From Paraburkholderia largidicola (GTDB taxonomy: Bacteria; Pseudomonadota; Gammaproteobacteria; Burkholderiales; Burkholderiaceae), in NCBI RefSeq assembly GCF_013426895.1, contig NZ_AP023174.1:2914001-2978000 (forward strand): a stretch of 64,000 nucleotides of DNA. Reading direction: 5' to 3'. The notes under the pieces are model-generated. The model was not told the origin of the DNA. It did not search any database and saw only the letters and a list, made by a program, of their open reading frames with translations. Both the position numbers and the translations under genes were made by a program. This document shows positions 1 through 64,000 of the stretch, piece after piece. Within the stretch, counting starts at the first letter, position 1; the number at the start of each line of letters is the position of its first letter.

Positions 1-1
1 T

Positions 2-1351
2 GCGACGATCCAGCAGATGCAGACCTACGCGGACCAGGTGTTCGACATCTCGAAGGACATGCCCGAGTATTCGCAGATGTTCCAGTTGACGGGTGCGCCG
101 ACGCTGAATCAGGGGATTGGCGGCGTGCTGTTCAAGACGTGGGACAAGCGCAAGAAGAACGCGACGCAGTTACAGCAGGAGTTGCAGGCGAAGTGGAACG
201 GCATCGCGGGCGCGCGCGTGGCCGCGTTCCAGTTTCCGCCATTGCCGGGCGCGCAGGGCTTGCCGGTGCAGTTCGTGATCAGCACGACGGAGCCGTTCGA
301 GAACCTGAACGAAGTGTCGCAGGCCGTGCTGCAGAAAGCGCGCGAAAGCGGCATGTTCTTTTTCGTCGATAGCGATCTGAAGATCGACAAGCCGGAGAGC
401 GTGCTGGTCGTGGATCGCGATAAGGTTGCGTCGCTTGGGCTCACGCAGAGCGATGTCGGGCAGACGCTGGGTGCAGCGCTGGGCGGCAACTACGTGAATT
501 ACTTTTCGATTGCGGGGCGCTCGTACAAGGTGATTCCGCAGGTACTGCAAACGGATCGTTTGAATCCGACGCAGGTGCTCGACTATTATTTGCGTACGCC
601 GGATGGCAGCGTGATACCGGCGTCGACCGTCACGCATCTGAAGCAGAACGTGGTGCCGGAGTCGATCAATCACTTTCAGCAGTTGAACTCGGCGACGATT
701 TCCGGTGTGATTGCGCCGGGGATTTCGCAGGGCGAAGTACTCGACTTTCTGCGCAAGGCCACGACCGATGCCGCGCCGACTGGCTATAGCGCGGATTACT
801 CCGGGTTGTCGCGACAGTTCGTGCAGGAGTCGGGCGGATTTGTGATTACGTTGATGTTCGCGACGATCATTGTGTTTCTGGCGCTGGCCGCGCAGTTCGA
901 AAGTTTTCGCGATCCTGTTGTGATTCTTGTGTCGGTGCCGATGGCATTGTTTGGGGCGTTGATCTTTATTAATCTCGGGCTGTCGACGCTCAATATCTAT
1001 ACGCAGGTTGGGCTGGTTACTTTGATGGGGCTTGTTAGCAAGCACGGTATTTTGATTGTGCAGTTCGCTAATGAGTTGCAACGTGCAGGGCGTTCGAAGC
1101 GCGAGGCGCTTGAGGAGGCTGCCGCTGTGCGATTGCGGCCTATTCTGATGACTACCGCCGCGATGGTGCTTGGGGTTTTGCCTTTGGTGATCGCGTCGGG
1201 CGCTGGCGCCGCTGGGCGGAATGCAATGGGGCTTGTGATCTTCTCCGGGCTTTCTATTGGCACGCTGTTTACGCTGTTTGTTGTGCCTGCGATGTATATG
1301 CTTTTGGCCGCTGATCATCATAAGGATCGGAGTCAGCCGGTTGTGGTTTGA
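2..1351 (+). CDS. RND multidrug efflux permease, C-terminal half (5' end outside window)
   Basis: Inner-membrane proton-driven pump subunit of the AcrB/HAE1 type, working with a periplasmic adaptor and an outer-membrane channel. The frame is open to the first bases, so the gene starts upstream; 449 residues are visible against about 1,030 in the family. The visible part starts in the second periplasmic loop (porter/docking region) and ends with the last transmembrane bundle, including the family-typical stretch around RLRPILMTTAAMVLGVLPL (near residue 375 of the visible part) and a final membrane segment before a short polar tail. The last 400 bases have T- and G-ending codons unlike the earlier part of the gene (see the skew finding). 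Substrate cannot be told. Confidence 0.9.
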   Translation, partial: ATIQQMQTYADQVFDISKDMPEYSQMFQLTGAPTLNQGIGGVLFKTWDKRKKNATQLQQELQAKWNGIAGARVAAFQFPPLPGAQGLPVQFVISTTEPFENLNEVSQAVLQKARESGMFFFVDSDLKIDKPESVLVVDRDKVASLGLTQSDVGQTLGAALGGNYVNYFSIAGRSYKVIPQVLQTDRLNPTQVLDYYLRTPDGSVIPASTVTHLKQNVVPESINHFQQLNSATISGVIAPGISQGEVLDFLRKATTDAAPTGYSADYSGLSRQFVQESGGFVITLMFATIIVFLALAAQFESFRDPVVILVSVPMALFGALIFINLGLSTLNIYTQVGLVTLMGLVSKHGILIVQFANELQRAGRSKREALEEAAAVRLRPILMTTAAMVLGVLPLVIASGAGAAGRNAMGLVIFSGLSIGTLFTLFVVPAMYMLLAADHHKDRSQPVVV

Positions 1352-1440
1352 GGATGCAAAGGGGGCTTTTTTGGTTTTGTTGTTGTTTTCGTCTTTTGCC
1401 TTTGCGCTGCATGCGTCGCCGCGCGGTGTGCTTGCCTTTG
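1352..1440. other. G+T-rich spacer between RND gene and repeat element A
   Basis: No gene. The spacer contains a degenerate outward copy of the arm tip of the element (TTTGCGCTGCATGCG, near 1400-1414) some 38 bases before the true arm begins. Confidence 0.5.
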
Positions 1441-2098
1441 CGCTGGCATCCGCGTTATGTCTTCGTGCTTCAAGCGTCGCCCCTGTGCGGGGCGGCACCT
1501 ACTTTTCTTTGCCGCCGCAAAGAAAAGTAGGCAAAAGAAAGCGGCTAACACCGCCAGCTCTTGTTATTACCCACGGGCCCCCAACGTCCCCACGCTTCAC
1601 ACGGAAGCACACTTGTTTGCGTGGATTGCCAACGCTCTAAACAAGCGCATCACCCACTTCGAATTCCCATAAAATAGCCAGCGTCGCCAAACACTTTCAG
1701 CCCAATAGCGGCAAACTGTGTGTAGGTTGTCGCGTCGTATAGGCGAGCGCTCCTACAGAGTGGGGCGTGTACGCTACCGGTCCGGAGTGAGGTCTGTGAG
1801 GTACTACGGCCTACACACAGTTTGCCACCTGGGCGGCGGTGGACTATCTGGCGCGGCGTGCTGTGATGCGGGTGCTTGAAGTGGGTGAGGCGTACGGCAA
1901 GAGCGCCGGCAACGAACGTGAGTCACCTGGTTGCCGTGTGAAGCGTAAGACCCTTTGGGGGCCCTCAGGCAAATACTAGATCTGGCGGTGTGAGCCGCTT
2001 TCTTTTGCCTACTTTTCTTTGCGGCGGCAAAGAAAAGTAGGTGCCGCCCCGCACAGGGGCAACGCTTGCGAACCGGAAACAAACCGCGGATGCCAGCG
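1441..2098. repeat. 658-bp nested inverted-repeat element, copy A
   Basis: Non-coding element with 117-bp terminal inverted arms (1441-1557 and 1982-2098). Each arm holds a GC hairpin (CCCCTGTGCGGGG) and a 15-bp-stem hairpin (CCTACTTTTCTTTGC, loop CGCC, complement), then AAAAGAAAGCGGC and a CCGCCAG end. Inside lies a second inverted pair, GGCAAACTGTGTGT (1710-1723) and its complement (1813-1826). Asymmetric blocks set the orientation: ACGGGCCCCCAACGTCCCC at 1573-1591 on the left and GGGCCCTCAGGCAAA at 1959-1973 on the right. Short frames inside are palindrome translations and not taken as genes. It sits between two plus-strand genes. No transposase or target duplication is visible. Confidence 0.9.
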
Positions 2099-2152
2099 AC
2101 AGCAATATCAAACCACACCAGCGTTCGCAGACAAAAACCCAGGAGCAAAAAA

Positions 2153-2800
2153 ATGTTCAACGCATCACTCTTCCTGACAGCCGCAGGCGTAGGCCTCGCA
2201 GTGGCCGCCCCCGTCGGCCCGATGGGCATGCTCTGCATCCGCCGGACGTTGACGGACGGCCCCCGCGCGGGCCTCGCGATCGGTTTGGGCATAGCCGGCG
2301 GGGACGCCATCTACGGCCTGATCGCCGCGCTAGGCCTGGTGAGCGTCTCCCATTTCATGCTGGCCTACGACAAGCCGCTCCACATCATCGCAGGCCTCTT
2401 CCTGCTCTACCTCGGCATCCGCACGATGCTGCAAAAAGTCCCCGCCGACAACGGCGACAATGGCAACAACACCGAAGGAAAACTCAGCACCATAGGACAC
2501 TCAGGCGCCATAAAGGCCTTCGCCAGCGCCCTGCTGCTCACCCTCACCAATCCGCAAACGGTCATCATGTTCGCCGCCCTCTTCACGACGCTCGCGCCGC
2601 GCGGACCGTTTTCATCGAGTGTCGCGCTCACGACCGTGCTCGGCGTGTTCTGCGGATCGATCGCGTGGTGGTGCTTCCTGGTGACGGCCGTGTCGCTCGC
2701 GCGGCATGCGATCGGTCACAAGCTGCGCGTGATCATCGACCGCATCGCGGGGCTGGCGCTGGCCGTGTTCGGCGTCATCGAGGTCAAGCGCGCAATCTGA
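2153..2800 (+). CDS. LysE/RhtB family amino-acid exporter
   Basis: Small inner-membrane exporter, 215 residues, the usual length for LysE/RhtB proteins, with about six hydrophobic segments. The N-terminal signature AAPVGPMGMLCIRRTL (residues 18-33) matches the family's conserved first-helix motif, and TLTNPQTVIMFAALF (about 124-138) is the second typical block. The start is the ATG with AGGAGC seven bases upstream; the frame is open further 5' but runs into the repeat element. A- and C-ending codons, including ATA, GGA and TCA, are frequent in the first two thirds, unusual for this genome. It converges on the rarD-like gene across a 19-bp gap with a GCGGGC/GCCCGC hairpin (2811-2829). Substrate unknown. 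Confidence 0.88.
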   Translation: MFNASLFLTAAGVGLAVAAPVGPMGMLCIRRTLTDGPRAGLAIGLGIAGGDAIYGLIAALGLVSVSHFMLAYDKPLHIIAGLFLLYLGIRTMLQKVPADNGDNGNNTEGKLSTIGHSGAIKAFASALLLTLTNPQTVIMFAALFTTLAPRGPFSSSVALTTVLGVFCGSIAWWCFLVTAVSLARHAIGHKLRVIIDRIAGLALAVFGVIEVKRAI

Positions 2801-2819
2801 CCGCCTGGTAGCGGGCGCC

Positions 2820-3695
2820 CTAAGCCCGCCCAAACCGCGCTCGCCACAACCCATCGAGCGAATACAGCGCGAGCGCAATCCAGATGGCGCCATAGCCGAT
2901 CAGCTGCGCCTGCCCGAACGGCTCGCGATAGATCAGCACGCCAATGATCAGTTGCAGCGACGGCGTCACATACTGGATCAGGCCGAGCATCGACAGCGGA
3001 ATGCGCCGCGCACCCGCCGCGAACAGCAGGAGCGGCACGGCCGTAATCGGCCCGGCCAGCGCGAGCAGCACCTTCACGCCGAATGACGCCGCGCCGAATC
3101 CGCTCTCGCCATGCGACGACGCAAAAAACAGATACAGCACGGCAACAGGAAAGAGCAGCACCGTTTCGAGCGTCAACCCTTCGAGCGCGCCCAGTTGCGC
3201 CGTCTTGCGCAGCAGGCCATAGCCCGCGAAGCTGAATGCGAGCGTCAGGCTGATCCACGGCGGATGACCGTTTTCCCAGGTGAGGTACAGCACGCCGCAA
3301 GCGGCAATCGCGACGGAAAGCCACTGCACGCGCCGCAGTCGCTCGCCGAGAAACGCAAGGCCGAACAGCACGTTGATCAGCGGATTCACGAAATAGCCAA
3401 GGCTCGCCTCGACGATATGCCCCGCGTTGACGGCCCAGATATAGATGCCCCAGTTCGTCGACAGCAACAGCGCGCTCGCGGCGAAACGAACCAGCAAGCG
3501 GCGATCGCGCAGCACAGGCGCAAGCCAGCGCCACTGCTGCCGCACGGTGAGCACGATGAAGAGAAACAGCATCGACCACACCATCCGGTGCGCAAGCATC
3601 TCGACGGGCGAAATCTGGTGCAGCGATTTGAAGTAGACAGGGAAAAGTCCCCACAAGGTGAACGCGAGCAATGCGTAGGCGACGCCGGGATTCAT
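2820..3695 (-). CDS. rarD: RarD-type EamA family permease
   Basis: Inner-membrane transporter of the drug/metabolite superfamily, 291 residues with about ten transmembrane segments and two EamA halves. The start MNPGVAYALLAFTLWGLFPV and the following YFKSLHQISPVEMLAHRMVWS are typical of RarD (the chloramphenicol-sensitivity protein family). A 25-residue N-terminal extension in the open frame is arginine-rich and not family-like, so the internal ATG at 3695 was chosen. The substrate is unknown for the family. It is convergent with the LysE gene and divergent from the TauE gene. Confidence 0.85.
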   Translation of the reverse strand: MNPGVAYALLAFTLWGLFPVYFKSLHQISPVEMLAHRMVWSMLFLFIVLTVRQQWRWLAPVLRDRRLLVRFAASALLLSTNWGIYIWAVNAGHIVEASLGYFVNPLINVLFGLAFLGERLRRVQWLSVAIAACGVLYLTWENGHPPWISLTLAFSFAGYGLLRKTAQLGALEGLTLETVLLFPVAVLYLFFASSHGESGFGAASFGVKVLLALAGPITAVPLLLFAAGARRIPLSMLGLIQYVTPSLQLIIGVLIYREPFGQAQLIGYGAIWIALALYSLDGLWRARFGRA

Positions 3696-4002
3696 TTTTA
3701 TCGGTCTGCGGATGGAAAGGCACGGGGAAGCAGAGACAGAAGCGGCCCGCCAGCGGGCCGTCCGGCGCACGCTGGTCGCCCGAAACGGTTATTGTAAGCC
3801 GTCTGTCGGGACAGCCCGATGCACGGTATCCGCCCGCATTCGTACGCGGCCGCGCCGGTTTTGCGACAATAGCGGTCTTTCGCCGCGCCGCCGGCCAGCA
3901 TGAACGCCCGTTGGGATCATCTGAAAGGCAGCAGGACGCACGGCCACCGGCAAGCTCGCCTGCAACCCCCGCAACCCTTTAAGACCGTCCGCGGTCCGCG
4001 CA
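3696..4002. other. Intergenic region between divergent rarD-like and tauE-like genes
   Basis: About 300 bases that must hold the promoters of both neighbours. I see no clear operator, consensus promoter or small gene; short open frames are not supported. Confidence 0.4.
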
Positions 4003-4791
4003 ATGGCACTTCCCCATATCGATCTCCTGTATTCCGCGTCGGGTCTGTTCGTCGGCTTTCTGGTCGGACTGACGGGCGTGGGCGGCGGCTCGCTGATGAC
4101 GCCGATCCTCGTCCTGCTGTTCAACGTCCATCCGGCGACGGCCGTCGGCACGGATCTGCTGTACGCCGCCGCGACCAAGGCGACGGGCACGCTCGTGCAT
4201 GGCGTGAAGGGGTCGATCGACTGGCAGGTGACGTTGCGCCTCGCCGCGGGCAGCGTGCCCGCCGCCACGCTCACGCTGATCCTGCTGCACCGCTACGGCA
4301 TGACGTCGACGCGCGGCGGCCATCTGATCTCCATCGTGCTGGGCGTGGCGCTGCTGATCACCGCGGTCGCGCTGATCTTCCGGCCGCAACTGACCCGGCT
4401 CGCGGCTTCGCGCAAGCGCGCGACAGGCCAGGGCAGCACGCTCGCACTGACGATGCTGACGGGCGCGATCCTCGGCGTGCTGGTGTCGCTGACCTCGGTC
4501 GGCGCGGGCGCGATCGGCGTCACCGTGCTGCTGCTTCTCTATCCGATGCTGCCGACCACGCGCATCGTCGGCTCCGATATCGCGCACGCCGTGCCGCTCA
4601 CGCTGCTCGCGGGCGCCGGGCACTGGTTGCTCGGCTCGATCGACTGGTCGATGCTGTTGTCGCTGCTGGTCGGTTCGCTGCCGGGCATCGTGATCGGCAG
4701 CTATCTGTCGTCGAAAGCGCCCGAAAAGTTGCTGCGCAATCTCCTCGCGGCGACGCTGACGCTGGTCGGCGTGCGACTCGTCCTGTCCTGA
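4003..4791 (+). CDS. TauE/SafE family anion permease (sulfite exporter type)
   Basis: Inner-membrane protein of 262 residues with about eight hydrophobic segments and the two-fold repeat of the TauE/SafE family. The first repeat shows GFLVGLTGVGGGSLMTPIL (about 15-33) followed by HPATAVGTDLLYAAATKATG (about 46-65), both hallmark blocks; the second repeat carries GVLVSLTSVGAGAIGVTVL. Family members move sulfite, sulfoacetate or other small organosulfur anions, but nothing nearby fixes the substrate. A GCGGGC-N6-GCCCGC hairpin without a U-tract (4798-4815) lies between this gene and the convergent small gene. Confidence 0.88.
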   Translation: MALPHIDLLYSASGLFVGFLVGLTGVGGGSLMTPILVLLFNVHPATAVGTDLLYAAATKATGTLVHGVKGSIDWQVTLRLAAGSVPAATLTLILLHRYGMTSTRGGHLISIVLGVALLITAVALIFRPQLTRLAASRKRATGQGSTLALTMLTGAILGVLVSLTSVGAGAIGVTVLLLLYPMLPTTRIVGSDIAHAVPLTLLAGAGHWLLGSIDWSMLLSLLVGSLPGIVIGSYLSSKAPEKLLRNLLAATLTLVGVRLVLS

Positions 4792-4828
4792 CGGCGAGCG
4801 GGCATGCACGCCCGCCGCGCGTGGCGGA

Positions 4829-5083
4829 TCACTTGAAGAAGCGGCAGTTCAGGTCGGATTCGAACTGGCGGACCCAGTGGCCGGCCTTGTCCTCGTGATA
4901 CGACTGCGCCCAGCCGCCGCGCCGGATCGTCAGAAGACGCGAGTGATGCGACGCGTCGTCGGGATCGTCGCTCGCGCTGATGTCGAAATGCGCTGGCGCG
5001 AAACCGTGCCGCGCGCACACCAGCTCGAACGCCGCGCGCTCCCCGATGGGAAGGTCGGTGTAGGTGAAGCGGATCGTGTCCAT
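4829..5083 (-). CDS. Small conserved-looking protein of unknown function (84 aa)
   Basis: I do not recognise this protein. It starts at the ATG at 5083 with GGAG about nine bases upstream; the longer open frame upstream is low-quality sequence. The product is 84 residues, acidic, soluble and without a signal peptide: an N-terminal DTIRFTYTDLPIGERAAFEL, a central SASDDPDDASHHSRLLTI, and a tryptophan-rich C-terminus (GGWAQSYHEDKAGHWVRQFE) ending NCRFFK. Codon use looks like a real gene. It stands alone between tauE and the oligomer hydrolase. Confidence 0.65.
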   Translation of the reverse strand: MDTIRFTYTDLPIGERAAFELVCARHGFAPAHFDISASDDPDDASHHSRLLTIRRGGWAQSYHEDKAGHWVRQFESDLNCRFFK

Positions 5084-5303
5084 GGCCGTCGCTCCGTGAA
5101 GCATCGTCGATAGCTTCACAGTACTGCACCCGACGGGTAATTTGTGTGTCACGGCGCACAAGAACGAACGTCCGTCGCGTTTGGGCGATGGCCGGCGCAC
5201 AGTCCATTCCCGGCTGGCGAGTTACGCCCGGATTCCTGTCACGCGCCTGTCATGCGGCCCGCCGCTTCTCGTGCAACGGACGGCGAGCCGCGTCTCTATT
5301 GCA

Positions 5304-7424
5304 TCACTTCGGCACGTTCACCACGCCTGCTCCCACCTGAATCGCGTTCGAACCCGGGCTCGTCGAAATCGCGGGGAGATTGGCCGTCGTCAGCGCGGGC
5401 GCGGCGCCTGCCGTGCCGCCGCGCGGCACCGTGCGGATCACTTGCGACGGCGGCAGCGCCGCGCCGCCCTTCAGATGATTCCACATCAGGTTCAGCGCCT
5501 GGATGTTGTAGTAATGCACCGGGACGAAGCGCGTGTCGAAGCCTGCCACGCTCAGGAACGCGTCGAAGTGCTGGCCGTTCAGCACTTCATAGAACGCGAG
5601 CTGGCTCTTCGAGCCTTCCGTGATGCTGTTCATCGCCAGATACGCGCGCGACGCGTGGTTCACGGGCACGAGCGCATCGCTGCGACCCTGCACGATGATG
5701 GCCGGCTTGCCATGCAGATTCGCGTTCACGCGGATCGCGTTGACGTTCTGCTGCATGCGCGCGTCGCCCGCCGTCCACAGCGCGCGCAGACACGCGGCGC
5801 CCGTGAAGCTGCCGTCGGCCGTGGCGAACCGGTGATCCGCGCCGCCCGCCGGCGAGACGTTGTAGACGAGGTTGATGCCGTTGGTCGGCGGCACGCCGTT
5901 GCCGAGGCCGAATATGGAGGGCATCGGCGCGACGGCTGGCGCGACGCCCGCTGCGCCCGTCGTCGCGTTCGTCGTGCCGAAGCTGAAATCGCACAGGTTG
6001 TCGGTCACGCTCGACTTCGTGTACGCGTTCGCATACGTCACGGCGACGGCAGGCACGGCCTGCGAATCCCACATCGGCGCGTGCAGCAGATCGGAGTCGG
6101 TTTCGTAGCCGGCGGCGTGCAGTTTCGCGAGCGCGTCGTTGGCCTGGCTCGTCGCGTCCACGCCGCTCACGAAGCCGCCCGCCGCCAGCGATGCACAGCG
6201 TGCCGTGCGGATCGCCTGAGTGGTCGCGAGCGGCAGCGCCGTCAGATACGGTGCGCCCGTCGCCGCCGTCGCGGCTGCCGCGCACGGCATCAGCATGTTC
6301 GCGTAGGTCATGTAGTCCGCGAGCGGCGCGCCCGCCGTGGGAATCTGCGCACCGCCTTCGAACACCTTCGCCGCCGACGCCATGTTCATATTGATCTGCG
6401 GCTCGCCGACCACGACAGCCGTGATCCACCCTTGCGTGTCCTGCTCGGCGGCCGCGAGCGACGCGCCGCCGCCGTTGCTGACGGAGGCCGCGATCGTCGT
6501 GATGCTGCCCGCGCCGTAGCGCACGCCATGCTGCTGCGGGTTGTTGTTGATGGTCGGCGCGAACTGCTGGTTGAGCGCCCAGTATGCGAACTGGATCGCG
6601 TCGAGCGTGTCGTGTCCCCAGTCCTGTTCGGGGTTCTGCTGCGAGTGCGCGTGCTTGAACGCATAGCGGTTCGGAAAGCCGGCGTTGAACGCCGCCAGAG
6701 CCGCCGACGACACGTTCGCCGTGAACAGGCTCGCCGTACCCGCGCCTGCCGCCGCCGATAGCGTGCCGTTCATCAGCGTGACGAGTCCCGTCTGCATTTC
6801 TTCCGCGCCGTTGCCGCTGCCCTTGTCGGTGTAGGCGACTGCGCAGCCGCGCTTGAGGCCCCACTCGCCCGCCGCCGAAATCGCGCCGTACACGCCGCGC
6901 GAGCCCGACGACGTCGCCGTGACGATGCACGGATTGTTCGGATCGAACGTGCTGGGCACCTGGACCATCAAGGTCACGTTCTGCTGGCCGGTGCCGTTGT
7001 CGGCGTACGCGAGGTATTCGGTGCCGGCGATCTTGCCTTCGCCGAGCGTGTCGTTGCCGTTCAGATCGACGTTGGGCCCCCAGAAGCGGCCATATCCGCC
7101 ATTCGCCGACATGTCGACGAGCGCGCGGTAGTTCGACCAGATCGCGAGCCGGCGCAACTCCGCCGCTGTCGGACTCGCCGGGTTCGAGAACGAAGGCGCC
7201 GTCGCGGAACCGAGGCCCGTCTTGCCGAGCCCGGCCGTCAGCAGATCGTCGCTGTTGCCGTCGTAAGTCGTGGTGGTCACGCTTGCCGACACCACGAACG
7301 AAGGCAGTGCGTTGGCGGTCTGGTTCTGATGATCGTCGCCGTGGCCACACGCGGCGAGCAGGATCGAACCGGTGGCGAAGCAAAGGGCAGTGGCAGCACG
7401 TCTGAACAACAGTTTCCCTGTCAT
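5304..7424 (-). CDS. D-(-)-3-hydroxybutyrate oligomer hydrolase, lipoprotein
   Basis: Hydrolyses 3-hydroxybutyrate oligomers released from poly(3HB) to monomers. The product is 706 residues, the usual length for the family, and starts at 7424 with GGAG six bases before the ATG; an ATG four codons earlier has a weaker site. A signal peptide ending in the lipobox LLAAC (about residues 22-26) indicates export and lipid anchoring. Family blocks include SNYRALVDMSANGGYGRFWG, ATSSGSRGVYGAISAAGEWG, and ASVSNGGGASLAAAEQ, whose Ser is the probable nucleophile because no classic GXSXG lipase box is seen. The only other PHA-cycle genes would be outside the window. It suggests the host makes or scavenges PHB. 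Confidence 0.88.
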   Translation of the reverse strand: MTGKLLFRRAATALCFATGSILLAACGHGDDHQNQTANALPSFVVSASVTTTTYDGNSDDLLTAGLGKTGLGSATAPSFSNPASPTAAELRRLAIWSNYRALVDMSANGGYGRFWGPNVDLNGNDTLGEGKIAGTEYLAYADNGTGQQNVTLMVQVPSTFDPNNPCIVTATSSGSRGVYGAISAAGEWGLKRGCAVAYTDKGSGNGAEEMQTGLVTLMNGTLSAAAGAGTASLFTANVSSAALAAFNAGFPNRYAFKHAHSQQNPEQDWGHDTLDAIQFAYWALNQQFAPTINNNPQQHGVRYGAGSITTIAASVSNGGGASLAAAEQDTQGWITAVVVGEPQINMNMASAAKVFEGGAQIPTAGAPLADYMTYANMLMPCAAAATAATGAPYLTALPLATTQAIRTARCASLAAGGFVSGVDATSQANDALAKLHAAGYETDSDLLHAPMWDSQAVPAVAVTYANAYTKSSVTDNLCDFSFGTTNATTGAAGVAPAVAPMPSIFGLGNGVPPTNGINLVYNVSPAGGADHRFATADGSFTGAACLRALWTAGDARMQQNVNAIRVNANLHGKPAIIVQGRSDALVPVNHASRAYLAMNSITEGSKSQLAFYEVLNGQHFDAFLSVAGFDTRFVPVHYYNIQALNLMWNHLKGGAALPPSQVIRTVPRGGTAGAAPALTTANLPAISTSPGSNAIQVGAGVVNVPK

Positions 7425-7844
7425 TACCGTCTCCATTGTCTTGTTGTCGATGCCGTATCGCGCCCATCCGCTATCAGCCGACACCCAGCGGGCGCGGCTG
7501 CGGCGGCTGCTGCAATGCAAGTTTCGCGCCGATCTTCTGCCCTTCGCGGCGCTGTCGCCTGATGGCTTGCGCGACGCCGGTTCGCGCGCGATCAGGCGTG
7601 CGCGATCGCCACGCGCGTCGTCCTGATCCAGAGACATCCATAGGCATGCGACGCCCGCCGCATTACGCTGAAAGAGCCGCAAACGCCCGTCATGCTTGCT
7701 TCGCCGCGCCCGCGTGAGCGATGTCCACGTAAAGAGACGCTACGCGCGCCGTCCCGTTTCGTAGAGCAAAGCCTGCCTTTGCTCGCGTATTGCCGCGCGT
7801 TTCGACGCCCGTACCGGATGCGCGCGCAACCAAACGCGGCTCAA
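7425..7844. other. Intergenic region upstream of the oligomer hydrolase
   Basis: Roughly 420 bases between the hydrolase start and the terminator of the BON gene. Apart from the ribosome binding site at its lower end I see no gene, repeat or convincing promoter. Confidence 0.4.
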
Positions 7845-7878
7845 AACGAAACGGGCTCCCGTTAAAAACGGGAGCCCG
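7845..7878 (-). terminator. Rho-independent terminator of the BON-domain gene
   Basis: Perfect 10-bp stem CGGGCTCCCG (7852-7861) with its complement (7869-7878) and a 7-base A/T loop. On the minus strand it is followed by a T-rich tract (TTTCGTTTT). It lies about 120 bases beyond the stop of the BON gene. Confidence 0.85.
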
Positions 7879-7999
7879 CTTGTCATTCTGACCGGTAAGC
7901 ACGCCGCAACATTGCAGTGTGCCGTTCGTCAGGCGACCGGCTGGCCGCTGCCCGCGAGCCGGATCATGGTCCGTCGTGCGGCGGCGCGGCCCTTGCCGC

Positions 8000-8353
8000 T
8001 TACTGCTGCTGAACGTTGATCTTGTTCGACACCGACGTCACGCCAGCCACGCCCTTAGCGACTTCGCCAGCCTGCTGGATCTGGTTGTTGTCGGGGGCCG
8101 TGCCCGTCAGCGTGACTGCGCCGCCACGAGCGCGAACGTTGATGTTCGACACGTCGAGGCCTTGCGCCTTCGCGAGGGCCGAGCGGACCTTCTTGCCCAG
8201 CGCGCGGTTTTCCTGCTTGGCGGCCTTCGAGTTAGCGGCGGGTGCTGCCATCGTGCCGGCGGCCGTGGAGTCGCTTGCCTGGGCATACGTGTGGCATGCG
8301 ACAACCATTGCGACAACACCACCCAGTGCCTTCAGAAAATCGACCGATTTCAT
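8000..8353 (-). CDS. BON-domain periplasmic protein (OsmY-like)
   Basis: Product of 117 residues. Residues 1-26 form a signal peptide (hydrophobic core ALGGVVAMVVA, cleavage probably after AQA). The mature part is a low-complexity linker followed by one BON domain (about 50-115) with the conserved core INVRARGGAVTLTGTAPDNN and the closing VAGVTSVSNKINV. BON proteins bind envelope or phospholipid and are usually induced by osmotic or envelope stress. An AGGAG site lies eight bases before the ATG. A strong terminator follows, so it is monocistronic, and it is divergent from the TAXI gene. Confidence 0.85.
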   Translation of the reverse strand: MKSVDFLKALGGVVAMVVACHTYAQASDSTAAGTMAAPAANSKAAKQENRALGKKVRSALAKAQGLDVSNINVRARGGAVTLTGTAPDNNQIQQAGEVAKGVAGVTSVSNKINVQQQ

Positions 8354-8900
8354 ACCTTCTCCTTTTTGCTTTGGTTTGGACCGCGTTTGACTGCGGCTTG
8401 GTTACGACTACGGACGGCCCGACTGCACGCGCGCGCGAAGGCGCGACGAGGCATGGCGAGCCAGGAGCGTTGTCACGGTCTGCGAGAGAGGCATTAGAAA
8501 GGATGACGGCCGGCGCGATCCACCGCGCAGCGGTGCATGACACCGGCCGTGCGCCGCACAGTTGGCAGCGTGCCCTGGTCTCGTCAGTCTGGCCGGGTCG
8601 CGCTGCGCCAACGTCGATGCGCGGCAGCGTTGCCAATGTAATCTAGCCGCGCAAGTTCTGCAAAGGATATCGCGCGTTGTGCGCGGTTCCCGTTGCAGCC
8701 CGTTCCCGTCCGAAGCAAAACGGAACTGCCGTGCCAGGCATGCTTCAACGGCCGCCGTGCGGGCGCCGTGGGCCGCATCGCGTCTTTCCAGGTCACTTTT
8801 TGTTACGCGTTTTCGACGCCCCGAGCCCGCCGCACGTGCCGCCGGGGCGTCAATCTCCTGTACCATCGGCGCGAATTCATCCGACCGCACAAGCATTCCC
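8354..8900. other. Long divergent intergenic region (BON gene / TAXI gene)
   Basis: About 550 bases holding the promoters of both divergent genes. An open plus-strand frame runs through it into the TAXI gene, but its translation is arginine-rich and has no family character, so it is not called. No repeat or operator stood out. Confidence 0.4.
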
Positions 8901-10466
8901 ATGAAGCCTTCCGACGGACGTCGCCCGGAACGCCCCTCTGACCGCAAGCCGCCGCCCCGCCTCGTCGCCCGCTTCGTGGCGATCTCCTGGCGCGATCTCG
9001 CTGTATCGTTCGGGCCCATCCTGATAATCAGCGCCGTTGCGATCTACATCGCCGTGCGGCTGATCCAGCCCGCCCCGCCCAATACGCTGACCATGGCCGC
9101 CGGCCCCAAGGGCAGCACCTTCTGGGTCGCCGCGCAGAAGTACAAGGAAATCCTCGCGCGCAACCGCATCACCCTCAACGTGCTGGAGACGGAAGGCTCG
9201 CTCGACAACTACCGCCGTCTGACCGACCCGCACGCGGACATCGACGTCGGCTTCGTGCAGGACGGCATCGCGCCGTCCAAATCGACTGACGATCTGATGT
9301 CGCTCGGCAGCGTCTCATATGTGCCCGTGGCGATTTTCTATCGCGGGCCGATGATCACGCTGCTGTCCGAGTTCAAGGGCAAGCGCATCGCAATCGGCGC
9401 CGAAGGCAGCGGCACCCGCGAGCTTGCCCTGCAACTGCTGAAGGCGAACGGCATCACGCCCGACGGCCCGACGAAGCTGCTGCCGCTGTCCGGCGACGAC
9501 GCCGCCAAAGCGCTGACGGAAGGCAAGATCGACGCGGCGATCCTGACGGGCGACTCCGCGCAGCCGCCCGTGATGGGCAAGCTGTATCGCACGGCGGGCG
9601 TGCAGTTCTACGACTTCACGCAGGCACCCGCGTACGCGAAGCGCTTCCCGTATCTGACGCAGCTCGAAATGCCGATGGGCTCGTTCGATCTCGGCAAAAA
9701 CCTGCCGTCGACCACGCTGCATATGATCGCGCCGACAGCCGAACTGGTCGCCCGAGATTCGCTGCACCCCGCGTTGTCGGATCTGCTGATCGACGCGGCG
9801 CACGAAGTGCACGGCAAGGCGACGGCGTTGCAGCGCGCGGGCGAATTCCCCGCGCCGCTCGCGCACGACTTCCCGATCAGCGAGGACGCCGCCCGCTACT
9901 ATAAGTCGGGCAAGAGCTTCCTGTACCGCGTGCTGCCGTTCTGGCTGGCGAGCCTCGCGGACCGGCTGCTGGTCGTGCTGGTGCCGATCATCGTCGTGCT
10001 GATTCCGGGGCTGCGGCTCGTGCCGTCGCTGTATGCGTGGCGCGTGAAGTCGCGTATCTACCGCTGGTATGGCGCGCTGATCGCGATCGAGCGCGAGGCG
10101 CTCAACGAAACATCGGCGGCCGAGCGCGAGGCGCTCATCGTGCGGCTCGACAAGATCGAGGAGTCGGTCAACGGTCTGAAGATGCCGCTTGCGTATGCGG
10201 ATCAGTTCTATGTGCTGCGCGAGCATATCGGTTTCGTGCGAGCGCGCCTGACCCGAGATTCAGATGCGGCCGCGGCGCGTGACGCGGGCACGCCGGGTAC
10301 GCCGGGTACGCCTGGTGCGGCAGATGAGCGCCCCGCCGCCGTGGGCCGCGCCGAAGCCCGTGCGGCAATGCACGAGAGCCACGCGACGCAAGAGAATCAC
10401 GACAAGCCTGACAGCCACGAAAACGAAGCCGGACCCGGCGGCGATCGTCCCGCCCGCACCTCCTGA
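8901..10466 (+). CDS. Membrane-anchored TAXI-family solute receptor
   Basis: Extracytoplasmic receptor of the TRAP-associated immunogenic (TAXI) family, 521 residues. Residues about 25-50 are a single membrane anchor (DLAVSFGPILIISAVAIYIA). The binding domain (about 60-340) shows MAAGPKGSTFWVAAQKYKEI and the block FKGKRIAIGAEGSGTRELAL expected for TAXI proteins. A second hydrophobic segment near 346-375 is followed by a charged, probably cytoplasmic, helical region and a low-complexity tail with GTPGTPGTPG and His/Glu-rich sequence. Start at the ATG at 8901, where family similarity begins. Typical TRAP permease subunits (DctQ/DctM) are absent on both sides. Ligand unknown. Confidence 0.8.
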   Translation: MKPSDGRRPERPSDRKPPPRLVARFVAISWRDLAVSFGPILIISAVAIYIAVRLIQPAPPNTLTMAAGPKGSTFWVAAQKYKEILARNRITLNVLETEGSLDNYRRLTDPHADIDVGFVQDGIAPSKSTDDLMSLGSVSYVPVAIFYRGPMITLLSEFKGKRIAIGAEGSGTRELALQLLKANGITPDGPTKLLPLSGDDAAKALTEGKIDAAILTGDSAQPPVMGKLYRTAGVQFYDFTQAPAYAKRFPYLTQLEMPMGSFDLGKNLPSTTLHMIAPTAELVARDSLHPALSDLLIDAAHEVHGKATALQRAGEFPAPLAHDFPISEDAARYYKSGKSFLYRVLPFWLASLADRLLVVLVPIIVVLIPGLRLVPSLYAWRVKSRIYRWYGALIAIEREALNETSAAEREALIVRLDKIEESVNGLKMPLAYADQFYVLREHIGFVRARLTRDSDAAAARDAGTPGTPGTPGAADERPAAVGRAEARAAMHESHATQENHDKPDSHENEAGPGGDRPARTS

Positions 10467-10633
10467 CAGCCGTTGGCGCGTGCGCCAAACCCGCGCCGCG
10501 GCATGCGCGGCCGCGGCAACGCCATTTTGTCAAATGATGCGCACGCGGCTTGCTCCGCGTAAGATCGAAACAACCAGAACGGGCCGTAGCGGCATCGCCG
10601 GCGGCCCACCAATTCCGGCAACCGGGAGACATC

Positions 10634-11278
10634 ATGACCGATGGCATCGACGCCACGCAGCCACTGTGGTTTTACGACTTTGTCTCACCGTTCTCGTACC
10701 TGCTGCTCGAACAGCACGACAAATGGCCTGAACTGCCGTTCGTGCTGACGCCCGTGTTGCTGAACGACTTGTATCGCCACTGGGGCCAGCGGGTCGCCTA
10801 CGACGTGCCCGCGAAACGCATTTTCACGTACCGGTATGCGCTGTTTCGCGCGGAGCAACTGGGCATTCCGTTCCGCATGCCGCCCGCGCATCCGTTCGAT
10901 TCGACCAAGCCGATGCTGCTCTCCATTGCGCTTGGCTCCGACCTGCAAACCGTGCGGGAGATTTTCCGCTTCATCTGGCGTGACGGGCGCGATCCGTCGA
11001 GCGCCGAAGGCTTCGCCGCGCTGTGCGAAAAGCTGAACGTGCCGGACGGCCAGGAACTGATCGAGCGTGAAGCGACGCGCGCGCAGCTGATGCGCCAAAG
11101 CACCGACGCCATCGCGATCGGCGTGTTCGGCGTGCCGACGTTCTGGCTGAACAAGCAGCTGTTCTGGGGCGAAGATGCGCTGCCGATGGTCCTCTATTGC
11201 GCGCGCACGCCGAACTGGCTGGACTCGAAGGAAGTGAAGCGGATCACATCGTTGCCGTCGGCGCTGGCGAAGGCCTGA
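10634..11278 (+). CDS. DsbA-fold protein, 2-hydroxychromene-2-carboxylate isomerase-like
   Basis: Product of 214 residues in the thioredoxin-fold DsbA/HCCA-isomerase family. It begins PLWFYDFVSPFSYLLLEQHD, the family's signature start, where the CXXC of true DsbA is replaced by SPFS, so a disulfide role is unlikely. The cis-proline region GVFGVPTFWLN (about 172-182) is intact, followed by FWGEDALPMV. HCCA isomerases use glutathione in aromatic catabolism; no aromatic ring-opening operon is adjacent, so the substrate is open. A CGGGAG site lies seven bases upstream of the ATG at 10634. It may be co-transcribed with the TAXI gene (167-bp gap). Confidence 0.8.
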   Translation: MTDGIDATQPLWFYDFVSPFSYLLLEQHDKWPELPFVLTPVLLNDLYRHWGQRVAYDVPAKRIFTYRYALFRAEQLGIPFRMPPAHPFDSTKPMLLSIALGSDLQTVREIFRFIWRDGRDPSSAEGFAALCEKLNVPDGQELIEREATRAQLMRQSTDAIAIGVFGVPTFWLNKQLFWGEDALPMVLYCARTPNWLDSKEVKRITSLPSALAKA

Positions 11279-11521
11279 GCGCGCGTCCGCGGCCATTGAT
11301 GACGTGGCGCAGCGTGGCGCCCAGCAAGTGGGCAGATCGCCGGTTGTGATGCCCGTCATAGGGCATGCGCTATGGCCCGCGCATGGCAAAACGGCCTAAG
11401 GTTATAGCTTCGCGCGCGCATGCGGCGAGGCGTCGGGCAAATGGACGCCGCTGCATCGCCATGCACCGTTCGACACAAGCATTCGAAAGCCTTCAACGGG
11501 CCATCCCCGCCCCGCCGATTC

Positions 11522-12550
11522 ATGGACGACGACAACGCCGCTTCACTCGATATCTGGCTCGTGCGCGTGCTGCGCACGCTGCTCGTCGAGCGCAGCGTCA
11601 CGCAGACCGCGTTGCGGCTCAACCAGACACAGCCGGCCATCAGCACTGCGCTGCGCAAGCTGCGCGAAACCCTGAACGACCCGATTCTCGTGCGCGGCAA
11701 GTCGGGCATGGTGCCGACTGAATACGGCGAATCGCTGCTCGCGTCCGTGCAGAAAGTATTGCGCGACGTCGATTTCGTCGCGACGCCGCACGGCGACTTC
11801 GATCCGGCTCGCTCGCGCCGCACGTTCCGCATCGCCGCGCCCGACTATCTGAACGACTTCTTCATGCCGACCGTGATCGCGCAATTCCGCGAGGCGGCGC
11901 CGCATGCGCGGCTCGAGATCGAATCGCTCGGGCCACTGCTCGATCATGCATCCGCGCTCGATGCCGGCGAACTCGATCTGGTGATCGGCAACTGGCCGAA
12001 GCCGGACGCGCGATTCGAGCGCAGCGACCTGTTCTCCGATACCGTCGTGTGCATGATGCGCGCCGATCATCCGCTCGCGAAGGCGCCGCTCACGCGCGAC
12101 GCCTATCTCGCCGCGCCGCATCTTGCGCCCGCTCATTACAGCGGCGCGCGCGGCGGCGCAATCGATACGGGCTTCGCGCGCGCGCATGCGGCTCGCCGCA
12201 TCGTCGCGACACTTCCGTACTTCGGACTCGTGCCGCACGTGCTACTGCAATCGGATCTCATCTTCACGACGACGCGCCGCTTCGCGCTGCATTATGCGGA
12301 GATGCTGCCGTTGGCCGTCATCGATGTGCCGATTCCGTTTCCGCGCATCAAGTGCTATCAGATGTGGCATCCACAGCCGGACCGGCCTGGCGATATCGAA
12401 TGGTTGCGCGGCTTGATGGCGCAGGTGTCGGAGATGCTGGTGGCGAAGAAGGCAAGGCGCGCGCGGGGAACGGCGAAGGAATTGAAAGGGGAGAAAAAAA
12501 CGGACGCCGCGAGTCACCCCGCTGCGCCCGTTGGAGGAATCAGTCAGTGA
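11522..12550 (+). CDS. LysR-family transcriptional regulator beside xdh operon
   Basis: DNA-binding regulator, 342 residues. The N-terminal winged helix-turn-helix covers about residues 8-66 (RSVTQTALRLNQTQPAIS, then ALRKLRETLNDPILVRGKSG), followed by an effector-binding domain from about 92. The start is the ATG at 11522 where the helix-turn-helix context begins; a longer frame upstream lacks character. The C-terminal 40 residues are a basic, low-complexity tail beyond the usual family end. Its stop lies one base from the stop of xdhC, convergently. Control of purine breakdown is possible from position only; the xdhA promoter is 4.5 kb away. Confidence 0.85.
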   Translation: MDDDNAASLDIWLVRVLRTLLVERSVTQTALRLNQTQPAISTALRKLRETLNDPILVRGKSGMVPTEYGESLLASVQKVLRDVDFVATPHGDFDPARSRRTFRIAAPDYLNDFFMPTVIAQFREAAPHARLEIESLGPLLDHASALDAGELDLVIGNWPKPDARFERSDLFSDTVVCMMRADHPLAKAPLTRDAYLAAPHLAPAHYSGARGGAIDTGFARAHAARRIVATLPYFGLVPHVLLQSDLIFTTTRRFALHYAEMLPLAVIDVPIPFPRIKCYQMWHPQPDRPGDIEWLRGLMAQVSEMLVAKKARRARGTAKELKGEKKTDAASHPAAPVGGISQ

Positions 12551-12551
12551 A

Positions 12552-13142
12552 TCAGGCGTCGACGCAATCCGCTTCCTGAACCGACGCAAAATCAGCCAGC
12601 GAAATCTGCTGCGACCTCACCTGCAACAGCTCCGCGCATACCGCCACCGCAATCGAAGTCGGCGCCTTGTCGACGATGCCCGGCACACCAATCGGACACG
12701 TCATCTCGAACAGCCGCTGTGGATCGACACCGCGATCCAGCAAACGCCGCTCGAACTTCACGCGCTTCGTCTTCGAGCCGATCATCCCGAAGTACGCAAA
12801 ATCGCGCCGCCGCATGATGCGCTCCGTCAGCGTGAAATCCAGCGCGTGGTTGTGCGTCATCACGAGAAAGAACGCGCCTGCAGGCGCTTCGTCGACGACG
12901 GCATCGGGCGTGTCCGTCGCTTCGATCTGCACGTTCGCGGGCACTTCGTCGGGGAACAGTTCGTCGCGTTCGTCGACCCATTGCACGACGCACGGCAGCC
13001 GGCCAAGCAGCGCGACGAGCGCATGGCCGACATGGCCCGCGCCGAACAGCACGACGTGCATCGGCGGCGGCAACTGCGTCGCGTGACCGCTGCGCCGGCC
13101 AATCTGAACCGGCATCTGCGCGAAAGTCGGAACGTGCATCAT
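12552..13142 (-). CDS. xdhC: Short XdhC-type molybdenum cofactor chaperone (C-terminal domain only)
   Basis: Accessory protein that delivers sulfurated molybdenum cofactor to xanthine dehydrogenase. The 196 residues correspond to the C-terminal Rossmann domain: MHVVLFGAGHVGHALVALL (about 28-46), VDERDELFP, FLVMTHNHALDFTLTERI, and AYFGMIGSKTKRVKFERRL, then CPIGVPGIVDKAPTSIAVAV. Full family members as I recall them are around 250-350 residues and carry an N-terminal domain with a conserved cysteine; here only about 27 unrelated residues precede the Rossmann fold, and xdhB ends 22 bases upstream, so there is no room for the missing part. A GAGG site precedes tandem ATGs at 13142 and 13139. Third gene of xdhABC. 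Confidence 0.82.
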   Translation of the reverse strand: MMHVPTFAQMPVQIGRRSGHATQLPPPMHVVLFGAGHVGHALVALLGRLPCVVQWVDERDELFPDEVPANVQIEATDTPDAVVDEAPAGAFFLVMTHNHALDFTLTERIMRRRDFAYFGMIGSKTKRVKFERRLLDRGVDPQRLFEMTCPIGVPGIVDKAPTSIAVAVCAELLQVRSQQISLADFASVQEADCVDA

Positions 13143-13164
13143 GACGAACGCCCTCTTCTAAAGT

Positions 13165-15519
13165 TTAGTGTCCAGCGGCGCGAACGGCACGAACGGCCTT
13201 GAGGATTTCCTCGCCGGTTGCGGGCGCGTTCAGCGGCGGGTTCACCTTGTAATCGCCGACAGCGGCAACAGCGTCGCGAATCGCGAAGAACACCGAGAAC
13301 GGCAGCAACAACGGCGGCTCGCCCGTCGCCTTCGAACGGTGAATGCTGTCCTCCGCGTTGCGGTTCTTGAAGAGCCGCACGCGGAAATCGGGCGGCGTAT
13401 CGTTGACGGTCGGAATCTTGTAGGTGGATGGCGCGTGCGTCATCAGCTTGCCGCCCGCGTTCCACCACAACTCTTCCGTCGTCAGCCAGCCCATGCCCTG
13501 AATGAAGCCGCCTTCGACCTGACCGACATCGATGGCAGGGTTCAGCGACGCGCCGACGTCGTGCAACGCATCGGCGCGCAGCACGCGCATTTCGCCCGTC
13601 AGCGTGTCGATCACGACTTCCGACACAGCCGCGCCATACGAGTAATAGAAGAACGGCCGGCCTTGCAGCTTCGCCTGATCCCAGTAGAGCTTCGGCGTCG
13701 CGTAGAAGCCATCGGACCACAACTGCACGCGCGCGAGATACGCCTTCGCGATCACTTCTTCGAACGGCACGATGGCTTCGCCGACCAGCACGCAGTCGCC
13801 CGCGAAACGCACCTGCGCCGACGTCACATCGCCCGCGCCGAACTTTTCGGCGGCGAATGCGGCCAGACGCTCGCGCAACTGGCGCGCGGCATCCTGGGCG
13901 GCCTTGCCGTTCAGGTCCGAACCCGTCGATGCCGCCGTCGCCGAGGTATTCGCCACCTTCGACGTATCCGTCGCCGTCACACGCACACGGTTGAAGCTCA
14001 CGCCAAGCTCATGCGCGACGACCTGCGCGACCTTCGTGTTCAAGCCCTGGCCCATTTCCGTGCCGCCGTGATTCACGAGCACCGAGCCATCGGTGTAGAT
14101 ATGAACGAGCGCGCCTGCCTGATTGAAGTGCGTCACGTTGAACGCGATGCCGAACTTGCAAGGCGTGAGCGCGAGGCCTTTCTTCAGCACTTCGTTGTTG
14201 CGGTTGAATTCGAGAATCTCCGCGCGGCGACGGCGATAGTCGCTGGTGGCTTCGAGTTCGTCGATCAGTTCGTGAATCACGTTGTCTTCGACGATCTGCC
14301 CATACGGCGTCTGATTGCGCTCAGTCTTGCCGTACAGGTTGCGGCGGCGCACGTCGAGCGAATCCTTGCCGAGCGAACGCGCGACATCGTCCATGATGTA
14401 CTCGATCGCGAACGCGCCCTGCGGACCGCCGAAGCCGCGAAACGCCGTGTTCGACTGGGTGTTCGTCTTGCCGCAGAAACCGTCGATGGCGACGTCCGAC
14501 AGGAAGTACGCGTTGTCGAAGTGGCACACGGCGCGCGTCATCACGGGGCCGGACAGATCGGCGGAGAACCCGCAGCGCGAAGTCATGTCGACCGTCACAC
14601 CTTCGATCAGGCCTTCATCGTTATAACCGACGTCGTACGTGTAGTGGAAATCGTGCCGCTTGCCCGTGATCATCATGTCGTCGTCGCGGTCCGGGCGCAG
14701 CTTGACCGGGCACAACAGCTTCCACGCCGCGAGCGACGCGCAGCACGCGAACATGCTCGATTGCGATTCCTTGCCGCCGAAACCGCCGCCCATGCGCCGG
14801 CACTCGACCAGCACGTTGTGCGAATGCACGCCGAGCATGTGCGAGACGAGGTGCTGCATTTCGGTCGGGTGTTGCGTCGAGCAATACACGAGCATGCCGT
14901 CGTCGTCCTTCGGCACCGCGTAGGAAATCTGCCCTTCCAGATAGAACTGCTCCTGGCCGCCGAGCAGTAATTCGCCCGCTTCACGATGTGCCGCGCGTTG
15001 CAGCTTCGCAGCGGCATCGCCGCGCGCGAGCTTCATTGGCGGAATCACGCTCTGGTTCGCGGCGCGCGCCTGCTGTGCCGTCAGCACGGCGGGCAGCTCC
15101 TCGAATTCGATGTCCGCGCGACGTGCGCCGAGACGCGCGGCATCGTGCGACGTCGCGACGACGATGAACATCGGCTGCCCGACATACTGGACGATGCCAT
15201 CGGCGAGGATGGGGTCGTCGCCTTTTACGATCGGCGCGCAGTCGTTGTGGCCGGGAATGTCGTCTGCGGTGAACACGGCGACGACGCCGGGCGTCGCGCG
15301 CACTTTGTCGAACGACATCGACAGGATCTTCGCGTGCGCTTTCTGAGACGTGCCCAGCGCCGCGTGCAGCGTGCCGGCAAGTTCGGGGATGTCGTCGGTG
15401 TAGGTGGCGCGGCCGCTCACGTGCAGATGGGCGGATTCATGCGGACGCGACACGTGGACTTGCGTGAATTCCGCGAGTTCTTTCGCGTCCTTCAGGAACG
15501 GTTCGGCTTGCTGGTTCAT
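13165..15519 (-). CDS. xdhB: Xanthine dehydrogenase, molybdopterin-binding subunit
   Basis: Large catalytic subunit, oxidising hypoxanthine and xanthine to urate. The 784-residue length is normal for bacterial XdhB. The N-terminal aldehyde oxidase/xanthine dehydrogenase a/b hammerhead (SGRATYTDDIPELAGTLHAA, about 34-53) is followed by the molybdopterin-binding domain with GGGFGGKESQS (about 245-255), AFRGFGGPQGAF (about 360), GGTEMGQGLNTKV and, near the C-terminus, KATGEPPLLLPFSVFFAIRD, whose Glu is the catalytic base. A GGAG site lies upstream of the ATG at 15519. It follows xdhA by 30 bp and precedes xdhC by 22 bp, so it is one operon. Cytoplasmic. Confidence 0.95.
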   Translation of the reverse strand: MNQQAEPFLKDAKELAEFTQVHVSRPHESAHLHVSGRATYTDDIPELAGTLHAALGTSQKAHAKILSMSFDKVRATPGVVAVFTADDIPGHNDCAPIVKGDDPILADGIVQYVGQPMFIVVATSHDAARLGARRADIEFEELPAVLTAQQARAANQSVIPPMKLARGDAAAKLQRAAHREAGELLLGGQEQFYLEGQISYAVPKDDDGMLVYCSTQHPTEMQHLVSHMLGVHSHNVLVECRRMGGGFGGKESQSSMFACCASLAAWKLLCPVKLRPDRDDDMMITGKRHDFHYTYDVGYNDEGLIEGVTVDMTSRCGFSADLSGPVMTRAVCHFDNAYFLSDVAIDGFCGKTNTQSNTAFRGFGGPQGAFAIEYIMDDVARSLGKDSLDVRRRNLYGKTERNQTPYGQIVEDNVIHELIDELEATSDYRRRRAEILEFNRNNEVLKKGLALTPCKFGIAFNVTHFNQAGALVHIYTDGSVLVNHGGTEMGQGLNTKVAQVVAHELGVSFNRVRVTATDTSKVANTSATAASTGSDLNGKAAQDAARQLRERLAAFAAEKFGAGDVTSAQVRFAGDCVLVGEAIVPFEEVIAKAYLARVQLWSDGFYATPKLYWDQAKLQGRPFFYYSYGAAVSEVVIDTLTGEMRVLRADALHDVGASLNPAIDVGQVEGGFIQGMGWLTTEELWWNAGGKLMTHAPSTYKIPTVNDTPPDFRVRLFKNRNAEDSIHRSKATGEPPLLLPFSVFFAIRDAVAAVGDYKVNPPLNAPATGEEILKAVRAVRAAGH

Positions 15520-15549
15520 TCTGTTGGTTCTCCGTTTCCTTTTTGTCCG

Positions 15550-17067
15550 TCAGGCCGCAGCGCCTGCTGCCAATACCGCGCGCACATCGAGCGCGCTCTT
15601 TTGCAGCGGATTGTTCGGGCGCGTTTCGAGCCAGAAGCGGTACAGCGTGTTCGTTGCGGCTTCGAGGCGATAGTCACTGGTCGCGCGCATATCGCTGAGC
15701 GGCTGATAGTCCTTTGCGAGCGCGAGCATCGCGATCTGCGCGGTCGCTTCGTGCCATTCGTTGTCGGCGAGCGCGGCTTCGGCGTGCGTCGCGCGCTTCG
15801 GCGTCGCGGCCATGCCGCCGAACGCAATGCGCGGTTCGCGGATCGTCTCGCCATCGGCGATGAACGAGAACGCGGCGCACACGGCGGAAATATCCGAGTC
15901 GAAGCGCTTCGAAATCTTGTACGTGCGGAACTGGAAGTGCTTGCGCGCCTCGTTGCGCGCGGGCACCTTCAGACCGACGACGAACTCGTGTTCGGCCATA
16001 TCCTTCTTCTGATACGCGAGGTACAGGTCTTCCAGCGCCAGTTCGCGTTCGATCTCGCCGCCGCGCAGCACGACACGCGCGCCCAGCGCGATCAGGCCCG
16101 GCATCGAGTCGCCGATGGGCGAACCGTTCGCGACATTGCCGCCGATCGTGCCCGCGTTGCGAATCGGCAGCGACGCGAAGCGCTGCCACATCTCGGTGAG
16201 TTCGGGGTACTGCTTCGCCAGCTCGGCATACGCGCGCTCGACCGTGACGCCCGCACCGATCTCGATCCAGTCCGCCGTCACGTTGATCTTCTGCAATTCC
16301 GCGATCTGGCCGACGTACACGATATGGCCGAGGTCGCGCATCATCTTCGTGACCCACAGGCCGATGTCGGTGCTGCCGGCGAGAATGCGCGTCGTGGGCG
16401 CGTCGGCCTTGATCTTCGCGAGCGCGGCGACGGTGCGCGGCGCATCGAACTGCTGGCCGTTGCGTTCGTAGTGGAAGGTTTCGCCGCGTTCGAGCGTCGC
16501 GAGTTTGCTGGCGAGCGCCTTGACGTCGACGGGCGCTTTGGGCGCGGGCAACTCGAACATGCGCTCGGCCGCTTCGATGATCGGACGATAGCCGGTGCAG
16601 CGGCACAGGTTGCCCGTCAGCGCGTTGGCGATATCGGCGCGGTCCGGCACGGTTCTGTTCGCGCATGCGTGCTCGTGGCCGTGCTTCTCGTACATCGACC
16701 ACATCGACATCACGAAGCCCGGCGTGCAGAAACCGCACTGCGAGCCGTGACACTCGACCATCGCCTCCTGCACGGGATGCAGGCTGCCGTCGGGCTGGCG
16801 CAGGTCTTCGACCGTGAAGAGCGCCTTGCCGTCGAGGGTCGGCAGAAACTGGATGCACGCGTTGACCGCCTTGAAGCTGACGCCACCCGCGTCGTTGCGC
16901 TCGCCGATCACCACCGTGCAGGCGCCGCAGTCGCCTTCCGCGCAGCCTTCCTTGGTGCCCGTGCAGCGCGCGTCTTCGCGCAGGTATTGAAGGACGGTGC
17001 GGGTGACGGGTGCGTCGGTGATCTCACGGATCGCGTTGCGATGGTAGAAGCGGATCGGCTGGCTCAT
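15550..17067 (-). CDS. xdhA: Xanthine dehydrogenase, iron-sulfur/FAD subunit
   Basis: Electron-transfer subunit of xanthine dehydrogenase, 505 residues. The N-terminal plant-type 2Fe-2S domain shows CTGTKEGCAEGDCGACTVV (about 34-52). The second 2Fe-2S domain has GSQCGFCTPGF (about 108-118) and NLCRCTGYRPI (about 152-162). The FAD-binding domain starts near residue 190 with ILAGSTDIGLWVTK and has GNVANGSPIGDSMPGLIALG, followed by the CO-dehydrogenase flavoprotein C-terminal domain. Electrons pass from the molybdenum centre in XdhB through both clusters to FAD and NAD. First gene of the operon; a 398-bp regulatory region separates it from the divergent MFS gene. Confidence 0.95.
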   Translation of the reverse strand: MSQPIRFYHRNAIREITDAPVTRTVLQYLREDARCTGTKEGCAEGDCGACTVVIGERNDAGGVSFKAVNACIQFLPTLDGKALFTVEDLRQPDGSLHPVQEAMVECHGSQCGFCTPGFVMSMWSMYEKHGHEHACANRTVPDRADIANALTGNLCRCTGYRPIIEAAERMFELPAPKAPVDVKALASKLATLERGETFHYERNGQQFDAPRTVAALAKIKADAPTTRILAGSTDIGLWVTKMMRDLGHIVYVGQIAELQKINVTADWIEIGAGVTVERAYAELAKQYPELTEMWQRFASLPIRNAGTIGGNVANGSPIGDSMPGLIALGARVVLRGGEIERELALEDLYLAYQKKDMAEHEFVVGLKVPARNEARKHFQFRTYKISKRFDSDISAVCAAFSFIADGETIREPRIAFGGMAATPKRATHAEAALADNEWHEATAQIAMLALAKDYQPLSDMRATSDYRLEAATNTLYRFWLETRPNNPLQKSALDVRAVLAAGAAA

Positions 17068-17245
17068 GTCTCGTGCTCGTTTCGGTTGTTCGCGTCCGCG
17101 TGGGGCGTGCGGACGGTGCGGCTGATGGTTCGAAAAGTAGCATCATCAATATTCGCAACCCATAGGTCCGATCGCATGGAGGACATATAGCTGGAGCGAT
17201 AAATTGAGACGGGCGCGGACGCGCGGGCTTATATCTCGATGTCCG

Positions 17246-17286
17246 TTTGTCTGTATTTTTGTCAAATATAGCTATTAAGCGACAAA
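17246..17286. promoter_or_regulatory. Candidate operator between xdhA and MFS gene
   Basis: TTTGTC occurs at 17246-17251 and 17258-17263, and its complement GACAAA at 17281-17286. The inner pair is centred (17272) almost on a separate perfect palindrome, ATAGCTAT (17268-17275). The site is in an AT-rich patch of the 398-bp divergent region (17068-17465), about 180 bases from each start codon. A shared operator is my inference; the binding regulator is unknown. The rest of that region shows no gene. Confidence 0.35.
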
Positions 17287-17465
17287 CGATGCCCAAATGA
17301 GATGGGGCGAGAAGGCGTCCAGACCTCGAAGAAATTGACGGGAAACCGTCAAAAGCGCCGCCAAGCCCTGTTTCTCGACGAGAAAATTATTAAGCAAACC
17401 CTGCAAGTGAATCGGTTCCATGGGAAAATCACGGCTTCCCGCCAAATTCAAGTCTCGTTTTCCCC

Positions 17466-18677
17466 ATGTCCGCCGACTCCGCTACACCGCGCAGCGAATT
17501 TGCGACCACTTTGCAGATCATTCCGGTCGTTTTTTTCACCTTTCTTTGTTACCTGACGATCGGTATTCCGCTCGCGGTGCTGCCGGGCTACGTCCATGAC
17601 GACCTTGGCTACAGCGCCGTGATCGCGGGCCTGGCGATCAGCGTGCAGTACTTCGCGACGCTCGCGTCGCGTCCGCTGGCCGGCCGTTCGGCGGATACGC
17701 TTGGACCGAAGAAGACGGTGACGATCGGCCTGATCGGTTGCGGGGTGAGCGGTGTGCTGTTGCTGCTGGCCGTGCTGCTTGGCCGGTGGCCGACGCTGAG
17801 TCTGAGTCTGCTGGTGCTGAGCCGGCTTGTACTGGGCTTTGGCGAAAGCCTGTGCGGCACGGGCGCGATCTTGTGGGGCATCGGGCGGGTCGGCACGACG
17901 AACAATGCGCGCGTGATCTCGTGGAACGGCATCGCGACGTATGGCGCGCTCGCGATTGGGGCGCCGCTGGGCGTCGCGATCGCGCATAGCGTGGGGTTTT
18001 TCGCGCTGGGTGTGGTGGTGATTGCGCTTGCGGCGACGGGTTTCTATCTCGCGCGCCTGATTGCGGCTGTGCCCGTTGTGCATGGTGAGCGGATGTCGTA
18101 TCGCAGCGTGTTCACTCGTGTGCTGCCGCACGGGATTGGGCTGGCGCTTGGGTCGGCTGGGTTTGGGTCTATCGCGACGTTCATCACGTTGTTTTATGCG
18201 GCCAATCACTGGCCGAATGCGGCTTTGTCGCTGACCGTGTTTGGCACGCTGTTCATCGGCGCGCGCTTGCTGTTTGCTAATACGATCAAGACGTATGGTG
18301 GTTTTCGGGTTGCGATTGCTTCGTTCTCTTTTGAGTGCGTCGGGCTGTTGTTGCTGTGGCTCGCGCCGGAGCCGCATATCGCGCTTGCGGGTGCTGCGTT
18401 GACCGGGTTCGGTTTTGCTTTGGTCTTTCCGGCGCTCGGCGTCGAGGCGGTTGGGCTCGTGCCGCCTGCTAGCCGAGGTGCGGCGTTGTCGGCTTATTCG
18501 GTTTTTCTCGATCTGTCGTTGGGGATTACGGGGCCGCTGGCCGGGTATATCGCCGGTGAGTTTGGATATGGGTCCGTGTTTCTGTTTGCGGCTGTTGCCG
18601 CCGCGGCGGCTGTAGCGCTGTCTACGATGCTTTATTTGCGCAATGCGCGGACGCCTAACGCGCCTGCGGCGGCTTGA
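17466..18677 (+). CDS. MFS transporter (YhhS/YfcJ-type exporter)
   Basis: Major facilitator superfamily protein of 403 residues with about twelve transmembrane segments. The motif-A region between helices 2 and 3 reads [18 protein letters not shown] (about 68-85), and the central loop follows residue 200. The pattern [22 protein letters not shown] near the N-terminus resembles the YhhS/YfcJ subgroup of arabinose/drug exporters. Divergence from the xdh operon makes purine or urate export conceivable but unproven. The 3' half has T/G-ending codons (GGTTTTGCTTTG style), unlike the 5' half, as it approaches repeat element B. Confidence 0.85.
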
Positions 18678-18788
18678 GGTTGGGGTTAGGTTTTCTGCTG
18701 CGCAGGCTTTGATGTTGCCGTGTGCGCTTTTGCGCTGGCATCTGTTAGCTCGTTTCACGCGTTGGCCCGTGCGGTTTGCTCGACTTTG
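18678..18788. other. Spacer between MFS gene and repeat element B
   Basis: G+T-rich and without a gene. TTTTGCGCTGGCATCTG at about 18728-18744 is an outlying duplicate of the arm tip found at 18784-18800. Confidence 0.5.
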
Positions 18789-19446
18789 CGCTGGCATCCG
18801 CGTTTTGCTTCTGGTTCGCATGCGTTGCCCCTGTGCGGGGCGGCACCTACTTTTCTTTGCCGCCGCAAAGAAAAGTAGGCAAAAGAAAGCGGCTCACACC
18901 GCCAGCCCGTGTATTTGCCTGAGGGCCCTCAAAGGGTCTTACACTCCACACGGCAATCACGTCATACATGCTCGTTGCCAGCGCTCTTGCGACGCGCCTC
19001 ACCCGCTTTGCGCTCCCACGTTACAGCATGTCGCGCCAGACAGTCCGCCGCCGCCCAGGTGGCAAACTGTGTGTCGGCCCGAGTGCTCCACACGCCTCAC
19101 TTCGGACCGATAGCACACGCGTCCCACCTGTAAGAGCGCTAACTTATCCGTCGCGACAACCTACACACAGTTTGCCACCTGGGCGGCATCGACCATTCGT
19201 TGCCGCTTGCCTTGTTGCGGAAGTCTGACGCGGGTGATGAGCACATTCAAAGCGCTGGCAACGCACGCGAACAGGGAAGTTGCCGTGTGAAGGATGGGGA
19301 CGTTGGGGGCCCGTGGATAGGAACACGTGCTGGCGGTGTGAGCCGCTTTCTTTTGCCTACTTTTCTTTGCGGCGGCAAAGAAAAGTAGGTGCCGCCCCGC
19401 ACAGGGGCAACGCTAGCAAACCAGAAGCAAAACGCGGATGCCAGCG
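18789..19446. repeat. 658-bp nested inverted-repeat element, copy B (core inverted)
   Basis: Arms at 18789-18905 and 19330-19446, each 117 bp. Inner inverted pair GGCAAACTGTGTGT (19061-19074) and its complement (19163-19176). The asymmetric blocks are swapped relative to copies A and C: TTTGCCTGAGGGCCC at 18914-18928 on the left, and the complement of the left block of A at 19296-19314 on the right, at exactly the same distances from the arms (125 and 132 bp). Just outside the GC hairpin both arms carry the version seen on the right arms of A and C (GCGTTGCCCC rather than GCGTCGCCCC). It lies between convergent genes. Confidence 0.9.
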
Positions 19447-19498
19447 CAAGAGCCAAACCCACCGAACGGCAACACATGAACCACGAAGGCAAATAGAC

Positions 19499-19558
19499 GG
19501 ATGCCACCGCAAACCAAACCCAAAGCAAAAGCAAAAGCAAAAGCAAAAGCAAAAGCAA
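19499..19558. repeat. Hexanucleotide AAAAGC tandem repeat beside copy B
   Basis: After an outlying arm-tip copy (CGGATGCCACCGCAAACC, from 19498), AAAGC is followed by five consecutive AAAAGC units from about 19522 to 19556. The tract is just outside the right arm of copy B and about 30 bases from the 3' end of the aminotransferase gene. A related hexamer tract flanks copy C. Confidence 0.75.
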
Positions 19559-19586
19559 ACCACCCTGCAGTCGCAGACACCCCGCC

Positions 19587-20813
19587 TCAATCCCTCCCAG
19601 CCAGCGCTCGCTCAAGCGCCGCCACGCCAGCCGGCAAATCCACCCCAACCCCAAGCTCAACCATCGTCCGCCCAAACGCGTGCAGCGTACGAAACAGATT
19701 ATGAGCGCGAGCCTGCTCGCCCATCTGCCCGATCCGCACAATAGGCAACCCAAAAGAACCAGAAATCTCAACCTGATGAAACCGCGAGATATGCGCGCAA
19801 ATATCAGCGGGAGTAAGGCCGGAAGACTTCTGCCCAGCGGGCACCTCGATTCCCACCACAGAGTTCAGCCGGCACTCTGCCGGCGCATACAACTCCAACC
19901 CCATGGCACTAACGCCAGCCTGCAACGCCAGCGAGCACTTCAAATGCCGCGCAAACCGCTTCTCCAGCGTCTCCGCGCAAACCAGCCGCAACGCCTCGTG
20001 CAAAGCCAGCACGCCGGAAACAGGCGCCGTATAGTGATACCCCGCGTTGTGCCAGAAATTCTCCGCCAGCGACGCATCCAGACACCAATGCGCACTCGCA
20101 TGCGGACGTCCCTTCACCCGCTCCCAAGCCGCATCCGAAAACGCGATCAGCGAAACACCCGGAATTGACGACAACCCCTTCTGCCCACCCGTAATCACGG
20201 CATCGATGCCCCACGCGTCCATATCGAGCGGCATCGTCGACAGCGTGCAGACGGCATCGACGACAACCAGCGCGCCCGCCTGCTTCGCCAGCGCCGCAAT
20301 GTCCTTCAGGTGATAGTTCCAGACCGTGTTCGACGTCTCGCCCTGCACGATCGTCACGATCTCCGGACGCGTGCGCCGGATCGCTTCCTCGACCTGCTCG
20401 AGCGTCGCGACCGCACGGTCGCCAACCTCCAGCAGCGAGACCTCGGCGCCGACGCGCCGCCCCATCTCCGCCATCCGCGCGCTGAAAAAACCGTTCTTGA
20501 TGCTCAGCACCCGCGTACCCTGCCAGGCGAGATTGGAGATCGCCATTTCCATCGCCGCCGAGCCCGGTCCCGCCACGCCCAGCACCCACTTCGAGTTGGT
20601 CTGGAACACGTAGCGCGCCATCGTCTGCACCTGTCCGACCACCTTGGCCATCGTGTTGCCCAGATGGTTGATGACGATCGCATTGGCCTTCGCGACGGCG
20701 GCGGGAATCGGCACCGGGCCGGCGCCCATCATCAGGAGTGGCTCTTCGGGAAGAATCGCGTCGAGCGATTCGACTTCAGGACAGGGAACGACGTTGGACG
20801 TTGTAATGGTCAT
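19587..20813 (-). CDS. Class V aminotransferase (alanine/serine-glyoxylate type)
   Basis: PLP enzyme of fold type I, 408 residues. It starts at the ATG at 20813; the upstream frame continues but is not family-like. The N-terminal MMGAGPVPIPAAVAKAN is the usual substrate-loop start of alanine-glyoxylate, serine-glyoxylate and pyridoxamine-pyruvate aminotransferases. Asp186 in LVVVDAV holds the PLP ring nitrogen and Lys212 in TGGQKGLSS forms the Schiff base. Last gene of a minus-strand run aspT2-aspT1-aspD-this gene (146-bp gap to aspD), so handling of alanine produced by AspD, or PLP salvage, is plausible; the real amino donor is unknown. Codons become T/G-rich toward its 3' end at repeat B. 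Confidence 0.82.
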   Translation of the reverse strand: MTITTSNVVPCPEVESLDAILPEEPLLMMGAGPVPIPAAVAKANAIVINHLGNTMAKVVGQVQTMARYVFQTNSKWVLGVAGPGSAAMEMAISNLAWQGTRVLSIKNGFFSARMAEMGRRVGAEVSLLEVGDRAVATLEQVEEAIRRTRPEIVTIVQGETSNTVWNYHLKDIAALAKQAGALVVVDAVCTLSTMPLDMDAWGIDAVITGGQKGLSSIPGVSLIAFSDAAWERVKGRPHASAHWCLDASLAENFWHNAGYHYTAPVSGVLALHEALRLVCAETLEKRFARHLKCSLALQAGVSAMGLELYAPAECRLNSVVGIEVPAGQKSSGLTPADICAHISRFHQVEISGSFGLPIVRIGQMGEQARAHNLFRTLHAFGRTMVELGVGVDLPAGVAALERALAGRD

Positions 20814-20959
20814 GATCGGAACGCATGGAACGGGGAACAGGAACAGGAAAACGGCCCGCTGCGCGCAGCAACACCTGCGGGCGGCGGGCCGTCTTTCGAT
20901 CATTCACCCATATGTCCGATTGCGCAAGAGATGCATCCCGGTCTTTGCCTGCCGGATTG

Positions 20960-22609
20960 TCACTTGACCTCTTTGCGTTGAATGTTTTTGCCCGTCTCCT
21001 TGTTGTAGCGCTCGACGTATTCATCCGTGAGCTTGCGGATCGCGCGTCCAATCTTGCGATAGTCGGACTCGTTGAGATTCGCGAGCGACACGCGCCCCGA
21101 AGGATGCTTCGTGCCGAAGCCCATGCCCGGCAGCAACACGACCCGCGCATCGCTCGCCAGGCGGAACAGCAGCTCCGACGCCTCGGTGTGCTTGAGCAGC
21201 CAGTCGACGAACTCGCGGCCATATGCACGCTCGCCGAAGTACTCCATGTCGATGATCGAGTAGTAGTCGACCTGGTTCGCGTCCTTCTCGTCGAACGCAA
21301 TGCCGATCTCTTCGTAGAGCGCGCGCTTGCGGCTGCGGATCAGGCGTTTGAGCGCATCCTTGTACGCATCCGGCGTATCCATCAGCGAGAACAGCGAGAA
21401 GAGCACCATCTGCACCTGTTGCGGCGTCGACAGGCCGGCCGTGTGATTCAGCGCGACCGTGCGGCTGTCCGCGACCAGCCGGTCGATGAACTTCAGCTTG
21501 TCCGGCTCGGTCGTGATCGACTCGTAACGATGATGCAGGATCTTCTTGACGTCCTTCGGCAACTCGGCAATCAGCTTGTCGAGAATGTTGTCCTTGTGCG
21601 TCGCGATCGTGCCGAGCCGCCAGCCCGTCGCGCCGAAATACTTCGAGTACGAGTACACGAGAATCGTGTTCTTCGGCGCGAGCGCGAACAGCGACACGAA
21701 GTCGTCGGCGAAGGTGCCGTACACATCGTCCGTCAGCAGGATCAGGTCGGGGCGCTCCTTGACGATGTCCGCGATGTATTCGAGGCTTTCGTCGCTGATC
21801 TTCACGGACGGCGGATTGCTCGGGTTCACGAGGAAGAACGCCTTCACCTTCGGATCGCGCAGCTTGTCCAGTTCGGCCTTCGAGTACTGCCAGTTGTTCT
21901 CGACATCGGCATCCAGATTGACGACGTTCAGCTCGTAGTCGTTGAGCGTCGGAATCTCGATGTATGGCGTGAAGATCGGACGGCCGAGCGCGATGGTGTC
22001 GCCCGCCTTGATCAGATGGTTCTGCTTCATCGTGTTGAAGATGTACGTCATCGCGGCCGTGCCGCCTTCCACGGCGAAGATGTCGAACTCGCCGACGAAC
22101 GGATACTTGCCGATCATCTCGCGCCGCAGATACTGCCCAACGATCACTTCCGACAGCTTCAGCATCCGGTCCGGCACGGGGTAGTTCGACGCGAGAATGC
22201 CTTCGCACATCTCATAGAGGAAATCGGTGCCCGACAGACCCAGCTGATCGCGCACATACGACACGGCGCCCGCAAGGAACGCAATGCCCGGCACGCCCTT
22301 GTTCTCGCGCAGGAACAGTTCGAAGCGCTCGGTCAGTCCCTCGCGCTTCGGAAAGCCGCCGACGCCCTCGGGCATATACGCGAACGAGCGCTCTGACTCG
22401 CGCATCGCGAACAGACCGAGTTGCCAGAAGCCGTGGCGCGGAATCGTCGCGAGAAAGTTCGGGTTGCCGCGGCCGGCGTTCAGCATCGAGGCGTTCGCCG
22501 GGCGCTCGACAGCGCCGCCGCCTGCCGCCTTGATCAACTCGTCTTTCAGTTCGAACGGGCTGAGCGCCTGCAACGCTGCCTGATCCTTGCCCTTGTTGTC
22601 CTTTGCCAT
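20960..22609 (-). CDS. aspD: Aspartate 4-decarboxylase
   Basis: PLP enzyme converting L-aspartate to L-alanine plus CO2. The 549-residue length and sequence fit AspD, which is longer than ordinary aspartate aminotransferases (about 400). Seen: NAGRGNPNFLATIPRHGFWQ near 44-63, the substrate-binding FLVNPSNPPS (about 259-268), LLTDDVYGTF, and the PLP lysine in SYSKYFGATGWRLG (Lys about 323). The ATG at 22609 is the first in-frame Met with family similarity. It lies directly downstream of two aspartate/alanine antiporter genes, the classic arrangement in which decarboxylation consumes a proton and the antiporter exchanges aspartate for alanine, generating proton motive force and acid tolerance. 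Confidence 0.92.
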   Translation of the reverse strand: MAKDNKGKDQAALQALSPFELKDELIKAAGGGAVERPANASMLNAGRGNPNFLATIPRHGFWQLGLFAMRESERSFAYMPEGVGGFPKREGLTERFELFLRENKGVPGIAFLAGAVSYVRDQLGLSGTDFLYEMCEGILASNYPVPDRMLKLSEVIVGQYLRREMIGKYPFVGEFDIFAVEGGTAAMTYIFNTMKQNHLIKAGDTIALGRPIFTPYIEIPTLNDYELNVVNLDADVENNWQYSKAELDKLRDPKVKAFFLVNPSNPPSVKISDESLEYIADIVKERPDLILLTDDVYGTFADDFVSLFALAPKNTILVYSYSKYFGATGWRLGTIATHKDNILDKLIAELPKDVKKILHHRYESITTEPDKLKFIDRLVADSRTVALNHTAGLSTPQQVQMVLFSLFSLMDTPDAYKDALKRLIRSRKRALYEEIGIAFDEKDANQVDYYSIIDMEYFGERAYGREFVDWLLKHTEASELLFRLASDARVVLLPGMGFGTKHPSGRVSLANLNESDYRKIGRAIRKLTDEYVERYNKETGKNIQRKEVK

Positions 22610-22734
22610 GATGCGTTCTCCAGTAAAAGGGGAAATGCGCCGGCGCGTTGCGGGCAATGGCCCGTCCCGGGCGCCGGCTACTTTCCTGACAATCGGTTCC
22701 GCCGACGGCGCGCCCGTGCCGTCGGCGCACGCGT

Positions 22735-24420
22735 TCAGACCAGCCCGACGACGAGCGGTCCCAGCAACGTCAGCAGCACGTTCGCTATCGCATACGTGAT
22801 CGCGAACGGTACGGTCGGCACCGCGCTTTCGGCCTTGTCTAGCACGCCGCCGAACGCCGGGTTCGCACTGCGCGAGCCGGACAGCGCGCCCGCCAGAATT
22901 GCCGCGTTGTCGTAGCGCAGCACGTAGCGGCCGAACAGCATCGTCAGCAGCAGCGGGACCAGCGTCACGACCACGCCGAGCAGGAAGATCGTGACGCCGA
23001 GTTGCTTGATCGTCGTCACGGCCTGCAGCCCGGAGTTCAGCCCGACCACCGACACGAACGCGGCCAGCCCGAAGTCCTGCAACAGCCTCGATGCGGCGGG
23101 CGGCATGACGCCGTACATCGGATGCTTGCCGCGCATCCAGCCGAACACCAGACCCGCGAGCAGGCAGCCGCCGCCCGAACCGAGCGTGAGCGGGACGCCG
23201 CCGATATTGACCACGACCAGGCCGATCAGCAGGCCGATCACCATGCCGATGCCCATGTAGATGAAATCGGTCTTGATCGAGTACGGCAGCTCGTAGCCCG
23301 TCGCCGCAACCGCGCGCTTCGTATCCTTCGCGGAGCCGAAGTAGGTCAGCACGTCGCCATGTTCGAGCTTCGTTTCCGGCAGGATCGGCACCGGCTGGCC
23401 GACGCGCGTGATGCTTTCGAGAAACACGCCGTGGCGCAGATCGCGGTCGACGGTTTCGCGCACTTTCTGGATCGTCGTGTGGTTCAGGCCTTTTGCCGTG
23501 AACACGGCCTGGCGCGTCTGCATGACGGCGCTGACGTCGGTGACATCCGAGATTTCGGTGCCGATCCTCGGCGCGACGGGCACCATGCCCTCGCGCCGCC
23601 CGACGACGAGCACGATGTCGTCCGCCGCGAGCACGACGTTCGGTCCCGGCTCGATCTCCTTGCCGGCGCGCCGGATTTTTTCGATCGACACGAAGTCCTG
23701 CGCGGCCATTTCGATCTCGGACACCTTGCGCCCCGCCGCCGGCCCGACCTTGAACGCGCGTCCGACCAGTTCGGGCAGCGCCGCCAGTTGTCCCGGCGCG
23801 CGCGATGGCGTGCCGCCCGCGAGCTTCGCCTCGGCGTCGAGCGCGGCTGAGCGCAGGTCGCGGCCCATGAACTTCGGCAGGATGTTCACGCATACGATGA
23901 TCGCGCCGAGCGAGCCGAACACGTACGTCACCGCGTACGCAATCGCGACGTCCGACTGCAGCGACTTCACCTCGTCGGCGGGCAGGCCGAGACGCGCGAT
24001 CGCGTCGCCCGCCGTACCGATGATCGCCGACTGCGTGAGTGCGCCGCCCGCGAGCCCCGCCGCCAGCCCCTTGTTCAGATGGAAAATCTTCGCGCAGATG
24101 AGGACGGTGATCAGCGCCGAAATGGCGAGGAACAGCGCCATCGCGATCTCGCGCAAGGTCTTGCGGTTCAGCGAGTTGAAGAAGCCCGGCCCCGAGTCGT
24201 AGCCCACCGCGTAGATGAAGACCGCGAACATCACGGCTTTCACGCCGTTGTCGATCGACACGCCCGCCTGGCTGATCACGACGGCCGCCAGCAGCGAGCC
24301 GCCGACGCCGCCCAGTTGAAACTTGCCGAAGTTGATCTGGCCGATGAAGTACCCCACGGCCAGCGACAGGAACAGCGCTATTTCTGGTGACTTGTGAAAG
24401 ATGCTGTGTATCAGGTCCAT
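22735..24420 (-). CDS. aspT: Aspartate:alanine antiporter, AspT type (paralogue 1)
   Basis: Inner-membrane exchanger of the aspartate:alanine exchanger (AAE) family, 561 residues. The N-terminal half (about 1-170) is hydrophobic: EIALFLSLAVGYFIGQINFG, then FIYAVGYDSGPGFF and GGALTQSAIIGTAGDAIARL. Two cytoplasmic RCK_C-like domains occupy about 200-370. A second membrane half follows from about 380 with GSGGGCLLAGLVFGWMRGKH and SGSRSANPAFGG. Paired with aspD 125 bp downstream. Start MDLIHSIFHKSPE at 24420. Confidence 0.9.
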   Translation of the reverse strand: MDLIHSIFHKSPEIALFLSLAVGYFIGQINFGKFQLGGVGGSLLAAVVISQAGVSIDNGVKAVMFAVFIYAVGYDSGPGFFNSLNRKTLREIAMALFLAISALITVLICAKIFHLNKGLAAGLAGGALTQSAIIGTAGDAIARLGLPADEVKSLQSDVAIAYAVTYVFGSLGAIIVCVNILPKFMGRDLRSAALDAEAKLAGGTPSRAPGQLAALPELVGRAFKVGPAAGRKVSEIEMAAQDFVSIEKIRRAGKEIEPGPNVVLAADDIVLVVGRREGMVPVAPRIGTEISDVTDVSAVMQTRQAVFTAKGLNHTTIQKVRETVDRDLRHGVFLESITRVGQPVPILPETKLEHGDVLTYFGSAKDTKRAVAATGYELPYSIKTDFIYMGIGMVIGLLIGLVVVNIGGVPLTLGSGGGCLLAGLVFGWMRGKHPMYGVMPPAASRLLQDFGLAAFVSVVGLNSGLQAVTTIKQLGVTIFLLGVVVTLVPLLLTMLFGRYVLRYDNAAILAGALSGSRSANPAFGGVLDKAESAVPTVPFAITYAIANVLLTLLGPLVVGLV

Positions 24421-24606
24421 CGTGCCCTCTCAGAGAAAACGCACGCGGGCGCCCCGCGCGAAACGCAGCAGACGACGTGGCACTACCGTCCGCAACCCCT
24501 GCCCGCACGATCCTTTCGGTCACTTGGGCATTTCGATGTTGCTGTCATTCGCTTCTGTTTTCCTTGTCCGTTCGCAATCCCGCGCCTCGCATGCCGATCG
24601 CGCCTA

Positions 24607-26295
24607 TCAGTGCGCAAACTGAGCGGCCAGCCCCACGACGACGGGGCCCATCAGCGGCAGCAGAATGTTCGACAACGCGTAGGTGATCGTGTAGCCGATG
24701 ACGGGCGTCGAATTGCCCGTCACGCCGACCAGCGCGCTGATCGCGGGCGTGCTGCACTGCTGGCCGGCAATCGCGCCGAGCAGCATCGGCGCGTCGAGCT
24801 TCAGGAACATCCGGCCGATCCACAGCGACAGCAGTCCCGGCACCAGCACCATCAGAATTCCGACGACAGGCAGCGCGAGTCCGTATTCGCGCACGAGCTT
24901 GATCGCATCCGGTCCGGCCGACAGCCCGACCGCGGCGATGAAGGTCGCCAGCCCAAAGTCCTTGAGGATTTGCGCGGCGGCGGGCGGCAGCGAGCCGACG
25001 AGGGGATAGTGCGAGCGGATCCAGCCGAACAGCAGCCCGGACAGCAGGCACCCGCCGCCCGTGCCGAGCGCGAGCGTGACGCCGCCGAAGGTGCCCGACA
25101 GCCGCCCGATCGCCATGCCGATCAGCACGCCGAGGCCGAGATAGACGAAATCCGTTTTCAAGGTGGCGGGCAGCAGGTAGCCGAGCCGCTTCGCGCCGCG
25201 CAGCACATCCACCTTCGCGCCGACCAGCGTCAGCACGTCGCCGCGGTTCAACTCGGTGCCGGGCAGCGCGGGCACGCGCGACTCCAGCCGCGTGACGGCC
25301 GCGATATAGATGCCGCGCCCCTGTTCCGGGTCCGCGCGCTCGCGTAGCTGGCGGATCGTCGCGCCGTGTGCGTCCTTGCGCGTGAGCACGACGTCGACCA
25401 TATCGGCGAGTGCCGTCGAAAAGTGATGGCCCGATGCGACTTCGTCGCCGATCGACGGCGCAGCGGCGACCAGCGCCTCGCGCCTTCCGCCGACCAGCAC
25501 GAGATCGCCCGCCGCGAGCATGAGATCGGGCGCGACGCAAAGCGACGCGCCGCCGCGCTCGATCTGCTCGACCGTCAGGTTGTGGCCGTATCGCGCCTCG
25601 AAGGCGCCAATCGCGACACCCGCCGCCGGACCGACGCGGAACGCGCGCCCCACCAGCGCGGGCGCGGCGAGCCGCTCCCCTTCCCCGAGCGAGTCGCCGC
25701 CGCCGAGTTGCCGCCATACGCGCTCGGCTTCGTCGCGCAGATTCACGCGTAACAGCAGTGCGGCGAACTGGCTCGTGAACAGCACGATCGTGATAAGCCC
25801 GAACAGATAGCTGACGCTGTAGGCGGTGACGATATTCGCCTGCAGGCGCAACGTCTCGGCTTCGGCCATACCGAGCTTCGCGACGGCTTCCGAAGCCGTG
25901 CCGATCACGGCCGATTCCGTCGCCGCACCTGCCAGCAGCCCGGCTGCCGTGCCTGGATCGAGATGCAGCAGCCAGACGGCGAGCATCACGAGGGTCAGCA
26001 CCGAAACGATTTCGACCACCGACAGCAGCCCGTAGCGCCAGCCGCGCCCGATATTGGCAAAGAACTGCGGCCCGCCCGTGAAGCCGAGCGCGAAGATGAA
26101 CAGCGCGAACGCGATGTTCTTGAGATCGGGGCTGATGCGCGCCCCCGTTTGCCCGAGCAACAGCGACACGATCAGCGTGCCGCACACGCCGCCGAGCTGG
26201 ATCGGGCCGATCTTGAACGAGCCAATCAGATAGCCGAGTGCAAGACTCGCGAACAGCGCAATCTCCGGCTGCGACTTAAGCAATTCGGCGACCAT
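24607..26295 (-). CDS. Aspartate:alanine antiporter-like protein (paralogue 2)
   Basis: Second AAE-family exchanger, 562 residues, with the same order as its neighbour: membrane half (EIALFASLALGYLIGSFKIG; FIFALGFTGGPQFF; GAATESAVIGTASEAVAKL), two RCK_C-like domains, and a second membrane half (GTGGGCLLSGLLFGWIRSHY; QQCSTPAISAL). The last block, QQCSTPAIS, differs from the SRSANPAFG of paralogue 1 in the probable substrate path, so its specificity may differ. Start at the ATG at 26295, preceded by GGGA. First gene of the likely four-gene operon, 186 bp upstream of aspT. Confidence 0.85.
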   Translation of the reverse strand: MVAELLKSQPEIALFASLALGYLIGSFKIGPIQLGGVCGTLIVSLLLGQTGARISPDLKNIAFALFIFALGFTGGPQFFANIGRGWRYGLLSVVEIVSVLTLVMLAVWLLHLDPGTAAGLLAGAATESAVIGTASEAVAKLGMAEAETLRLQANIVTAYSVSYLFGLITIVLFTSQFAALLLRVNLRDEAERVWRQLGGGDSLGEGERLAAPALVGRAFRVGPAAGVAIGAFEARYGHNLTVEQIERGGASLCVAPDLMLAAGDLVLVGGRREALVAAAPSIGDEVASGHHFSTALADMVDVVLTRKDAHGATIRQLRERADPEQGRGIYIAAVTRLESRVPALPGTELNRGDVLTLVGAKVDVLRGAKRLGYLLPATLKTDFVYLGLGVLIGMAIGRLSGTFGGVTLALGTGGGCLLSGLLFGWIRSHYPLVGSLPPAAAQILKDFGLATFIAAVGLSAGPDAIKLVREYGLALPVVGILMVLVPGLLSLWIGRMFLKLDAPMLLGAIAGQQCSTPAISALVGVTGNSTPVIGYTITYALSNILLPLMGPVVVGLAAQFAH

Positions 26296-26870
26296 GTTCC
26301 GATTTCCCGGCAAAGCGGATCGTTGTATGAATCTTTTTAAAAATGTGGCCCGCGATAATCCGCACGGCAATTAGTCGCGTTAATTGAAGCGCGTGAATAT
26401 CTACCGGAATTAACCGGCCATATTCGAGGCGGATGTAATGCGCCGCACTGACGGATTTACGTCAGACGAAATGGCGCGAGCGGTGAGAAGCCTTGAATCA
26501 GCTTGTGTTGCTTCTGTTGACAGACATCGTTCCCTCGCAAAGTTGTCGAACAACCGGAACACGATTCGTGCAGCCGAAGGCTTTTTTATGTCCGCATTTG
26601 AAGCGTGCGGAAATCGTTTAGACCGTTTCCGCTATATGACAGAAATGCCAGCCTTTTTACAATTTCGAAATAGCGTCGTCGTTTTAATAGATATTGTAAT
26701 TGCCAGCGACTGTCAATATTATTTTTGTGCCGGATCTGCAAAATTTATGAACCCTCAGATTGTCTGCAATCTGACGGTACGACACCCGCAAAGGCCGACG
26801 CAGAAAGCTGCCGCACGCCACAGCCGGGTCAACGACGCGCGGCAGCACCGCGCTAGACGAGGGCGCCACC
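26296..26870. other. AT-rich divergent intergenic region (aspT2 / LysR)
   Basis: About 575 bases, much richer in A+T than the neighbouring genes, especially 26640-26760. It must hold promoters for the aspT2 operon and the LysR gene. An open frame from 26438 runs out of frame into the LysR gene and has no family character, so it is not called. The LysR-type dyad inside is listed separately. Confidence 0.5.
26755..26774. promoter_or_regulatory. LysR-type binding dyad upstream of the regulator gene
   Basis: Perfect inverted repeat TCAGATTG-TCTG-CAATCTGA, containing the T-N11-A pattern of LysR boxes (ATTGTCTGCAAT). It ends 96 bases before the ATG of the LysR gene at 26871, a usual place for an autoregulatory site. 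Binding is inferred. Confidence 0.55.
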
Positions 26871-27860
26871 ATGAATCAGATCTACGCCATGCGGGTCTTT
26901 GTCCGGGTCGCCGAAACACAGAGCTTCAGGCGAGCGGCCCAGCAACTGAAAGTATCGAACGCGCTCGTGACGCGCTCGATCGCCACACTCGAAGCGCACC
27001 TGCATGCGCGCCTCATTAATCGCACGACGCGCAACCTTTCGCTGACCGAAGCCGGCACGCATTATCTGGAAGGTTGCCGCGGACTGCTCGAGGAACTCGA
27101 TCATCTGGAAGGCTCGGTCGCCGGCACCGAGCGCGAGCCGGGCGGCACGCTGCGCGTCGTCGCGACGGGCGCACTGTCGGCCCAGGCACTCACGCAACTG
27201 CTCGACGGTTACCGCCGGCGTTTTCCGAAGGTGCGTATCCGGCTCACGCTCGCCGAGCGCCTGCCGCATCTGATCGAAGACGGCTATGACGTGGGCCTGT
27301 TCATTGCGGGTCCGTCGGCGGCGGGCGCGTCGGCGGATACCGACAGCGTCGAACTGTCGTTCGCGACGCAACGCCTCGTGCCGTGCGCCGCGCCGTCGTA
27401 TCTGGCCGCGCGCGAGGAGCCGCGCCATCCCGATCATCTGGCGCTGCATTCGTGCATCGCGACGCCTTCCGAGCAACGCGGCCCGACCGTCTGGCATTTC
27501 ATCGAAAGCGACGGCGACGCGCAGCCTGTCACGCTCGATCCGTCGTACATGGTCAACAGCCCGCTGCTGGTGCGGCTCGCGGCGATTGCCGGAATGGGCG
27601 TCGCGGTGCTGCCCGAGCCGCTCGTCGCCGACGACTTCGCAACGGGCGCGCTGAAGCGCATCATGCAGGATTACACCGTCGACGAATCGCAGGCCAAGGT
27701 GTCGCTCGTCTATCCGCGCCGCCGTCATCTGCCCGCGAAAACCCGCGCGTTCGTCGATTACACGCTCGAGCATGCGGGTTGTCCCGCGTCAGCGCTGCCT
27801 GCCGACGCGCATGCGATCATCCCGCACGACCTGCATCCCGCCGCGCAGCACGCTTCGTGA
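26871..27860 (+). CDS. LysR-family regulator (CrgA/DhaR-like group)
   Basis: Regulator of 329 residues. Winged helix-turn-helix at about 1-60: MNQIYAMRVFVRVAETQSFR, RAAQQLKVSNALVTRSIATL, and HLHARLINRTTRNLSLTEAG, typical of the subgroup that often controls an adjacent oxidoreductase. The effector domain runs from about 90 to 300. A dyad sits 97 bases upstream. The D-lactate dehydrogenase gene follows on the same strand after 63 bases, so the two may be co-transcribed; the aspT2 operon is divergent on the other side and could also be a target. Confidence 0.87.
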   Translation: MNQIYAMRVFVRVAETQSFRRAAQQLKVSNALVTRSIATLEAHLHARLINRTTRNLSLTEAGTHYLEGCRGLLEELDHLEGSVAGTEREPGGTLRVVATGALSAQALTQLLDGYRRRFPKVRIRLTLAERLPHLIEDGYDVGLFIAGPSAAGASADTDSVELSFATQRLVPCAAPSYLAAREEPRHPDHLALHSCIATPSEQRGPTVWHFIESDGDAQPVTLDPSYMVNSPLLVRLAAIAGMGVAVLPEPLVADDFATGALKRIMQDYTVDESQAKVSLVYPRRRHLPAKTRAFVDYTLEHAGCPASALPADAHAIIPHDLHPAAQHAS

Positions 27861-27923
27861 GCCACGCGCGGTTGCTCACGCATCGATGACGCCCCGCGGG
27901 CGTCCATCAGGAGGCCAGTGACC

Positions 27924-28916
27924 ATGCGCATGATTTTGTTCAGCAGCCGCCAGTACGACATCGACACGTTCACCGAGGCGAACGCCGCGTTCAGCTTCGA
28001 GTTGCACTTCCAGGAGTCGCATCTCGAAGCGGACACGGCCATCCTCGCCGAGGGTTACGACGTCGTGTGTCCGTTCGTCAACGATCTGGTCGACGCCGCC
28101 ACGCTCGAACGCCTGCATGCGGGCGGCACGCGGCTGATCGCGCTGCGCTCGGCGGGCTTCAATCATGTCGATCTCGCGGCGGCGCAGCGGCTCGGCATCG
28201 GCGTCGTGCGCGTGCCCGCCTATTCGCCGCACGCGGTCGCGGAGCATGCGGTCGGGATGATCCTGGCGCTGAACCGCAAGCTCGCGCGCGCTGTCGCCCG
28301 CACGCGCGAAGGCGACTTCTCGCTGAACGGGCTGCTGGGTTTCGACCTGCACGGCAAGACGGTCGGCGTGATCGGCACGGGGATCATCGGCCGCTGCTTC
28401 GCGCGGATCATGGCGGGGTTCGGCATGCAGGTGCTCGCGCACGATCCCGGGCCGCCCGCCACTGAGTTGCTGGCGCTCGGCGGGCGCTACGTGCCGCTCG
28501 ACACGCTGCTCGCGGATTCGGACATCGTGAGCCTGCATTGCCCGTTGCTGCCGTCTACGTATCACATGATCGATCGCCACGCGCTCGCGAAGATGAAGCG
28601 GGGTGCGATGCTGATCAACACCGGGCGCGGTGGGCTAGTTGAGAGCAACGCGCTGGTCGGCGCGCTCAAGAGCGGCCAGTTGGGGCATCTCGGGCTCGAT
28701 GTGTATGAGGAGGAAGGTGGGATCTTCTTTGAGGACCACTCGAATCTGCCGTTACAGGATGACGTGCTCGCGCGGCTTTTGATGTTTCCTAATGTGATCG
28801 TCACCGCGCATCAGGCTTTTTTCACACGCGAGGCGATGACGGAGATCGCGCAGACGACGCTCGGGAATGTGGAGGCGTGGCGGGATGGGACGCCGAGGAA
28901 TGTGGTTCAGGTGTAG
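27924..28916 (+). CDS. ldhA: D-lactate dehydrogenase (fermentative, NAD-dependent)
   Basis: Reduces pyruvate to D-lactate with NADH in the cytoplasm. The 330 residues align by eye along the whole length with E. coli LdhA: LFSSRQYDIDTF at the start, VCPFVNDLVDA, IALRSAGFNHVDLAAAQRLG, VRVPAYSPHAVAEHAVGM, GKTVGVIGTGIIGR (Rossmann motif, about 145-158), and VTAHQAFFTREAMTEIAQTT near the end. A perfect AGGAGG at 27909-27914 sets the ATG at 27924; a GTG at 27918 is too close to it. The last 150 bases turn G+T-rich before repeat element C. Confidence 0.9.
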   Translation: MRMILFSSRQYDIDTFTEANAAFSFELHFQESHLEADTAILAEGYDVVCPFVNDLVDAATLERLHAGGTRLIALRSAGFNHVDLAAAQRLGIGVVRVPAYSPHAVAEHAVGMILALNRKLARAVARTREGDFSLNGLLGFDLHGKTVGVIGTGIIGRCFARIMAGFGMQVLAHDPGPPATELLALGGRYVPLDTLLADSDIVSLHCPLLPSTYHMIDRHALAKMKRGAMLINTGRGGLVESNALVGALKSGQLGHLGLDVYEEEGGIFFEDHSNLPLQDDVLARLLMFPNVIVTAHQAFFTREAMTEIAQTTLGNVEAWRDGTPRNVVQV

Positions 28917-28963
28917 TTGGTTTTTGGTTTTTGCCGGCCGGCGGCTGGAGGGTGCTTGCTGTT

Positions 28964-28999
28964 TTGCGCTTGCGCTTGCTCTTGCGCTTGCTCTTGCGC
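28964..28999. repeat. Hexanucleotide TTGCKC tandem repeat beside copy C
   Basis: Six consecutive hexamers of the TTGCGC/TTGCTC type run directly into the left arm of element C (CGCTGGCATCC). The stretch 28917-28963 before it is G+T-rich spacer without a gene. Confidence 0.75.
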
Positions 29000-29654
29000 T
29001 GGCATCCGCGTTTTGCTTTCGTGCTTCAGGCGTCGCCCCTGTGCGGGGCGGCACCTACTTTTCTTTGCCGCCGCAAAGAAAAGTAGGCAAAAGAAAGCGG
29101 CTCACACCGCCAGAGCTTGTTCTTATCCACGGGCCCCCAACGTCCCCATGCTTCACACCGCAACTTCCCTGCTGGCATGCGTTGCCAGCGCTTTGAATGT
29201 GCTCATCCCCTACGTCAGACTCCCGCACAAAGGCCAGCGGCAGCGAATGGTCTACGCCGCCCAGGTGGCAAACTGTGTGTAGCTTATCGCGTCGTATGCG
29301 TTAGCGCTCTTACGGGTGGCACGCGTGCGCTATCGGTTCGAAGTAAGGGGTGCGGAGCACTTGGGCCGACACACAGTTTGCCACCTGGGCGGCCGTGGAC
29401 TTTCTGGCGCGGCGTGCCGAGACGCGGGCACATGAAGCGGGTGAGGCGTACAGGGAGAACGTTTGCAGCGGGCGCGGAATGGCGTGTTGCCGTGTGAAGC
29501 GTAGGACCCGCTGGGGGCCCTCAGGCAAACACAAGAACTGGCGGTGTGAGCCGCTTTCTTTTGCCTACTTTTCTTTGCGGCGGCAAAGAAAAGTAGGTGC
29601 CGCCCCGCACAGGGGCAACGCTAGCAAACCAATAACATCACGCGGATGCCAGCG
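28997..29654. repeat. 658-bp nested inverted-repeat element, copy C
   Basis: Arms at 28997-29113 and 29538-29654 (117 bp each). Inner inverted pair GGCAAACTGTGTGT (29267-29280) and its complement (29369-29382). Same core orientation as copy A: the ACGGGCCCCCAACGTCCCC block at 29129-29147, 132 bp from the left end, and GGGCCCTCAGGCAAA at 29515-29529, 125 bp from the right end. Between convergent genes. No transposase and no visible target-site duplication. Confidence 0.9.
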
Positions 29655-29712
29655 AACAAACCCCAAAAAACCAAACCAACGGCGTCGCCGACAAACCCAC
29701 ACAAAAACCCGC

Positions 29713-30270
29713 TCAGGAACGCGGCCCGCCAGCCACATTCCCCGAACTGGGTCGCAACGCAGTGCGCGCATCATCGGACGCGCCACAATATTGGCGCAAG
29801 AGCGCCGCCTCCCGCTCATGCACTTCCACTGGAAACCACACGGCGCCCGCCGCCATCATGTACCGCGCGCGATGCTGCCCGTTGCGGAACGCGACCACGC
29901 CTTCATGCTCCAGCCTGAGCCAACCGAGCAGCCCCGGCGCGCAGCGCGTCGAAATCGTCACATAGGGCATATGCGGAATCCGCGCATTCGATGGATCGAG
30001 AAACTCACGGATGCCGCGCAACTTCCCGGGGTGCCATTCCTGCACAGGAGGCAACACGTAATCGGTGTCGTCGCGATCGGCGCACGCAATGAGCTTGCGC
30101 GCATCGACCAGCACGACCTGATGGCGCGTGCCGTCCGTCGCGAAGACGCGCTTCAGGCGCACGTGGCCATACGGCGGATGCTCGTGCAGCGGAACGATCC
30201 AGACAGGCTCGCTGCCGGACGACGGCGCTGCCTCGGGAGGCGTAATCGGTAGTTCCATCAATGAGGACAT
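29713..30270 (-). CDS. Protein of unknown function, ParB/fertility-inhibition-like
   Basis: I do not firmly recognise it. The product is 185 residues, soluble, with a proline-rich N-terminus. A central region PPVQEWHPGKLRGIREFLDP is followed by RNGQHRARYMMAAGAVWFPV and EVHEREAALLRQYCGA. The RNGQHRARYM motif resembles the ParB/Srx-type nucleotide-binding motif (G-H-H-R). I recall chromosomal Burkholderia proteins of this kind being named plasmid fertility inhibition factor family, but that is from memory. Start MSSLMELP at 30270 with GGAG about nine bases upstream. Its 3' end is next to repeat element C. Confidence 0.6.
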   Translation of the reverse strand: MSSLMELPITPPEAAPSSGSEPVWIVPLHEHPPYGHVRLKRVFATDGTRHQVVLVDARKLIACADRDDTDYVLPPVQEWHPGKLRGIREFLDPSNARIPHMPYVTISTRCAPGLLGWLRLEHEGVVAFRNGQHRARYMMAAGAVWFPVEVHEREAALLRQYCGASDDARTALRPSSGNVAGGPRS

Positions 30271-30543
30271 AGGGCGGACTCCATGCGCCGGTGCGAGCGC
30301 GCGCCCTGGCTGTTCGAAATTCGCCTAAGCTACGAGTCGATTGTTAAAACCGCGTGACTTGTCGGCAAGCGATTCGCGCTGCATCGCCGCCCGTGCGCCA
30401 CGCATCGTCGCGAAGGCTGTTGCTTCCGGTTTAGCGGTCGTTTTGCGCAGTTCTTTAGGGTGTCGCCACGCGCACAACCGTGTTTTTTTCAGTGCTCTTC
30501 ATCCAGTCTAGGTCTTGCAGCGCAGCCCGAAACGGAGAGAACG

Positions 30544-31398
30544 ATGGCTAGCGAACAGTTCGGCGAATTCGTGCGAATCGAAACTGCACAAAAAACCCCA
30601 AGTGCACAGAAACAGCAAGTTGCGCTCCCGTCCGATGCCGTCGCAACGATCGTCATCGACCGCCCCGCGCGCCGCAATGCCATCGACCGTCCGACGGCGC
30701 AAGCCCTCGCTGCCGCGTTCCGCCGCTTCGAGGCCAACGACGCGTGGCGCGCCGCCGTGCTGACGGGCGCAGGCGGCACCTTCTGCGCAGGCGCGGACCT
30801 CACTGCTTTACAAGACGACGAGCGGCGCAACGAATTGCACGCCGACGGCAGCGGCCCCGGACCGATGGGACCGACACGCATGATGTTCACCAAGCCCGTG
30901 ATCGCGGCGATTGCAGGGCATGCGGTGGCGGGCGGCCTGGAACTCGCGGCAATGTGCGATCTTCGCGTGATGGAAGCGGACGCCGTGCTGGGCGTGTTCT
31001 GCCGGCGCGTCGGCATTCCTCTGATCGATGGCGGCACGATCCGGCTGCCGCGTCTGATCGGCCACTCGCGCGCGCTCGATCTGATCCTGACAGGCCGCGC
31101 AGTCACGTCCGACGAAGCACTCGCGTTCGGCCTTGCCAACCGCGTCGTGCCGAACGGCGCCGCGCGCGCCGCCGCCGAGCAGCTGGCCGCCGAACTGGCC
31201 GCCTTCCCGCAGGCGGCGCTGCTGGCCGACCGCCGCTCCGTCTATGAAAACTCGCCGCTCGAGGATCTACCCGAAGCGCTGCGCCGCGAGGGCGCGGGCG
31301 GCTACGCGGCCGTGTTCTCGCAAGGGGTAGCGGGCGCGGCGGCGTTTGCCGCCGGGGCGGGCCGTCACGGCAGCGGGTTCGACAAAAAAGTCCCTTGA
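30544..31398 (+). CDS. Enoyl-CoA hydratase/isomerase family protein
   Basis: Crotonase-fold protein of 284 residues, somewhat longer than usual (about 260) because of a 20-residue polar N-terminal extension. Substrate/oxyanion-hole blocks: RPARRNAIDRPTAQALAAAF (about 40-59), TGAGGTFCAGADLTALQDD (about 76-94), and KPVIAAIAGHAVAGGLELAA (about 118-137), the second oxyanion hole, followed by MCDLRVMEADAVLGVFCRRV. The Glu in GGLELA is kept; the second catalytic acid of classical hydratases lies in VFCRRVGIPLIDGGTIRLPR, where Asp replaces the usual residue pattern, so the exact reaction is open. A GGAG site precedes the ATG at 30544. Confidence 0.82.
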   Translation: MASEQFGEFVRIETAQKTPSAQKQQVALPSDAVATIVIDRPARRNAIDRPTAQALAAAFRRFEANDAWRAAVLTGAGGTFCAGADLTALQDDERRNELHADGSGPGPMGPTRMMFTKPVIAAIAGHAVAGGLELAAMCDLRVMEADAVLGVFCRRVGIPLIDGGTIRLPRLIGHSRALDLILTGRAVTSDEALAFGLANRVVPNGAARAAAEQLAAELAAFPQAALLADRRSVYENSPLEDLPEALRREGAGGYAAVFSQGVAGAAAFAAGAGRHGSGFDKKVP

Positions 31399-31614
31399 AA
31401 TAAGGGGTATTCGCAGCGCAATCGCATCGGATTGGCGCCGCAATCGACGAAATACAACAGTGCGTGAAGCAGACCGCACAGCCGTAATGGCTTAGGTACA
31501 ATCCCCTACTGATTTACCCTTTGCCGACGCCTGCGCACTCGTCCCGAAGACGCGCGACGGCAACGCGAACGGCCTTCCCGTCCGCCGCCGCGACCCTCCC
31601 GTGAAAGTCCCATC

Positions 31615-32772
31615 ATGCCTTTGCCCCTGCTTGCACTTGCCGTTGCCGCGTTCGGAATCGGTACCACCGAGTTCGTCATCATGGGGTTGCTGCCCGATGT
31701 CGCGCGCGATCTGAGCGTGTCGATCCCGGCAGCGGGCATGCTGGTGTCGGCGTATGCGCTCGGTGTGACGATCGGCGCGCCGATCGTCGCGATCGCCGTC
31801 GCCAACATGCCGCGCAAGAAAGCGCTGATGAGCCTGATCGGCATCTTCATTCTCGGTAATCTGTTGTGCGCGATCGCGCCGGGCTATGCGGTGCTGATGG
31901 CCGCGCGCATCGTCACGGCGTTCTGCCACGGCGCGTTCTTCGGCATCGGCTCGGTCGTCGCGGCTGGCCTCGTTGCGCCAAACCGCCGCGCACAGGCCAT
32001 CGCGCTGATGTTCACGGGCCTCACGCTCGCCAACGTGCTCGGCGTCCCGCTCGGCACGGCGCTCGGTCAGGCCGTCGGCTGGCGCGCGACGTTCTGGGCG
32101 GTAACGGGCATCGGCGTGATCGCGGCCATCGCGCTCGCCGTGTGTCTGCCGTCGAAAATCGAAATGCAGAAAGCGAGCCTCGTCCACGAGTTCACCGTGC
32201 TGAAGAACCCGCAAGTGCTGATGGTGCTCGGCACGAGCGTGCTGGCGTCGGCGAGCCTGTTCTCGACCTTCACCTACATCACGCCGATTCTCGAAGACGT
32301 GACGGGCTTCACGCCGCATGCCGTGACGATGGTGCTGCTGCTGTTCGGCCTCGGACTGACGGTGGGCAGCACGATTGGCGGCAAGCTCGCCGACTGGCGC
32401 CCGGTGCAGTCGCTGCTGTCGTTCCTGCTGGCCATCGTCGCGATCCTGTCTATCTTCGCGATGACGATGCACAGCGAAATCCCCGCGATGATCACGATTT
32501 TCCTGTGGGGCGTGCTGGCGTTCGCCATCGTGCCGCCGCTGCAGATGCTGATCGTCGATCGCGCGAGCAGCGCGCCGAACCTGGCTTCGACGCTCAATCA
32601 GGGCGCCTTCAACCTCGGCAATGCGACGGGCGCGTGGCTCGGCGGCATGGCGATCGGCGCGGGTGCGCCGCTCACGTCGCTGCCATGGGTCGGCGTCCTG
32701 ACGGCGGCGGCGGCCGTCGCGCTGACGTGGTGGTCGGTGTCGCTCGACCGGCGCCTGCCCGTGGCGGGCTGA
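31615..32772 (+). CDS. MFS transporter, AraJ/SotB-type sugar or drug efflux
   Basis: Inner-membrane exporter of 385 residues with about twelve transmembrane segments. The first helix reads ALAVAAFGIGTTEFVIMGLL, the hallmark of the AraJ/SotB/YdhP arabinose-efflux group, with SAYALGVTIGAPIVAIAVAN in helix 2 and LTLANVLGVPLGTALGQAVG in helix 5 (the motif-C-like antiporter region). Start at the ATG at 31615. Another MFS gene follows after 80 bases on the same strand, but the two are from different subfamilies, so this is not a recent duplication. Confidence 0.88.
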   Translation: MPLPLLALAVAAFGIGTTEFVIMGLLPDVARDLSVSIPAAGMLVSAYALGVTIGAPIVAIAVANMPRKKALMSLIGIFILGNLLCAIAPGYAVLMAARIVTAFCHGAFFGIGSVVAAGLVAPNRRAQAIALMFTGLTLANVLGVPLGTALGQAVGWRATFWAVTGIGVIAAIALAVCLPSKIEMQKASLVHEFTVLKNPQVLMVLGTSVLASASLFSTFTYITPILEDVTGFTPHAVTMVLLLFGLGLTVGSTIGGKLADWRPVQSLLSFLLAIVAILSIFAMTMHSEIPAMITIFLWGVLAFAIVPPLQMLIVDRASSAPNLASTLNQGAFNLGNATGAWLGGMAIGAGAPLTSLPWVGVLTAAAAVALTWWSVSLDRRLPVAG

Positions 32773-32852
32773 ACCCGCCACGCGACATAACCGGAGCGTG
32801 CACCTCGCCATCACAGCGCGTGACATGCGGGCGGTGTAGCATTTCGCCCGAT

Positions 32853-34010
32853 ATGAAAGTCGTCTTCTCCCGTGATTTCCTCGCGCTGATCCTGAGCGTG
32901 GCCGTAGTCGGCCTCGGCAGCGGCGCGACCCTTCCCCTCACCGCCCTCGCGCTGACGCAAGCAGGCTACGGCACCGACGTCGTCGGCCTGCTGACGGCCG
33001 CCCAGGCGGGCGGCGGCCTGCTCATCGTGCCGATTGCCGGTTGGGTTGCCGCGCGCTGCGGCGGCCGGCACGCGATCATCGGCTCGGTGCTGGTCGTCGC
33101 GATCGCCACCGCGCTGATGCAGTTCACCGCCAATCTGTTCGTCTGGGCCGTGCTGCGCGCGCTGTGCGGCGCGGCGCTGATGCTGCTGTTCACGATCGGC
33201 GAAGCGTGGGTCAACCAGCTCGCCGACGATGCATCGCGCGGCCGCGTGGTCGCAATCTATGCGACGAACTTCACCCTGTTCCAGATGGCGGGCCCCGTGC
33301 TCGTCAGTCAGATCGCGCAGTTCGAGCACTGGCGCTTTCTGATCTGCGGCGCGATCTTTCTGATCGCCCTGCCCGTCCTGTCGATGATCCGCTCGGCGCC
33401 GCACGCGTCCGATGAACACGAACCGCACGGCAGCTGGCGTCACGTATTGCCGCAGATGCCCGCGCTCGTGATCGGCACGGGCTTTTTCGCGCTGTTCGAT
33501 ACGATCGCGTTGTCGCTGATGCCGCTCTTCGCGATGGCGCATGGCATTCCGAGCGAAATCGCGGTGCTGTTCGCTTCCGCCCTGCTGCTCGGCGACACGA
33601 CCATGCAGTTTCCGATTGGCTGGCTTGCGGACCGGCTCGGCCGCGAGCGGGTGCATATCGGTTGCGCGGTGCTGGTCGTCGTGCTGTTGCCGCTGTTGCC
33701 GTGGGCCGTGCAGTCGCCGTGGCTGTGCTGGCCGCTGCTGTATGTGCTCGGCGCCGCGGCGGGCGCGATCTATACGCTGTCGCTCGTCGCGTGTGGCGAG
33801 CGCTTTCGTGGCGTGGCGCTGGTGTCGGCGAGTTCGCTGGTCGGCGCGTCGTGGAGTATTGCGAGCTTTGGCGGACCGCTGATCGCGGGCGCGCTGATGA
33901 AGAGCGTCGGCAATGACGCGATGATCGGCGTGGTGCTCGCGAGCGCGCTGGCGTTTCTCGCGGCGGCGTTGTGGGAGAAGCGGCGCGGTATGGTGAACGC
34001 GGCGTCCTGA
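32853..34010 (+). CDS. MFS transporter (YcaD-like group)
   Basis: Inner-membrane protein of 385 residues with about twelve transmembrane segments. Features: LALILSVAVVGLGSGATLPL, then TGRASCENE-type drift is absent and the helix-4/5 region LLFTIGEAWVNQLADDASRG (about 110-129) resembles the YcaD/UPF0226-like MFS group. The loop FPIGWLADRLGRERVHIG (about 251-268) repeats motif A in the second half. Start at the ATG at 32853, where hydrophobic character begins. Possibly co-transcribed with the preceding MFS gene (80-bp gap). Substrate unknown. Confidence 0.8.
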   Translation: MKVVFSRDFLALILSVAVVGLGSGATLPLTALALTQAGYGTDVVGLLTAAQAGGGLLIVPIAGWVAARCGGRHAIIGSVLVVAIATALMQFTANLFVWAVLRALCGAALMLLFTIGEAWVNQLADDASRGRVVAIYATNFTLFQMAGPVLVSQIAQFEHWRFLICGAIFLIALPVLSMIRSAPHASDEHEPHGSWRHVLPQMPALVIGTGFFALFDTIALSLMPLFAMAHGIPSEIAVLFASALLLGDTTMQFPIGWLADRLGRERVHIGCAVLVVVLLPLLPWAVQSPWLCWPLLYVLGAAAGAIYTLSLVACGERFRGVALVSASSLVGASWSIASFGGPLIAGALMKSVGNDAMIGVVLASALAFLAAALWEKRRGMVNAAS

Positions 34011-34016
34011 AGACGC

Positions 34017-34052
34017 AAAAAAATCCGCGCGAGCTGATCGCCACGCGCGGAT
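34017..34052 (-). terminator. Rho-independent terminator of the hmgA-fahA operon
   Basis: Stem ATCCGCGCG (34023-34031) with CGCGCGGAT (34044-34052), loop of twelve bases. On the minus strand it is followed by a run of T (34022-34017). It lies 25 bases past the fahA stop and just after the stop of the convergent MFS gene. Confidence 0.85.
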
Positions 34053-34076
34053 CGTTTGATCGAATCGCCTACAGCA

Positions 34077-35387
34077 TCATTTATGCGCCGGAAGGATCTC
34101 ACCGACGCAAGTACCAAAGCCGACGCGATAGCCATCGCCCTGACACCAGCCCGCGAGCGTCAGTTCGTCGCCGTCTTCGATGAACCCGCGTGTGCCGCCG
34201 TCCTTCAGTTGCAGCGGATTCTTGCCGTTCCAGGTCAGCTCCAGCAGGCTGCCGAACGAATCGTCGGCGGGTCCGCTGATCGTGCCCGAACCCATCAGAT
34301 CGCCGACGCGCGTATTGCACCCCGACACCGTGTGATGCGCGAGTTGCTGCGCCATCGTCCAGTACATGTGGCGGAAGTTCGTGCGCGAGATGGTCGTCGC
34401 CTCTTTCGCGCCGTGCGGCTTGAGCAGCACTTCGAGCGAGATGTCGAACGCGTGATCGCCGGCGTGGCGCAGATAGTCGAGCGGCTGCGGGTCCTGCGCG
34501 GGCTGCGCAACACGAAACGGTTCGAGCGCGTCGAGCGTGACGATCCACGGCGAAATGGTCGTCGCGAAGGTTTTCGCGTTGAACGGTCCGAGCGGCACGT
34601 ATTCCCATTGCTGGATATCGCGCGCGCTCCAGTCGTTCAGCAGCACCATACCGAAGATGTGATCCTCCGCTTCGCCGCACTTGATCGACTCGCCAAGCGC
34701 ATTGCCGCGTCCGACGATAAAGCCCGTTTCCAGTTCGATATCGAGCTTGCGGCACGCGCCGAACACGGGCCGCTCCTGATCGGGCAGCTTCAACTGGCCA
34801 TTCGGACGGCGCACGGGCGTACCGCTCACCACCACCGACGAAGCCCGTCCGTTGTACCCGATCGGAATCTCCAGCCAGTTCGGCAGCAACGCGTTCTTCG
34901 GATCGCGGAACATCGAGCCGACGTTCGTCGCGTGCTCCTTCGACGAATAGAAATCCGTATAGCCCGGAATCTGCACGGGCAGATGCAGCGTCGCGTCGGC
35001 CTGACGGATCAGCGCGCGGCTACGCAACTCGGCGTCGTCGTGCAGCGTCGTGTTGCCGCGCGCCAGCAGCTTGCTCAGCTGGATGCGCACGCTACGCCAC
35101 GTGTCGCGGCCAAGCGCGATGAAATCGTTCAGCGAGTCGCGCACGAACACGCTGTCACCCGCGCCCGACGACGGCACCGTCAGCAGGCCCGCGCTTTCGA
35201 GCGCGGCCAGGTCGGCGATGCAGTCGCCGATCGCCACTCCGGCGCGGCGCGTCGCATTCAGCCCGTCGCTGAAGATGCCGAACGGCAGGTTCTGGATCGG
35301 GAAATCGCAGGACGGATCGTTCGCCGATTCGACCCAGCTTTTGCGCGACGCGTCGAGGGTCGCCTGAAGATCGCTCGATGCGTTCAT
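34077..35387 (-). CDS. fahA: Fumarylacetoacetase
   Basis: Last step of tyrosine/phenylalanine breakdown: 4-fumarylacetoacetate to fumarate and acetoacetate. The 436 residues match the full FAH length. N-terminal domain about 1-120 ([11 protein letters not shown]), then the catalytic domain with [16 protein letters not shown] sequence ([19 protein letters not shown], about 145-163), [40 protein letters not shown], and [20 protein letters not shown]. The start ATG at 35387 overlaps the stop of hmgA in ATGA, so translation is probably coupled. Followed by a strong terminator. Confidence 0.95.
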
Positions 35388-36706
35388 CGTTGCTCCGGAT
35401 TGAAGTGTTTCTTGAGACCTTGCCAGCATTCGAAGTAATGCGCCTGAAGCTGCGCCGTTTCGAGCGCGAAGCGGGTCGGCTTGAGCAGCGTGCGCGTCTC
35501 GAACATGAAGGCCATCGTGTTGTCGACCTTGTTCGGCTTGCTGGTGTCGATGTTCGACGCCTTCTCGAACGTGTCGGCGTCCGGACCGTGGCCCGACATA
35601 CAGTTGTGGATGCTCGCGCCGCCCGGCACGAAGCCTTCCGCTTTCGCGTCGTACGCGCCATGCACGAGGCCCATGAATTCGCTAGCGACATTGCGGTGGA
35701 ACCACGGCGGGCGGAAGGTATCTTCGGCGGCCAGCCAGCGCGGCGGGAAAATCACGAAGTCGATCGTATCGACACCCGGCGTGTCGCTTTGCGATTGCAG
35801 CACGAGGAAAATCGACGGGTCCGGGTGGTCGAAGCTGATCGAGCCGATCGTGTTGAAGTGGCGCAAATCGTACTTGTACGGCGCGTAGTTGCCATGCCAC
35901 GCGACCACGTCGAGCGGCGAATGATCGATGTCCGCGCGCCACAGATGACCGTTCAGCTTCGCGACCAGTTCGAAGTCGCCTTCGCGGTCTTCATACGCGG
36001 CGTGCGGCGTGAGGAAATCGCGCGGATTCGCGAGGCCGTTCGAGCCGATCGGCCCGAGGTCCGGCAGACGCATCTGCGCGCCGAAGTTCTCGCAGATATA
36101 GCCGCTCGCACGACCGTCTGGCAGCGACACCGAAAAGCGCACGCCGCGCGGAATCACTGCGATCTCGAAAGGCTCGACGTCGAGCTTGCCCATCTCCGTG
36201 AAGATCGAAAGACGCCCGGCTTGCGGCACGATCAGCAGTTCGCCGTCGGCGTTGTAGAAGTAGCGGTCCTGCATCGACTGGTTGGCCGCGTACACGTGGA
36301 TCGCGCAGCCGCTCATCGCTTCCGCCGAACCGTTGCCCGCCATCGTCACCCAGCCGTCGATGAAATCGGTCGGCTCGGCCGGCATCGGCAGCGGGTCCCA
36401 GCGTAGCTGGTTGGGCGGCGTGGGCGGCACGTCGGCGAAATTCGCGACGAGCCGGTGCGACGGCAGCGCCGTGAACGGCTGATGCACGGCGGCAGGACGA
36501 ATTCGATACAGCCATGAGCGGCGGTTATGGCCGCGCGGCGCGGTGAACGCGGTGCCCGACAGTTGCTCGGCATACAGCCCATAGGGCGCGCGCTGCGGCG
36601 AGTTGCGGCCTTGCGGCAGCGCGCCGGGCAAAACCTCGGTAGCGAATTCGTTGGCGAAGCCGGACTGATAGCCCGGCTGGATTTCGCGTCGTGTGGATGA
36701 TTCCAT
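35384..36706 (-). CDS. hmgA: Homogentisate 1,2-dioxygenase
   Basis: Non-haem Fe(II) ring-cleaving enzyme giving 4-maleylacetoacetate. The 440 residues are full length. Start [20 protein letters not shown]; family blocks [20 protein letters not shown] and [19 protein letters not shown]. The iron ligands are recognisable near the C-terminus: His in [14 protein letters not shown], Glu in SEFMG, and His in [12 protein letters not shown]. Operon with an AAHS transporter 19 bp upstream and fahA overlapping downstream. No maleylacetoacetate isomerase gene is seen next to it. Confidence 0.95.
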
Positions 36707-36725
36707 GCAAAGTCTCCAATGAATC

Positions 36726-38084
36726 TCAAGCAGTCTGCGCTTTGGCCAGGCCGCCGCGGCGACGCGTGGCGGCGGCGAGCGTCAGCACCAGCAATGCGGA
36801 ACACAGTACGGGCAAGGCGGCCGCGTGGAACAGCTGCGCATTGCTCCAGTTCAACGCAATCAGTTGTCCGCCGACCAGCGGCCCGATCACCGAGCCGATC
36901 CGGCCGATGCCGAGGCTCCACCCGATGCCCGTCGAGCGCAGCGTGGTGGGATAGAAGTGTCCGGCGAGCGCATTGACGGCCGGCTGTCCGCCGACGATGC
37001 AGAAGCCGCCCGCGAACACGACAACCAGCAGCCACGCAAGTGCATGCGACACCGCGCCGATCGCGCCGACACTCAGCGCGCCGAGCGCGAAGCAGGCGAA
37101 CAGCACGCGCACGAAGCCGAAACGTTCGATGAACCACCCGAGCAGCAGCGTGCCGACCACGCCGCCCGTCTGCAGCACGGTGCCGACGATCACGGCTGTA
37201 GACGGCGAATAACCGGCGTCGCGCATCACGGTCGGCAGCCAGTTCGACAGGAAGTACAGATCGATCAGGTTCATGAAGCTGATGCCCCAGAGGATCAGCG
37301 TGACGGGCGCGCGCCCCGCGCGGAACAGCTCGGCGACGGGCGCGCCGCCACCGGCTTTTTCCTGCACGACGAGGCGCGTGCCGGGACCGACGCCAAGCGA
37401 TGGATCGAACTTCGCCAGCCACTGCCGCGCGCGTTCATTGCGGCCCTTCAGCACGAGAAACTGCAGCGACTCGGGCAGCGCGGCGAGCATCGCCACGGCC
37501 AGCACGAGCGGCACCGCGCCGCCAACCCAGAATACCGCGCGCCAGCCGTACGCGGGAATCAGCGCCGCGCTGATGAAGCCGCCAATGGCCGCGCCGAGCG
37601 TGAAGCCGCACGACACCAGCATCATCCGCTTGACGCGGTGCGCAGGCGTCGAGAACTCGCCGACCAGCGCCATTGCATTCGGCATGATGCAGCCGAGGCC
37701 CAGTCCCGTGATGAAGCGCAGCGCGATCAGCGCGGGAATGGTCGAGACGAACGGCGTCGCGAGCATCGACAGCGCGAAGAAGAACGTCGAGCCGATCAGC
37801 ACCGGTCGCCGTCCGATCCGGTCGGCCAGCACCGACAGCCCGAGCGCGCCCAGCAGCATGCCGAACAGGCTCGCACTGAACACCGGCCCGAGCGCCGCCT
37901 TCGATACGTGCCATTCGCCAATCACGCTCGGCGCGACGTAGCCCATGGCTTGCGCATCGAAGCCGTCGATGACGAGGCACAGCCCGCACAACACGAGCAG
38001 CATCAACTGGAACGTCGGCCGATGCGCATCGGCCAGCGCGCGCTCGACTTCGATCACATCGGCAGAACGGTGGGAATCGCTCAT
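36726..38084 (-). CDS. Aromatic acid:H+ symporter (AAHS family MFS)
   Basis: Inner-membrane proton symporter of 452 residues, twelve transmembrane segments. AAHS signs: [20 protein letters not shown] (helix 1, with the Asp-Gly-Phe-Asp motif) and [19 protein letters not shown] (motif A, about 82-100), and [20 protein letters not shown] (helix 4). PcaK- and MhpT-like proteins of this group take up hydroxylated aromatic acids. Position 19 bp upstream of hmgA suggests uptake of homogentisate or hydroxyphenyl acids, an inference. AGGA lies about nine bases before the ATG at 38084. Confidence 0.88.
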
Positions 38085-38124
38085 CTTTCGCTTCCTGCGG
38101 AACGGTAAAGGGTTGCTGCGTGAA

Positions 38125-38139
38125 TTTACGAATAGTAAA
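38125..38139. promoter_or_regulatory. Candidate operator upstream of AAHS-hmgA-fahA operon
   Basis: Perfect interrupted dyad TTTAC-N5-GTAAA in an AT-rich patch 41 bases upstream of the transporter start. Related half sites (AGTGAAA, CGTAAA) follow within 30 bases. It could serve a homogentisate-pathway repressor or the divergent EAL gene. No regulator gene for the pathway is adjacent. Confidence 0.4.
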
Positions 38140-38304
38140 ACAGATTCCGATTAGTGAAATTAACGTAAACCCTCGATCCGGCGTCGATTGCCACACGAAC
38201 GGCGAAATCCATATCAGTATTTGGTGCATGAAAGAGCGGCCGCCGCTGCTACCATCGAACCGTGCGGCGCCCCGCCGCGATCCAAGCCCGCTCTCCACGT
38301 ATTC

Positions 38305-39135
38305 ATGATCCCGCTGACCATCCCCGAACTCGTCGAACGCGCTTCCACTCACCCGTTTCTCGGCGAGCATCTGAGAATGGGCACCGGCCCACGCAGCGGC
38401 GAAGCCATCGCGACTTACGGCGACGTCGAGCTTGGCAGCAGCTATGAGCCGATCTTCGACATCTCGGTGCATGCGCTCGCGCAGTCGCTGTCGTCGTCGC
38501 CCGATAGCGCGGACCGTTTCGGAGATGAACTGGGTGTCCAGGCCGTCACGCAACTGGCTGACGGCACGCCGCTCGACAGCTTCGACCCGTTCGATCACGT
38601 GCCCGACGACCAGCAACTGGTTGCGCTCGACCGGATGTCCCGCGCGATGCATGCCGTCAACTTCTTCGGCCCGCAGCGGCACGGCCTGCTGTTCCTGCGC
38701 GTGCACGAGCGGCTATTAAAGAGCGTGCGGTATGACCACGGCCGGCATTTCTCGGCTGTGCTGATGTCGTTTGGATTGAATCCGTCGAGAGTCGTGATCG
38801 AGCTGCCGCCTGCGGCAGTCGCGCATAAGACGTTTCTTGGCTATCTGACCAAGAGTTATCAGCACTACGGATTCAAGGTCGCCGGCAATCTGCCGAACGC
38901 AGGGCAGATTCTGTCCGTGTCGGACATGGCGAGGCTGGACTTCATCAAGATGGACGCTGCATCGGCGTTGCGCGATTCGATGGTGAAGCCGCTGGTGAGC
39001 TATGCGAATCGGCTAAAAATTCCGTTGATCTTCAATCGCGTGGCGACTGAAGCGCAGTTCGATCTGCTGCAGCAATACGATGTGCGGTTCGTGCAGGGCC
39101 CGTTGTTCATCGTGCACGACAACCGGGCGGCTTAA
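38305..39135 (+). CDS. Degenerate EAL-domain protein
   Basis: Product of 276 residues with the fold signature of a c-di-GMP phosphodiesterase but without its active site. Recognisable: SYEPIFDI (about 46-53) in place of YQPIVDL, VIELPPAAVAHKTFL where EiTE normally stands, DFIKMDAASA for the IKID strand, and RFVQGPLF for the final QG block. The EAL tripeptide position reads VQAVT, the DDFG motif is AGNLP, and the AEGVE motif is FNRVA, so metal-binding acids are missing. It is probably a non-catalytic sensor or binder. Start at the ATG at 38305, the first with EAL-like sequence. Its stop overlaps the stop of the convergent IclR gene within TTAA. Confidence 0.78.
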   Translation: MIPLTIPELVERASTHPFLGEHLRMGTGPRSGEAIATYGDVELGSSYEPIFDISVHALAQSLSSSPDSADRFGDELGVQAVTQLADGTPLDSFDPFDHVPDDQQLVALDRMSRAMHAVNFFGPQRHGLLFLRVHERLLKSVRYDHGRHFSAVLMSFGLNPSRVVIELPPAAVAHKTFLGYLTKSYQHYGFKVAGNLPNAGQILSVSDMARLDFIKMDAASALRDSMVKPLVSYANRLKIPLIFNRVATEAQFDLLQQYDVRFVQGPLFIVHDNRAA

Positions 39136-39947
39136 GCTCCTCCCGGGGCCGGCCCCAAACGGCGCGCCAATGCCTTCAGACGCGGCGCAACCACCTCCCG
39201 AAACACGCTCTCGCCCATCGACGACGCCGGGCCGCTACAGCTCAGCACCAGCAGCCGCCCGTCTCGCGGGTCGCTGAACGGCACGGCCACGGCGTTGACA
39301 TCGTCGTGCCAGTCGCGAAACGAATAGCAGCAGCCCTCTCGCGCGAACGTCTCGATCTCCTCTTGTGCCTGCGCGACCAGTTGCGCGCCTTCATCGCCCG
39401 CGGCACGCTCCAGCTCGGCCAGCAGCGCAGCGCGCGCGTCGGCGGACTGCACGGCCAGATACGCGCGACCCATTGAACTCGTCAGCATCGACAGCTTCGA
39501 ACCCGATGCGAGCCCGAGCGTGAGCGCCGTCTCGCTGCGGATCGTCTCCAGATAGATCATGTCCATACCGTCCCGGCAACCGAGCGACACGGCCGCGCCG
39601 ACCTCACGCGCGAAGTTGCGCATATGCGGGCGGGCGAGTTCGAGCGTATCGGTGCCCGACAGCAGTGCAAAACCGAGCGACAGCACGCCGGCATCGAGTG
39701 CGTATTTGCCGAGCGCCTCGTCGAAGCGCAGATAGCCGAGCACCGTCAACGTGTAGGCGAGCCGGTTCACCGTCGCCTTCGGCAAGCCCGTGCGCTCGAC
39801 GAAGTCGCGATTGCCCAGCAGCGTCTCGCCCGGACGGAACGCGCGCAGCAGATCGAGCCCGCGCGCCAGCGCGACGACGAACTTGCGCTCGTCGACGGAA
39901 GCCGACGACGAGGACGTTGGGGATGTTATGGATGCAGGTTTCGACAT
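39132..39947 (-). CDS. IclR-family transcriptional regulator
   Basis: Regulator of 271 residues: a 20-residue Ser/Thr-rich start, a winged helix-turn-helix at about 22-85 (VVALARGLDLLRAFRPGETL; RTGLPKATVNRLAYTLTVLG) and an IclR effector domain (LGFALLSGTDTLELARPHMR; LTSSMGRAYLAVQSADARAA; FRDWHDDVNAVAVPFSDPRD). Divergent from gcdH with 121 bases between the starts, and a perfect palindrome in that gap, so it most likely controls glutaryl-CoA (lysine/tryptophan) breakdown. The IclR subgroup resembles PcaR/PobR regulators of aromatic acid use. Confidence 0.87.
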   Translation of the reverse strand: MSKPASITSPTSSSSASVDERKFVVALARGLDLLRAFRPGETLLGNRDFVERTGLPKATVNRLAYTLTVLGYLRFDEALGKYALDAGVLSLGFALLSGTDTLELARPHMRNFAREVGAAVSLGCRDGMDMIYLETIRSETALTLGLASGSKLSMLTSSMGRAYLAVQSADARAALLAELERAAGDEGAQLVAQAQEEIETFAREGCCYSFRDWHDDVNAVAVPFSDPRDGRLLVLSCSGPASSMGESVFREVVAPRLKALARRLGPAPGGA

Positions 39948-39968
39948 CGGGTGCTAAACTCAGTCGTC

Positions 39969-39980
39969 GTTTTGCAAAAC
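39969..39980. promoter_or_regulatory. Palindromic operator candidate between iclR-type gene and gcdH
   Basis: The 12-bp perfect palindrome GTTTTGCAAAAC sits about 20 bases from the IclR start and about 90 from gcdH. A TGCTAAACT sequence (39952-39960), resembling an extended -10 box, is just before it on the plus strand, so a bound repressor would cover the gcdH transcription start. Inference from position. Confidence 0.5.
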
Positions 39981-40068
39981 ATTGTTTCGCAGAGCGGAAC
40001 TCAAGTCAAGCATGAGATCAGAATGCGGCGTTTCGGTGCTCCGCTCTGGTCGGTCTAGGAGATACGTC

Positions 40069-41259
40069 ATGGCAGCCGCCGCGCAATTCAATTGGGAAGA
40101 CCCGCTGCTCCTCAACCAGCAGCTCACGGAAGAAGAACGCATGGTGCGCGACGCCGCGCACGCCTACGCGCAGGACAAGCTCGCGCCGCGCGTGCTCGAA
40201 GCGTTCCGCAACGAGAAAACGGACGCCACGATCTTCCGCGAGATGGGCGAACTGGGCCTGCTCGGCCCGACCATTCCCGAGCAATACGGCGGCCCCGGCC
40301 TCAACTACGTGAGCTACGGCTTGATCGCGCGCGAGGTGGAACGCGTGGATTCGGGCTACCGGTCGATGATGTCGGTGCAGTCGTCGCTGGTGATGGTCCC
40401 CATCTTCGAATTCGGCTCCGACGCGCAGAAAGACAAATATCTGCCGAAGCTCGCGACGGGCGAATGGATCGGCTGCTTCGGCCTGACCGAGCCGAACCAC
40501 GGCTCCGATCCGGGCAGCATGGTCACGCGGGCGAAGAAAGTCGACGGCGGCTACTCGCTGTCCGGCTCGAAAATGTGGATCACGAACTCGCCGATCGCTG
40601 ACGTGTTCGTCGTCTGGGCGCAGCTCGAAACGGACGGCAAGGATGAGATTCGCGGTTTCATCCTTGAGAAAGGCTGGAAGGGCTTGAGCGCACCTGCGAT
40701 CCACGGCAAGGTCGGCCTGCGTGCGTCGATCACGGGTGAGATCGTTCTCGATGAAGTGTTCGTGCCGGAAGAAAATCTGATGCCCGGCGTGAAGGGCCTG
40801 CGCGGACCGTTCACCTGTCTGAACTCGGCCCGCTACGGCATTGCGTGGGGCGCGCTGGGCGCGGCGGAGGACTGCTGGCACACCGCGCGTCAGTACACGC
40901 TCGACCGCAAGCAGTTCGGCCGGCCGCTCGCCGCGAACCAGCTGATCCAGAAGAAGCTCGCCGACATGCAGACGGAAATCACGCTCGGCTTGCAAGGTGT
41001 GCTGCGCCTCGGCCGGATGAAGGACGAAGGCACGGCCGCCGTCGAAATCACGTCGATCATGAAGCGCAATTCGTGCGGCAAGTCGCTCGACATCGCGCGG
41101 ATGGCGCGTGACATGCTGGGCGGCAACGGCATCTCGGACGAGTTCGGCGTCGCGCGGCACCTGGTGAATCTGGAAGTCGTGAACACGTACGAAGGCACGC
41201 ACGATATTCACGCGCTGATTCTCGGACGCGCGCAGACGGGCATTCAGGCGTTCTTCTGA
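40069..41259 (+). CDS. gcdH: Glutaryl-CoA dehydrogenase
   Basis: FAD enzyme that oxidises and decarboxylates glutaryl-CoA to crotonyl-CoA in lysine, tryptophan and benzoyl-CoA type pathways. 396 residues, the family length. Seen: [20 protein letters not shown] at the N-terminus (GCDH-typical), [16 protein letters not shown] (about 140-155), [31 protein letters not shown], and the catalytic Glu in [18 protein letters not shown] (about 368-385). The AGGAG site at 40057 fixes the ATG at 40069. A bidirectional terminator follows. Confidence 0.92.
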
Positions 41260-41300
41260 CGCCCGGCGTTCCGTCGCACGGCTCTTCGATCAGGCCAGAA

Positions 41301-41334
41301 AAAAGCCCGCGTTCTCAATGAACGCGGGCTTTTT
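41301..41334. terminator. Bidirectional terminator between gcdH and peroxiredoxin
   Basis: Stem AAAAGCCCGCGTTC (41301-41314) pairing with GAACGCGGGCTTTT (41320-41333) around a 5-base loop. A-tract on one side and T-tract on the other, so it works for both convergent genes. Confidence 0.9.
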
Positions 41335-41362
41335 GCTATTGAGCCTTGCGAGCAGCAGGCGC

Positions 41363-42001
41363 TTACTTGTTTGGTTGCGGCGTCATCCGCAGATACGGAC
41401 GCAGCGCCTTGTAGCCCTTCGGGAACTTGCGCTTGATCTCTTCTTCGTCCTTCAGCGACGGCACGATCACGACGTCGTCGCCATGTTTCCAGTTGCCCGG
41501 CGTCGCGACCTGATAGTTGTCCGTCAGTTGCAGCGAGTCGATCACGCGCAGCACTTCATCGAAGTTGCGGCCGGTGCTGGCTGGGTACGTGATGATCAGA
41601 CGCACCTTCTTCGCCGGGTCGATGATGAACAGCGAGCGGACCGTCAGCGTGGCGTTCGCGTTCGGATGGATCATGTCGTACAGTTCCGACACCTTGCGGT
41701 CGCCGTCGGCGAGAATCGGGAAGCCGACGCTCGCGGCCTGCGTCTCGTTGATGTCCTTGATCCACTCGCTATGCGATTCCTTGCTGTCGACGGACAATGC
41801 AATCGTCTTCACGTTGCGCTTGTCGAATTCGCTCGCGAGCTTCGCGGTCAGGCCGAGTTCCGTCGTGCAGACAGGCGTGAAGTCGGCGGGGTGCGAAAAC
41901 AGGACGCCCCAGCTGTCGCCGAGCCATTCGTGGAACCTGATGCGGCCAATGCTCGACTCCTGCTCGAAATCGGGTGCGACATCGCCAAGACGTAGACTCA
42001 T
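41363..42001 (-). CDS. 1-Cys peroxiredoxin (Prx6/LsfA type)
   Basis: Thiol peroxidase reducing H2O2 and organic peroxides, 212 residues. The peroxidatic Cys is in the block HPADFTPVCTTELG (Cys about 45) and the Arg of the active site is in NANATLTVRSLFIID. No resolving Cys is present in the C-terminal part (KRKFPKGYKALRPYLRMT), which is long as in the Prx6 subgroup. An AAGGAG site precedes the ATG at 42001. Monocistronic: terminator downstream, divergent gene upstream. Cytoplasmic. Confidence 0.92.
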   Translation of the reverse strand: MSLRLGDVAPDFEQESSIGRIRFHEWLGDSWGVLFSHPADFTPVCTTELGLTAKLASEFDKRNVKTIALSVDSKESHSEWIKDINETQAASVGFPILADGDRKVSELYDMIHPNANATLTVRSLFIIDPAKKVRLIITYPASTGRNFDEVLRVIDSLQLTDNYQVATPGNWKHGDDVVIVPSLKDEEEIKRKFPKGYKALRPYLRMTPQPNK

Positions 42002-42394
42002 AGTGCAGCTCCTTGAAGTTGTTCGAATGATTTGCCCGTCCGGCCGGACGAGGGGTACAAATTAGAGCATAAGGGATCAGGACATGCACTTCTAACGAAC
42101 ATTGGCTGCAACGCTTATCAGGTTTTGTAATTTTCTTCCGGATGTACGAAACTTAGCGGGACAGATCAACTCCATCAAACGGTGGCGTGTTCTGCAACAC
42201 GTTGAGCGGGACAGTCCGAAGCAGGCAATATGAAACGCCTGTGACGTTCGGGAACGCTTCATGCAATGGCGTTCGGGTATTGCGCACTTCACGCGTAGCC
42301 CATGACGCACGGTCAGTCGTAAGGTCGGCTGGGTCGCCAGCGGCCGTTTCTTTGGTTTACGATTCACGCGTAGCGTGCACGAAGGGAGCAGTCA
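42002..42394. promoter_or_regulatory. Divergent region with repeated motifs (peroxiredoxin / YqjD-like)
   Basis: No gene. AGCGGGACAG occurs at about 42155 and 42205, exactly 50 bp apart. The 12-mer TTCACGCGTAGC occurs at 42288-42299 and 42363-42374, 75 bp apart; the second copy is part of the dyad CACGC-GTA-GCGTG just before the ribosome binding site of the YqjD-like gene. These look like regulator sites, but no protein is assigned. Confidence 0.45.
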
Positions 42395-42697
42395 ATGTCG
42401 GAAGTCAACAAGGAGAGATTGATGTCGGATATCAAAACCGTACTCGCAGACGCGGAAGATCTGCTGAAGCAGGCCGCGAGCGCCACGGGCGAACGCGCTT
42501 CTGAACTGCGCGAGACGGCGCTCTCGCGTCTCAAGCAGGCGAAGGAAAAGGCAGCCGACGTGCAGGTCGTGGTCGTCGAAAAAGGCAAGAAGGCCGCTCG
42601 CGCCACCGACGACTATGTCCACGAACATCCGTGGGCATCGATTGGCATCGCAGCCGGCGTCGGCGTGCTGGTGGGCCTGCTGATCAATCGCAAGTAA
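42395..42697 (+). CDS. ElaB/YqjD-type (DUF883) inner-membrane protein
   Basis: Product of 100 residues: a long amphipathic, heptad-like helical region (about 1-72, rich in Ala, Glu and Lys), then EHPWASIGIAAGVGVLVGLLINRK, a single C-terminal membrane segment with the His-Pro-Trp signature of the DUF883 family. E. coli relatives YqjD, ElaB and YgaM associate with ribosomes at the membrane in stationary phase. GGGAG lies upstream of the ATG at 42395. First of a three-gene set with the next two genes. Confidence 0.88.
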   Translation: MSEVNKERLMSDIKTVLADAEDLLKQAASATGERASELRETALSRLKQAKEKAADVQVVVVEKGKKAARATDDYVHEHPWASIGIAAGVGVLVGLLINRK

Positions 42698-42829
42698 CGC
42701 ACGTGAAAGCGCGCGTGAAGCGGCCGGCTGCGAGGTCGTGCGGCCGGCGCGCTTCACTGACAGGCGGACGGGCGCACGCGCCCTGTCCGCACCTTCTTCG
42801 CGCATCCTCGCGCGCAACACGCTGAAGCC

Positions 42830-43213
42830 ATGATCGATACACAAACGCAGAGCGGGGACCGCGGGCCATTGCGGCGCATTCTCAGTTCGTTCTTTTCGAT
42901 CCTGCAGACGCGGCTCGAACTGATCGGCATCGAGCTGGCCGAAGAAAAAGACCGGCTGCTGATGGTGCTGTTCATGGGCCTCGCCGCGATGATGCTCGCC
43001 ACGATGGCGCTGATCGCGCTGACTGCGCTGATCGCGATTGCCTTCTGGGACACTTACCGGTGGCAGTCGCTCGCGGGCATCACGATCGTCTACGCGGTCG
43101 CGGCAATTGGCTGTGCGCTGCGGGCACGCAGCGGCTTGCACAACTCGCCGATGATCTTCGAAGCCACGCTCAACGAATTCGAGAAAGACCGCGAGATTTT
43201 CCGCAAACGCTGA
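42830..43213 (+). CDS. YqjE-type (phage holin superfamily III) membrane protein
   Basis: Product of 127 residues: an amphipathic N-terminus (SSFFSILQTRLELIGIELAE), then two strongly hydrophobic segments (about 42-65 and 75-100) and a charged tail. The family name comes from a fold-level match to holins, but E. coli YqjE is a chromosomal stress-associated membrane protein and no phage genes are here. Positioned between YqjD-like and DUF3318-like genes, as in the yqjDEK arrangement. Confidence 0.85.
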   Translation: MIDTQTQSGDRGPLRRILSSFFSILQTRLELIGIELAEEKDRLLMVLFMGLAAMMLATMALIALTALIAIAFWDTYRWQSLAGITIVYAVAAIGCALRARSGLHNSPMIFEATLNEFEKDREIFRKR

Positions 43214-43256
43214 ACGCAGCGCAGCTCTGTCCGCTGTCCATTGCCATCGATCAACC

Positions 43257-43733
43257 ATGAGCCAGGTCCATTCCGAGAACGCCTTCCGCAGCCGCCGACC
43301 GACCGCCAAAGACCTGAGCGCGCCGCACCTGCGTGCGCTGCGCAAGGAACTGCTGATCGTGCGCGCTGACGTCGAGCGCATGGAACTCGCGCAGGCGACG
43401 CTCGACCTGCGCAACGCCGTCACGCATTTCAGCTGGCTCAAGTTCATCGTGCCGGGCTTCGCCGGCGCGATGCCTTGGGGACGCCGGCGCGGCGCGTCGG
43501 CGGGAATCGGCGCCCTGCTCAAGGAATACCCGCTGATCAGTTCGATCGTCTCGCTGGTACTCGCCAAGCCGCTCCGCGCCACCGTGTTCGCGACCGCGAA
43601 GCCCGTATTCAAGTGGGGCAGCGTCGGCCTCGCCGCGTGGGAAGCGTTTCGGATCTATCAGCAGGTGAAGCGCGAATCGCGCAAACCCGGGGCGTCGGCT
43701 GCCGGGTCCGATGCGGATATGAGTCCGCCCTGA
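43257..43733 (+). CDS. DUF3318-like protein, third gene of the yqjDE-type set
   Basis: Product of 158 residues of unknown function: a charged, helical N-terminal third (LSAPHLRALRKELLIVRADVERMELAQATL), a weakly hydrophobic middle (FIVPGFAGAMPWGRRRGASA; PLISSIVSLVLAKPLRATVF) and a basic C-terminus. It takes the place of YqjK in the enterobacterial operon; DUF3318 is my recollection for betaproteobacteria. It follows YqjE by 43 bp and is probably co-transcribed and membrane-associated. Confidence 0.75.
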   Translation: MSQVHSENAFRSRRPTAKDLSAPHLRALRKELLIVRADVERMELAQATLDLRNAVTHFSWLKFIVPGFAGAMPWGRRRGASAGIGALLKEYPLISSIVSLVLAKPLRATVFATAKPVFKWGSVGLAAWEAFRIYQQVKRESRKPGASAAGSDADMSPP

Positions 43734-43763
43734 CTGGGCACGTTTCGCGTCCCGTTTCATCGT

Positions 43764-44195
43764 CTAGCGCGCGCTCCAGCATTCGTCCGGGTCAGCGCCC
43801 GATGCGTTCCTGTTCGACTTCGAGCCCGTCGCGTCGAGTATGAACGTGCCGCACGAGTCTTCCGCCATCGGGCCGTTATCCAAAGGCTGCGCTTCCAGCG
43901 CGTAGCCACCGTTCGAATCGTCGGCAGGCAGAATGCGCAGCCGGTACACCGCCCTTCCGCCCTGCGGCGCCTGATCGAGACCGGACGGCAACGGCGCGCC
44001 GTCGACGTGCGCCGCAGACTCCGCGAACTGCGCCGCACGATAGAGCGCGGACGCAGCGTCGGTACGGTGCGCCTTTGCGATATGGCCGCGATACGACGGG
44101 ATCGCGACGACGGCCAGCGTCGCAGCAATTGCCAAAGCGACGACCAGTTCGAGTAGCGAGAACGCCTGGGGTTTGGGCTTCTTTGCGACGGACAT
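43764..44195 (-). CDS. Type IV pilin-like protein, PilE-type minor pilin
   Basis: Product of 143 residues, starting at the ATG at 44195; the longer frame upstream overlaps the preceding gene and is not pilin-like. The class-III signal reads QAFSLLELVVALAIAATLAV (about 9-28): Glu at +5 is kept but the residue before the cleavage site is Ala instead of Gly. The rest fits a small PilE-like globular head with two Cys (DSCGTFIL and DECWSAR), likely a disulfide loop. Last gene of the minor-pilin operon, 14 bp after PilX. Confidence 0.83.
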   Translation of the reverse strand: MSVAKKPKPQAFSLLELVVALAIAATLAVVAIPSYRGHIAKAHRTDAASALYRAAQFAESAAHVDGAPLPSGLDQAPQGGRAVYRLRILPADDSNGGYALEAQPLDNGPMAEDSCGTFILDATGSKSNRNASGADPDECWSAR

Positions 44196-44209
44196 GGCTG
44201 GATGTGCAC

Positions 44210-44743
44210 TCAAAAAGGGCGCGCGGCAACGCGACGCCAATGTTTTTCGACAGAGCTTCCCTCGATCACCAGCTGCAATTGCAGCCACATCTGCGAATCC
44301 ACCTTGCGCCCATAGCCTCTTGCGGTGACGAGCCAGGCTTGCGCGCTTGCGCGGTTCGTCAGTTGCCACGTTTCGATCAGGCATTGCGGTGCACGAAACG
44401 ACAGCGACGTCGGCCACGATGCGAATGGCGCAATTGCATTCGATTCAAAGGTCGTTTGCGATTTCCAGCCGATGGGCTCTCCGCCGACACCTGGGATACC
44501 CGAAAACGAACCGTTGACGACATTGCGCGCACACGTCGACAGAGCCGAGTCCGCCGCGTGTAGCGCGATCAGATGGTCGGCCATGCCCGCCGCGTTTCGC
44601 GCAGCAGCCACCGATTGCTCGAACCATGCGGCCGAAGTCGTGAGCATCATCGCGGCGATCAGCAGTACGACGGGCAGCGCAATGCCCCGATCGCGCGCAT
44701 GCCGCTGCAACCGTCGCCCGTGTCTACCTGGCGGAGAGATCAT
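44210..44743 (-). CDS. pilX: PilX-like minor pilin
   Basis: Product of 177 residues. The N-terminal basic leader ends in DRGIALPVVLLIAAMMLTTS (about 18-37), which fits the PilX N-terminal motif lacking Glu at +5. A soluble domain follows with ADSALSTCARNVVNG and a Cys in APQCLIETW. Its ATG overlaps the PilW stop in ATGA. PilX proteins belong to the tip/initiation complex of type IV pili in the envelope. Confidence 0.8.
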   Translation of the reverse strand: MISPPGRHGRRLQRHARDRGIALPVVLLIAAMMLTTSAAWFEQSVAAARNAAGMADHLIALHAADSALSTCARNVVNGSFSGIPGVGGEPIGWKSQTTFESNAIAPFASWPTSLSFRAPQCLIETWQLTNRASAQAWLVTARGYGRKVDSQMWLQLQLVIEGSSVEKHWRRVAARPF

Positions 44744-45570
44744 GCCGCGCTCCCCTCGTTGTTGCGTATCGCGACGCGCCGCCAGAACGCCCGCCTCACG
44801 CGCGCATCGGCGCTGAGCGTGGGCACGCCATCACAGTCGACATAGCGCGTATGCGGCGTTTGCGGCACGCCTCGAACGAGCACGCACACGTCGACGGCGA
44901 CGACATTGGGCCATTGCGCGGGCGACAGCTGCGCTGCGTCAATCGCAGAAGATGCGCCGGCAAGCCAATACCGCAAGCGCACACGCTCGACACCTTCGAC
45001 AAGCGGCTGCGATGAATTAGCCTTCCCCGTTCCCTCGCAGTACAGCTCGGGCTCGCCCGTCGAGCCGCTGGTCTTCGCATAGAAGCGGTTCACGATGGAC
45101 ACGCCCGGCATATCGGCGTCCGTCTTCGTGACGCCCTGCCCGAGACAGTCGGTCGCAAGACCGGCTGCGGATGGCCACGTCGAAACGTTATCGGCGACGT
45201 AACGCACCGCGACGCCGTCCGAATGCGATGCCAGCGATTCGCAGGTCAGGCTGTCGTCGGCGCCGATTGGCCTGCCGCCCGTGCAGCCGAACAACCCCGG
45301 CCGCGCGGTAAACGTACGGGGGATGTCTGCGGAAACGAAACCTGCCATCTGCAACTGCTCGCCGATCAATGTCAACGCGGCCACGCCGGCGTCGTTTATC
45401 TGCACGGCATCGGCGGCCTGCGTGAAGGCGATTCGCTGCGAGCGGTAAAGCGACACCGCGCCCGCGGTCACGATCAGGCCGAGCGCCATCGCTATCGTCA
45501 TTTCGAGGAGCGTATGCCCGAAGGCCACGCGGTGACTGCGTGCACGCATGCAGAGAGCAAACGACTTCAT
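44740..45570 (-). CDS. pilW: PilW-like minor pilin
   Basis: Product of 276 residues. The prepilin signal is GHTLLEMTIAMALGLIVTAG (about 20-39), cleaved after Gly with Glu at +5. A long head domain, rich in Cys (GLFGCTGGRP, SLTCESLA, TDCLGQG, LYCEGTG), follows, and DACVxV-type strands (VVAVDVCVLVRGVP) near the C-terminus match PilW. Start at the ATG at 45570, overlapping the PilV stop (4 bp); the upstream frame is arginine-rich. Translationally coupled operon. Confidence 0.83.
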   Translation of the reverse strand: MKSFALCMRARSHRVAFGHTLLEMTIAMALGLIVTAGAVSLYRSQRIAFTQAADAVQINDAGVAALTLIGEQLQMAGFVSADIPRTFTARPGLFGCTGGRPIGADDSLTCESLASHSDGVAVRYVADNVSTWPSAAGLATDCLGQGVTKTDADMPGVSIVNRFYAKTSGSTGEPELYCEGTGKANSSQPLVEGVERVRLRYWLAGASSAIDAAQLSPAQWPNVVAVDVCVLVRGVPQTPHTRYVDCDGVPTLSADARVRRAFWRRVAIRNNEGSAA

Positions 45571-46001
45571 CGGGCAAACGCCATCACGACGCACTGCACG
45601 CCTTGCGGCACGTCCGCATCCCCGCACGAAGCGGGCATGTCGATCACGTCACCCGGATTCGAAATGCTGGCCGGCAAGCTGTCCCGCCAGGCCCATGTCG
45701 CGCGTGCAAAGGAAAGACCGGCGCCACCGCTTGTGCCCGCATCGCCCTTCGGCAACAGATTCGCGGCACGCGTTCTCCATTGCGCAATCGCCGCATCGTT
45801 GGGATTCGGCGCGCGCGCCGCCTCGGCGATTGCATCGGCAACGAGCGCGGCCTGCTCGCGATAGAACATCGCACGCGCGTCTCGCGCAATCGACCACTGC
45901 ACGGCAATCAGGCCAAGCACGGTGACGGCCGTGACAGCCACCGCGACGAGCACTTCTAGCAGGCTCTGGCCGCGCTGCGAGACACGATCAACGCGGATCA
46001 T
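45567..46001 (-). CDS. pilV: PilV-like minor pilin
   Basis: Product of 144 residues. Signal RGQSLLEVLVAVAVTAVTVL (about 10-29): Gly at -1 and Glu at +5, typical PilV. The start is the ATG at 46001, which overlaps the upstream FimT/FimU-like gene by 4 bp; the longer frame is a shadow. A head with a C-terminal Cys pair (PASCGDADVPQGVQCVVM) follows. Confidence 0.83.
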   Translation of the reverse strand: MIRVDRVSQRGQSLLEVLVAVAVTAVTVLGLIAVQWSIARDARAMFYREQAALVADAIAEAARAPNPNDAAIAQWRTRAANLLPKGDAGTSGGAGLSFARATWAWRDSLPASISNPGDVIDMPASCGDADVPQGVQCVVMAFAR

Positions 46002-46564
46002 GCCGCCGCTCCGCATGCGCCATCGACGATGCGCGCCCGTCCACCCGCCGCGATGCGAATGCAGCGTCGCCAGTCTTTGCCTTGCGTCGCTCTGGATTCG
46101 ACACGCGGACCGATATCGAAGCTGCGAAAGCTGCCGTTGGCCTGGCCCGCGGGTGGCGTGAACGTGAGATTGGTAAGCGCGCCGACGATGCTGACTGGCG
46201 CAAGATCGGGCAGCGCCCGCAACAGGTAAAAGCCACCCCCGCGCTCGATCATCACGGCCCATCCGCAGGACCAGTCAAGGACGCCCGTTTTGCACGGCTG
46301 ACCCGCAGCAAGACAGTGGCGCGCGGCATCGATCCGGCACACGGTCACGCGCGCGCCGCGCCGCAACGCCTCGCCGCGCGCGTAACTGAGCGTGGACAGC
46401 AGCGCGCGGGCGCGCGCGTCGACCTGATCGCGCAGATGCCACGCGACGAACGACGGCACCGTCAACGTCGCGACGATCGCGAGCAACGCAATCACGATGA
46501 ACGTTTCGAACAGTGTGAACCCGCGGCACACGTGCGGCGCATGAGCATTCCGTTTCATCAGCAT
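45998..46564 (-). CDS. FimT/FimU (GspH-type) minor pseudopilin
   Basis: Product of 188 residues. The signal CRGFTLFETFIVIALLAIVA (about 13-32) is canonical: cleavage after Gly, Phe at +1, Glu at +5. The GspH-like head includes ALLSTLSYARGEALRRGARV (about 59-78) and paired Cys. First gene of the operon fimT-pilV-pilW-pilX-pilE, which initiates pilus assembly and primes pilus tips. No pilY1 gene is present within or next to it. Confidence 0.85.
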   Translation of the reverse strand: MLMKRNAHAPHVCRGFTLFETFIVIALLAIVATLTVPSFVAWHLRDQVDARARALLSTLSYARGEALRRGARVTVCRIDAARHCLAAGQPCKTGVLDWSCGWAVMIERGGGFYLLRALPDLAPVSIVGALTNLTFTPPAGQANGSFRSFDIGPRVESRATQGKDWRRCIRIAAGGRARIVDGACGAAA

Positions 46565-46730
46565 TCCTCGATATCCGCCAAGAATGCGACGACTCTAACG
46601 ACGTGCAACGACGCCCACAATTAGCCGGATGGCCAGGTGGCGGACGCACGAATCCCTGCACGAGAATGTCCGTGCATCAGGTGAATTCGCGGCAGAACTT
46701 CAGGGAGAGAAAATGCGGATGCGCGACAAA

Positions 46731-47222
46731 TCAGCGCTTGCGGGTAGGCTTCGCGGGCGCAGCCGGAGCGTTCATCCGGCGAAACTCTTCAATGACGTCC
46801 TCGAACTCGGAGACGTCTTCGAAACGCCGGTACACGGAAGCAAAGCGCACGTAAGCGATGGTGTCGAGCGCGCGCAGTTCGTTCATCACGAGCTCGCCCA
46901 GACGCTCGCTGCGCACTTCGCGCTCGCCGCTGCCGAGCAATTGATACTCGATGCGCGACGCGGCGGCATCGATGGCGTCGGCAGCAACTGGACGCTTGCG
47001 CAGCGCCAGTTGCATGCTCGCGACGATCTTGCGGCGATCGAATTCCGTGCGGCTGCCATCCTTCTTGACGACCGACGGCAACGCCAGCTCGACCCGCTCG
47101 TACGTCGTGAAACGTTTGTCGCAGGCCGGGCAGCGGCGGCGGCGCCGGATCGCGGCGCCGTCCTCGGACACACGCGAGTCGACGACCTGTGTATCGTCAT
47201 GCCGGCAAAAGGGGCAGCGCAT
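46731..47222 (-). CDS. nrdR: Transcriptional repressor of ribonucleotide reductase genes
   Basis: Product of 163 residues, standard NrdR. An N-terminal zinc ribbon ([17 protein letters not shown], then [20 protein letters not shown]) is followed by an ATP-cone domain ([20 protein letters not shown], about 51-70) and a C-terminal tail ending in Lys/Arg. It binds NrdR boxes upstream of nrd genes in an ATP/dATP-dependent way. Six bases downstream of glyA, so co-transcribed, the common glyA-nrdR order of betaproteobacteria. Confidence 0.95.
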
Positions 47223-47228
47223 GGTGGC

Positions 47229-48476
47229 TTAGCGGTAGACCGGGAAGCGTTGGGTCAACTCGGCGACCTGCGCGCGCACGCGCTCGATCGTAGCCGTGTC
47301 TTCCGGGTTGTCCAGCACGTCGGCGATCAGGTTGCCGACCTGCTCGGCTTCCTTCGTGCCGAAGCCGCGCGTGGTCATTGCCGGCGAACCCAGGCGGATA
47401 CCGCTCGTCACGAACGGCTTTTCCGGGTCGTTCGGGATCGCGTTCTTGTTCACGGTGATGTGCGCCGCGCCGAGTGCCGCTTCCGCTGCCTTGCCCGTGA
47501 TCTTCTTCGCGCGCAGGTCGACCAGCATCACGTGGCTTTCCGTACGGCCCGACACGATGCGCAGGCCGCGCTTGACGAGCGTTTCAGCCAGCACGCGCGC
47601 GTTGTCGACGACGTGCTGCTGGTATTCCTTGAACTCCGGCGTCAGGGCTTCCTTGAACGCGACAGCCTTGCCCGCGATCACGTGCATCAGCGGACCGCCC
47701 TGGATGCCCGGGAAGATCGCCGAGTTGATCTGCTTCTCGAACTCGGCCTTCATCAGGATCACGCCGCCGCGCGGGCCGCGCAGGCTCTTGTGCGTGGTCG
47801 TCGTGACGAAGTCGGCGAACGGCACCGGGTTCGGGTAGACGCCTGCTGCGATCAGGCCGGCATAGTGCGCCATGTCGACCATCAGGTACGCGCCGACCGA
47901 CTTCGCGATCTTCGACAGACGCTCGAAGTCGATGCGCAGCGCAAACGCCGAAGCGCCCGCGACGATGATCTTCGGCTTGTGTTCCTGGGCGAGCTTTTCT
48001 GCCGCGTCGTAGTCGATGTCCTCGGCTTCGTTCAGACCATAGCTGACGACGTTGAACCACTTGCCCGACATGTTGACGGGCGAGCCGTGCGTCAAATGGC
48101 CGCCGTGCGCGAGGCTCATGCCCATGATCGTGTCGCCCGGCTTGAGCATCGCGAAGAACACGCCCTGGTTGGCCTGCGAGCCCGAGTTCGGCTGGACGTT
48201 CGCGGCTTCGGCGCCGAACAGCTGCTTCACGCGGTCGATTGCGAGCTGCTCGACGACGTCGACGTATTCACAGCCGCCGTAGTAGCGCTTGCCCGGGTAG
48301 CCTTCGGCGTACTTGTTGGTGAGCTGCGAGCCCTGCGCGGCCATCACGGCCGGGCTCGTGTAGTTTTCCGACGCGATCAGTTCGATGTGCTCTTCCTGAC
48401 GGCGGTTTTCGTCCTGGATCGCGCTCCAGATTTCCGGATCGACATTGGCGATGGTGCTTTGGGCTTTGTCAAACAT
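47229..48476 (-). CDS. glyA: Serine hydroxymethyltransferase
   Basis: PLP enzyme interconverting serine and glycine with tetrahydrofolate, main source of one-carbon units. 415 residues. Start [20 protein letters not shown] at 48476 with GGAA eight bases upstream; the open frame continues 5' but is not GlyA-like. Seen: [40 protein letters not shown], and the PLP Lys in [15 protein letters not shown] (about 223-237). Cytoplasmic. Operon with nrdR. Confidence 0.97.
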
Positions 48477-48986
48477 GCTGGTTCCGTTAAGTGTGTTCAG
48501 GTTGACCGGATCGTGCGCAGGTCGTGTGCCGGGAGCGTATTGGGTACGCAGCACTGCTGGCCACCGCTGATGGTGGGAGCCTTGACGTGGCGTATGAAGG
48601 AGGTGCCGCACACGCGAGTCAGGACAACCACCGGCAGCGCAAACGACGGCGCGCGCGAAACATGGCTGCCCAGGCGAACGGCAAAACGGCACCCTGCGCT
48701 TCACGGTGGGACGCTCCACCTTGAACCCGTCAGGCTTGACAGCATGGGGTTCTATCGCCAGTCACGCAGGGATGAGCGCGTTAGTTTATTGGAACCGGGT
48801 CGAATAGGCAACCGAGGCAACCGAGCCGGCCGGCGCGCCGCCACGGCGGCCAGAAGCCCCGGCCCGCCGTGGCGGCGGCCGCCCGGCGGGCTGCCCGAAC
48901 GTGCCTCCGCGCGGCGGGGTCATTCTTGCCGCATCGCCACAATGGAAGTAGGCTTGTGGCCTTTCTTCACCGACCAGGGAACAGCA
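48477..48986. other. Divergent intergenic region (glyA / SDR)
   Basis: About 510 bases holding both promoters. A GGTGG/CCACC hairpin (about 48701-48716) lies on the glyA leader side. I looked for glycine, SAM/SAH and THF riboswitch features in the glyA leader and could not match one. Open frames across it are antisense shadows or extensions. Confidence 0.4.
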
Positions 48987-49733
48987 ATGATCGTGTTCGT
49001 CACCGGCGCGTCCGCAGGGTTCGGCGCCGCTATCGCCAGGGCTTTCGTCAAGGGCGGCCATCGCGTGGTCGCGACCGCGCGCCGCAAGGACCGCTTGCAG
49101 GCGCTCGCCGACGAGCTCGGCGAAAACCTCCTGCCCTTCGAGCTCGACGTGCGCGACCGCGCAGCCGTCGAAGCCGTCCCCAACGCCCTGCCCGCCGACT
49201 TCGCCGCCGTCGACGTGCTCGTCAACAACGCCGGCCTCGCGCTTGGGCTCGAGCCCGCCCAGCGCGCCGTGCTCGACGACTGGACGACGATGATCGACAC
49301 CAACTGCATGGGTCTCGTGCAGGTCACGAGGGCCTTTCTGCCGGGCATGATCGAGCGCAGTCGCGGGCATGTGTTCAATCTGGGGTCGGTGGCGGCCATG
49401 TACCCGTATCCGGGCGGCAACGTGTACGGCGCGACCAAGGCGTTCGTGCGCCAGTTCAGCCTGAACCTGCGCGCCGACCTGCACGGCACGCCTGTCCGCG
49501 TAACGGACATCGAGCCGGGCCTGTGCGGCGGCACCGAGTTTTCGAACGTGCGTTTCCGCGGCGACGACGAGAAGGCTGCGGGCGTCTATCAGAACGTCCA
49601 GCCGCTCACGGCCGAAGACATCGCCGATTCGATCTACTGGATCGCGACGCGCCCCGCGCACGTCAACATCAATACGATCGAACTGATGCCTGTCGCGCAG
49701 TCGTTTGCGGGCCTGAACATCCACCGCGGCTAG
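48987..49733 (+). CDS. Short-chain dehydrogenase (YdfG-type 3-hydroxy acid dehydrogenase)
   Basis: NADP-dependent oxidoreductase of 248 residues. Start at the ATG at 48987 (MIVFVTGASAGFGAAIARAF), giving the nucleotide-binding TGxxxGxG motif at residues 6-13; ATARRKDRL suits NADP. NNAG at about 78-81, catalytic Ser in NLGSVAAMYPYPGG, and YGATK (about 150-154) are all present. The ending IELMPVAQSFAGLNIHR is characteristic of YdfG, which acts on L-allo-threonine, serine and 3-hydroxypropionate-type substrates. Single gene, 131 bp upstream of ybgC. Confidence 0.9.
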   Translation: MIVFVTGASAGFGAAIARAFVKGGHRVVATARRKDRLQALADELGENLLPFELDVRDRAAVEAVPNALPADFAAVDVLVNNAGLALGLEPAQRAVLDDWTTMIDTNCMGLVQVTRAFLPGMIERSRGHVFNLGSVAAMYPYPGGNVYGATKAFVRQFSLNLRADLHGTPVRVTDIEPGLCGGTEFSNVRFRGDDEKAAGVYQNVQPLTAEDIADSIYWIATRPAHVNINTIELMPVAQSFAGLNIHRG

Positions 49734-49851
49734 GTTTCACGGGCGCGCCGCGTCGACAGGATCGTGCGGCAGCGACGCGGCACCCGTCGTGCAGGTCGAA
49801 CGCAACCGGACACGAAAGTGCCCAAAAATGCGGCGCGCTTTTGCGTTCCGG

Positions 49852-49857
49852 TAAAAT
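49852..49857 (+). promoter_or_regulatory. Candidate -10 box of the ybgC-tol-pal operon
   Basis: TAAAAT in the context CCGGTAAAATGCGCGCC ends eight bases before the first ATG of ybgC, so transcription would start at or next to the start codon (leaderless or near-leaderless mRNA). No good -35 box was found 17 bases upstream. Confidence 0.4.
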
Positions 49858-49864
49858 GCGCGCC

Positions 49865-50326
49865 ATGAATATGTCTGACAGTCAGTCCGGCGCGCCAATC
49901 GGCTTCATCTGGCCGATTCGCGTGTATTACGAAGACACCGACGCCGGCGGCATCGTGTTTTACGCGAACTACCTGAAGTTTTTCGAGCGCGCGCGCACCG
50001 AATGGCTACGCGCGTGCGGCGTCGATCAACGCAAGCTGGCCGAAGAATCGGGCGCGCTGTTCGTCGTGCGCAGCACCGCGCTCGACTACCTTGCGCCTGC
50101 CCGGCTCGACGACATGCTGCGCATCGTCAGCCGGATCGAGCGGCTTGGCCGCGCATCGGTGGATTTCGCTCAGGAAGCCTGGCGCGACGACACGCTGCTG
50201 GCAACGGGCACGATCCGCGTCGGCTGTGTCGACTCGAAATCGATGAAGCCGGCCGCCATTCCTCCGCCGGTTCACGCCGCGTTGCGGCGCGAACCGGGCC
50301 CCAGCGTGTCAACGGCAAGTATTTGA
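49865..50326 (+). CDS. ybgC: Tol-Pal-associated acyl-CoA thioesterase
   Basis: Hot-dog-fold thioesterase of 153 residues. Signature IRVYYEDTDAGGIVFYANYL (about 18-37) with the catalytic Asp in EDTDAGG, then KFFERARTEWLRACGV. Cytoplasmic; hydrolyses short- or medium-chain acyl-CoAs or acyl-ACP and accompanies tol genes in most proteobacteria. Possible starts at 49865 and 49871. No ribosome binding site is visible, in line with the nearby -10 box. First gene of ybgC-tolQRAB-pal-cpoB; 165 bp to tolQ. Confidence 0.92.
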   Translation: MNMSDSQSGAPIGFIWPIRVYYEDTDAGGIVFYANYLKFFERARTEWLRACGVDQRKLAEESGALFVVRSTALDYLAPARLDDMLRIVSRIERLGRASVDFAQEAWRDDTLLATGTIRVGCVDSKSMKPAAIPPPVHAALRREPGPSVSTASI

Positions 50327-50491
50327 GCGTCGTTGTTAGCTGGACAGTGAACTCGTAACGGTCACAACAAGACCAAGCATGGTTCGGCGAAGAGTCCGCC
50401 GAAGCTTCCGGTTTGCCAACCAATTGCCAACCAAACGCTTCGACTCACCTTGCAGCCGGACGCCCCACCCGGGACGTTACAACGAACCTCT

Positions 50492-51169
50492 ATGAACACT
50501 ACACAAGATCTGTCGATCATTTCCCTCGTTCTCAATGCGAGCCTGCTGGCGCAGGCAGTGATGGCGCTGCTGTTGCTGCTGTCGCTGATGTCGTGGACTT
50601 TCATCTTCCGCAAGTGGTTTGCGATTCGCCGCGCGCGGGCGCAGACTGAACGCTTCGAACGCGATTTCTGGTCGGGCGGCGACCTGCAGGCGCTGTATCA
50701 GAGCGCCGCGAACAACCGTCACACGATCGGCGCGCTCGAACGTATTTTCGAGTCGGGCATGCGTGAGTTCCTGAAGGGCAAGGAAAAGCGCCTCAACGAT
50801 CCGGGCGCGATTCTCGACGGCGCGCGCCGTGCCATGCGCGCCGCGTTCCAGCGCGAAATGGACGTGCTCGAAGCCAACCTCGCGTTCCTCGCATCGGTCG
50901 GTTCGGTCAGCCCGTATATCGGTCTGTTCGGCACGGTGTGGGGCATCATGAATGCGTTTCGCGGCCTCGCGAACGTCCAGCAGGCTACCCTCGCGAACGT
51001 CGCGCCAGGCATCGCCGAAGCGCTGACGGCAACGGCCATCGGCCTGTTCGCCGCGATCCCCGCCGTGGTCGCCTACAACCGCTACGCGCACGATATCGAC
51101 CGCCTCGCGATCCGCTTCGAAACCTTCATCGAAGAGTTCTCGAACATCCTGCAACGTCAGGCCCATTAA
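50492..51169 (+). CDS. tolQ: Tol-Pal system motor protein
   Basis: Inner-membrane proton-channel subunit (ExbB/MotA family), 225 residues. One membrane segment at about 15-38 (LLAQAVMALLLLLSLMSWTF) and two near 130-155 and 165-190, with SVGSVSPYIGLFGTVWGIMN and GIAEALTATAIGLFAAIPAV, the conserved channel-lining helices. The start is the ATG at 50492, where the family begins. Works with TolR to energise TolA. tolR begins 10 bp later. Confidence 0.95.
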   Translation: MNTTQDLSIISLVLNASLLAQAVMALLLLLSLMSWTFIFRKWFAIRRARAQTERFERDFWSGGDLQALYQSAANNRHTIGALERIFESGMREFLKGKEKRLNDPGAILDGARRAMRAAFQREMDVLEANLAFLASVGSVSPYIGLFGTVWGIMNAFRGLANVQQATLANVAPGIAEALTATAIGLFAAIPAVVAYNRYAHDIDRLAIRFETFIEEFSNILQRQAH

Positions 51170-51179
51170 GGAGTCCACG

Positions 51180-51626
51180 ATGGCCGGTTCAGCCCGTTCC
51201 AGCATGCGCGGCAGCCGCTCGCGCCGCGCGATGGCCGACATCAACGTCGTCCCGTACATCGACGTGATGCTCGTGCTGCTCGTGATCTTCATGGTGACGG
51301 CCCCGCTCGTGGCGCCGTCAATCGTGAACCTGCCGACTGTCGGCGGCGCCGCGCCGCAGCAGCAGACCCCGCCTGTCGTCGTCAACATCAAGGCGGACGG
51401 CAACATGAACGTCAAGTACAAGGACGACGCGGGCGCGACGCAACAGGAGACGATGACGCAGGCCGATCTGCGCAGCTTCGTCACCGACCGTCAGGCGTCG
51501 CATCCCGACCAGCCCGTCGTGATCGCCGCCGACAAAACCGTCAAGTATGAAGTCGTGATGAACGTGATGTCCGACCTGAAGGCTCGTGGCGTCAAGCGCG
51601 TTGGATTGCTCGTCAAATCGCAATGA
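51180..51626 (+). CDS. tolR: Tol-Pal system protein
   Basis: Inner-membrane, 148 residues, ExbD family. A basic start (SARSSMRGSRSRRAMADINV) is followed by YIDVMLVLLVIFMVTAPLVA (about 25-44), in which the Asp carries protons, then a periplasmic domain (VIAADKTVKYEVVMNVMSDL, about 118-137). Its stop overlaps the tolA start by 4 bp. Confidence 0.95.
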   Translation: MAGSARSSMRGSRSRRAMADINVVPYIDVMLVLLVIFMVTAPLVAPSIVNLPTVGGAAPQQQTPPVVVNIKADGNMNVKYKDDAGATQQETMTQADLRSFVTDRQASHPDQPVVIAADKTVKYEVVMNVMSDLKARGVKRVGLLVKSQ

Positions 51627-52642
51627 CCCGCCAGAAAAACGCCTACCCGCTTCGACCGCCGCGCGAGCGCGGCACGTGGCGCGCGTTCGCGCTCGCCGCG
51701 CTGATGCACGTGCTGCTGGGGTTCTTCCTGTATCACGGCATCCATTGGCAGAACAGCACGCCCGCGGGCGCGGAAGCCGAACTGTGGACGGAAGTGCCCG
51801 ACGTGCCGACGCCGCGCGTCGTCGTGCCGCCGCCCGTCCCCGTCAAGCCCGCGCCACAGGTCAACGACGAACAGGCCGATATCGCGCTGCAGGAAAAGAA
51901 ACGTAAGCAGCAGGAAGCGCAGCGCCAGGCTGAAATCGCCGAGCAGCAACGTCAGCAGAAGCTGCAGGCCCAGCAGGAAGCCGAGGCGAAACGCCAGCAG
52001 CAGCTCGCCGCCGACCAGGCCGCGGCAGCCGCCGCCGCGAAGCTCAAGCAGCAACAGCAGCAACAGGCCGACAAACTCAAGCAGCAGCAACTCGCCCAGC
52101 AGAAGCAGGAGCAGTTGAAGAAGCAGCAGGAAGAGCAGAAGGAACAGCAAAAGGAACAGGAAGCGAAGCAGGCGCAAGCCGACGCGCAGGCCAAGGCCGA
52201 CGCGGCGAAGGCCGCCAAGGCGAAGGCTGCGGCCCAGGCCGCCGAAGCCGCGAAGAAGCTCGATGCCGAGCGACGCCAGCGTCTTGCCGCGCTGCAAGGC
52301 GTTGCGGGCGGCGAAGGCTCGACGGGCAACGGGCTGGCGAAGAGCGGCACGGGCACGGGTTCGGGCGGCAATTCCACGTCGCCGGGCTATGCGGAGAAGG
52401 TCCAGCGCCGCGTGCGTCCGAACATCATCTGGTCCGGCGATACGTCGGGCCTGCAAACGGTCGTCTCCGTGCGCTGCTCGCCGACGGGCACGCTGCTGAG
52501 CGCGACCGTCACCCGCAGCAGCGGGAACCAGGCGTGGGACGACGCCGCGCTGCGGGCCGTCCAGCGGTCGGATCCGATGCCGCAGGATATCGACGGCAAG
52601 ACGCCCGGCAGTTTTACGATCACGCTGCGTCCAGCCGCCTGA
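51623..52642 (+). CDS. tolA: Tol-Pal system bridging protein
   Basis: Trans-periplasmic protein of 339 residues that links TolQR to Pal and TolB during division. N-terminal anchor (FALAALMHVLLGFFLYHGIH, about 18-37, with the Ser/His region adapted for TolQR contact). A long helical domain (about 90-225) of Lys, Gln, Glu and Ala repeats, almost one continuous coiled coil. A Gly/Ser linker (GGEGSTGNGLAKSGTGTGSG), then the C-terminal TonB-like domain (KVQRRVRPNIIWSGDTSGLQ; about 260-339). Confidence 0.95.
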   Translation: MTRQKNAYPLRPPRERGTWRAFALAALMHVLLGFFLYHGIHWQNSTPAGAEAELWTEVPDVPTPRVVVPPPVPVKPAPQVNDEQADIALQEKKRKQQEAQRQAEIAEQQRQQKLQAQQEAEAKRQQQLAADQAAAAAAAKLKQQQQQQADKLKQQQLAQQKQEQLKKQQEEQKEQQKEQEAKQAQADAQAKADAAKAAKAKAAAQAAEAAKKLDAERRQRLAALQGVAGGEGSTGNGLAKSGTGTGSGGNSTSPGYAEKVQRRVRPNIIWSGDTSGLQTVVSVRCSPTGTLLSATVTRSSGNQAWDDAALRAVQRSDPMPQDIDGKTPGSFTITLRPAA

Positions 52643-52758
52643 CGCAGGCGTTTCCGATTCGCACGCTGTCGCATGCGGACCGGGAACGAAATCTGCGTAG
52701 GTCGGTCTGTTTGTAGTCGTGAAGTGTTAGTAATTCGTTTTTGGGGAACCTATACAGA

Positions 52759-54051
52759 ATGAGTTTGATGACCAAGCTAGGCCTGCGAGCGCTGGTAGCG
52801 TCGTGCCTGATCGCCGCTGGCGGTGCCGCCCATGCACAACTCAACGTCCTCGTGACGGGCGTCGGGTCCACCCAGTTCCCGATCGCCACGGCAAATTTTG
52901 CCAACGAGGCCAATTCTCCCCAGCAGATCAGCACGATCGTCCGCCAGGACCTTCAGCGCAGCGGTAAATTCACCAACATCGACGCCGGCAGCGCGCCCGT
53001 TTCGGAAGGCGATTCCGTCGATCTCGGCGCCTGGAAGGCCAAGGGCGCGAATGCGTTCGTGGCGGGCAGCGTCACCAAGCTGCCGAACGGCCAGTATCAG
53101 GTGCGCTTCAAGCTGTACGACACCGTCAATCAGCAAAGCCTCGGCGGCCTCGAACTGGTCAGCCCGGAAAGCGGCCTGCGCATGAGTGCGCACAAGGTGG
53201 CCGACTACATCTATGCGAAGCTGATGGGCGGTCGCGGCGTGTTCGCAACGCGTCTGTCGTACGTGATCAAGACGGGCAACCGTTATCAGTTGCAGATTTC
53301 CGACTCGGACGGCCAGGACGCGCACATCGCCCTCTCCAGCCCCGAGCCGATCATCTCGCCGGCATGGTCGCCTGACGGTACGAAGGTCGCATACGTGTCG
53401 TTCGAAAAGAAGAAGCCGATCGTCTACATCCACGACCTGCCTACGGGCCGCCGCGTGGTCGTGTCGGACCAGAAGGGCAACAACAGCGCACCGGCGTGGT
53501 CGCCTGACGGCCGCACGCTCGCCGTCGCCCTGTCGCGCACCGGCAGCACGCAGATTTTCGCCGTCAACGCCGACGGCAGCGGCCTGCGCCGCCTCACGCA
53601 AGGCAGCGCCATCGACACCGAGCCGTCCTACTCTCCTGACGGCCAGTCGATCTACTTCACGAGCGACCGTGGCGGCCAGCCGCAAATCTACAAAATGCCG
53701 GCCGGCGGCGAGTCCGCGGGCGGCGCGCAGCGCGTGACCTTCACGGGCAACTACAATACGAGTCCGCGCGTGAGCCCGGACGGCAAACAGCTCGCTTACA
53801 TCTCGCGCACGGGCGGGGGCTTCAAGCTGTATATCCAGGATCTGGGGTCGGGCGTCGCGACGGCGCTCACTGACACCACACATGACGAATCGCCGAGCTT
53901 CGCGGCGAATGGTCAGTACATTCTTTACGCCACTCAGGTGAACGGCCGTGGCGTGTTGGCCGCAGTATCGACAGATGGTCGGACGCGGCAGGTCCTGTCC
54001 GTTCAGGGAGGCACCGTACGCGAGCCTTCCTGGGGCCCGTTTATGCAATAA
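52759..54051 (+). CDS. tolB: Tol-Pal system periplasmic beta-propeller protein
   Basis: Periplasmic, 430 residues. Signal peptide about 1-29 ([19 protein letters not shown]). The N-terminal domain (about 30-165) with [20 protein letters not shown]; from about 190 a six-bladed propeller of WD40-like repeats, each with SPDG ([48 protein letters not shown]). Start at the ATG at 52759 with GGGGAA ten bases upstream; an ATG three codons later is possible. Binds Pal and TolA. Confidence 0.95.
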
Positions 54052-54070
54052 CACACAAGGAGAGTGAAGC

Positions 54071-54580
54071 ATGATGTCCAAACTTCGTATCGCGTTTGCC
54101 GTGGGTATGGTTGGCGCGCTGGCTGCATGTCATTCGGGCGTGAAGCTCGACGAAAACGCCAACAAGGGTGGCGCGACGGGCGCGCAGCCTAACCCGAACG
54201 ATGTCGCTACGGTGAACGTCGATCCGTTGAACGATCCGAACAGCCCGCTGGCCAAGCGCAGCATCTATTTCGACTTCGACAGCTACTCGGTCAAGGACGA
54301 CTACCAGCCGCTGCTGCAGCAACACGCGCAGTATCTGAAGAGCCATCCGCAACGTCACGTCCTGATCCAAGGCAACACCGACGAGCGCGGCACGAGCGAA
54401 TACAACCTCGCACTCGGCCAGAAGCGTGCTGAAGCTGTTCGCCGCTCGCTGTCGCTGCTGGGCGTTCCGGATTCGGAAATGGAAGCTGTGAGCCTGGGTA
54501 AAGAAAAGCCGCAGGCCACGGGTCATGACGAAGCGTCGTGGGCGCAAAACCGCCGCGCGGACCTCGTCTATCAACAGTAA
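54071..54580 (+). CDS. pal: Peptidoglycan-associated lipoprotein
   Basis: Outer-membrane lipoprotein, 169 residues. Signal with lipobox LAAC (Cys about 20). OmpA-like peptidoglycan-binding domain from about 60: SIYFDFDSYSVKDDYQPLLQ, then IQGNTDERGTSEYNLALGQK and RAEAVRRSLSLLGV. AAGGAG lies directly before tandem ATGs (54071, 54074). Between tolB (19 bp) and cpoB. Confidence 0.96.
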   Translation: MMSKLRIAFAVGMVGALAACHSGVKLDENANKGGATGAQPNPNDVATVNVDPLNDPNSPLAKRSIYFDFDSYSVKDDYQPLLQQHAQYLKSHPQRHVLIQGNTDERGTSEYNLALGQKRAEAVRRSLSLLGVPDSEMEAVSLGKEKPQATGHDEASWAQNRRADLVYQQ

Positions 54581-54595
54581 TAGGTGACAAGCCGT

Positions 54596-55345
54596 ATGAC
54601 GCACCGTTTCTCCTGGCTGCGCATGGCCGCAGCCGCCTGCGTCGCGGGAACGGCCGTGATGGCCCTGCCCGCGCACGCTGGCATGTTCGACGACGATCAG
54701 GCTCGCCAGGCGATTCTCGATCTGCGCACCAAGACCGAGAGTCTGTCGAGCCAGTTGTCGGCGGCTCAACGCACGATCCTCGATCAGTCCAACCGTCTCG
54801 ACCAGCTGAACCAGCAGGTCGCGACGCTGCGCGGGCAGAACGAGGACCTCGCCAATCAGGTCGCCACGTTGCAGAAGCAGCAAAAGGACTACTACACCGA
54901 CCTCGACGGTCGTCTGAAGAAGTTCGAGCCGCAGCAGCAGACCGTCGATGGCGTCGAGGGCTCCGTGCAACCGGGTGAAACGGACGCGTTCAACGCGGCT
55001 TCGCAGCAGTTCCGCAACGGGGACTTCAAGAACGCGGCGACGTCGTTCCGCAGTTTCATCACGAAGTACCCGCAAAGCCCGTATCAGCCCACGGCGCAAT
55101 ACTGGCTCGGCAACGCGCTTTACGCGCTGCGCGACTACAAGGGCTCGACGGCCGTGTGGCAAGGCGTCGTGCAGAAGTATCCGCAGCATCCGCGCGCGCC
55201 GGAGGCATTGCTGGCCATCGCGAACAACCAGCTCGAGCAAGGTCAGAAAGCCGCCGCGAAGAAGACGCTCGAACAGATCGTCGCGCAGTACGGCGGCTCG
55301 GATGTCGCGCAGTCGGCGCAAAGCAAGCTTTCGCAGATCAAGTGA
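54596..55345 (+). CDS. cpoB: Cell division coordinator CpoB (YbgF)
   Basis: Periplasmic, 249 residues. Signal peptide about 1-29 (cleavage after AHA). A coiled-coil region (about 40-100: TESLSSQLSAAQRTILDQSN, LDQLNQQVATLRGQNEDLAN) gives trimers; then a TPR region from about 130 with FNAASQQFRNGDFKNAATSF, QYWLGNALYALRDYKGSTAV, and AIANNQLEQGQKAAAKKTLE. Links PBP1B activity with Tol motion. The ATG at 54596 follows AGGTGA; a GTG at 54584 is less likely. Last gene of the operon. Confidence 0.92.
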   Translation: MTHRFSWLRMAAAACVAGTAVMALPAHAGMFDDDQARQAILDLRTKTESLSSQLSAAQRTILDQSNRLDQLNQQVATLRGQNEDLANQVATLQKQQKDYYTDLDGRLKKFEPQQQTVDGVEGSVQPGETDAFNAASQQFRNGDFKNAATSFRSFITKYPQSPYQPTAQYWLGNALYALRDYKGSTAVWQGVVQKYPQHPRAPEALLAIANNQLEQGQKAAAKKTLEQIVAQYGGSDVAQSAQSKLSQIK

Positions 55346-55451
55346 CGTGTGGTGTCCGGCACGAGCCGGGCGTCATTGAAGTTCGTTTGCTGAATGCAGT
55401 AAAACGCGCAGTGTCGACGCTTCAATAACCGATGCGCGCGCCTCTCGCCGG

Positions 55452-55486
55452 AAAGCCCGGGACTTCACCGTTCCGGGCTTTTCTTT
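55452..55486 (+). terminator. Terminator of the tol-pal-cpoB operon
   Basis: Stem AAAGCCCGG (55452-55460) with CCGGGCTTT (55473-55481), followed by TTCTTTT. About 107 bases after the cpoB stop. Confidence 0.85.
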
Positions 55487-55519
55487 TGAGTGGATTGCTT
55501 GCTGGCTGCCCGCCATCGG

Positions 55520-55548
55520 TTGACACGTTTTGGCGCGGCCGATATAAT
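55520..55548 (+). promoter_or_regulatory. Consensus sigma-70 promoter of tRNA-Lys
   Basis: Perfect TTGACA (55520-55525), 17-bp spacer, perfect TATAAT (55543-55548). Transcription would start about eight bases before the tRNA. Confidence 0.92.
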
Positions 55549-55562
55549 TCCGCTTCTCTTTT

Positions 55563-55638
55563 GGGTCGTTAGCTCAGCTGGTAGAGCAGCGGACTTTTAA
55601 TCCGTTGGTCACAGGTTCGAATCCCGTACGGCCTACCA
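55563..55638 (+). tRNA. tRNA-Lys (anticodon UUU)
   Basis: Seventy-six bases forming a full cloverleaf. The acceptor GGGTCGT pairs with ACGGCCT, with a G-U pair at the end. D-arm AGCTCAGCTGGTAGAGC; anticodon arm CGGACTTTTAATCCG with TTT at 55596-55598; T-arm GGTTCGAATCC. CCA is encoded at 55636-55638. Confidence 0.97.
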
Positions 55639-55646
55639 AAAGATTC

Positions 55647-55675
55647 AAAGGGCTTAGCTTCGGCTAAGCCCTTTT
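55647..55675 (+). terminator. Terminator after tRNA-Lys
   Basis: Perfect 12-bp stem AAAGGGCTTAGC / GCTAAGCCCTTT around a TTCG tetraloop (55659-55662), followed by TTTT-rich sequence. Confidence 0.9.
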
Positions 55676-56204
55676 CATTTCTGGCGGCAATTTCGTCATG
55701 CAAATTAACCGTCGCCATTCAGCGCCTCTACAGTCGTCAGCGGTGCCGCGTCAACATATTGGCATCGGCCCGGCTACTCGCAAACGCCGCCATTCCACAC
55801 GAAAAAATTACCCATCCCGAGTTTTATTTTCATTAAGGCTACGCCAAAATTACTGCATCGATTCAAATTGCAAACTTCATTCCGGCCAATAAAAATCCTT
55901 AATTAAATCCGAATGTCACCTGCAAACAATATGTTTTTAGAGTAGTCGTTGCACGACATCCAACACTTCAATTTCCGCCTTAAACCCTTGCCTGGCCTGC
56001 ACCAGACACATGCATCGCAATAACGGGCGCGCACCGTTTCAACCTTGTCTCAATCGGGATTCAGCCAAAATAGTGTTTTCCCGACAATAAACCCTTCTCC
56101 ATAGTCAATTTCAGCCAATTAATCCGCGTAAGCGAATTGTCTACTGCATAATTCAACCGGCCTTCAATCATCAGCGCATCTCTAACCTGAAAAGGGTTGA
56201 TCCG
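55676..56204. other. AT-rich region before the polysaccharide cluster
   Basis: About 530 bases, markedly AT-rich (55800-56140), without a supported gene. TTCAGCCAA is repeated at 56060-56068 and 56110-56118, 50 bp apart. It probably holds the promoter of the first glycosyltransferase. The drop in GC next to a tRNA is what a past insertion would leave, but no attachment-site repeat of the tRNA 3' end was seen in the rest of the window. Confidence 0.5.
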
Positions 56205-57365
56205 GTGACCGACAAATTGCTTACCGATTGGAGTACTGCGTCGCTGGGAAAAAGCACGGCGGCCGCCGACAAGCGAACCGTGTTCTACGTGCAGCCGTTG
56301 ATCGCCCACTACCGGATGGAGGTCGTCGAGTCGCTGAACCGGCTCTTTTCCGTCAAGCTTTTTGCCAGTTCGGCAGGGATGGAATCGAACGGTTTTTCGC
56401 GGGAGAACCCCGCCTGCGAGGAATTCGTCGAAACGCAGATCAGCCACGTTTTCTCGCCGGGCATCAACATGCAGCGAGAAGTCGTCGGAAGAATCGTGCG
56501 CGAGCGCCCCGCTGCCGTGCTGATGTTCGCGGACATCCGCTACCTGTCTCTCTGGCTCGCGCTGATGGCCGGTCGCGCGATGCGCATTCCCGTCCTGATC
56601 CATGGTCAGGGCCTATACCGGCATGAAGACGACGTCGGCATGATCCGCACGCTGTGCTACCGGATCGCCGTCGCACTGTCGACACAGTACATCTGCTACA
56701 CCGAGGCGTCCAAGCGTTCGCTGGAAAGCGTCGGTTGTCCTTCCGGGAAACTGATCGTGGCCGATAACTCGCTGACCGTCGAACACACCGTCGCTCCCGC
56801 CGAAAAGTCCGGCAAGGAAACGGGCATCCTGTTCCTTGGACGGCTGCGCGACGACTCGAACGTCGGCGCGCTGATCGAAGCCGTCGGCCGTCTGCGCAGC
56901 GAGGATCACCAGATCACGCTGCATCTGGTCGGCGGCGGCAAGCACGGCGCGCAGCTCAAGCGCGTGTACGGCGACCGGGACTATGTCATCTGGTACGGAC
57001 CCGTGTTCGACGAGAGCCGCATCGCGGCGATCAGCCGGTTTTGCCGTATCGGCTGCTATCCCGGCGCAGCGGGGCTGAGCGTGGTCCACATGTTCGGGCT
57101 GAGCCTGCCGCCGCTCGTTCACGACGAGCTACAGCGGCACATGGGCCCGGAACCTGGCTATGTCGAAGAAGGCAGTACGGGGTTCTTTTATCCGCGTGAA
57201 GGCGGCGTCGATGCGCTCGCGGATACGCTGCGGCGCGTCTGGACGATGTCGCCTGAAGCGATGCGCGCAGCGAGCGTCGCCGCTTATTCGAAGTATCAGC
57301 AGCTGAATTCGCCGACACTCGGAAGAAGACTGGCCGAGATCGTTCGCGCGTCGCTGAAGCCATGA
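56205..57365 (+). CDS. Glycosyltransferase, GT4-like (polysaccharide cluster)
   Basis: Product of 386 residues. The GTG at 56205 is used, with AGGG about nine bases upstream. N-terminal Rossmann-like half with FYVQPLIAHYRMEVVESLNR and a donor-binding C-terminal half starting about 205 (ILFLGRLRDDSNVGALIEAV, LHLVGGGKHGAQLKRVYGDR), with GLSVVHMFGLSLPPLVHDEL in place of the common Glu-x7-Glu motif. Probably adds a sugar to a lipid-linked exopolysaccharide or O-antigen unit at the cytoplasmic face. Convergent with the next GT. Confidence 0.82.
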   Translation: MTDKLLTDWSTASLGKSTAAADKRTVFYVQPLIAHYRMEVVESLNRLFSVKLFASSAGMESNGFSRENPACEEFVETQISHVFSPGINMQREVVGRIVRERPAAVLMFADIRYLSLWLALMAGRAMRIPVLIHGQGLYRHEDDVGMIRTLCYRIAVALSTQYICYTEASKRSLESVGCPSGKLIVADNSLTVEHTVAPAEKSGKETGILFLGRLRDDSNVGALIEAVGRLRSEDHQITLHLVGGGKHGAQLKRVYGDRDYVIWYGPVFDESRIAAISRFCRIGCYPGAAGLSVVHMFGLSLPPLVHDELQRHMGPEPGYVEEGSTGFFYPREGGVDALADTLRRVWTMSPEAMRAASVAAYSKYQQLNSPTLGRRLAEIVRASLKP

Positions 57366-57426
57366 CCGGTTCTTAAGCAGAACCCACACGGCATCCTTTC
57401 ATCTCGTCTCGAACGGAGCAGGCACC

Positions 57427-58494
57427 CTAAGCCCGCGCGCCGATCACCTGCTGCGCCAACGCCAGATAACGCTGCGCCGTATCCTGCAGCGTCAAGCCCG
57501 CCAGCGACCTCTGAACCTTGGGCTGTGCCAGTGCGCCCAGCAGCGCGGCGGCGTAGGCGGCCGTATCGTCGGTATCGACGAGTTGCACGCAAGGCAGCGT
57601 CTTCGCGAACTGGAATGGCGCGATCGTGCTCGCGACGACAGGAATCCCCGACGCCAGCGCCTCCAGAAACGCAATGCTGTGCCCTTCCGAGCGCGACGGC
57701 ATCGCGAACACACTCGACGCGCGCAGCACGCCGCTCACGTCCGTATGCGGACCATCCACGCTCACCCGGCCTTCGAGCCCGAGCTTTTTCACCAGATCCT
57801 GGATCGCGGCCAGATAGGCCGGGTCCTCGACGACGCCATACAACTGCAGCCGCACATCCGTCACCTGCGCCGCGACCTCGCGAAACGCATGCACCGTCTG
57901 CAACTGGTTCTTCACCGACGTGTACCGGCCGATCTGCACGATCTGCGGCGGCGTATCGCCCGTGCGCGGCCGGTCGTCGAAGGCAAAGCGCGACATGTCG
58001 ACACCGTTCGGGATCATCGTCAGCAGCGGATGCGAGCCGACGCAGTCCGTGTAGTCCCGCAGGTTCGCGGGCGACACGCCGATGATTGCCCTCGCCCGTG
58101 ACGACAGCACGCGCTCGACGTTGCGAAACAGCTTGCGCTCGAAATCGTTGACGGCCGAATGCATCACGTAGATCACGGGCACCTTGCTTGGCAGCGCGCG
58201 CGCATAGAACGCGGGAATCGTCGCGTGCGCAAACACGACGTCGGGCCGGAAGCGGCGCAGCACGCCCGCCAGATGCATCAGCTTGCCGGGCAGGCTCGAG
58301 CGCTTTGCCGGAAACACGCACTCGACACCGTGGCTCCCCAGTTCGCGGGTGAACGGCGCGAAGTCCGGCCGTTCGGGCATCAGCGCGGTCACGCCGACCA
58401 CGCTGCCGTCGCGCTGCTGATGTATCGCGAGATCCTTCGCCAGCACTTCCGCACCCGACAGACGCGGCTCCAGCACGAGATGAAGTATCCGCAT
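57427..58494 (-). CDS. Glycosyltransferase family 4
   Basis: Product of 355 residues. Begins MRILHLVLEPRLSGAEVLAK at the ATG at 58494, whose A overlaps the stop of the flippase gene (TGATG), so translation is coupled. GT4 features: VIYVMHSAVNDFERKLFRNV (acceptor side), IPNGVDMSRFAFDD, IVQIGRYTSVKNQLQTVHAF, and the donor motif SRSEGHSIAFLEALASGIPV (about 271-290) with the Glu-x7-Glu pattern. Cytoplasmic or peripheral membrane. Confidence 0.88.
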   Translation of the reverse strand: MRILHLVLEPRLSGAEVLAKDLAIHQQRDGSVVGVTALMPERPDFAPFTRELGSHGVECVFPAKRSSLPGKLMHLAGVLRRFRPDVVFAHATIPAFYARALPSKVPVIYVMHSAVNDFERKLFRNVERVLSSRARAIIGVSPANLRDYTDCVGSHPLLTMIPNGVDMSRFAFDDRPRTGDTPPQIVQIGRYTSVKNQLQTVHAFREVAAQVTDVRLQLYGVVEDPAYLAAIQDLVKKLGLEGRVSVDGPHTDVSGVLRASSVFAMPSRSEGHSIAFLEALASGIPVVASTIAPFQFAKTLPCVQLVDTDDTAAYAAALLGALAQPKVQRSLAGLTLQDTAQRYLALAQQVIGARA

Positions 58495-59732
58495 CACATC
58501 ACCCGCGCCGTGCGATAGATCATCCACGCAGCCGCCGAGCTCAGGCCGACCGTCATCGCCCATGCAATACCCGTGACGCCCCAGTAATGCGTCGCGGGCG
58601 GTACGCAGGCGATCAGCACGAACACCTGGATCACCGACGCCTGCGTCGTCGCTTTCGCGTCGCCGACGGCCCGCAGATACGACACTAGCACCGCGATCAG
58701 CGCACCGATCGCCATGTTGATCACGAAGATCTTGAAGAGCGGCACGGCGGGCAGCCAGGCCGGGCCGAGGATCAGTGCGAAGAGCCAGTGCGCCGCGAGC
58801 CGCAACACGATCACGACCACCACCAGCCCCAGCGCGATCACGCCGATATAGCGCTTGAAGAGCCGCGCGGCGGCATTCGGATCGGCGCGATGGCGCGCGG
58901 CGAAGGTCGGAAACAGGTATTGCGACATCGCGATAGCGGCATCGGCGAGCAGCATCTGCGCGAGCCGCGACGACATCTGATACGCGCCGAGTTGCGCGGG
59001 TCCGAGCAGCTTGCCGACCACCACCTTGTCGAACTGGTTGAGGATCAGATTGACGACGCTGCCCGCCCAGATCCAGCGGCTAAAACCAATGTAATGGCCG
59101 ATACCTGACCAGCGCAGCCGGATAGGCGGACGCGGCGACATCGTGATCCACGTGAGCGACGTCTTCAGCGATTCGCCCACGATCATCCCGAGCAGCACCG
59201 AATACGCACCCGCGCCCGCCAGCGCGAGCGCCAGCCCGCAACAGCAGTCGACGAACGCCGCCGATACCTCGATGATCGCGACATGCTGGAAACGCCGCTC
59301 GCGCTGCACGACGTAATATGCAGGCGACGCGACGCCGCGCAACAGCGGCAGCAGCGCGGCGAGCTGCAACAGCAGCAGCGCGCCGCCGAGATGGAACTGA
59401 CTGTTCATCAGCGGCGCGATCGCAACGAGCGCCGCGCCTATGACCACGCCGCGGGTTGCCAGCGTGGTCCAGACGGCGCCGAGTTCATCGCGTGTCGGCG
59501 CGGCCTGCCCCTGGATCACGGCCTGCGACAGGCCCGTATCCGACATGGCTTCCGCGATCGCGACAGCGAGCAGCGCGACGCTCACGCTGCCGATCGCCTC
59601 CGGCCCGAGAATGCGGCCGATCGCGAGAAACTTGACGGCGACGAGCCCACGCATCAATACCTGCTGCAGCAGCACCCATGTGGCTGCGCTTGAACCCAGG
59701 CCTGCCCTGAACGAAAACGCCGGTAGCCTCAT
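58494..59732 (-). CDS. Wzx-type polysaccharide flippase
   Basis: Lipid-linked repeat-unit translocator of the MATE-like/polysaccharide export family, 412 residues with about twelve hydrophobic segments. Start is uncertain: ATG at 59732, or TTG at 59741 with GGGAGA nine bases before it; the region is part of a tandem duplication. Typical blocks: LVAVKFLAIGRILGPEAIGS, GVASPAYYVVQRERRFQHVA, and VVGKLLGPAQLGAYQMSSRL. Coupled to the GT downstream. No Wzy polymerase is identifiable in the window. Confidence 0.82.
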   Translation of the reverse strand: MRLPAFSFRAGLGSSAATWVLLQQVLMRGLVAVKFLAIGRILGPEAIGSVSVALLAVAIAEAMSDTGLSQAVIQGQAAPTRDELGAVWTTLATRGVVIGAALVAIAPLMNSQFHLGGALLLLQLAALLPLLRGVASPAYYVVQRERRFQHVAIIEVSAAFVDCCCGLALALAGAGAYSVLLGMIVGESLKTSLTWITMSPRPPIRLRWSGIGHYIGFSRWIWAGSVVNLILNQFDKVVVGKLLGPAQLGAYQMSSRLAQMLLADAAIAMSQYLFPTFAARHRADPNAAARLFKRYIGVIALGLVVVVIVLRLAAHWLFALILGPAWLPAVPLFKIFVINMAIGALIAVLVSYLRAVGDAKATTQASVIQVFVLIACVPPATHYWGVTGIAWAMTVGLSSAAAWMIYRTARVM

Positions 59733-60081
59733 CGTCCGCAATGTTCTTCTCCCATGCAAAGCTGTCGACCAGAGTTGGCGCTTCAGCGCTTACTCTGGTC
59801 CCATGCAAAGCTGTCGACCAGAGTTGGCGCTTCAGCGCTCACCCCGGTCCCCGTAACCCGTTGCGCCCACATGCGAGCTGACAGACACAATCCGTCCGCC
59901 GACTCACGCACGCCGTCCCTCAAGGTAACCCGCCATACCCGCACCCGGACGCCATCTGTCAGTCAGATTCGGCAACCCGCCCCCTCCGACTGTCCGTTGT
60001 CGCCAAACAAATGGCGAAATTGTCGGTTCGCGCCGAAGACGTAATGCTAAGGTGACCGCAAGGCTGCTCCTTAAGATCGCC
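59733..60081. promoter_or_regulatory. Divergent regulatory region (flippase / glycosyltransferase)
   Basis: Apart from the 49-bp duplication, a dyad TCGCCA-N6-TGGCGA at 60000-60017 is flanked by direct TTGTCG repeats (59998-60003 and 60020-60025). It may hold promoters or operators for both polysaccharide transcripts. No gene is supported here. Confidence 0.4.
59751..59848. repeat. 49-bp tandem duplication at the 5' side of the flippase gene
   Basis: Two adjacent 49-bp units (59751-59799 and 59800-59848), nearly identical except for the last dozen bases. The first unit contains an almost perfect hairpin: ACCAGAGT (from 59769) pairs with ACTCTGGT, with GCGC-TTCA-GCGC inside; in the second unit the distal arm is changed (CACCCCGGT). 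The units lie immediately upstream of the flippase start. Confidence 0.85.
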
Positions 60082-61341
60082 ATGGAACGCGCAACCCATC
60101 TAGTGCCCATCGAAACCCCCATCGCTGACGCTGCGAGACTCGGCTACGTCGTCATCATCGAGCCAAATTTCACCGGGCATCGGTGGCGCTATGTCGAATG
60201 GATCGCACAGGCCTGCATCGAAGCCGGCTATCCCGTTCTCGTCGTGACAGAGAACTCGAACGAAGACCATCGCCTCGCCCGCGAGATCATGTCGGCGCGA
60301 CGCGAGGACTTGCAGATCGCCTTCGTCGACACCGAAAGCAAGCGTCACAGCCGAGGCCTGAAGCGCATCAGCTATGCGCGCTTCCACGCGTATTTCAAGC
60401 TCGCTTACGACTCGGTCAAGCGCGCCGAACGCGTGCGTCTCGTCGTCGTGCCGTATGTCGATTACTTCTTTCATGCGCTGCCGCTGCTCGGTTCGCCGTT
60501 CGGCAAGACGCCGTGGATCGCGATCACGATGCGCACGACGTTCCATCATCGCAAGGTCGGTGTGCGCACGCCGGGACGGCCGATCGTCAATACGGTGAAG
60601 TCGCTGCTGTTTCGCCGCGCCGTACATACGAAAGGACTGCGCACGCTGCTGTCGATCGATCCGACGTTGCCCGAATGGGTCGGCCGCGTGAAGCCGAAAC
60701 ATGGCGCATCCGTCGGCTATGTCGCCGATCCGTTCCCCGATGCGAAGGCCGAAGATCCCCTCGTCGCGCGCGAGCGCCTCGGGCTCGATCCCGCGGGCCG
60801 CTATCTGCTCGTCTACGGCTCGATCAGCGAGCGCAAGGGCATCTGCGAACTCGCGGAAGCACTCGCAGGCATGAAGGACGCGCCAACATTGCTGCTCGCC
60901 GGCGAACAGGACCAGGAAGTGCGCGGCTTCATGCGCGCGTTCATTCCAATCCTGAAGCCTGCGCCCGTGATCCTCGATCAGTTCGTTTCGAACGAGATGG
61001 AGCGCGACCTGTTCTCCGCGTGCGACGTCGTCTGGCTCGGCTACAAGGGCCACTATGGGATGAGCGGCGTGCTGGTCCAGGCATACCGATTCGACAAGCC
61101 CGTCGTCGCGACGAGCGATGGGCTGATCGGCTGGTTCTGTCGCGGTGGGCAACTCGGGCCGTGCCTCGACGATCTGTCGGCGGCATCGATCACGCAAGCG
61201 CTCGGCGAAGTCGCGGCGCAATGGGAGCGCGGCGAGAAGCATCAACGTCCGCTCGATCATCTGCTCGCGCGCAACACGCTCGGTCAATTCAAGGAAACGC
61301 TGCGTCAGGCGATCACAGCGGCTGTCGGAACACGCGTCTGA
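60082..61341 (+). CDS. Glycosyltransferase family 4-like
   Basis: Product of 419 residues. Start uncertain: ATG at 60082 chosen, GTG at 60052 possible, neither with a good ribosome binding site. N-terminal YVVIIEPNFTGHRWRYVEWI resembles GT4 proteins acting near the membrane. The C-terminal half has LLVYGSISERKGICELAEAL and APTLLLAGEQDQEVRGFMRA, and YKGHYGMSGVLVQAYRFDKP as the donor-site segment. Plus-strand member of the surface-polysaccharide cluster, convergent with the acyltransferase. Confidence 0.8.
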   Translation: MERATHLVPIETPIADAARLGYVVIIEPNFTGHRWRYVEWIAQACIEAGYPVLVVTENSNEDHRLAREIMSARREDLQIAFVDTESKRHSRGLKRISYARFHAYFKLAYDSVKRAERVRLVVVPYVDYFFHALPLLGSPFGKTPWIAITMRTTFHHRKVGVRTPGRPIVNTVKSLLFRRAVHTKGLRTLLSIDPTLPEWVGRVKPKHGASVGYVADPFPDAKAEDPLVARERLGLDPAGRYLLVYGSISERKGICELAEALAGMKDAPTLLLAGEQDQEVRGFMRAFIPILKPAPVILDQFVSNEMERDLFSACDVVWLGYKGHYGMSGVLVQAYRFDKPVVATSDGLIGWFCRGGQLGPCLDDLSAASITQALGEVAAQWERGEKHQRPLDHLLARNTLGQFKETLRQAITAAVGTRV

Positions 61342-61402
61342 TCCGGCGCGTGCATCGCAGCCGCGATCCCATCGTGCATCAGCGTGTGCGCAGGCGTACT
61401 GC

Positions 61403-62746
61403 TCAATCAGACGTTTCGCTGCTCACCCGCTCGATCCGTTTCTCGCGCGCGACGCGCGGCAGCAGCACCTGGCGCGCCCATTGCGCGCAAGGCCGCTCGA
61501 TGCGCGTCGCGCTGATCCGCGCGGCCACATAGCTCGCGCAGCATGCGAACACGGCGGCGATCATGAATCCGAGCACGGGCACGCGGTGATCGAGCGCATC
61601 GAGGGGCGTCTTCAACGCAACGCGCACGGCCAGGATCACGACGAAGCTCCAGATATACAACCCGTAGCTGTTCTGCCCGAAGGCGGCAACGATCCGCGCG
61701 CCCGGATAACGGCGCGGCAGTTGCGCGAGCAGCAGCAACAGCGCGGCCGCCGCGCACGCGGCGACGGTCGGCGCGAGCCAGTGCGCCAGACCAAGCCCCG
61801 AACCCGTCGCGTACAGCAGCGCGAGTAACGCGGCACAGGCAGCGAGCGTGCACGCGATGCCGAACATCGACAGCTTCATGCCGTCGCGCAACAGAAGCCG
61901 CTTGCCATAGCGCGCGAGCACGAAGCCGACGACGAAGCATGGCAGTTGCGTCGGCGGCCAGTAGTAGAGGAACGAGTTGTTTTCGACGGTGCAGACTTCG
62001 TCGGTGCAGGCGCCCGCCGTCAGTGCCACGGCGCTGATCACCAGCAGCGCCAGCGACGTGCGCCACAAGCCGCGCCGCGTGCGCGTCGCGATGAAGATGA
62101 ACGGCGCGAACAGATAGAAGCACATCTCCACGCCAATCGACCATCCGCCCGGCACCACCGTATTGACGGCGCTCGGCACCCACGCATGGATGAAAACGAG
62201 ATTCGCGACGACATCGCTGACGCCATGTGGCGCTGTGACCTGCGTATCGAAGCGGCCCGCCAGATGATTGCCGAGCGAATACACGGCAATCGCGACGTAA
62301 TACAGCGGTGCAATGCGAAAGAAACGCTTGATGTAGAAGCGTCGCGCAATCAACGAACGATCGTTGCCGAAGCGCCTGGATTCTTCTTCGAGCGTCAGCA
62401 TGATCGTCACAGCGCTGATGACGAAGAACAGCTGCACGCCGTATTGCCCCATATCCGACACGGCTTGCAGCCACGCGGGGAGCGCGGGCATGAAGAGCGC
62501 GAGATGCACGAGAATCACGCCGACGATAGCGAGCGCGCGGCCGGCATCGAGCGCGGCGACGCGAGCTTCTTCGTGCGCCGCGGCCTTCGAAACGGACGCA
62601 CTCGCCGCCGCGTTTCCTGACGAGACGTGTGCAGCGACATGCGTAGCCGCGTGCGCGCCAGGCGTCCCCGCCGCGCTCGCGCGGGTCCGCTCCACGCAGC
62701 GGCTGCCGATGCGATCAAGCCATGTCAGCGTTCCTGTGAAGCTCAC
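61403..62746 (-). CDS. Acyltransferase 3 family membrane protein (OafA-like)
   Basis: Integral membrane O-acyltransferase of 447 residues, modifying surface sugars. The GTG at 62746 with GGGGAGG six bases before it is chosen over an upstream ATG in arginine-rich sequence. After a 65-residue Ala-rich start come about ten membrane segments: LDAGRALAIVGVILVHLALF with the conserved Arg-x10-His pattern of the family, then RRFYIKRFFRIAPLYYVAIA and WSIGVEMCFYLFAPFIFIAT. No SGNH domain follows. Confidence 0.82.
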   Translation of the reverse strand: MSFTGTLTWLDRIGSRCVERTRASAAGTPGAHAATHVAAHVSSGNAAASASVSKAAAHEEARVAALDAGRALAIVGVILVHLALFMPALPAWLQAVSDMGQYGVQLFFVISAVTIMLTLEEESRRFGNDRSLIARRFYIKRFFRIAPLYYVAIAVYSLGNHLAGRFDTQVTAPHGVSDVVANLVFIHAWVPSAVNTVVPGGWSIGVEMCFYLFAPFIFIATRTRRGLWRTSLALLVISAVALTAGACTDEVCTVENNSFLYYWPPTQLPCFVVGFVLARYGKRLLLRDGMKLSMFGIACTLAACAALLALLYATGSGLGLAHWLAPTVAACAAAALLLLLAQLPRRYPGARIVAAFGQNSYGLYIWSFVVILAVRVALKTPLDALDHRVPVLGFMIAAVFACCASYVAARISATRIERPCAQWARQVLLPRVAREKRIERVSSETSD

Positions 62747-62833
62747 GCAAATCCTCCCCTTGCGAGCCGGATGCTTCGCCCGCCTGCGCGCACGCGACGC
62801 GTGCAGCATGCTGCAGCAATGAATGGGCCGGAA

Positions 62834-63979
62834 TCAGGACAGCTGCCCACCGACGGGCATTTCCTCACGCACCGACGCATTGCGTTTGGCCGGGAACAGC
62901 GCATTGCGCAGCCGCAGGAACGGATACTCGACGGCACGCGTCATCACGTAGCCCGCGATGATCGCGACGGCAGCCTGCGCGGCCAGCGCGACGAACCAGA
63001 TCGCGGCGGGCGGCAAGCCAAGCGCCGTCGCCTTGCGGATCACGATGTCGCCGGGCGCGAGCGCGAGCGAATGCCACAGGTAGATACCGTACGAATACAC
63101 GCCGAGCCACGCAACCCCGCGGTACACGCGCGAAGCGCGCACTTTGCCCGAGTGTTCGAGCATCAGCACGATGAACGCGCAAAAGCCGATCGCCTGAATC
63201 GTATAGCCGATGCTTTCGTCGAGCGGCTCGTGCTTCGTCGCGAGCACGAGCCACGCGACCAGCACGGCCACGACGGCCAGCAGCCAACCGGTACGCTTCG
63301 CGATGCCTTGATAGACATCGGGCTTCATCCAGTAGATCGCGGCAAGGATCACGCCGTACAGCAAACTGTCGATCCGGTACTGCGTATAAAAAAACGCGGC
63401 CTGCAGATCGCCGCCCGCGACTACGAGGCAACGCGCGATCAGCACGATCACGCAGATCCCGCCGAGCACGCTGATGATCGAGCCGGCGCGCATCTTCCAG
63501 CGCGCGAACAGCAGCAGCAACGCGGGCAGAAAGAGATAGAAGTGCTCCTCGACGGCGAGGCTCCACGTCTGCGAGATCGACGTGCCGAAGTAGTTCTGCA
63601 AGTGCGTCAGGTTCTGCCAGAGAAACGAATCCAGCGGATGACGGCCGACAACCGAATGAAACAGGATCAGCACGTAGTAAGCGGGCCAGATCTTGAACAT
63701 CCGCCGCACGATGAAGCGGCCCGCGTCGACGTGGCCCTTCTCCGCGTATTGACGCAGCAGCAGCCCGCCCACCAGAAAGCCGCTCAGCGTGAAGAACAGG
63801 TTCACGCCCTCGCGGCCGAAGTTCTTCAGCGGATACTCGATGATCGAGATCAGCGCGCTGCCCGTATGATTCACATGAAAGTGGTAGCCCATCACCGCGA
63901 TGATCGCGATGCCGCGTACGAAGTCGAGTTCGACCGACCTGCCTCGCATCATCGATTGCGCGCTGCCGAATAGCTTCAT
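62834..63979 (-). CDS. Acyltransferase 3 family membrane protein (second)
   Basis: Integral membrane O-acyltransferase of 381 residues, about ten membrane segments. Conserved blocks: LDFVRGIAIIAVMGYHFHVN (Arg-x-His type motif), GREGVNLFFTLSGFLVGGLL, RRMFKIWPAYYVLILFHSVV, and WSLAVEEHFYLFLPALLLLF. AAGGGG lies upstream of the ATG at 63979. It precedes the other acyltransferase on the same strand by 87 bp; they are distinct in sequence, so they probably modify different sugars or use different acyl groups. Confidence 0.85.
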   Translation of the reverse strand: MKLFGSAQSMMRGRSVELDFVRGIAIIAVMGYHFHVNHTGSALISIIEYPLKNFGREGVNLFFTLSGFLVGGLLLRQYAEKGHVDAGRFIVRRMFKIWPAYYVLILFHSVVGRHPLDSFLWQNLTHLQNYFGTSISQTWSLAVEEHFYLFLPALLLLFARWKMRAGSIISVLGGICVIVLIARCLVVAGGDLQAAFFYTQYRIDSLLYGVILAAIYWMKPDVYQGIAKRTGWLLAVVAVLVAWLVLATKHEPLDESIGYTIQAIGFCAFIVLMLEHSGKVRASRVYRGVAWLGVYSYGIYLWHSLALAPGDIVIRKATALGLPPAAIWFVALAAQAAVAIIAGYVMTRAVEYPFLRLRNALFPAKRNASVREEMPVGGQLS

Positions 63980-64000
63980 GCCCGTTCCCCTTCGACGTCG

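Follow-up and report, generated by a model that had tools for sequence, protein, structure and literature searches.

MITEs, which are non-autonomous derivatives of insertion sequences, carry terminal inverted repeats, have no coding sequence and are dispersed, and the BIMEs of E. coli are mosaic composites of palindromic units in intergenic DNA. REPINs are described, in parts of PMC3116915 in which BIMEs are also mentioned, as inverted doublets of REP sequences. Bi-directional intrinsic terminators, and the terminators formed by uptake sequences in Neisseria and the Pasteurellaceae, are treated in sections of PMC1590033 and PMC1852404; a passage of the former also describes the Bor repeats of Bordetella as REP-like.

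The element described here lies in a 64,000-nucleotide stretch of the Paraburkholderia largidicola genome (hereafter the window), which holds three copies of 658 bp each, at 1441–2098 (+ strand; nhmmer, 721.6 bits), 18789–19446 (− strand; 736.6 bits) and 28997–29654 (+ strand; 709.2 bits), the second being opposite in orientation to the first and third. A first-pass annotation, made from the letters alone, had placed three copies of this length with inverted arms at these positions, and both nhmmer and a repeat finder confirm them. The arms of copy 1, at 1441–1557 (+) and 1982–2098 (−), are 117 bp long as read from the sequence, starting with CGCTGGCATCC and ending with CCGCCAG, and correspond to inverted arms I7 of the repeat finder. 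For copy 2 (18789–18905, +, and 19330–19446, −; I5) and copy 3 (28997–29113, +, and 29538–29654, −; I9) the 117-bp limit is taken by analogy with copy 1, and the repeat finder itself gives terminal inverted arms of 144–147 bp in the three window copies. In the left arm of copy 1 a consensus scan marks an inward, terminator-like GC hairpin at 1476–1496 (+), followed by ACCTACTTTTCTTTG, and the sequence, repeat finder and predicted fold all show a 15-bp perfect hairpin (CCTACTTTTCTTTGC / GCAAAGAAAAGTAGG) at 1498–1531 (+). The right arm carries the GC hairpin at 2043–2063 (−; consensus scan) and the 15-bp hairpin at 2008–2041 (−; sequence and repeat finder). An inner inverted pair, GGCAAACTGTGTGT, is located about 270 bp from either end of copy 1, with its left member, GGCAAACTGTGTGTAGG, at 1710–1726 (+) and its right member at 1810–1826 (−), both read from the sequence and returned by the repeat finder. 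Inverted arms were found in all full copies aligned, in sets of 32 and 90.

The arm hairpin pattern, searched with up to three mismatches, has 342 sites in the source genome and none in a reversed control, implying about 170 copies of the element; on this hairpin count the family would total some 112 kb, or about 1.2% of the genome. Within the window the GC-hairpin motif has six matches, against 0.01 expected from shuffles. The earlier annotation was right that the element is real and non-coding, occurs in many copies, has arms that form hairpins and has no transposase linked to it. The “exactly constant length” that it noted holds for the three window copies and gives way in a wider sample: 90 unique copies from four sources (the source genome, the genome G384 and two P. 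caribensis plasmids) span 652–663 bp, with a mode of 660, under a length filter of 646–674 bp that leaves out truncated and IS-split copies. Core lengths are different in other Paraburkholderia, where 12 arm pairs, measured from one 33-mer to the other, span 471–764 bp, and element length is lineage-specific. Hairpin counts are patchy in the genus, at zero in 29 of 60 genomes and at 342 and 354 in two, in a survey where draft genomes undercount. Among 80 loci analysed from other species, 12 arm pairs within 1500 bp face inward and none outward, and arms resembling these are found around unrelated cores in Burkholderia, Caballeronia and other families. Phages gave no match to the element.

How does this element compare with the known systems? 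Like a MITE, it has terminal inverted repeats, is non-coding and is dispersed; no target-site duplication was found at the one presence/absence locus, and no autonomous relative was found among the first 100 hairpins, whose three long variants are IS30-type insertions. Like the BIMEs, it combines palindromic units into an intergenic mosaic, but it consists of one unit type of fixed size, and its mosaicism arises within the core. REP-RAYT systems have a REP unit of about 20–60 bp with a hairpin-forming spacer, in contrast to a 658-bp element whose core halves lack covariation. The resemblance to REPINs, as these are portrayed in parts of PMC3116915, lies in two conserved palindromic units that are inverted, extragenic and numerous in a genome, with a spacer of maintained length and insertion sequences landing within. 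The differences are that the element measures 658 bp against a doublet of roughly 80 bp; that its core is shuffled and inverted and is without the compensatory left/right changes that passages of the same source call common in REPINs; that it prefers 3′ ends, whereas REP doublets are there said to be randomly distributed in extragenic space; and that no HUH-competent RAYT was found for it. With the terminators treated in sections of PMC1590033 and PMC1852404 it shares stem-loops that concentrate at 3′ ends and between convergent genes, one repeat being associated with many genes, but it differs in its two separate arms about 500 bp apart, the recombining core between them and the offset U-tract. 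The Bor repeats, as far as their description in a passage of PMC1590033 allows the likeness, are also stem-loop repeats, of the same order, near coding regions. Literature searches by hairpin letters and variant motif returned unrelated papers only, and topical searches gave no title or abstract start describing the element among the papers listed, most subscription journals and all bioRxiv preprints lying outside the scope of both.

Ectopic recombination (gene conversion) exchanges the core of the element between copies and sometimes inverts it, in tracts that end within the element, while the arms stay almost unchanged. Of 422 columns in the core (the reshuffled part, 1558–1981 in copy 1), 363 vary across 125 copies, 121 of them distinct, that come from six sources, compared with 1 and 3 of 67 in the arm hairpins. 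Nine full orthologous pairs from the source genome and G384 have core identities of 64.5–82.0% (mean 73.6), against 73.7% both for paralogue cores (45 pairs) and for all cross-species pairs (110 pairs), while the flanks of the orthologous elements are 88–95% identical. The orientation is inverted in four of these nine pairs, and in two others both orientations fit about equally and were scored as not inverted. Between the P. caribensis strains 852011 and MWAP64, the cores of 17 full pairs average 91.1% identity (84.1–98.5), with flanks at 96.9–99.7% and one pair inverted. For 22B1P and F2, six of the 15 full pairs show 0–1 differences and nine show 11–140; in several of the changed pairs the differences are bunched, for example at 105–402 (plus one at 30) or at 353–552, and in two of the nine (L175 and L178) they are scattered and not tract-like.

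When clusters of four or more differing sites were taken from 26 strain pairs and donors sought among a partial set of copies, 74 of 100 clusters had at least one haplotype in another copy, against 43.4 ± 3.2 (maximum 50) in column-permuted controls, and 34 had both haplotypes elsewhere, against 6.2; for 26 of the 100 there was no donor among the copies sampled. Core drift comes largely from exchange between copies, and not from slow point mutation under a fold. Because cores outpace flanks at fixed sites, the rate of conversion, tract length and inversion are measurable by strain comparison, making the family a natural test bed for gene conversion. Conversion driven by Chi was considered and rejected, since the borders contain GCTGGTGG no more often than expected (1 against 2.5 in shuffles), and no break-inducing signal was found there.

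Among 40 unique copies in the source genome, a non-random set made up of the 30 best matches to copy 1 together with copies from the window and C1:440–760 kb, 22 lie between convergent genes (6.5 expected) and two in divergent gaps (9.3 expected); the gene calls derive from a home-made codon score and not from annotation, and four loci without a call were dropped. A distance of 40–60 bp from the element is seen for 21 of 60 facing 3′ ends and for none of 20 5′ ends, and across the genus, where 61 arms have a gene within 600 bp, 45 are turned towards a 3′ end. In P. caribensis, the 35 copies placed on the two plasmids, which form orthologous sets and hence are not independent, comprise 18 convergent, nine tandem and eight divergent, without avoidance of divergent gaps. 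Copy 1 is bordered on its left by a G/T-rich stretch that runs from a gene stop codon to the element (1352–1440, +; from sequence and gene context) and on its right by one that is A/C-rich on the + strand (2099–2152, −; from sequence); over 168 flanks the outer borders have a G+T content of 0.67–0.81 and an A content of 0.03–0.14.

Read inward, each arm presents a GC hairpin and a U-rich tract. The inward terminator-like signal scores in both arms of copy 1 and in nine of 12 scanned examples from other species (in both arms in six), and the same scan gave no score for the Caballeronia NK8, G507 and Pseudoalteromonas examples. The GC stem differs in G571 and G450. The U-rich tract begins several nucleotides past the stem (ACCUACUUUU), and because of this offset the arm falls short of what is usually required of a strong intrinsic terminator. 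Judged from sequence, the elements may represent a novel type of bidirectional transcription stop; should the arms prove to be terminators, many gene pairs would have had their 3′ ends taken over by a single repeated module.

We consider it probable that this is a dispersed, non-coding composite inverted repeat with terminator-like arms, REPIN- or MITE-like in layout and far larger, whose core is exchanged and flipped by ectopic gene conversion. Two near-invariant, inward-facing hairpin arms flank a core of about 420 bp, in an element placed directly behind genes, often between convergent ones, and inside a G/T-rich border. RNA polymerase arriving from outside would meet in each arm a stop resembling an intrinsic terminator, so that one element could isolate two converging genes, and such a role would account both for the constraint on the arms and for their position at 3′ ends. 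Copying from other copies would keep length and landmarks constant while sequence varies, and mobility, now rare, would have spread the copies at an earlier stage. What counts against the reading is that terminators alone do not account for a core of about 420 bp maintained at constant length. More tentatively, at what we judge to be somewhat short of an even chance, the roughly 170 dispersed cassettes may form a single intragenomic recombining population, in which near-invariant arms provoke breaks or pairing, the core at each fixed chromosomal site is continually overwritten or inverted with any other copy as its source, and neighbouring genes are insulated by the arms. If so, this would be a stable, site-fixed bacterial gene-conversion network, with an arm design that recurs across the Burkholderiaceae and other families around unrelated cores.

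It is also conceivable, though we think it unlikely, that the element is a non-autonomous REPIN or MITE that is mobile at present and depends in trans on a transposase not linked to it, with the arms as recognition sites and their terminator-like appearance a by-product; a mobile unit served by an unlinked enzyme had also been suggested in the first-pass annotation. The high but patchy hairpin numbers in the genus, the nearly invariant arms and the presence of comparable arms around unrelated cores in other species and genera are consistent with this, as is one locus that is occupied in G384 and empty in the source genome. At that sole presence/absence site, however, there is a replacement of about 90 bp without sign of a target duplication, and site occupancy is otherwise against current mobility: 11 of 11 source-genome loci (10 full, one IS-split) are occupied in G384, and the 22 loci examined, from 23 listed full copies in 852011, are all occupied in MWAP64, five of them by partial or interrupted copies. 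Since no clean insertion with defined ends appeared among the strain and species comparisons, a mobile origin is something that we infer.

A mobilising enzyme was not found. The source genome has two matches to the RAYT-like Y1_Tnp family, both without the HUH motif (HAYALMPGAVQLLV, HAWVLMPDAVQFLV), no element lies within the 3.5 kb around the first, and the family was matched in all 18 congeners tested from the 29 genomes without the hairpin; a RAYT link is therefore not supported. No autonomous transposon with matching terminal inverted repeats was seen among the first 100 of the 342 hairpins. Three pairs spaced 1613–1614 bp apart, considered as an autonomous long version, proved to have a transposase frame inserted beside the hairpin, which from its sequence features we take to be of IS30 type. 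Eight candidate solo hairpins (L034–L041) were inspected and none was solo: L040 has both hairpins, and the remaining seven have a partner arm, or a partner hairpin, that is truncated, interrupted or degenerate. In G384 the hairpin loop contains three insertions and a fourth is located further in; their transposases are presumably of the IS481, IS66 and IS256 types.

The core differences between strains could instead reflect imports at the allelic locus from other strains by ordinary homologous recombination, which would likewise give tract-like differences in species that may well exchange DNA. We regard this as improbable, given that flanks keep 96.9–99.7% identity while cores fall to 84%, that one element, with flanks at 98–99%, has 140 differing positions out of 662, and that most differences are confined to the element. 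Donor haplotypes, moreover, occur in non-allelic copies, and orientation flips are seen both between the source genome and G384 and between 852011 and MWAP64.

The first-pass annotation had read the constant geometry as a sign of selection on a folded DNA or RNA. Preservation of a long fold, such as a 658-nt hairpin or cruciform, has some points in its favour: copy 1 as a whole matches its own reverse complement at 72%, the arms fold strongly as DNA (1475–1532, −24 kcal/mol, z −7.3), and a short outer variable stretch of the arm is more complementary within copies than in permutations (0.766 against a mean of 0.735, p = 0.001). For the core, however, this reading is already contradicted, and overall we rate it as very improbable. 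The complementarity of the left and right core halves is 0.6003 within copies and 0.6002 between them (against a permutation mean of 0.6051, p = 0.99), the predicted DNA fold of the stretch 1595–1710 is no more stable than that of shuffles (z −0.7), the consensus that alifold gives for the halves consists mainly of the arm hairpins plus short helices, and the two Rfam matches in the window at gathering score both lie outside the copies. Variable length together with a lack of covariation had been named beforehand as evidence against the proposal; covariation is indeed lacking in the core, and length is held within a lineage. Least credible is the idea that the arms are DNA-uptake-type signals doubling as terminators, like the inverted uptake sequences of Neisseria and the Pasteurellaceae, an analogy drawn from part of PMC1852404 that suits the near-invariant arm sequence, the position at 3′ ends and the terminator-like hairpin but not the numbers, with 342 hairpins against the usual 1,000 or more copies and a conserved block of about 67 bp far above the 9–11 nt given in that part of the source.

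A coding core was also rejected: variability among 32 copies shows no clear codon periodicity, the core contains 1-nt gaps, and three consensus frames match no Pfam family at cut-off, with one sub-threshold match (E 0.17), in agreement with the earlier statement that no coding sequence is visible. Short frames within the repeat could nevertheless be called as genes. Draft assemblies are affected as well, since some copies of the element sit at the contig ends of draft genomes.

The element occurs in the window at 1441-2098 (plus strand), 18789-19446 (minus strand) and 28997-29654 (plus strand), copies 1 to 3, each 658 bp long, as the first-pass annotation had reported. Its own genome (9.47 Mb, five contigs) contains 40 near-full-length places of 637-661 bp (40 of the 228 first-look candidates scored), and 342 arm hairpins with up to three mismatches, against none in a reversed control. 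Positions are known for the first 100 of these hairpins, mostly spaced 506-514 bp within pairs. The total, about 170 elements that would make up 1.2% of this genome, is thus an estimate only. In 90 unique copies from four sources the length, after a length filter, is 652-663 bp.

Outermost lies a G/T-rich border, in many cases beginning directly 3' of a stop codon and asymmetric between strands, with 3-14% A and 67-81% G+T on the strand entering the element (168 flanks). Next come the tip GCTGGCATCCGCG, a variable stretch of about 22 bases, the GC hairpin, and an A/T-rich hairpin of 15 bp with CAAAAGAAAGCGGC after it; the core of about 420 bp, with its inner inverted pair, occupies the centre, and the other half is a mirror image. 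Among 125 copies (121 distinct, six sources), variable columns number 1 of 67 in the left arm hairpin segment and 3 of 67 in the right, whereas the core varies at 363 of its 422 columns. Some full copies, at C2:1983530-1983801 and elsewhere in this genome, are adjoined by repeated units of the tip type, each about 64 bp long and recurring every 104 bp or so. At C1:620121-620280 a remnant reduced to the outer tips lies between two convergent stop codons, as if by deletion between the GCCCC repeats of both arms.

What keeps the geometry constant while the core drifts? A shared fold of DNA or RNA, on which selection had previously been suggested, does not account for it: the left and right core halves are no more complementary within copies (0.6003) than between them (0.6002; permutation mean 0.6051, p = 0.99). 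The exception is the short outer variable stretch (0.766, permutation mean 0.735, p = 0.001). RNAalifold, applied to element halves, gave chiefly the arm hairpins and short helices. What the data show in place of a shared fold is exchange between copies.

Comparison with a congener, G384, which is 93% identical to the window over 1001 bp left of copy 1, shows that the loci are stable, all 11 inspected (10 full, one split by an insertion sequence) being occupied in G384 by whole or split elements. Flanks of the orthologous elements are 88-95% identical, whereas the cores of the nine full pairs are 64.5-82.0% identical; their mean, 73.6%, equals that of random paralogues (73.7%, 45 pairs). Four of the nine pairs are in inverted orientation, and in two of the remaining five the orientation is nearly tied.

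Within species the exchange shows in finer increments. For P. caribensis strains 852011 and MWAP64, every one of the 22 loci examined in 852011 (of 23 full copies listed) has an element in MWAP64 as well, though at five of them it is partial or interrupted; flanks are 96.9-99.7% identical, the cores of 17 full pairs average 91.1% (84.1-98.5%), and one of the 17 is inverted. Paraburkholderia sp. 22B1P and P. largidicola F2 match a contig 3 flank of the window's genome at 100% and 99.7% over 1450 bp, which places that genome in their species or very close to it. Among their 15 full pairs, none inverted, six have 0-1 differences and nine have 11-140, three elements being left out (two with insertion-split partners, one without a right-flank partner in the set). 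In several of the nine changed pairs the differences fall in a single stretch with identical element sequence adjoining; in two (L175, L178) they are scattered.

The 26 strain pairs (17 from P. caribensis and the nine changed pairs) yielded 100 clusters of at least four differing sites. Copies that exceeded 97% identity to one or the other pair member were barred as donors. At least one haplotype was present in another copy for 74 clusters, against 43.4 (maximum 50) in column-permuted controls, and both for 34, against 6.2; this control preserves column make-up, not kinship among copies. For 26 clusters no donor haplotype was present among the copies sampled. We take the core differences to result from ectopic gene conversion, or from some exchange equivalent to it, ending inside the element. 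The exchange of core sequence between copies at fixed loci, sometimes inverted, is itself shown by the data.

Pairing may begin in the near-identical arms; since these flank the core in inverted orientation, inversion would be possible. Repair would copy a template of equal length, which would hold the landmarks in position even as the sequence changes. A search for Chi as a break-promoting signal was negative. The copies may have been spread by an earlier mobile phase; the only difference in occupancy seen is a replacement of about 90 bp, without duplication. The arms may be kept by a role in halting transcription entering from either side, a reading to which we give about an even chance. A scan of copy 1 found an inward hairpin and U-rich tract in both arms and no promoter-like site, with eight terminator-like sites in window 1300-2250 against 1.7 in shuffles. 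This reading is weakened by the offset between stem and U-tract.

Gene calls were made with a home-made codon score, and 384 kb of the window's genome supplied the expectations for gap classes. On this basis convergent gaps hold 22 of 40 unique copies in that genome, where intergenic length would predict 6.5 (p = 2e-8), tandem gaps 16 against 24.2, and divergent gaps two against 9.3. The 11 copies in G384 are five convergent, six tandem and none divergent; on two P. caribensis plasmids the 35 placed copies are 18, nine and eight, so that divergent gaps are not avoided there. In the window's genome 21 of 60 facing 3' ends lie 40-60 bp from the element, against none of 20 5' ends. Genus-wide, 61 of 94 arms have a gene no more than 600 bp away, and 45 of these face its 3' end; the other 33 have no such gene or lie too near a sequence end.

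Those 94 arms come from 80 listed loci with the exact 33-mer GCCCCTGTGCGGGGCGGCACCTACTTTTCTTTG, for which the genome collection has at least 120 matching stretches; they include 12 inward pairs spanning 471-764 bp and no outward pair within 1500 bp. All carriers among the 80 matches listed, which may omit the window's own relatives, are Paraburkholderia or unnamed Burkholderia sp. Allowing two mismatches, the arm hairpin occurs in 43 of 398 genomes and two of 25 genera of the family, and in 31 of 60 genomes of its own genus. Cores are largely unlike between species groups. Related arms make up a full element in Caballeronia NK8, and Burkholderia arboris has a single one; G571, G507 and G450, which belong to other families of the order, have them too, as does Pseudoalteromonas in weak form. 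The GC stem sequence differs in G571 and G450, and the A/T hairpin base in B. arboris. Among 12 examples scanned from other species, nine score for an inward hairpin and U-rich tract, six in both arms; Caballeronia NK8, G507 and Pseudoalteromonas do not. The G571 element (L159-L162) has the same layout, with G/T-rich borders and further inverted repeats in its core.

In layout the element resembles a REPIN or MITE; its position is like that of a bi-directional terminator. It differs from REPINs, however, in RAYT, size and spacer pairing, and in the part inspected neither an autonomous partner nor the target duplication of a MITE was found. A search for the Y1_Tnp family gave two matches in the genome (L141:965-1672 and L334:399-1115, both minus strand), both without the HUH motif. 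Of the 29 congeners without the hairpin 18 were tested, and all 18 also have a match to the family. We file the element as a variant, itself new, of the dispersed palindromic-repeat type.

Insertions are found in some copies. At three loci (L031, L032 and L033; C1:487.6k, 1374.9k and 2196.4k) an IS30-type element with a 341-codon open frame lies at the identical site directly after the arm hairpin. Other insertion sequences, whose features suggest IS481-, IS66- and IS256-like types, lie in or beside hairpins in G384 (C1:579417-581361, 603155-606583 and 631164-633204), three of them in the loop. Elsewhere in the window are a ZMP/ZTP riboswitch (48661-48775, minus strand, 62.1 bits) and a 49-bp repeat in two tandem copies, 94% identical (59745-59842).
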